This document shows, one piece after another, positions 1 to 24,265 of a stretch of 24,265 nucleotides of DNA. This DNA is from a virus. Both the position numbers and the translations under genes were made by a program. The notes below the pieces were generated by a model. That model was not told the DNA's origin. It saw only the letters and a program-made list of their open reading frames with translations, and made no database searches. Location: positions 1-24,265 of IMG/VR virus record IMGVR_UViG_3300021371_000099. One strand, written 5' to 3'. Position 1 is the first letter of the stretch. Each line of letters begins with the position of its first letter.

Positions 1-813
1 TTCATACATAGTAAAAGAAGATGAAAATGACATAGTAATATTCGTAGTTTCTACAAAATTAGCAACGTGATTGTTACCTACTGTTCTACCACCCCAGAAT
101 CCTGCTCCATATTCTGAATCTCCATATTCACCGTTGTATCCTGTTCCTTCTTTTCTTGTACCCCCAGTATATATTATCATCCCATGTTCATAAATAACAT
201 TACCTACTACAATAGAATCTTGATCAATAAAATTAGGAGTTAACATTCTTAATCTTCCTTCACCATCATCAAAATAACTACCACTATCTGTTTCTATTAC
301 TATAGAATTAGGTAAAATATAATCACCGAACATTGATTTGGGGACTGACATTACACCTATATAAGGTTCAAATATAGTTTCACCATATAGAGCTTCACCA
401 TATTCCGCTTCACCAAATATAGCTGAAGGGGTAATAACAGTATATGAACTAGTAGGCCAAAATTTTAATGGGTTTAAATTAGTTTGTTCGAAATTAAAAT
501 AGGCATTTGATGGAATGTAACCATCTGTAGTACCATCTGGATTTATAGATTGGGTGTTTGCTATTTGAACATCACCATTACTACTTGAAATATAATTTGA
601 ATAATAAAGTTGTTGGGTAGAAAAGTATATCGCTGATTGTGAATATTCAGTTAAATATCCTGTAGCACTCCCAGTTGCGAATTTATTCCCTAAATATCTA
701 TCAATACCTACATCGGATGAAGTTAAAGCATTCCCTTCATATGAGAATCCTTTAACTAAGTCTAATGGAGATATTATTATATCCTGAGAATTTAATGTTT
801 TGAAAGCCGCCAT
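1..813 (-). CDS. Partial tail-fibre/adsorption structural protein (N-terminal 271 aa, runs off the left edge)
   Basis: Open reading frame read from an ATG at 813 to the window edge with no stop, so only the N-terminal 271 codons are present. It begins MAAFKTLNSQDI and is rich in Ser, Thr, Gly, Tyr and Asn, like the neighbouring tail proteins. Residues about 131-149 hold a five-residue periodic segment (FGEAE, YGEAL, YGETI), and a second YG-rich segment lies at about 224-241. A DDGEGRLRM stretch (about 182-190) followed by VGNVIYEHGMIIYTGG (about 203-218) resembles a recurrent element of marine T4-like phage tail proteins; that is recollection, not a search. It starts 6 bases after the stop of the 344-aa gene, so it is probably the next gene of that transcript. 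Likely a distal fibre or baseplate-attached adhesin; exact role unknown. Confidence 0.8.
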   Translation of the reverse strand, partial: MAAFKTLNSQDIIISPLDLVKGFSYEGNALTSSDVGIDRYLGNKFATGSATGYLTEYSQSAIYFSTQQLYYSNYISSSNGDVQIANTQSINPDGTTDGYIPSNAYFNFEQTNLNPLKFWPTSSYTVITPSAIFGEAEYGEALYGETIFEPYIGVMSVPKSMFGDYILPNSIVIETDSGSYFDDGEGRLRMLTPNFIDQDSIVVGNVIYEHGMIIYTGGTRKEGTGYNGEYGDSEYGAGFWGGRTVGNNHVANFVETTNITMSFSSSFTMYE

Positions 814-819
814 TCATTT

Positions 820-1854
820 CTAAAAATCTAGTTTAACTCTAACAAGAGCTTCTTTTGTAAAATCTTTTAATAGGGGTTTTGATAATTTTGCCACTGCTAA
901 TAATTCATTTGAATCATTATACATACCTACTGTTGTAATATATGTTTGTGGGTTATTAATAAAGTAATTATAAATTACTTCACCTGTTGAACCTGAAATA
1001 TATGATGGATTTTCTGAATAATTAAATTCACTGTTTCTCGCTCTAACAAATACAAAATCAGATGTAATTGTTTCTTCTGAGTTTAGTCCAAATTGAGAAC
1101 CTGATTGGATTGCATCCAATAATTTTATTGGATTCGCCCCATTTGTATTTGTAGCAGTAACTGTTGATAAATTTATACCTTCATTGGTATTTAAATCTAA
1201 AGCATCACCATTTAATAAAATAGTTCCAATATCAGGTAAAAATAAACCATACGAGCCACTATCAGTTGTATATCCTTGTGAATTTACTCCTGATCCTGAA
1301 TCATATGATACACCATTGGATCCACTAATTACTTGGTATGCTCTTTGAGTACCATAATATGTTGGTACAGTTACCATTTTAGAATCATCTGTTAAAAATA
1401 GACCATTTGGGTTAGTTGGAGATTTTAATATTAAATTCATTGAACCTGGAAATAATGCTTGTTTATAAGCTGCTCTTTCTATACTTAAAGCATAAATTGA
1501 ACTTCCAGTAACACCACCAAATACAAATGATGAGTTTTCGTCTTCTAAAACTAATGTTCGATATTGACCATATATAGTTTTTGATGGGGATACACCTGGT
1601 GCCGCTAATTGGTTATAAGCTAAAGTACCACCTCCTGATTCATTTCCATATGCTATCTGAAATTGAGCTAATGAATTTGAACCTGTTGGGTTTTCATTAA
1701 ATACTGTTGTATAGTATACACCTGAAGCTCCATTAACTTGATTTGATTGTGTAAAAAATGTAGTTAAGGTTGGTTGGTTATTTGTCCAGCAAGTTGCAGT
1801 TTGTGCCTGTGCACTTACTACAAAATCATCTGCTTCTAATCTTTTAAATCCCAT
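820..1854 (-). CDS. Structural protein, probable tail/baseplate component (344 aa)
   Basis: A 344-aa protein starting MGFKRLEADDFVV and ending in TAG. The N-terminal two thirds is low-charge and Gly/Ser/Thr/Asn-rich, with SGSG and TDSGSYG linkers typical of extended beta-rich virion proteins. The C-terminal 85 residues are more ordered: SDFVFVRARNSEFNYSENPS, then YITTVGMYNDSNELLAVAKL, ending KEALVRVKLDF. I recognise this C-terminal block as recurring in structural proteins of marine T4-like phages, where it is usually unnamed. No signal peptide or membrane helix is seen. It lies 10 bases after the stop of the 221-aa gene and shares its transcript. Start chosen at the ATGGG following an A/T-rich leader. 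Function beyond virion component is not determinable here. Confidence 0.85.
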   Translation of the reverse strand: MGFKRLEADDFVVSAQAQTATCWTNNQPTLTTFFTQSNQVNGASGVYYTTVFNENPTGSNSLAQFQIAYGNESGGGTLAYNQLAAPGVSPSKTIYGQYRTLVLEDENSSFVFGGVTGSSIYALSIERAAYKQALFPGSMNLILKSPTNPNGLFLTDDSKMVTVPTYYGTQRAYQVISGSNGVSYDSGSGVNSQGYTTDSGSYGLFLPDIGTILLNGDALDLNTNEGINLSTVTATNTNGANPIKLLDAIQSGSQFGLNSEETITSDFVFVRARNSEFNYSENPSYISGSTGEVIYNYFINNPQTYITTVGMYNDSNELLAVAKLSKPLLKDFTKEALVRVKLDF

Positions 1855-1864
1855 GTTTTATATA

Positions 1865-2530
1865 TTATGTTGTTGACTTAGTTATTGTAACTGGAATTGT
1901 TATTCTTGCTCCACTATCTAAACCATTAACTGTTAATGTACTTACTAAAGTTGAATTTGATCCAAATAAAGTATTTACTGTTGTGGCTCTTAATGTAATT
2001 TGAGTCCCAGTTACAGTTGAGGAAACATTTGTTCCAATTGTTGTTGTTGAATTAATATTAGAATTTGTTGCTGATGCCGTATTAATACCTGTTGCCTCAA
2101 ATGTATTTAATAACCTAACATCCGCGATTGTACAACTATATCCACTTGTTTCAAATACTTGGTCGTTACCTAAATAATTTAAAGTTTGAGGTGTAATTGC
2201 GATTACAGCACCTTGTTGTAAGGTAATTGCACTATATCCTAAGTTTAGAACTGGGAGTTTAGCTGTACCTCTTGGTAGTGTTGCTAGTTTATATTTTACT
2301 ATTTGTGAGTCTTCAGGAAATGCTTCTAATAAAGGCATTCCATCTATAGCTTCACCATAAAATGCTGATCCAGAAGGGTGTTGTGGATTATAAAGTGTAT
2401 AATCTATTTCATCGTCTGAAAGTGCAAATTGTGTAATTCTGAATGAACCGTCATTAGCTGCTAACAATTCTCTACCTTTTGTTGTTAAGATAGCATCAAC
2501 TGTTATGATTGAATTATTTAAGTATCCCAT
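1865..2530 (-). CDS. Conserved small structural protein (221 aa), Thr/Ser-rich C-terminus
   Basis: A 221-aa protein. Residues 1-95 are a well-ordered, charged domain with motifs NNSIITVDAILTTKGRELLA, GSFRITQFALSDDEIDYTLY and FYGEAIDGMPLLEAF. I recall this N-terminal block from unnamed structural genes of marine T4-like phages. Residues about 140-221 change character to Thr/Ser/Asn-rich beta repeats without cysteine pairs, as in exposed virion decoration or fibre-tip regions. It is the first gene after a leader with two copies of the proposed late-promoter octamer, so it probably opens a transcription block with the 344-aa gene and the partial gene to the left. The start is ATGGG at 2530 with no Shine-Dalgarno. 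Role inferred from context only; a short tail-fibre adaptor or neck/baseplate decoration is possible. Confidence 0.85.
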   Translation of the reverse strand: MGYLNNSIITVDAILTTKGRELLAANDGSFRITQFALSDDEIDYTLYNPQHPSGSAFYGEAIDGMPLLEAFPEDSQIVKYKLATLPRGTAKLPVLNLGYSAITLQQGAVIAITPQTLNYLGNDQVFETSGYSCTIADVRLLNTFEATGINTASATNSNINSTTTIGTNVSSTVTGTQITLRATTVNTLFGSNSTLVSTLTVNGLDSGARITIPVTITKSTT

Positions 2531-2543
2531 TGTTATTTTTTTA

Positions 2544-2551
2544 TATAAATA
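2544..2551 (-). promoter_or_regulatory. Putative late-promoter octamer TATTTATA, proximal copy upstream of the 221-aa gene
   Basis: Coding-strand context ATATTTATATAAAAA. The octamer ends 13 bases before the ATG of the 221-aa gene. The site at 21359-21366 has the same 13-base spacing and almost the same following sequence (A-rich, ending in ATAACA or ATAACATT). If it acts as a -10 element, the transcript would have a leader of only about 5-7 bases. Confidence 0.5.
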
Positions 2552-2562
2552 TTGTTATATGT

Positions 2563-2570
2563 TATAAATA
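2563..2570 (-). promoter_or_regulatory. Putative late-promoter octamer TATTTATA, distal copy upstream of the 221-aa gene
   Basis: Coding-strand context CATATTTATAACATATAAC, starting 19 bases upstream of the proximal copy. Together the two copies fill most of the 43-base gap between the 1742-aa and 221-aa genes. A double element could be tandem promoters, or one promoter plus a chance AT-rich match. Confidence 0.4.
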
Positions 2571-2573
2571 TGA

Positions 2574-5500
2574 TTAATCTATAAGTTTATTATCTCTTAG
2601 TTGTTTTAATACCTCATCTGGATTTAATTCTATATCTGCTACCGGGTAGTGTGGGAAGAAGAATCCTGTAGGTGTGTTATCTTGTTTTCTTAATGGTGGT
2701 ATATATGAAATAAAACTTCCAGATATATTTTCTGTCATTGATTGTGATTGAGGAAAAGTAGAAGTCCAATCAAAATCTGGGTCAGTAACACCTGTACTTA
2801 TTAATTCAGTATTTCTAGATTCTGCGAATTTAGTTAATTGTGGTAAGGAACCATAAGGAAATAATTGATTAATTAAAATAGAGTTATAAGATGTAATAAA
2901 TCTTCTTAATAAGAAAAAGTTAATATTTACCCCAGGAGAAACTCTTCTATCTAGTGTTAATTTTAATCTAAATACTCCTTCAATTTCTTGTGTTTTTTGA
3001 GGGGGTGTTACTGTAATTACTTTATAAGTTTGCTGTTCACTATTTATAAATCGTATTTCATCATTTGGTAAAACATTCCATGGAAGATTTGGTCGAGGCC
3101 ATGCTGTATCTGTAGGTTCTTCACCTCCTGGGAAAGCATTATTACGACCTGGTATATAAGGTAAATACCCAATATAATAATCTTTATCATAGGTTAAATT
3201 CCCATTTTCAGATACTAACATTATTGCATCTTTTTGTCTTGTTTTAACTGCAGATCCTGTAGTAAATTGTAATAATAATTCACTATTATCTGAAAACATT
3301 AAATCATTATCTATACTAGGAGTAACTGGGATTATATATCGACGTGAATTTGAAGCTGTAGAACCTGCAGTTCCTATTGTTCCAGTTATAGATCCTGTAT
3401 ATTGAATGGTCCCTCCATTATTTTTAATTTCTATAAATCCTTTATTTGTTAAAGTGTTTAAATGATCCATATAAGGTTTAATATCCTGACCAGCTGATGA
3501 TGTTTGGGCTAGATAAATTGTAGAAGAATCACCAAATGTAGAACTATCAAACCTTATTGAACCTGAACCTAATAAATTATTAAATACTGGATTAAATTGA
3601 TCTGTACTAGAAGTATAATTATATTCTAATGGTGGTGTTGCGTTTGATGATGAAAATGCCCAGAAAGGATAATTTAAGGCATTATCTTCAGTATTATCTT
3701 CTGTTTGAGCTGATGTTACTTCTACATTAAAAAATGGACCTTTTATAGCTGGTTGTATTACTACAGGTGAATTATTACTACCTCCTGTAACTCCAGGACC
3801 GTAAACTGGTACTCTATTAGGATTCCAATAGTTTTTTAACCCATCATTATTAATTACGTCTTGAGTCTGCCCATCATATTTTAATCTAGAATTCCATCTG
3901 TATCGTACACCACTTACTAGTTCATTACTTGATTCAGCATTAAAATCAAATGATATATAAACTACTTGGTTGAGTCTACCTCCCTGAGCAATAGCATTTT
4001 GGATTTGATCTTCATATATACCTGATCTCCATCTATTACCTATAAAACTTTCATCTGATGATACTGATGCAAAGTCTATAGTTGAAGTTGTCCCATCTAA
4101 AGATGCTATATTTCCATTTTGACCACCATAATATACAGTTATTTTTGGAGGAGTTGTAAATGTAAAAGGAATATCAGTCCAATTACCTTGACCTTGTTGG
4201 ATAGATTTTTGGAGTCGGAGTTCAATTTGCCCTACTCTTCTACTTCCATATTGTGAGGAAGTACCACTTGGGTTGGACCAAGAAGACGCTTGGCCCACTC
4301 GGGTTCTAAATTGATCCGGTACAGTACTAGGTTGGGAATATTCTAACTTGATTTTATAAATATCTGATAAGGCTCCAGAATAAGTACCATCACTACCTGA
4401 TCCAATAGGGTCCATAGTAAAGAATATCTCACCTGGTGTTCCAAAATAGGGGTTAGTAGTAGCAGTATTATTAGGGTAATTTGGGTCAGTATCCTCATCA
4501 CTATCAATGGGGAAGGTTGAACCTGTCCAACTAGTAGTATCAGTTTCGTTTATGATAACAGCATTTCCTACTTGTTCATTGTAAGATACACCATCTTCAT
4601 CAACATATTGTCCCCATCTATTAAGGAATGATGAAGTTACTTGTGTTGCATTAAGAGTACCATTGGATGCTGTAATCCCTGCTAGTAAATTATTATAGCT
4701 AATATCTTGATCATTATTGTAATAAGCGTCATAAATAGTTCCCCCTACTCTTTGACCATATTGCATGTAGGATTGTGAAAAACTACTAACAAAATTTGGA
4801 TTTCCTTCCAATGGAATAGCATCTGTAAAACCTGCTGATGAAGTCTGTGAGTATAATATAGGAACTGCTTGTTTAGCTACTACTTGTATAGGTTGCAATC
4901 CATTAATTTGGTCATACTGGGATGAACCTGATATTTGGTTTACTTGAATATTTCCTAATCCCTTTTCTTCCCAATTCCCTTCTATATCTAGGCCAGTATA
5001 TGGGGATAACAAAGGATTTAAAGCATCACCTTTAGAATTAATTAAATATTTTAAGTTAAGTTGTATTTTATTATTTACTACAGGATATGGATCCAATATT
5101 TGATCACAATAGGCAAAATATGCTCTTTGGTAATCAATTACAGGTAAAGTTCCAAACCCACCACTTAAACCTTCTATTGAATTTACACTATTGGCTTGTG
5201 TTCTACTTCCATTATATCTTGGAAAAATTTTAGAAAGTGTTGTATAATTAGATATAGGTACTGTTGATTTTTGTGCTGATCCTGATAGTATATTTTGGAA
5301 GTTAATTGGGTCATATATTCCGGTTGAATAATCTACCTCCTGTATAGTTTTATTTCTTCTTTCCCCTATTGCATTATTTAAAATAGGTTGGCAATCTAAA
5401 GCATTGTTAAAACCTAATGTTCCTTCAAATGCATTTTCAACAAATGTTGGTACTAACCCATCCCCTTCTAAACTACTAGTTGGAGTATTAAATTCTAAAT

Positions 5501-7802
5501 AATAATCTCTTACTACTAATGAATTTTCTACTGATGCTGAATTTGCTGATCCAGATGATACCGATAATGCTAAAGATAAGCAATCTTTAATTGATATAGA
5601 TTGAGATGGTATTAAATAACTCATAGTAATAGCCAAACCATTAATATGAATATTTTCATCTCTAAATTCAGATTGTGTTACAAACGCATCTAATGTGGAT
5701 GGAACTGCTGTTGGGTAACTACCTGTGTAGATTCTTATAGAAGCAGTAGGCCAAGTCGGTCCATCTCCTGCTTCACCCTCGTTATAAACTGCGGTACCAT
5801 ATTCGGAACCTACTTCTCCATATCTATCACCTTCAGCACTACCTGTCCAAGCTGCAAGAAACATTGAGGCTGTTACTTGAATATCATTTTGAGGTAGTTG
5901 GTTAAAAACATATAAACCATCTAAACTAGAAGATAAAGATGATGAATATGATATATAAGCAGATTCCCATCTTTTAGAAAAAATATCTGGTGGTGGGTAT
6001 GGTGTACCAAGTACGCTAGGGAATAATATAGTACTGTTAAGTCCTAATGAATTATAAGTACCATTAGGGTTAAATTCTGGTGGATCTGTTGGTTCAGGTA
6101 CATATCCTTCCTGTGATAATGTTCCTACTAGAGCATCTATATTTACATTGTAACCATCTGGAATATCAACAAAGGATGAAGTATTAGCAGAAGAAGTAAA
6201 GAATACCCTTACACCTTCTAGGGCAGCAAATTCCTCTACTTTAATATTATACTTAGCATAAAATCCTAGATCAGTAACTAAACCAAATTGAGTTGATCCT
6301 GATGCTACTGAACCATTATTCCCTGTTGTTGGGAATGCACTACTGGTGTAAGTATAAACTCCTATATCTCTTAGAGTTATCGAGTTATAAGTCTGGGGGA
6401 GAATATTTCCATATGTGCCTTGACTTTGAAATAAATCTCCTATATAATCAGTATATGAAATTAATTCAGTTTTTAATGAGGTGTTTTGAGTAAACCCTGT
6501 AAAAGATCCAGGTTCAAATGTTGGATTTGAAACAAATAAATCAAAGAACCCTGCATTTGCATATAAAATTTCATCTATATCATATTCAATATAAGTTGCT
6601 ACAAGCGCATTAGGATCTGATAGTTTTAATTTTCCTCCAGGTTTACCAAAGTCTATTGCTTGTTGAAGACCTGATAATGTTGAATTATTTGAAAGAGTCT
6701 GATCGAAATAAATGTGAGTAGCAAGAGTAGCATTTGAATTGTTTGCTATTATCGCATTTTGTTGTGGTGGGGGTGTTGTAGTATTTTTCCAAGTAAATGG
6801 ACCCCCAAAATCATTTGTAAGTTCTTGGTAAGCATCTTCTCTGTATAATCTAAAGGCTGCACCTATAATTGGTGGTGAATTTAATACTTGATATTTTGTA
6901 AATACAAAAGGATGGATATTTCTTGAAGGGTTGTATATTTGAAATGAACCACTTACAGGTTCAACCCTATCAGGGCCAACCCTTTGACCGTCTATTTCAG
7001 TTGAGTAATTACCTAATATTGCTAATTGTTTTTCTAAAAATTTACCAGGAATATTCCCACCAGTATCATTACCAGCATTTGTGTTAATAGGGTTACCTAC
7101 TGGTAACCAAGGATTAGCAGGAATACCTGAACCTGTTTCAACTACTATATAAGCTTTATAAGCTCTATGTAAATGTGGATTATATCTATAAGGATTATTT
7201 CTTGATTCATCACTAAAATCTCCTCCTACTGTGCTATACCCCCTATGTACCCAAAGTTCTTGGTCTGCTTTTAAAGGTATTTCAGTACCATATTTATTTA
7301 TTTGATTACTTGTTAAAGTAACAACTAAATCACCTGAGGGGTTGGTAAATTGTCCTGCTAATTGAGCTTGGGAAATTGTAAATGTTTCTCCTGCTGACCA
7401 ATTACTCCCTGTTGCAACAACACAAGTTATTTGTGTTATCTGATACCCAGCTCCTACGGGTGTGGATACTACTGATACTTGAGCTCCTGTTCCGAACTTA
7501 TCACCAGTTATTGCTATTGGAGTTCCACCTCCTTGGTTGTCAACTGTTACTGTGTTGAAATTAGTAAAGGATTGACCTAAATTTAAACTTGTAAATTCAG
7601 GTCCATTTTCTACCATATAACTAGTATCAACTCCAAAATTTACAATTTTAGAATTATAAAATGTACTTCCTTGTGTTATTGGGTTTTTACTAGATGTAAT
7701 TAAAGCATTTGTTGAGGCCACAGAATCCGAACCTGAAACTAATATTTGGTTAGTATCTTCTTTAAAGTAATATTGTATTCTTGGGGTAGTTTGGTCTGCC
7801 AT
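2574..7802 (-). CDS. Giant structural protein, probable tail/baseplate-associated fibre protein (1742 aa)
   Basis: A 1742-aa protein rich in Ser, Gly, Asn, Tyr and Thr, with many SGS and TGS linkers, as expected of a long extended virion protein. Residues about 84-170 form a Gly-rich beta module (GTGAQVSVV, then SAGETFTI, then SGDLVVTL) that recurs in the 492-aa and 1894-aa proteins. Around residue 660 lies a YG-rich segment (DRYGEVGSEYGTAVYNEGEA). Residues about 1520-1742 are more ordered and charged: DKDYYIGYLPYIPGR, a LTLDRRVSPGVN strand segment and a C-terminus with FFFPHYPVADIELNPDEVL and LRDNKLID. I associate this tail with large unnamed structural proteins of marine T4-like phages. No membrane helix is seen. 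It is the only gene between two proposed late promoters, so it may form its own transcript. Receptor binding or a fibre scaffold are plausible roles but not shown. Confidence 0.85.
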   Translation of the reverse strand: MADQTTPRIQYYFKEDTNQILVSGSDSVASTNALITSSKNPITQGSTFYNSKIVNFGVDTSYMVENGPEFTSLNLGQSFTNFNTVTVDNQGGGTPIAITGDKFGTGAQVSVVSTPVGAGYQITQITCVVATGSNWSAGETFTISQAQLAGQFTNPSGDLVVTLTSNQINKYGTEIPLKADQELWVHRGYSTVGGDFSDESRNNPYRYNPHLHRAYKAYIVVETGSGIPANPWLPVGNPINTNAGNDTGGNIPGKFLEKQLAILGNYSTEIDGQRVGPDRVEPVSGSFQIYNPSRNIHPFVFTKYQVLNSPPIIGAAFRLYREDAYQELTNDFGGPFTWKNTTTPPPQQNAIIANNSNATLATHIYFDQTLSNNSTLSGLQQAIDFGKPGGKLKLSDPNALVATYIEYDIDEILYANAGFFDLFVSNPTFEPGSFTGFTQNTSLKTELISYTDYIGDLFQSQGTYGNILPQTYNSITLRDIGVYTYTSSAFPTTGNNGSVASGSTQFGLVTDLGFYAKYNIKVEEFAALEGVRVFFTSSANTSSFVDIPDGYNVNIDALVGTLSQEGYVPEPTDPPEFNPNGTYNSLGLNSTILFPSVLGTPYPPPDIFSKRWESAYISYSSSLSSSLDGLYVFNQLPQNDIQVTASMFLAAWTGSAEGDRYGEVGSEYGTAVYNEGEAGDGPTWPTASIRIYTGSYPTAVPSTLDAFVTQSEFRDENIHINGLAITMSYLIPSQSISIKDCLSLALSVSSGSANSASVENSLVVRDYYLEFNTPTSSLEGDGLVPTFVENAFEGTLGFNNALDCQPILNNAIGERRNKTIQEVDYSTGIYDPINFQNILSGSAQKSTVPISNYTTLSKIFPRYNGSRTQANSVNSIEGLSGGFGTLPVIDYQRAYFAYCDQILDPYPVVNNKIQLNLKYLINSKGDALNPLLSPYTGLDIEGNWEEKGLGNIQVNQISGSSQYDQINGLQPIQVVAKQAVPILYSQTSSAGFTDAIPLEGNPNFVSSFSQSYMQYGQRVGGTIYDAYYNNDQDISYNNLLAGITASNGTLNATQVTSSFLNRWGQYVDEDGVSYNEQVGNAVIINETDTTSWTGSTFPIDSDEDTDPNYPNNTATTNPYFGTPGEIFFTMDPIGSGSDGTYSGALSDIYKIKLEYSQPSTVPDQFRTRVGQASSWSNPSGTSSQYGSRRVGQIELRLQKSIQQGQGNWTDIPFTFTTPPKITVYYGGQNGNIASLDGTTSTIDFASVSSDESFIGNRWRSGIYEDQIQNAIAQGGRLNQVVYISFDFNAESSNELVSGVRYRWNSRLKYDGQTQDVINNDGLKNYWNPNRVPVYGPGVTGGSNNSPVVIQPAIKGPFFNVEVTSAQTEDNTEDNALNYPFWAFSSSNATPPLEYNYTSSTDQFNPVFNNLLGSGSIRFDSSTFGDSSTIYLAQTSSAGQDIKPYMDHLNTLTNKGFIEIKNNGGTIQYTGSITGTIGTAGSTASNSRRYIIPVTPSIDNDLMFSDNSELLLQFTTGSAVKTRQKDAIMLVSENGNLTYDKDYYIGYLPYIPGRNNAFPGGEEPTDTAWPRPNLPWNVLPNDEIRFINSEQQTYKVITVTPPQKTQEIEGVFRLKLTLDRRVSPGVNINFFLLRRFITSYNSILINQLFPYGSLPQLTKFAESRNTELISTGVTDPDFDWTSTFPQSQSMTENISGSFISYIPPLRKQDNTPTGFFFPHYPVADIELNPDEVLKQLRDNKLID

Positions 7803-7824
7803 GTTTTAATTTAGTATACTTTAC

Positions 7825-7843
7825 TATTATAAATAATATAATA
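7825..7843. repeat. AT-only inverted repeat in the leader of the 1742-aa gene
   Basis: Seven-base arms TATTATA and TATAATA separated by AATAA, lying across the octamer at 7828-7835. The stem is made only of A and T, so it is weak as an RNA hairpin. It could be a symmetric protein-binding site or simple AT-richness. The 71-base gap holding it also has runs of A and T but no GC-stem terminator. Confidence 0.3.
7828..7835 (-). promoter_or_regulatory. Putative late-promoter octamer TATTTATA upstream of the 1742-aa gene
   Basis: Coding-strand context TTATTTATAATAGTAAAG. It differs from the other copies only in the first base of the extended form (T instead of A). The spacer to the ATG at 7802 is 25 bases, which leaves room for a conventional short leader. 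It lies in the longest gap of the structural region. Confidence 0.5.
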
Positions 7844-7873
7844 AAAAATTTTTAATATTCCTAACTGTTTTTT

Positions 7874-10800
7874 TTAAGGTGCCCATGGATCAAGTCCAGT
7901 TCCTGTAGTGCTACTAACATAATATGATTGTTGTACTTCACAATAATATGAGATAGCTCCTCCAAAAGTTTCTATATATACTCTACCTACTCTAATTGAA
8001 ATTGATGTACCAGATTGGAAAGGTGCGTCTACAACACTAACATTAACCCCACCACTACCTGTTTGACCTAGAGGAGAAACATTAATCCAACTAACAGGGT
8101 TAACACCCGTAATATCTGTAGCTCTAGCAGTCCATATGACGGTTTGAGGGGAAGTTGTAACTGTAATACTTCTTGTTGGATTATTAGTAGGTTGAAGACT
8201 AGTCATATTAGGACAACTTACACTAAGGCTGGACCCAATTGGGGTAAGGTTAATCCTTGGTGTCACGGGGACTTGAACTGGGTCAGATCCTGATATTATT
8301 TCAAACCAAGGTCCTATTTGTACCGATGATGCTGTTATTGACCCTGTATAGAATTGTAAATCATTTTGACCATTTCCTCCTAAAGTTGATGAAGCACTTA
8401 ATGCCATTATAGTAGCAGGTTTAGCATTCATAAACCAAGGACCTTTACTTGCAGTATATGGTATACTTGGGTCATTATCTATTTCATATGAACCTGTAAA
8501 GAAGTTACCATTTGTATCACTACTAAATCCACTACCTGATCCCACTCTAAATACATCACCATTACCATCAGTTTGAAAATAAGTTGATTGACCCCAACCT
8601 CTAAAGAAAGATTCTGTTGGGAAACCATTTACAGGTGGGAAAAACCCTTGTGGAACTGATTGGGTAATACCTAATGTAGGTGTTACATTTGGATCTTCTC
8701 CAGATGACGTAGCATAATAACTAAACTGACCACTTGCACTAAATGTTAAATCATAGAAATTAGTATCATATGAAGTAACAGCTTGTGAAGACGGGAGTTG
8801 ATTTATAATTAATAAAGTAGCATCTTCAGTATCTGGGTTATCATCAGATTGAAATGATGAATTTGCTATATACCATGTTTGGTAACCATCAATAAGATTA
8901 TTTAAATAATCACTAGCACCAGTTAAATTAAATTGAACATATAAACTATCTTGAATGAATGGAATAATTGGTATATTATTTACATCAACATTAGACATTT
9001 TTATGTATTTAACTGTATTTGTTACATTATTAGCTACATCCTGATTTAGTAATGTTATTATTAGATCTTGATTAGCTTGAGTTAAACCATTTGAAGTTAA
9101 AGTAGCTAATGGGATTGTAATTCGTTCTGATGGTCTAAAGTTTAAACCTGATAGAGTGGCTTCTGCATTTACCCTACTATTATTACCACCATTTGTGTAT
9201 ATTCTTATAGAGGCACCAGTTCCTATTCCTGAGGGTCCATCAGCATTTATATTTTCAAGTATAAAATCTACAACAGGCCCACTTGTTGTCCCATTTTGGA
9301 TATTTTGAGTAATATTAAGTGGTTGATTAACGGTTAATTCTCCATTTATACTAACAGTATCAGCCCAAAACCAAACATTTCCTTCTAATGGTAAATTATT
9401 AGGATCTATAAAGCTTTGTTCTGGGAAGTTATTATGGTTAAACCATTGAATTCTGAATTGGTAATCGGGTACATTATCTTGTCCAAAAAATGCACTACAG
9501 ATATCTTTCATCCCTACATCAATAGGGTCTCCAAATTCTCCGTTATAAAATTCTCTTTGATCAATTCTAGGATAGTTTACTGGGGAGACTTCATTTGAAT
9601 TTAAATTATATAATTCATTAGGCATACTTATACCTTTACCAGGTACAATTGATTCACTCCAAGATTGCACAAAACCTGGGTATTGTGCAAAAAATGAAGA
9701 GGCAGATACTTCACTTGTTGTTAAACCACTATATGGACTCCCAGCTATTGTAAAACATATATTTACAACTTCATTATCTGTGTAGGAATCTACATGCTGG
9801 AGGAAACCTTGCCCAATTTTATTTTCTTCTACTGTTAAATAGAATTGATATTGTGAAGTATAATCACCATAAGGAGCATTTCCATAATCTGAATCATCAT
9901 GTCCGTATCCACCATAATATATACCTCTATCAATCCTCCATAACATATAACTATTAGGATTATTATTTCTAGTAACTTGAACATAATTAACTTGACCCGC
10001 TGTAGAACTAGATACTAATGCCATTAATTCTGAATGGTTTTGGAGATCTGTTCCTAGAGTACTAAGACTCATAGTATTAGTCGTATTAGTGGCATCTATA
10101 TTTGTTAGAAGAAATTCACCGTTATTAGCATTTGGTTCTAAAATATTAACTGATGAAGAGTAAAAATAATTTTCAATACAAATTATAGAATTTGATTCAC
10201 TAACTGGGGCAGCAAAATTATTATTAAATGGTTCAAATACACCACCTGTACCTCCACTAAACTTATATATAGCTGATCCACTAACATTACCGTATGATGG
10301 GAATGAACTTGATGGGAGGGCATCTTGACTTTGTCCTGGGGTTTGGCCAACATATGCTGTTACATTTTTATTAGAGTTAGGTACTTGGTAATCCCTAGGG
10401 AATGATTTTACACTACCGGAATATATTGGGGTTGTATATGAAGCAGAAGGAGGTGCCTGTCTATTTCTTTCTAATAAATTTTGTTTAATAACTACACCTG
10501 AAGATAAACTAGTACGAGCAGGTGTAAAATCTTTGACCATTTTAAATAATGAATTGTCAAAAAATTTAATTAACCTTATAAAGTCATTTATGTTATAACC
10601 ATTTATATATTTTGTAAAATATTCATCCCGTAATTGATCTAATTGAGGGTATGAATAACCCGATTCTGATATTTGTCTTGGGTCCCCAATATAATCACCT
10701 AAATTAAAGGCACCAATTTGGGCAATGATATCATCATTAACTTGGTCCGTAGGTGAAAATGCTACTTCTAAATAGTTTATATTAGGGTTACTACCACTTG

Positions 10801-13558
10801 GGTAGGAAGATTGTTGTATTGATCTATAAGGAGATAAGGTAGAACCTGTAGGTAAAATTTCATCTACTATTTGTATTTTATCTGTAATTCTATTTTTAAT
10901 ACCTCCTGGTACTTGATTTAAGAATATTTCCTCTTTATTTGTTATAAATGAGCCTGTTACAAAGAAATCACTAGTATTATCTGCAAAGGATTGTGTTATT
11001 TCCCAAGACCCAGTTACTTTAGGATGAATTGATGTCCTACTCGCTGTTATTAATTGTGTACCTAAATCTGCTCTAAATACTAAATCATTAGGTGTAGAAT
11101 TAATTGTATTACCTTGTGTTGAATATGGGTTCATTACATAATCGAAAAATAAACTTTCGCTTAATGCAACATCCCAATATCTTACTTCTTGTAAAGCACC
11201 CGTTAATGGTGCGTAATTTTGGAGACCAATTAATAATGAAGCTGATGGTAAATAACCTATTGATGTGTTAGCCCAATATTGCCAGTTATAAGTTGCTTCA
11301 TTAGATCCTGAAAATCCTATTTGGTTATCTATTCTATTAGCAGCATATAATACTGCTTTTTCAGCTTCAGGACTTGTTGGGTTATAATCTACAGTTGCTT
11401 GAACTGACCACCAACCACCATCAAAAAATGGTAAATCTATACTAGCGGTGTTATTACCTGCTAATAAACCATCTGGCCATAATTTTAAAGTACCATAAGC
11501 ATTACTTTCAGATGGTACTGATCCTGAATATGAACCACTATCCATCCCTGAACCTGTATATTCGAGGGTTATAAATGCTCTTGTTTGGTCTCCTACCCAT
11601 ACATTATAATATGCAGATGAAGTAGGTATACCTGGGGTTTTAAATCTAAATTGTAATGATTTAGGAGCTGAATCTACATTTTGGAATTTAGGGTTTACTA
11701 CAAATGAAGATGACATATAACTATTTCCATCTAAATGTAGAGCATAATTAAATATATCTTCTTGAAAATCCCAATCTTTAAAGTCTTGTCTATCTTTACC
11801 CCCAAACTCATTTATTCTTAAAATTGTTGAAGGAATACCATAAGCTGTAATTAATGCTCTGATGCCAGCTATTGTACCTTTTTTCTTAAGTAAATATGGT
11901 ATATTATGGTATATCCGTTTATATAATGACTTATTTACATTATCTAATGGCACTATATTATCCGATGCAGATATTGTTGTATCTACGTACTCATACCCAG
12001 AAGGTGCAGGATAACTACCAGTCATATTAGGGAAAGGAAATGCACTACCCGATGGGGTTATTCCTAAAAATGATGTATATAAATCATCTGTGTTAAAATT
12101 ATTTGAGTATAATTTCACACCAAAATCCTTAATAGCATCTGCTACTAAATCTTGGGCTATACCAAAGTCTAAACGGTTATCTGCGTCAAATCTAGTGGTT
12201 AAATTTTTAGTATATAACCATGTGTTATCATACTGTTGAGCCACCATATCAACGAATAATTCGTATTTTGCATTTTCTGGGTCTTCTCTAAGATATGAGG
12301 GAATAGCATTAAATAAATAATCAGGGTTATTAGCATCATAATTTGAAGCTGATACTGCCTGACCTCCGTAATAACCACTTGTTTCATCTGTACTACCCAC
12401 CCATGTTAAGGCTTCAGTACTTCCAGTAGGAAATAAAATATAAGGGGGTTCTGTATTTTGTTTTGGGTATGATTTTGTAGACCCACTGTTAAAATACATA
12501 AAATACTCCCAACCATCAAAATTAGTAATAACTTTTTCAATACTATTACTAAGTTCAGCTTTACTAGAACTATATGTACCACTATTTAAGGGTAAATTAG
12601 CAATAGCATTACTCGAAGATTGAATTAATCCTACTTTATAGTAAAAATTATCTAATCTAGTGTATGCTGATGAAAAATGAATAAAATTACTATATTCAGT
12701 ATAATCAACACTTATATTAATATTTTTTCTATTTAATAGACTTTTTAGCTGGTTTTGAGAGCTGGTTATATCAGTACTTATTAAAGTATCATAACTAAAT
12801 AATTCACCAGATTTCCCAGTTTCTTGTGTTGCAGTAATGCTATAATTTGGACCTTTTATAAATTGAATATCATTTGATTCAAAATTAAAAGGAGGAAAAG
12901 TAACACTATATGCTTCAGGGTATGAGATTTCTTCAACTACCCATAAGGTTGACTTTAAATCAAATTGAGGGGGTAAAGGTTCATATAACTTAACTAATAA
13001 TGAAGGTTCTACAGAGGTTGTAGTATCTAATTTTAAATTATTAGCAATAACTTGTTGATCATTCCCAAAATTAAGAAGAAAATCTACAAAATAATCTTGG
13101 GTTTCACGAATTTCAATAAATGCTTCACTTGAACTAACAATTAATTCACTTGGTATAACATTACTATTTAATCTTAATTCAGTTCTATCTGAACTAATTT
13201 CACTAATATAATAATTAATATTAATATCTGATGCTAATCTTTTTCTATAAAAATTATAAGTAGCATAAAAAGTACCTTCATCAAATCCTAATTCTTCAAG
13301 ATTTTCATCTGGGTATAATAATGTATCACCGTTTACTACACTGTAGTTAGTTACAGGAACTGCTTTGACTGATCCTACTTGGGGGTAAATTAAATTTTTA
13401 CTTTCATCATAAGCATAATATTCTATATAATCGGTAGAGGAAGAGAAAGCAGTATCTAGTCTTGAGGAAGATATTAAATTACTATCTTGCTCGTTATATT
13501 GTTGAAATTCAAAACTTTTTGGATCAACCTGTACTATATTTATTTTATTTTCTTCCAT
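7874..13558 (-). CDS. Giant multidomain tail/baseplate protein (1894 aa) with LamG-like and BACON-like domains
   Basis: A 1894-aa protein in the position where gp7 or gpI-type tail proteins usually follow gp6/gpJ. Residues about 1-600 look like a conserved tail core: KYELFVDMVAQQYDNTWLYT (about 431-450) and, near 548-587, RIYHNIPYLLKKKGTIAG followed by YGIPSTILRINEFGG. Residues about 605-815 resemble a LamG/concanavalin-type sandwich (FFDGGWWSVQATVDY, SLLIGLQNYAPLTGALQEVR). Residues about 930-1033 are another conserved block (NDDIIAQIGAFNLGDYIGDP, then FIRLIKFFDNSLFKMVKDF). A Gly-rich beta module lies at about 1432-1508. Residues about 1776-1880 look BACON-like (VSWINVSP, GSGGVNVSV, a final VQQ). 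The core suggests attachment to the baseplate; the LamG and BACON parts suggest glycan or host-surface binding. It starts 2 bases after the 159-aa gene. Domain calls are from pattern recognition. Confidence 0.87.
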   Translation of the reverse strand: MEENKINIVQVDPKSFEFQQYNEQDSNLISSSRLDTAFSSSTDYIEYYAYDESKNLIYPQVGSVKAVPVTNYSVVNGDTLLYPDENLEELGFDEGTFYATYNFYRKRLASDININYYISEISSDRTELRLNSNVIPSELIVSSSEAFIEIRETQDYFVDFLLNFGNDQQVIANNLKLDTTTSVEPSLLVKLYEPLPPQFDLKSTLWVVEEISYPEAYSVTFPPFNFESNDIQFIKGPNYSITATQETGKSGELFSYDTLISTDITSSQNQLKSLLNRKNINISVDYTEYSNFIHFSSAYTRLDNFYYKVGLIQSSSNAIANLPLNSGTYSSSKAELSNSIEKVITNFDGWEYFMYFNSGSTKSYPKQNTEPPYILFPTGSTEALTWVGSTDETSGYYGGQAVSASNYDANNPDYLFNAIPSYLREDPENAKYELFVDMVAQQYDNTWLYTKNLTTRFDADNRLDFGIAQDLVADAIKDFGVKLYSNNFNTDDLYTSFLGITPSGSAFPFPNMTGSYPAPSGYEYVDTTISASDNIVPLDNVNKSLYKRIYHNIPYLLKKKGTIAGIRALITAYGIPSTILRINEFGGKDRQDFKDWDFQEDIFNYALHLDGNSYMSSSFVVNPKFQNVDSAPKSLQFRFKTPGIPTSSAYYNVWVGDQTRAFITLEYTGSGMDSGSYSGSVPSESNAYGTLKLWPDGLLAGNNTASIDLPFFDGGWWSVQATVDYNPTSPEAEKAVLYAANRIDNQIGFSGSNEATYNWQYWANTSIGYLPSASLLIGLQNYAPLTGALQEVRYWDVALSESLFFDYVMNPYSTQGNTINSTPNDLVFRADLGTQLITASRTSIHPKVTGSWEITQSFADNTSDFFVTGSFITNKEEIFLNQVPGGIKNRITDKIQIVDEILPTGSTLSPYRSIQQSSYPSGSNPNINYLEVAFSPTDQVNDDIIAQIGAFNLGDYIGDPRQISESGYSYPQLDQLRDEYFTKYINGYNINDFIRLIKFFDNSLFKMVKDFTPARTSLSSGVVIKQNLLERNRQAPPSASYTTPIYSGSVKSFPRDYQVPNSNKNVTAYVGQTPGQSQDALPSSSFPSYGNVSGSAIYKFSGGTGGVFEPFNNNFAAPVSESNSIICIENYFYSSSVNILEPNANNGEFLLTNIDATNTTNTMSLSTLGTDLQNHSELMALVSSSTAGQVNYVQVTRNNNPNSYMLWRIDRGIYYGGYGHDDSDYGNAPYGDYTSQYQFYLTVEENKIGQGFLQHVDSYTDNEVVNICFTIAGSPYSGLTTSEVSASSFFAQYPGFVQSWSESIVPGKGISMPNELYNLNSNEVSPVNYPRIDQREFYNGEFGDPIDVGMKDICSAFFGQDNVPDYQFRIQWFNHNNFPEQSFIDPNNLPLEGNVWFWADTVSINGELTVNQPLNITQNIQNGTTSGPVVDFILENINADGPSGIGTGASIRIYTNGGNNSRVNAEATLSGLNFRPSERITIPLATLTSNGLTQANQDLIITLLNQDVANNVTNTVKYIKMSNVDVNNIPIIPFIQDSLYVQFNLTGASDYLNNLIDGYQTWYIANSSFQSDDNPDTEDATLLIINQLPSSQAVTSYDTNFYDLTFSASGQFSYYATSSGEDPNVTPTLGITQSVPQGFFPPVNGFPTESFFRGWGQSTYFQTDGNGDVFRVGSGSGFSSDTNGNFFTGSYEIDNDPSIPYTASKGPWFMNAKPATIMALSASSTLGGNGQNDLQFYTGSITASSVQIGPWFEIISGSDPVQVPVTPRINLTPIGSSLSVSCPNMTSLQPTNNPTRSITVTTSPQTVIWTARATDITGVNPVSWINVSPLGQTGSGGVNVSVVDAPFQSGTSISIRVGRVYIETFGGAISYYCEVQQSYYVSSTTGTGLDPWAP

Positions 13559-13560
13559 AT

Positions 13561-14040
13561 TTAGAAAGTAGTAGTGTTTGTTGTGTTTTCTTCAGTAGGT
13601 GAAGTTGGAATTGCTTTTAAAATTTCATTATATTGTTCAGTTCCTGATATGTTTTCTTCTTCTATACTATTAACATCTATATTTATTTTTTCTCCTGTAA
13701 GGGCTTCTGCTTTTTCTATTTGGGATTGTAATAAATCTCTTCTTAATTGAGTAATTTCTTTTCTTAGGGCCTCAATTATTTCATTATCCTTATCAAAATT
13801 AATATACTCACCACTAGTTTTTACTAAATATTCATGAGAATTAGTATCCCCAAATGAAGGGATATCATAAAACAACTCATTATAATATTCGAAAAATTGT
13901 TGGACTGTAGTTGTTAGTTCTATTTGTTCATTTACAGAAATAACACCCAATTGTTGAAATTGGGTATCTATAATTTTAGGATATTCTGTTTTAGAATATA
14001 CCTTTTTAATTAAATCTATTTTTTCTGTATTTCTATCCAT
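13561..14040 (-). CDS. Conserved small baseplate-region protein with coiled coil (159 aa)
   Basis: A 159-aa acidic protein. Residues about 44-85 contain TTTVQQFFEYYNELFYDIPS and NSHEYLVKTSGEYI, a segment I recall from unnamed genes next to baseplate genes in marine T4-like phages. Residues about 86-118 (DNEIIEALRKEITQLRRDLL and on to EKAEAL) have the heptad pattern of a coiled coil. The last 30 residues are Glu/Thr/Asn-rich and probably disordered. It sits 8 bases after the DNRLRE-like gene and 2 bases before the giant 1894-aa gene, so it is translated with both. It may be an oligomerising adaptor or chaperone for the large tail protein. That is inference. Confidence 0.8.
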   Translation of the reverse strand: MDRNTEKIDLIKKVYSKTEYPKIIDTQFQQLGVISVNEQIELTTTVQQFFEYYNELFYDIPSFGDTNSHEYLVKTSGEYINFDKDNEIIEALRKEITQLRRDLLQSQIEKAEALTGEKINIDVNSIEEENISGTEQYNEILKAIPTSPTEENTTNTTTF

Positions 14041-14048
14041 TTTATATA

Positions 14049-15527
14049 TTAACCATTAATTACTTTAAAGTAATAGTTTTCATCTAATACTACTGTTTGA
14101 TTATCAACTACAGTTTGTATCAATATATTATAATATCTTTCGGGCTCCAACCCATTCATATAGATAGTAAAATAACTTCCAGTTGAATCACAGCTAATTT
14201 GTGTAAATTCTTTATCAAATTCTATTACATATTCATTAGTATCTAAATCTTTTATTGCATAATATGAAGATGAAGGTAAAGCATAATTGATAGTATAATC
14301 AGATTGTGTTGTAAAAGTTCTTGTTGGAAATAATGGTCTAGAATTTATTCTAAATTGGTTAATACTTTCACTATAAAACACTCCTTGATTATTATCTAAG
14401 GCAACAAATACATCTGGAGTATTTAGTACCGGTAGTTGTTGAATATCATGTGATGATAAGGTTACTACGGCATTAGTTGTAGCTCCTGAGGTAGATGATA
14501 ATGTGTTTATTGTTGCAGCATCCCATTGTAATATGTCTCCCTCTTTATAACCTAACCCTAGTTCTTTAACAAATACATTTAACATTGAAGCACTATTAAA
14601 AGTAGCTCCAAATGTGGCTCCTGTACCTGTACCTGAATTGCTATCAGGGGAAGGTAATGATTGAGTAAATGAACATGAAATTGAACTAGTTAATTCATTT
14701 GTAGGGTATGAGCCTGTTAAGGTTCTACCAAATTTAAAATCACCACTACTAGTTGAATATGAATAATCTCTCCATTTAATTTCTAATTGTGGTGGGTATA
14801 TTGTATTTGTATCTACAGAGTAGAAACTTAATTGAGGTGTCACTGCACTTTCAGTAATAAATTCTTTTGAATCTTCCCATTTAATTATAAACCCTTCATT
14901 AGCTATTTCAATTAATCCTTGGTTTAAGTCTTGTGAGGAAGAATACCATACTTTTAAAATATCGGTTACATTAACATCTAGATCTTTTTTACTTCTTAAA
15001 TTAAAATTTTGTGTAGATTCTAAAGAACCAATTCCATCATAACCCCCTGAACCTGTATACCAGTTACCACCACCAGCATTATTACTCCCTGAATATGATC
15101 CTGTAATTAAAGGTGGGAAACCTGCTTGTACCCAAGGTCTTGAACCTGAATATTCAGCATACACCCAACTTACACCTGTTCCGTTAATTTGGGTATCTAA
15201 ATATTGACCAGTACCATTATTCCAAGAACCCGATAATGGGTATACGTTTAAATTAGAATTAAGTACTATATTTGTTGCTTTTGCAACATATGCTTTTAAA
15301 CTACCTGACCATTCACTCCAAGATCCTGTTACTTTAGCAATAGAATCAATTACTTCTACAATTTCATTTTGGTCAAATTTTATAATAGATCTAGCAACTT
15401 GTGGAGTTGGGGTGGTTGAAGGATAAGTATTAAATACATCTAATATAGGATCTAACCCAGTATTCATTGCTGGGTAAGCACTGTATATTGAGGCGTCTTG
15501 AGAGGGAAATAATTTGTATATGGCCAT
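14049..15527 (-). CDS. DNRLRE-like domain structural protein (492 aa)
   Basis: A 492-aa protein starting MAIYKLFPSQDASIYSAYPA. Its opening (F-x-S-Q-D-A-S-I-Y, then N-T-G, then RSIIKFD near 46-52) fits the DNRLRE beta-sandwich family, usually found on secreted or surface-exposed bacterial proteins. Supporting parts are VTDILKVWY (about 187-195) and EIANEGFIIKWEDS (about 207-220). Residues about 298-364 carry a Gly-rich beta module (GTGATFGATF, GLGYKEGDILQ, NAVVTLSSHDI) shared with two other proteins here. The C-terminal 100 residues look like a further beta domain (YTINYALPSSSYYAIKDLDT). It lies between gp6 and the 159-aa gene with 2- and 8-base gaps, so it is very likely a baseplate or tail component. 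A stabilising or surface-adhesion role is inferred from the fold. Confidence 0.82.
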   Translation of the reverse strand: MAIYKLFPSQDASIYSAYPAMNTGLDPILDVFNTYPSTTPTPQVARSIIKFDQNEIVEVIDSIAKVTGSWSEWSGSLKAYVAKATNIVLNSNLNVYPLSGSWNNGTGQYLDTQINGTGVSWVYAEYSGSRPWVQAGFPPLITGSYSGSNNAGGGNWYTGSGGYDGIGSLESTQNFNLRSKKDLDVNVTDILKVWYSSSQDLNQGLIEIANEGFIIKWEDSKEFITESAVTPQLSFYSVDTNTIYPPQLEIKWRDYSYSTSSGDFKFGRTLTGSYPTNELTSSISCSFTQSLPSPDSNSGTGTGATFGATFNSASMLNVFVKELGLGYKEGDILQWDAATINTLSSTSGATTNAVVTLSSHDIQQLPVLNTPDVFVALDNNQGVFYSESINQFRINSRPLFPTRTFTTQSDYTINYALPSSSYYAIKDLDTNEYVIEFDKEFTQISCDSTGSYFTIYMNGLEPERYYNILIQTVVDNQTVVLDENYYFKVING

Positions 15528-15529
15528 AA

Positions 15530-17371
15530 TTATAAGTTTATTACTTTTCCTTTAATATCTGTATTTGGGTATTTTAATTCAAAAATACTTGGGTCTAAAG
15601 AAGGAAATATTGTTCCATTTTGATTTGCACCACTCATATCATATGCCCATTCTGAATATCCTTTGCTTGATCCTGCAATATTGTATATTATAATTTCTTT
15701 AACAGTTTGTACTCCATCTAAGGCATCTAATAATACATAAAGATCAGGTACAATAATAGGTTGATTTATTTGCCATTTATTAATATCAAAATAGTTTTGT
15801 AGTGCTATTAGACACCTTTCAATTACTTCATTATTATTAAAATCAGGATATGTTGTTATTGAAAAATTTACACCAAAATTAATAATAAAAGCATTTTTAA
15901 TACTAAGAGTATCACCAATCATTTTATATTCATTAAGATATGTTCTAACATTTTGTTTTAAAGCATTAGAAGGAACATCTAAAGTACCTTGTTGGTTTTG
16001 AGTTAATACATAAAGATCTAATGTTGTATTAGCTTCATCTGCATTGGGTTTTTGAGTCCATGCTTTTGAGATTCTACCATATTTAGAAGGCATACTTAAA
16101 GCTCTTACTAAATAGTCATTAGCAGTTACATTTCTTAACTGTGTTGAGAAATTTGATATACTATTTTGTCTTATTTCTTCTATTGTATCACCATCTTGAC
16201 CACCAGAGGCAGCTAATGGGTTATTTGAGGCTATAGAATCAAATACATATTGGGCTGTAGTTGGGTTTAATCCTCCTTTTATAAATTTTATGTTTTGGGT
16301 ATTAATATTTGTAATTGTATTAGATAATACATTAGATTCAACACCCCCACCAGTATAATATCTTACAGTTAATGTAGTATTCGAAGGGGCAATACCGTAA
16401 GTATTTGTAAATATAAAATTAGTAGGACTATAAGCTGCTGTTAATTTATTTTGTTCAAATGGTAAACCTAAACCAACATTCATTGAATTTGGGATAATTT
16501 CTTCTGTTGTACTATCAGGGTTACCAACACCAAATTGGAGTTGAAGACGAGTATTACTTAAAAATCTTGTTGCAAATCTAGTTTCTACTGATTTAGTTTG
16601 TAATAAATAAGGTGTATCTGTATCTAAATAAGTATTTGGGTCATTTATATTTGTATTTCTAATCCCATCAAATACTAATTCTTGCCCTAAATAATCAACC
16701 TCATACCATCTATTTCCATCAGAATCTATTACGTCAACTATACCAGCTATATTGGGTTGATCAATTTCTACTGTAAGAAAATCTTGTGGTGATCCTACTG
16801 AAAAAGATGTTGTATTGATTTTACCTGAAAATACATTTCTTGATTTTCTTAATAGGTAAAAAGAAGGATTACCTCCTGATAATTGGGCAATTGAAACGTT
16901 AGTTGGGTCTAGTGAACTAGATACTGTGAAGTCAATTGGGTTGTCTAAAGTAAAAGTTACAGTGGTTGCTGAAGTAGTTGATATTGTAGTATTGGCATCT
17001 ACATATAAAGCATAATCATAGTCAGGAACATACTCATTATTAACTAATTTAGCAGGAACCTGTTGGTATATATCTACAAAAGTATTTGATAAACCTGTAA
17101 CTTTAGGTTTATAACCGTACATATAAGCCATATCAAAGATATTACTTTGTTGTCTAGCATATTGTAGAAAATTTTCTTGTATTTGGTTATCTAAATAAAA
17201 GGATAATACATCACCTACATATGCTGCTTGTTCTATAAACATCATCCCTGGGGATGTATTTGAAAAATCAGTATAAGTAGTTGGAAAATAAGTTTTTGAA
17301 TAGTTAATTAGCTGATTCCTTAACTCTGTAAATTCTTTATTTATATATTTTATATCTTTTCTTACAGCCAT
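15530..17371 (-). CDS. Baseplate wedge protein, gp6/Baseplate_J-like (613 aa)
   Basis: Forms part of the baseplate wedge ring of contractile tails. The N-terminal region has the signature of gp6/gp47/gpJ-type proteins: SPGMMFIEQAAYVGDVLSFY, then DNQIQENFLQYARQQSNIFD and a YGYKP turn (about 40-90). The middle part has a DGDTIEEIR motif followed by ISNFSTQLRNVTANDYLVRA and SKYGRISKAW (about 394-445), typical of the family's central domain. The C-terminus is alpha/beta and includes VLLDALDGVQTVKEI. The length is close to that of T4 gp6 (about 660 aa). It overlaps the stop of the gp25-like gene by one base (TAATG), an arrangement matching the 25-6 order in T4. The start at 17371 (ATGGC) fits the neighbours. 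Confidence 0.92.
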   Translation of the reverse strand: MAVRKDIKYINKEFTELRNQLINYSKTYFPTTYTDFSNTSPGMMFIEQAAYVGDVLSFYLDNQIQENFLQYARQQSNIFDMAYMYGYKPKVTGLSNTFVDIYQQVPAKLVNNEYVPDYDYALYVDANTTISTTSATTVTFTLDNPIDFTVSSSLDPTNVSIAQLSGGNPSFYLLRKSRNVFSGKINTTSFSVGSPQDFLTVEIDQPNIAGIVDVIDSDGNRWYEVDYLGQELVFDGIRNTNINDPNTYLDTDTPYLLQTKSVETRFATRFLSNTRLQLQFGVGNPDSTTEEIIPNSMNVGLGLPFEQNKLTAAYSPTNFIFTNTYGIAPSNTTLTVRYYTGGGVESNVLSNTITNINTQNIKFIKGGLNPTTAQYVFDSIASNNPLAASGGQDGDTIEEIRQNSISNFSTQLRNVTANDYLVRALSMPSKYGRISKAWTQKPNADEANTTLDLYVLTQNQQGTLDVPSNALKQNVRTYLNEYKMIGDTLSIKNAFIINFGVNFSITTYPDFNNNEVIERCLIALQNYFDINKWQINQPIIVPDLYVLLDALDGVQTVKEIIIYNIAGSSKGYSEWAYDMSGANQNGTIFPSLDPSIFELKYPNTDIKGKVINL

Positions 17372-17778
17372 TAGTTAAAATTTAAATTTAAAGTATCTTC
17401 AATAGCAGTATTTATAACATTATAATATATTTGTACTGTTACTTCATTATTGTCTGGGTTAGATAAAACATTTAATTCACTAACATTTACAAGAGGAAAC
17501 TCATTTTTTATTTTTGTATTTATATCTTCTTTTAAGAAATCTAAATTATCAGAATTTATTTGAGAAAATATGAATTGTCTTAAACCACCACCAAATGTTG
17601 GATTACCAGGTCTTTCACCAGGATTAGTTAAAAAGTAATTAATTAGATTATTTTTTATTGCTCGGGCAGTTTGATAATTAGGAGTAAACACACCACCAGC
17701 GTTGAATGGGAGATCTACTCCTATACCAACCCTTGGTCTTAAATCATTAACAAATTGATTTGGTGCTCTAAACGCCAT
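17371..17778 (-). CDS. Baseplate wedge protein, GPW/gp25 family (135 aa)
   Basis: A small baseplate wedge component which, in T4 and in type VI secretion systems, helps nucleate sheath assembly. The 135-aa length matches the family (T4 gp25 is 132 aa). The diagnostic segment is present: NNLINYFLTNPGERP followed by NPTFGGGLRQFIF (about residues 43-71), with the GER..G-P-x-F-G core. The C-terminal part ends in alternating beta strands (EVTVQIYYNVIN). It is followed without a gap by the gp6-like gene and preceded by the 132-aa gene with a one-base gap. One of the most secure calls in the window. Confidence 0.95.
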   Translation of the reverse strand: MAFRAPNQFVNDLRPRVGIGVDLPFNAGGVFTPNYQTARAIKNNLINYFLTNPGERPGNPTFGGGLRQFIFSQINSDNLDFLKEDINTKIKNEFPLVNVSELNVLSNPDNNEVTVQIYYNVINTAIEDTLNLNFN

Positions 17779-17779
17779 A

Positions 17780-18178
17780 TTATATTTTACCTTTCATTAA
17801 ACTCATTATTTGGCTCATATCTACCTCACCTTGAGGTAAACTACCATTTGGGCTAGTTGTATCTATGTTGCCACTCATTTGTAATGGCATTCTATTTGTA
17901 TTTGCACTTATAGTACCATTAGCATCAGGCATCATAGACCCTAATACATTTTGTATATTTTCCCTCATTGCCATTCTATCACCTTCAGGCATAGAAGTTT
18001 GCATTACTGGGTTCATTGGGCCTGGTGCTGCTACATCTGTTGTAGGGGTACCCATTCTGTTTTCATAAACAGTTTGTTTAGGAGAGCGTACAGCTTCCAT
18101 AAGAATGTCTTTCATTTCTTCTTGGATTGCCTCTTTTACAGCTTCCTTTACGATTATTTTTAATTGACTTAGTTTCAT
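17780..18178 (-). CDS. Small protein with amphipathic N-terminal helix, baseplate region (132 aa)
   Basis: A 132-aa protein. The first 34 residues (MKLSQLKIIVKEAVKEAIQE and on) form one strongly helical, charged segment with a repeated K-E-A-V/I pattern. The remainder is Met-, Pro-, Asn- and Gly-rich, low in hydrophobics and probably flexible, with a final helix (DMSQIMSLMKGKI). I recall similar N-terminal helices on small unnamed proteins of marine T4-like phages, but no function. It starts a compact run of genes through gp25 and gp6 to the giant tail protein and lies directly behind a proposed late promoter. A scaffold or chaperone role is possible; not shown. Confidence 0.78.
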   Translation of the reverse strand: MKLSQLKIIVKEAVKEAIQEEMKDILMEAVRSPKQTVYENRMGTPTTDVAAPGPMNPVMQTSMPEGDRMAMRENIQNVLGSMMPDANGTISANTNRMPLQMSGNIDTTSPNGSLPQGEVDMSQIMSLMKGKI

Positions 18179-18183
18179 ATGTT

Positions 18184-18191
18184 TATAAATA
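18184..18191 (-). promoter_or_regulatory. Putative late-promoter octamer TATTTATA upstream of the 132-aa gene and gp25-gp6 block
   Basis: Coding-strand context TTTAATATTTATAAACAT, filling the 18-base gap between the 491-aa and 132-aa genes. Only 5 bases separate it from the ATG at 18178. If it is a -10 element, transcription would begin at or very near the start codon (a leaderless message) or the first ATG would not be used. This makes it the least certain copy by position, though its sequence match is full. Confidence 0.42.
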
Positions 18192-18196
18192 TTAAA

Positions 18197-19672
18197 TTAA
18201 TCTGCTTTTAAATTATTTTGCACTATATAAAATGCTAGTTCATCTAGTAATATTTGATCTTCGGCACTAAATGAAGGTTCTCCCTGTAATATTGTAATTC
18301 CTTGAGAATTTTTACCAATTGCTCTTCTTCTATATTGGTCTCCTACTTTAAATTTTTCTTCTTTTATAACTGAAAGTTCAAATCCATTTACGTTACCTAT
18401 TATTTCATTACCTTGTTGTTCTGAGTTGGTTTTTAATGCTAAAAGTTCAGCATTTATTTCATCCATAGGGAGGGGAGGACTAGTGGATGCACATCCTTCT
18501 ATTAATTCATCAATACGTTTCATATAACTTAATATTATTATTAGAGATATAACTAAAAATACTAAGGATATAATTATAGCTTTTTTAAGTTCTTTAGATA
18601 CATTTGTAAAAGAATCTAATAATTGTTGTAGTTTTTCTAATCGACTAGTCAAAGAATAAGGTACACCTACTCCTAATGGAGCACCCAAGGGTATAGGTAA
18701 TGAATTTATAGTCAGTTTTACCCCTTGTAGTTGGAGAGATATATAAAATAGGACTCCAGCAAGAGTAGTATTTACTGCTATTATTACCCACATTTGATTT
18801 ATTTGTTTAACTATAGAATTTCTTTTTTTAATTAATTCTCTTAATACTTCATTACTAGGACATACTGCTTGTTCTTGTTCTTCTTTTTCTAGTTTAGTAA
18901 TACCAAATATAATCATTAATTGTATAGCTAAAGGAAGTAATTTATTTTGTACTACACCAGCAAATTTTAATACTTGAGATTTTATAGTTAATAAAGCTAA
19001 TTCAGCCGCATCTAAAAGAAATTTATTTGCTTGTATTGCTTTTTTATTTATTTCTTCCTCTACTTTTTCTGCTTCTACTTCAGCAGCCTTTTCTATATTT
19101 AACATTGGAACTATAGGTAAAACTTGGGGTACTTCACCCGCCAATGTTACTAAAGATTGTTTAGCAGGTGCATATCCTTCTAATTGGTAAAAAGTAAAGG
19201 GTTTTAAAATAGCTAATAAAGGTAAAGCACTAATACTTACAGTTCCAAACTTAAGTTCATACTCTCCCTTTTCATCAGTTTTTATGTCTTTATTACCATC
19301 TTTATCATATACATATTCCTTATATGTTTGATCAATTTTTATTCTTTTTACTTTACCTGTTAATCTATTTACTTCACCATTAGGGTCATCAATCTTAATT
19401 TTTCTAGTCTTAGTTACTAATTTCATAGGATATAAAGCAAATTGGGGTTTTACTTTTACTCCTTGGAGAGGTTCATTAGTTTGTTCATCATATATCCTAC
19501 CTTTAACTGTATAAGTAGTGATGACTGGTTTGTATCTTTCAATAAGGGCTTTAGTCATTTGAAAATCCTCTATAGCCCCTGTTACACCCTCAGCAGCAGC
19601 AACTATCTTTTTACCTTTTGGGGATTGGATAAATAATTCACCTAACTCTAATAATTCTTTTTCACCTTCCAT
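18197..19672 (-). CDS. Membrane-spanning baseplate-region protein with carboxypeptidase-regulatory-like domain (491 aa)
   Basis: Not a recognised named family. Residues about 54-180 look like a carboxypeptidase-regulatory-like beta sandwich: TVKGRIYDEQTNEPLQGVKV, then TDEKGEYELKFG, then YQLEGYAPAKQSL. Residues about 195-235 are a charged helix (EKAAEVEAEKVEEEINKKA). Three hydrophobic segments follow at about 243-258, 294-314 (MWVIIAVNTTLAGVLFYISL) and 364-383 (KAIIISLVFLVISLIIILSY). The C-terminus (about 425-491) is soluble: GFELSVIKEEKFKVGDQYRR, then GEPSFSAEDQILLDELAFYI. It begins one base after the hub/spike stop and precedes the gp25 block, so it belongs to the baseplate genes. Membrane helices in such a protein suggest it enters the host envelope during infection, or is membrane-bound during assembly. 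Start ATGGA; no signal peptide. Confidence 0.85.
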   Translation of the reverse strand: MEGEKELLELGELFIQSPKGKKIVAAAEGVTGAIEDFQMTKALIERYKPVITTYTVKGRIYDEQTNEPLQGVKVKPQFALYPMKLVTKTRKIKIDDPNGEVNRLTGKVKRIKIDQTYKEYVYDKDGNKDIKTDEKGEYELKFGTVSISALPLLAILKPFTFYQLEGYAPAKQSLVTLAGEVPQVLPIVPMLNIEKAAEVEAEKVEEEINKKAIQANKFLLDAAELALLTIKSQVLKFAGVVQNKLLPLAIQLMIIFGITKLEKEEQEQAVCPSNEVLRELIKKRNSIVKQINQMWVIIAVNTTLAGVLFYISLQLQGVKLTINSLPIPLGAPLGVGVPYSLTSRLEKLQQLLDSFTNVSKELKKAIIISLVFLVISLIIILSYMKRIDELIEGCASTSPPLPMDEINAELLALKTNSEQQGNEIIGNVNGFELSVIKEEKFKVGDQYRRRAIGKNSQGITILQGEPSFSAEDQILLDELAFYIVQNNLKAD

Positions 19673-19673
19673 A

Positions 19674-21002
19674 TTAGCTAGTTTTTACTTTATTAGATTT
19701 GTGAACTCCGGCTTTTGCTCTATTTAATATATTATCCAAGGTTCCTCCGGCTTGACTTAAAATAGTAGCATAAGATTGTGCAATGGGTACTGAATTTTCT
19801 AGGGCTAAATTACCACATAAAGCTTTTAAACTATTTACTATTGTTATAAAATCATCTATAAATGTATCCCCTAAAATTACAGCTTCAGTAGCATTTGTTT
19901 TTCCTAATGATACTATACCCTTATCCGATATAATATTTATATTTCTATTTTGGGATTGTATTCCCAAATCTTCAATTGATGTTAATACAATTGATTTATT
20001 GGATGAAAATAATATACTATCTGTATGGGTATTAAATAATAATCTTCCAGAATTTAATATTATTTGAGGATTATTGTAAGACTTAGGTGATTGGGGTACA
20101 GGGGAAATAATATTAGAATATGGGATTGTTGATCCTTCTCCTTCTTTTTTCTTAGATACTGCAATATCAAATGGGATGTTTTGGGTAGAAGTTAAATATA
20201 TGGATGTAGGGTCATTGTTTATATCTTCTGTAATAGGTAAATAACCTTCGGATGAACCACTTAGGGGTTGACCATTTTTAATAATAGTAATTGGATCCCC
20301 ATTTTCAGTATTTTTACCTTTAGACCAATTATTTTGTATAATACCTCCAGCTTTAGAAGTATTACCTAATCTAATACTATTACCAAATCTACCTTCAAAT
20401 ATATTATCACCAGCAAATGGTAAAATAGGGTGAATATCTCCTTTTTCCTCAAAGGTACCACCACTATTACCATTTAAATTTATACTTTGTTTTTGTGTTG
20501 TAGGTCTATTTACATTTCCTGCTTCTATAGAGGTATAGGATTTATTTAGAGATGGGGAAAGATTACTATTATTATTTAAACTTATAGGTGCAGCATTTAG
20601 ATGTTGGTTATTCCATAATGCTGTAATACTTACATAAAAATTCTTTAATTGTGACCCAACATCAGGGTTTACATTTGATGGTCCTTTTACAATAAGTACA
20701 TACTCATTAACTAAAGGGTAAGTTTTTAAATTAGGGAATAAAGGAGTAGCTAATTGGACTGTAGAATTATCTGTACTTGTAGAGCCAGGAGATTTAATTT
20801 CAGAAAAGTTAATAGTTCCTATTCCTGACCATTCACCTGTTTTTGAAAATAAATCAGAATTAGAATTAAGATTAATATCTACAACTCGAGCAATTATAAA
20901 TTTACCAATTTGTGAAGTCTCATTATTAACCCCACCCCTACTTGAATTATTATTAGGTGAAGCTTGAAATAATCTAGATATCCCAGTTTTATTTACTGCC
21001 AT
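19674..21002 (-). CDS. Baseplate hub/tail spike protein, gp5/VgrG-like (442 aa)
   Basis: Probably the central hub or membrane-piercing spike under the tail tube. Residues about 30-130 are a beta-rich domain reminiscent of the OB fold of spike proteins (IGKFIIARVVDINLN, YPLVNEYVLIVKGPS). About 198-213 reads GDNIFEGRFGNSIRLG, a motif I recall from marine T4-like hub/spike proteins. From about 311 onward are short alternating strands (PQIILNSGRLLFNT, SILFSSNKSIVLTS, INIISDKGIVSLG) as in the triangular beta-prism or needle of gp5 and VgrG, then AVILGD and a C-terminal KSNKVKTS. No lysozyme domain is seen. I chose ATGGCAG at 21002, which overlaps the 118-aa gene by 14 bases and resembles other starts here. 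An upstream in-frame ATG at 21038 would add 12 residues and a 50-base overlap. Confidence 0.78.
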   Translation of the reverse strand: MAVNKTGISRLFQASPNNNSSRGGVNNETSQIGKFIIARVVDINLNSNSDLFSKTGEWSGIGTINFSEIKSPGSTSTDNSTVQLATPLFPNLKTYPLVNEYVLIVKGPSNVNPDVGSQLKNFYVSITALWNNQHLNAAPISLNNNSNLSPSLNKSYTSIEAGNVNRPTTQKQSINLNGNSGGTFEEKGDIHPILPFAGDNIFEGRFGNSIRLGNTSKAGGIIQNNWSKGKNTENGDPITIIKNGQPLSGSSEGYLPITEDINNDPTSIYLTSTQNIPFDIAVSKKKEGEGSTIPYSNIISPVPQSPKSYNNPQIILNSGRLLFNTHTDSILFSSNKSIVLTSIEDLGIQSQNRNINIISDKGIVSLGKTNATEAVILGDTFIDDFITIVNSLKALCGNLALENSVPIAQSYATILSQAGGTLDNILNRAKAGVHKSNKVKTS

Positions 21003-21345
21003 CTTTAGTTTCCTCGAAGTTATTATTGAGATTTTCAATCTCTTTCATTAATTGTTGTTTTTCTTCTTCCGTTATACCTAATGTATCCCCACTAGAACTA
21101 TTATTAAGCGCGCGTTGTATTATAGTTGACATCTTAATTAATTGTTCATCGTTACGAACGCCAATATCTAAATATTCTTTAATAAGTGGAACAATAAGGG
21201 TTGCATCCCCTATATCATTAATTAAAGGTTTTAGTTCTGAAATTAATCCTGAGATTTGAGTTGCTTTTTTGTTTTGGTTATCGTAAATTTCATTAAGAAT
21301 ATCAGAAAATTTCTTATCACCAAATACTATATTATCTAGAGCCAT
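20989..21345 (-). CDS. Conserved helical protein, first gene of the late structural block (118 aa)
   Basis: A 118-aa, almost entirely helical, charged protein. Key segments are FSDILNEIYDNQNKKATQIS, then ISELKPLINDIGDATLIVPL and VRNDEQLIKMSTIIQRAL. I recall this pattern from unnamed small genes near the baseplate and sigma genes of marine T4-like phages. A baseplate hub assembly factor or chaperone is a reasonable guess because it overlaps the hub/spike gene by 14 bases and is presumably translationally coupled to it. The ATGGC start at 21345 lies 13 bases behind a proposed late promoter. No SD sequence. Function unknown. Confidence 0.82.
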   Translation of the reverse strand: MALDNIVFGDKKFSDILNEIYDNQNKKATQISGLISELKPLINDIGDATLIVPLIKEYLDIGVRNDEQLIKMSTIIQRALNNSSSGDTLGITEEEKQQLMKEIENLNNNFEETKDGSK

Positions 21346-21358
21346 AATGTTATTTTAT

Positions 21359-21366
21359 TATAAATA
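21359..21366 (-). promoter_or_regulatory. Putative late-promoter octamer TATTTATA between the sigma gene and the first structural gene
   Basis: Coding-strand context CCATATTTATAATAAAATAA, 13 bases before the ATG of the 118-aa gene and 17 bases after the sigma-factor stop. Spacing and flank closely match the proximal copy at 2544-2551. Its place at the boundary between the regulatory genes and the baseplate genes is what a late promoter would require. Confidence 0.55.
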
Positions 21367-21382
21367 TGGATATAAAAAGGAC

Positions 21383-22096
21383 TTAGAATCTAGCGTAACC
21401 GTTTTCTAGAAAAAATATGTATTGGGACTTAAATATCCCATAAAGCTTATCAGCAATTTTGGTGATTTTAGGAGTTTTTACATCTATAATCTCACGAATG
21501 TAAATATAAAGTGCCTTTTTATTAAATACCTCTATAGATTCTCTTTTTCTAAATAATTCAAGTATAGCATCTGCTATTTGAGCATCATTTTTCTTTGGAA
21601 ATAATTCATAAATATTTTCAGTAACATGGTGTGTAAATAAATCTATATATTTACTTAATTCTGTATTTTGGGGGTCATCAGTCATACTGTAAGTATGGGT
21701 TGATTTTTCTCCCATCAAGACATCTACTTCTACTTTCTTAATTTTTTTACTATAATTTTTAGTATTATATAATATTAACCAACGTTTAACTATAGTACCA
21801 AAATAGGAATATGCTTTAGTCCCACGTGTTGGGTCAAATAAATGAAATTTAGATAAACAAAAAGTAATTATTTCATGTTGAAGATGTTCTAAGTTTTCTA
21901 CTTCAGTATGGTAAAACTTAAAAGTGTGAATTATATTCTGGGTGAGTTTAAAAAATGCATAATGTATTTCTTTATCATAGATTTTACTCCTAATCTTGGG
22001 ATCAGGCTCGTTATTATATCTTACAATAGCATTTTCAGTGTCTTGGGTAAAGTAATTTTTACTTTTAGGTTTTCTTTTTTTCTTAATTGGTTCCAT
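21383..22096 (-). CDS. Phage RNA polymerase sigma factor, gp55-like (late transcription)
   Basis: A 237-aa protein that probably redirects host RNA polymerase to phage late promoters. Residues 1-14 are a Lys/Arg-rich tail (KKKRKPKSK). About 38-115 resembles sigma-70 region 2: AFFKLTQNIIHTFKFY, ENLEHLQHEIITFCLSKFHL, then FDPTRGTKAYSYFGTIVKRW with the D-x-x-R-G-x-x-x-x-Y-F spacing of phage late sigma factors. The C-terminus (about 175-237) is helical and may hold a reduced region-4-like segment (ITKIADKLYGIFKSQYIFFL). T4 gp55 is 185 aa, so this one is somewhat longer. It overlaps the upstream 98-aa membrane gene by 14 bases. The gene sits directly before the first proposed late promoter. T4 co-activator gp33 and clamp gp45 are not seen in the window. 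Family call from motifs only. Confidence 0.82.
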   Translation of the reverse strand: MEPIKKKRKPKSKNYFTQDTENAIVRYNNEPDPKIRSKIYDKEIHYAFFKLTQNIIHTFKFYHTEVENLEHLQHEIITFCLSKFHLFDPTRGTKAYSYFGTIVKRWLILYNTKNYSKKIKKVEVDVLMGEKSTHTYSMTDDPQNTELSKYIDLFTHHVTENIYELFPKKNDAQIADAILELFRKRESIEVFNKKALYIYIREIIDVKTPKITKIADKLYGIFKSQYIFFLENGYARF

Positions 22097-22379
22097 TATT
22101 GGTGTTGTCAGTTTTAAATTTGGAAATACTTTCTTGTATAACCTTTATTTGTGAAAAAAACCAACCAATTTCATCATCACCTTTAAATATATCTTTTTGA
22201 TCAATCTCATCAAGACGTCTATCTGCATAATTTATTTGCTCATTAAATTCTTCAATATATTTATCTTGATTTATAATAATATCTTCTAATTTTTCCTGTT
22301 TATATAAAAGATTAAAAGTCGTAAATCCAAAGATTACGACTAATAAACCTAGTATTATTAAAATTATTTGTAATATCAT
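22083..22379 (-). CDS. Small single-pass membrane protein with cytoplasmic or periplasmic helix (98 aa)
   Basis: A 98-aa protein. Residues 2-24 form one hydrophobic helix (ILQIILIILGLLVVIFGFTT), then a charged helical region (EKLEDIIINQDKYIEEF) and a conserved-looking end: EIDQKDIFKGDDEIGWFF. The last part, D-x-K-x-x-F-x-x-D-D-E-I-G-x-x-F, resembles small membrane proteins I recall next to sigma genes in marine T4-like phages; their role is unknown. The start overlaps the HD gene stop as ATGA (4 bases), and the stop overlaps the sigma start by 14 bases. It is therefore part of a translationally coupled trio. An uncleaved signal anchor is likelier than a cleaved signal peptide, since no small-residue cleavage site is seen. 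Confidence 0.82.
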   Translation of the reverse strand: MILQIILIILGLLVVIFGFTTFNLLYKQEKLEDIIINQDKYIEEFNEQINYADRRLDEIDQKDIFKGDDEIGWFFSQIKVIQESISKFKTDNTNNGTN

Positions 22380-23146
22380 AAACTATCTAACATATTTTTT
22401 AATCCTGAGCTTGATACATTATTTAAAGCTTTTGTTTTGGTACTCTTATTAGCACTCAATGTATAATTCTTTTTTGGAGTATCCACGCTATTTTGAGAAA
22501 ACTTTGGTAACCATTCAATCTCAAATTCAATACGCGCTGCCATCATATCAGCTTGGTGTAAGATAAATGGAAGAGAGGTGCGTGGTTTTTGTTCTGGCAT
22601 GAATGATTTTAAATATTTCTCATTTGCTGAATCATATAAACCATCATGTGTCTGGATAGCAATCATTTCATTAAAGGTATATTTAATATCATGTTGCTGA
22701 AGTAAAAATAGACCACGATCTGGGACAGCTGCAAAAGGTAATACTTTATTAAACATATAATCTTCACCTAATTTATCGCGTCTCCAATTATCTGTCTGAG
22801 GGATATATGCTTCTTCAGTATCAGAACCCATTTTACCTAAGTCATGGTTGATTGCCGAAAATACCAATTCTTCTTGGGTAAATGTCGTCATATCACAACC
22901 AAACCCTTCCCATACAGCGGACATGGCTAAAGCGGCTTTTACAACTCTATTAACGTGATCTACGTACCCACCTGGGAATGCTGAATGGTATTCTTTTTTA
23001 TGTGCCGCTGGCATTAATATAATACGATCCTCATATTTTTTATAGAAATCAAGTAAACGTTGTTTACGATCTCCAGTAATATATGTTTCAATGTTAGTGT
23101 TGAATTCGATCCAATTAGCTTGGATTTTTTCTGCTGTTAGACTCAT
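22376..23146 (-). CDS. HD-domain metal-dependent phosphohydrolase (256 aa)
   Basis: HD-superfamily enzyme, probably acting on a nucleotide or nucleotide signal; the substrate is not predictable here. The metal-binding motifs are all present: H64 in GGYVDHVNRV, the H101-D102 doublet in INHDLGKMGSD, then H152 (LLQQHDIKYT) and H167 (IQTHDGLYD), and D200 in LHQADMMAARIEFE. The C-terminal 40 residues (KNYTLSANKSTKTK and on) look flexible. It ends in TGA, overlapping the 98-aa start by 4 bases. The ATG at 23146 follows an A-rich leader without SD, and a 46-aa ORF overlaps its first 32 bases. Neighbourhood with the sigma factor suggests a role in nucleotide metabolism or host takeover rather than in the virion. 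Confidence 0.9.
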   Translation of the reverse strand: MSLTAEKIQANWIEFNTNIETYITGDRKQRLLDFYKKYEDRIILMPAAHKKEYHSAFPGGYVDHVNRVVKAALAMSAVWEGFGCDMTTFTQEELVFSAINHDLGKMGSDTEEAYIPQTDNWRRDKLGEDYMFNKVLPFAAVPDRGLFLLQQHDIKYTFNEMIAIQTHDGLYDSANEKYLKSFMPEQKPRTSLPFILHQADMMAARIEFEIEWLPKFSQNSVDTPKKNYTLSANKSTKTKALNNVSSSGLKNMLDSL

Positions 23147-23255
23147 AACTTTTATTTTTTTTATTTGTAATAACCTTTGTAATAACCTTTACTAACTCCC
23201 CTGTTGGATTGTGTGCTAAAAATCTACCATTTAATTTAGGAGGTATTGATTTCAT
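23115..23255 (-). CDS. Possible very small protein (46 aa), overlapping the HD gene start
   Basis: A 46-codon frame, ATG at 23255 to TAA, reading MKSIPPKLNGRFLAHNPTGE and on, then a duplicated KVIT-KVIT segment and a basic end. It overlaps the first 32 bases of the HD gene in another frame. The frame is also open a further 10 codons upstream to a TTG that follows an in-frame stop, so the start is uncertain. Its composition (PPKLNGRF, NPTGELVKV) looks more protein-like than random AT-rich sequence and it fills what would otherwise be a gap in a tightly packed genome. No function can be proposed. Confidence 0.45.
   Translation of the reverse strand: MKSIPPKLNGRFLAHNPTGELVKVITKVITNKKNKSYESNSRKNPS
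23167..23190. repeat. Perfect 12-base tandem duplication (GTAATAACCTTT x2)
   Basis: Two adjacent identical copies, 23167-23178 and 23179-23190. Inside the 46-aa ORF the unit is a multiple of three, so it keeps the frame and duplicates the residues KVIT. Looks like a recent slippage event. Confidence 0.85.
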
Positions 23256-23265
23256 TACTTCAATT

Positions 23266-23439
23266 TTAGTCTTGTTGTTGTTCAATTAAATCTTGTAACT
23301 CACTTATAATTTCTTGTCCCTTTTGGATAGTAGTAAAAAATACTTCCCTAGATTCTCCTCTTTTAACTATTCCTTGTAAACTATTTAATGTAGAATCTAA
23401 GTTTTCTAATTTCTTGTGTACTAAATTTTTATTTCTCAT
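23266..23439 (-). CDS. Small helical protein (57 aa)
   Basis: A 57-codon frame from ATG at 23439 to TAA. It begins MRNKNLVHKKLENLDSTLNS, with IVKRGESREVFFTTIQKG in the middle and EIISELQDLIEQQQD at the end. The spacing of Leu, Ile and Val is that of an amphipathic or coiled-coil helix, and the residue use matches real genes here. The start has an A-rich leader (AATAAATAAAAATT) like its neighbours. It lies behind a repeat-rich noncoding stretch and could be the first gene of a transcript running through the HD and sigma genes. Not recognised; a small regulator or anti-host protein is possible but unsupported. Confidence 0.65.
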   Translation of the reverse strand: MRNKNLVHKKLENLDSTLNSLQGIVKRGESREVFFTTIQKGQEIISELQDLIEQQQD

Positions 23440-23461
23440 AATTTTTATTTATTAATAACTT

Positions 23462-23477
23462 GGGGTAATCCCACCCC
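23462..23477. other. GC-rich short hairpin in noncoding leader
   Basis: Arms GGGGT and ACCCC around a six-base loop (AATCCC). Five GC-rich pairs stand out in this AT-rich sequence. On the minus strand it lies 22 bases before the ATG of the 57-aa ORF and is followed by AAGTTATTAATAAAT, not by a clean U run, so it is a weak terminator candidate. It may instead be an RNA structure in the leader or a protein-binding site. Confidence 0.35.
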
Positions 23478-23487
23478 CTTACTAAAT

Positions 23488-23512
23488 GTTGAAACGTTGA
23501 AACGTTTTCAAC
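23488..23512. repeat. Nested direct and inverted repeat (GTTGAAAC x2 plus TTTCAAC)
   Basis: Two tandem copies of GTTGAAAC (23488-23495 and 23496-23503). The second copy pairs with TTTCAAC (23506-23512) to give a perfect 7-base inverted repeat with a 3-base loop. Repeated half-sites of this kind are typical of operators; as RNA it is a small hairpin. On the minus strand it is not followed by a U run. It lies in the 141-base noncoding gap before the 57-aa ORF. Confidence 0.55.
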
Positions 23513-23516
23513 CCTT

Positions 23517-23543
23517 TTATTCCCTTTATTTCTTATTCCCTTT
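23517..23543. repeat. Direct repeat of TTATTCCCTTT, 16-base period
   Basis: Two identical 11-base copies at 23517-23527 and 23533-23543. On the minus strand they read AAAGGGAATAA, and a partial third unit (AAAAGGG) follows. This strand-biased purine tract is next to the GTTGAAAC repeat. Possible binding array or relic of slippage. Confidence 0.55.
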
Positions 23544-23580
23544 TTTCCTAAACCCGTATTTTTAATCTACGAAAGGACTT

Positions 23581-24039
23581 TTAAACATCCAAGTTCTTTT
23601 CAACATTTTCTTTAAATGTTTTTATTTTTAATAATTTTGAACATCTTTCGTATTGCTCTGTAGATTCAAAATATTGAATACCTTGGTTTAAAGTTCCTAA
23701 TAAAGAATCCTTTTTATAATCCATAATAGCCTCTAAATCCTCAGATTTGTTTAGATTAATTTTAGATATATAACTCCAAGCTCTATTAAATACTACAAAG
23801 GATGAAGCATTTTTAGTTTGTTCTATATCATATGAAACATTTTCTTTATCGTAAAAGTTTTTTAATTTTTTATGGAATACACCATGATTGTAAATTAATT
23901 TTACATACATTCCCAGTAAGATGTTACCTTTAGTATTTACATCCTTTGATATATCAATCTCAAGATCACCCCCATCGGCATCAGGGAATAAGGAGAATAT
24001 TTTATTTTTATCTACACCCATGGTATTTTTATTATACAT
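23581..24039 (-). CDS. Unrecognised soluble protein (152 aa)
   Basis: A 152-aa protein, charged and mainly helical, with no membrane segment. Notable parts are IFSLFPDADGGDLEIDIS near the N-terminus, ILLGMYVKLIYNHGVFHKKL, a FVVFNRAWSYISKINLNKSE segment and a final helix (KLLKIKTFKENVEKNLDV). I do not recognise the family. The ATG at 24039 lies 3 bases after the 64-aa stop. A second in-frame ATG (ATGGG, MGVDKNK) at 24021 would shorten it by six residues and fits the ATGG-type starts common here, so the start is open. It ends next to the repeat-rich noncoding stretch, suggesting it closes a transcript with the 64-aa gene. Confidence 0.78.
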   Translation of the reverse strand: MYNKNTMGVDKNKIFSLFPDADGGDLEIDISKDVNTKGNILLGMYVKLIYNHGVFHKKLKNFYDKENVSYDIEQTKNASSFVVFNRAWSYISKINLNKSEDLEAIMDYKKDSLLGTLNQGIQYFESTEQYERCSKLLKIKTFKENVEKNLDV

Positions 24040-24042
24040 ATT

Positions 24043-24237
24043 TTAAACTCCTAGGGACTTAATTTCATTTTCTATATCCCCTTGAATCTTTAATAATTGA
24101 TTATATTCTGCAACTACATCTTTTTTTTCTGGGTTATCTGGATGATAATTCCATAATTCTTCTATTACAGTAGCTGTTGCTAGTAAATCATTAATTAATT
24201 CTACTTTTTGTTCCTCTAAATCTTCTAGATTTGCCAT
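24043..24237 (-). CDS. Small helical protein (64 aa)
   Basis: A 64-aa protein starting MANLEDLEEQKVELINDLLA, with a Trp-containing turn (EELWNYHPDNPEKKDVV) and a second helix ending EIKSLGV. It reads as a two-helix hairpin or coiled coil. Short charged proteins of this type are common among the accessory genes of T4-like phages, but I cannot name it. It starts behind a TTTAA repeat leader near the right window edge and is followed 3 bases later by the 152-aa gene. No SD. Confidence 0.75.
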   Translation of the reverse strand: MANLEDLEEQKVELINDLLATATVIEELWNYHPDNPEKKDVVAEYNQLLKIQGDIENEIKSLGV

Positions 24238-24240
24238 AAT

Positions 24241-24260
24241 TTTAATTTAATTTAATTTAA
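24241..24260. repeat. Pentanucleotide repeat (TTTAA x4) in the leader of the 64-aa gene
   Basis: Four perfect TTTAA units followed by TTTTA at the window edge. On the coding strand this is an A/T-only leader directly before the start codon. Such A-rich leaders may replace an SD sequence for ribosome loading. The repeat may continue beyond the window, and its copy number could vary by slippage. Confidence 0.8.
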
Positions 24261-24265
24261 TTTTA

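Follow-up and report, generated by a model that had tools for sequence, protein, structure and literature searches.

The octamer TATTTATA is, with a probability that we put at about 0.85 from sequence comparisons, the single-element late promoter of a clade of T4-like phages, where it would be read by a phage gp55-type sigma factor on the host polymerase. The window analysed here is a complete virus record of 24,265 bases from a T4-like myovirus. We propose that TATTTATA takes the -10 position, that a sequence-specific -35 would not be needed, and that the gp55-type sigma encoded by ORF 21383-22096 would recognise the octamer and replace the host sigma on the host RNA polymerase. The structural blocks would then be switched on, first the block directly behind the sigma's own gene. 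The transcripts would begin some 6 nt past the octamer, which would give some genes very short or absent leaders. We infer that this promoter class is late in time. The reading draws on the placement, strand bias and conservation of the octamer, on the absence of a second element and on the homology of the sigma.

Six copies of TATTTATA are present on the minus strand of the window. A first-pass annotation had assigned five of them to leaders and one to the inside of a gene; this was correct and all coordinates were exact. The copy at 21359-21366 is located in the leader of ORF 20989-21345, 16 bases past the stop of the sigma gene, and is the predicted late promoter that opens the structural block. 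The first gene behind it (20989-21345, minus strand) codes for 118 amino acids and has no assigned function. The copy at 18184-18191 is 5 nt ahead of the ATG of ORF 17780-18178, which is part of the same block as the late structural genes for a gp25-like baseplate wedge protein (17371-17778, minus strand) and a gp6/baseplate J-like protein (15530-17371, minus strand). A further copy (7828-7835) is in the leader of ORF 2574-7802 (1742 aa). The leader of ORF 1865-2530 carries a doublet; its upstream member is at 2563-2570 and its downstream member, 19 nt from the other, at 2544-2551. Since two of the five leader sites share one leader, four leaders carry the motif. The copy at 4355-4362 within ORF 2574-7802 is probably due to chance. 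The giant ORFs 2574-7802 and 7874-13558 (1894 aa) in the structural block had no Pfam or PHROG match. All five leader sites have the extended form (A/T)TATTTATA(A/T), as the annotation had proposed, and the five copies in the opposite orientation (3041, 17338, 17409, 17517, 19934) are all inside genes, again as it had claimed.

With the simple gene model used, non-coding DNA amounted to 1.6% of the window, i.e. leaders are a small share of the sequence. The 381 intergenic nucleotides contained 5 sites; shuffles that keep the dinucleotides gave 0.23 on average, and none of 20,000 reached 5. Over the whole window the sense count was not enriched (6 vs 4.6 expected, P = 0.30). Because this total is unremarkable, the signal consists of placement and orientation and not of abundance. 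Comparison with shuffled sequence, which had been suggested as a check, thus upheld the placement in leaders and failed for the total sense count.

Megablast of the window against phages gave no match. Relatives were collected with the gp6 protein; 80 were kept in IMG/VR (36-90% identity) and divided by gp6 identity into a close (60-90%) and a distant group (36-46%). The cultured phages matched by the window gp6 were Flavobacterium phage immuto (43%) and Microcystis phage Mel-JY01 (41%). Unbiased 8-mer counts were made over the distinct leaders of each group. In the close group no 8-mer was more enriched than TATTTATA (z 29; 54 sense, 4 antisense copies). In the distant group the overlapping ATATTTAT came first (z 27) and TATTTATA second (50 sense, 0 antisense). 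Shine-Dalgarno sequences were present in the distant group and absent from the close group. Therefore, the same octamer probably operates in different kinds of hosts.

Individual genomes were examined with leader-by-leader shuffles in ten clade genomes or contigs (immuto, Mel-JY01, G001, G003, G006 and G011-G015). TATTTATA was enriched in all ten (p<0.001), with 25 leader copies vs 2.5 expected in immuto and 11 vs 2.2 in Mel-JY01. The T4 late octamer TATAAATA stayed near expectation in the same ten, without convincing excess over the shuffles; the count in immuto (8 vs 4.2, p = 0.046) is partly due to the overlapping TATTTATAAATA. The mirror pattern, TATAAATA enriched in leaders, was observed in T4 (18 sites), Syn33 (5), HTVC008M (11) and phage OC (9), and among these four some excess of TATTTATA was seen in T4 only (7 vs 1.7). 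GC-richer clade members use the form TA(T/C)TTATA. LR756508, the most distant genome tested that has the sigma, showed no significant excess of TATTTATA (4 vs 1.7 expected) and just a weak TACTTATA signal in its leaders. Genome-wide, Mel-JY01 has 35 sense and 28 antisense copies, many of them within genes. In immuto the motif is present in 17 of 38 late-block leaders vs 8 of 80 others (p 4e-5); some motif-bearing genes lie outside the structural block. This concentration agrees with the earlier link of the octamer to structural gene blocks, and the strand-specific leader enrichment in complete or long relatives supports its interpretation as a promoter.

The four window leaders were then traced into relatives, and the octamer was found ahead of the same genes, as the first-pass annotation would predict. 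Ahead of ORF 20989-21345 it occurs in every one of the 22 distinct leaders of the close group, in that of immuto and in the majority of distant relatives. All 21 orthologous leaders of ORF 17780-18178 have it, at a distance of 5-19 nt to the ATG, as do all 8 of ORF 2574-7802. For ORF 1865-2530 it was found in all seven close long contigs; the doublet with its 19-nt spacing (window 2544-2570) is conserved in G011, G012, G014 and G015, and immuto has a single site. In these four sets of orthologous leaders the octamer is unchanged, while flanks and spacing to the ATG drift. In some distant relatives the orthologous leaders carry the variants ATATTTATT or TACTTATA.

For the architecture of the promoter, one logo was made from 24 immuto leaders that are unlike each other and another from 33 leaders of close relatives. 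Both consisted of the octamer with a weak A/C before and a weak ATAAA after it; the extended motif is roughly ATATTTATA(A/T). No conserved element was present in the -35 region of either logo. T4 late promoters, too, have a -10-like element but lack a conserved -35 (PMC7892883). Phages without Shine-Dalgarno sites had median gaps between octamer and ATG of 13-20 nt. In G006 and Mel-JY01, in which part of the motif genes have such a site, the medians were 27-36 nt. A longer gap in the presence of a Shine-Dalgarno site is expected if the octamer lies upstream of the RNA. Among 176 leaders the gap distribution had two modes, with 17 leaders at 3-5 nt, 3 at 6-9 nt and most of the others at 10 nt or more. 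This distribution, i.e. 3-5 nt or at least 10 nt and few between, is compatible with a transcript start some 6 nt past the octamer. If transcription starts there as in T4, the mRNAs of the 3-5 nt group would be leaderless. In Pelagibacter phage HTVC008M (L245-L252) four T4-type late octamers were located exactly 5 nt ahead of start codons. Together with the site at 18184-18191 of the window these gaps suggest leaderless late mRNAs.

A peculiarity was noted in two leaders of the gene after the sigma gene (L081, L075). There, a strong terminator-like hairpin has the octamer as part of its loop, AGCCCTCC-TATTTATA-GTATATA-GGAGGGC-TTTTTTT-ATG (-20.3 kcal/mol, z -4.2). A transcript that starts just past the octamer would lose the 5' arm of the hairpin and keep AGGAGG as a Shine-Dalgarno sequence. 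Consequently, read-through would stop whereas late transcripts would pass. Upstream of the immuto motifs there was no clear excess of terminator-like hairpins (4 of 23 vs 6 of 78).

In immuto a second class of putative promoters was encountered at about 60-77 kb (L089-L092). It has two elements, GTTG-N~23-TATATTTAGGTATC (also GTTG-N-TTTAGGTA; the box alone is written TATATTTAGGTA), and stands ahead of small genes of the early region, where it clusters (20 sense vs 2 antisense). It is similar to the sigma A promoter of flavobacteria, which has a TAnnTTTG box (PMC9723704). As these two-element sites are distinct from the late octamer, early host-type and late single-element promoters appear to be separate in this phage. 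The window has a single match to the early class (GTTG, 21 bases, ATTTAG; 23482-23512, minus strand), a candidate host-type early promoter at the head of the sigma-gene operon.

Could the octamer itself be a host-type promoter, i.e. a -7 TAnnTTTG box of the Bacteroidetes primary sigma or an AT-rich -10, used by an unmodified host polymerase without a phage sigma? The close group has no Shine-Dalgarno sequences and immuto infects Flavobacterium; ATATTTATA resembles the early box TATATTTAGGTA, and at 3 of the 5 leader sites the extended sequence is TATAA. The Bacteroidetes consensus consists of a TAnnTTTG box and an upstream TTG element (PMC9723704). However, most immuto sites have no TA before the octamer and the late leaders lack the TTTG end as well as any conserved upstream element; the -33 region is not conserved, unlike in the early class of the very same immuto genome. 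In addition, one octamer serves phages with and without Shine-Dalgarno sequences, among them a Microcystis phage. The octamer thus does not follow the host, and we consider a host-type promoter unlikely.

Besides encoding a gp55-type sigma, the phage carries in TATTTATA a perfect reverse complement of TATAAATA. Therefore, it had to be excluded that the octamer is a T4-type promoter on the opposite strand, which would produce antisense RNA into the upstream gene. The orientation data make this very improbable. The octamer is tied to the downstream start codon, mostly at 10-20 nt (27-36 nt in G006 and Mel-JY01), nearly all genes are co-directional, and the preferred flanks (A before, ATAAA after) point the same way as the genes. 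Further, in T4, Syn33, HTVC008M and OC it is TATAAATA that points in the sense direction. Read in the same direction, TATTTATA and TATAAATA are identical at 6 of 8 positions and differ by a change of the central AA to TT (TAT-TT-ATA vs TAT-AA-ATA). The first-pass annotation was thus right that the core differs from that of T4, yet it is a close variant in the same register.

Equally little credit can be given to an RNA-level leader element that acts in ribosome binding, mRNA stability or processing instead of a promoter. Such an element would be sense-oriented near start codons, as the octamer is, and might be welcome in the close group with its lack of Shine-Dalgarno sequences. But the gap ranges from about 3 to more than 50 nt and is longer in phages that have Shine-Dalgarno sites as well; within one orthologous leader it varies from 5 to 19 nt with the octamer retained. 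Most clade genes have no octamer, and phages with the other gp55 branch are marked by an octamer that is changed in the opposite sense. Finally, chance or the base composition of AT-rich leaders, to which the ordinary whole-window count might point, is practically refuted: even the highest counts in shuffled leaders made up only a fraction of those in the ten clade genomes, the reverse complement, with its equal composition on the opposite strand, is rarely or never seen, and the strand-biased octamer is kept in orthologous leaders while its flanks change.

A late promoter read by a phage sigma calls for a reader, and ORF 21383-22096 (minus strand, 237 aa) is likely to be this reader, a divergent T4 gp55-type late sigma, as judged from profile matches and the predicted fold. 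Attention was drawn to it by a sub-threshold match to Sigma70 region 2 in seven relatives. The window protein had no match in Pfam, and phmmer and profile searches of the PDB were without useful result. It matched the late-sigma PHROG 234 with E 0.013 over residues 24-160. With a profile of 20 clade proteins, in which no gp55 was included, the gp55s led all non-members (OC 6e-7, phi-pp2 0.0018, HTVC008M 0.0027, T4 0.02-0.03). In the reverse search a gp55 profile ranked the clade proteins first (window E 1.2e-5), and profile-profile comparison of clade sigma and gp55 gave E 5e-6 over 103 columns. The AlphaFold2 model of the window protein had a pLDDT of 77.8 and a pTM of 0.50. A Foldseek search with it was weak on its own (best E 0.13); nearly all top VIA rows were sigma factors, and residues 12-116 fitted sigma domain 2 (1or7_B, Z 9.2, rmsd 2.7 Å over 93 residues; VIA). 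Domain 2 occupies residues ~12-118 and is followed by an extra C-terminal helical domain (~142-237). Orthologues in immuto, Mel-JY01 and LR756508 have the same position relative to the baseplate genes; the immuto orthologue is gp118. The records of immuto and Mel-JY01 list theirs as 'hypothetical protein' and mark no late promoter. Relatives of the sigma are encoded in 474 IMG/VR stretches. The small ORF immediately upstream of the sigma gene (22083-22379) has a weak holin match (PHROG 1296, E 0.003). A phage-encoded RNA polymerase was also considered as reader of the octamer and was dismissed as no beta-subunit domain was found; in the search for single-subunit polymerases the controls gave no match, so its outcome carries no weight.

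T4 gp55 flips A-12, which is stacked on Y97, A-9 (N13, H95) and A-8 (T99) (PMC7892883). If TATAAATA is numbered from -13 to -6, the changes in the clade octamer fall on -10 and -9, and A-12 and A-8 are retained. The tyrosine aligned with Y97 of the A-12 pocket is invariant in the 20 clade proteins. They do not conserve the N13 position and mostly have G or S at that of T99, despite the retained A-8. H95 was discarded as a specificity marker: F, Y or H occupies this position in other gp55s too, and because F or Y already occurs there the residue is uninformative. The correlates are mixed; the pattern of residues fits an altered reading of the centre of the octamer, short of proof.

The C-terminal domain of the clade sigma is conserved. 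It comprises about 95 residues, was predicted alone with a pLDDT of 87 and stands in place of the short hydrophobic/acidic clamp-binding epitope. The gp33 family PF16805 was present in 10 of 10 gp55 phages tested and was not found in immuto, Mel-JY01 and LR756508 (3 of 3), a search that could miss a very divergent or unrelated equivalent. The gp45 C domain PF09116 was not found in these three genomes either; it was also missed in phage OC. The gene 20989-21345 was considered as gp33 and was rejected as family support is absent. Tentatively, then, the clade may have a one-piece late sigma in which a gp55-like domain 2 is joined to a C-terminal domain that does the flap-binding or upstream-DNA job of gp33, with no separate gp33; we regard this as possible but rather doubtful. 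By eye the C-terminal domain has a stretch that looks like gp33, yet hhalign gave a probability of 1.7, which is not significant, and the fold search produced a mixture of low-scoring rows (integrase N-domain, TFIIB, sigma-28 domain 4). Because both sequence and fold searches are weak, the domain was assigned neither as gp33-like nor as domain-4-like. A review of T4 late transcription states that no fused gp55-gp33 sigma has been found and asks why (PMC2988020). The clade sigma is a candidate answer to this open question and, if the proposal is true, would be a natural 'fused late-transcription sigma' with the new core TATTTATA.

Independent of the proposed fusion, a large aquatic clade combines a centrally changed octamer with a strongly diverged, longer sigma and no recognisable gp33. 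This would offer a matched promoter-sigma pair with which changes in sigma specificity could be studied, and TATTTATA may serve as a simple rule for late-gene annotation in uncultured phages. Our literature search for TATTTATA as a phage promoter returned nothing relevant, and no papers on late promoters of immuto or Mel-JY01 were found.

To our knowledge, descriptions of the T4 late octamer present it as almost the same throughout the T4-like phages. In silico the late octamers of KVP40, 44RR and S-PM2 are near that of T4, and Aeh1, with a/gC at -13/-12, demonstrates that the octamer can drift (PMC2988020). In none of the four, as described there, is the central AA changed to TT. Ochrobactrum phage vB_OspM_OC (MT028491) has the late sigma that is the closest gp55 found with the clade profile (E 6e-7). 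It differs in that its leaders are enriched in CATAAATA/TATAAATA and not in TATTTATA, and that gp33 is present. Immuto (NC_055915) and Mel-JY01 (PP395634) share both the sigma orthologue and the TATTTATA leaders with the window. Like the T4 late promoter, that of the clade is a single AT-only octamer without a conserved -35, in sense orientation in the leaders of structural genes, and as in the gp55/gp33/gp45 system of T4 the putative sigma is phage-encoded with a domain 2 related to gp55. Differences are the length of the sigma (185 aa in T4 vs 237 aa in the clade, which includes the C-terminal helical domain) and the lack of detectable PF16805 and PF09116 in immuto, Mel-JY01 and LR756508. 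The T4-type core TATAAATA (or xATAAATA) is not that of the clade octamer. Since the clade core is TATTTATA and TATAAATA is not convincingly enriched, the clade octamer is best described as a variant of the T4-type late promoters, not as a member of them.
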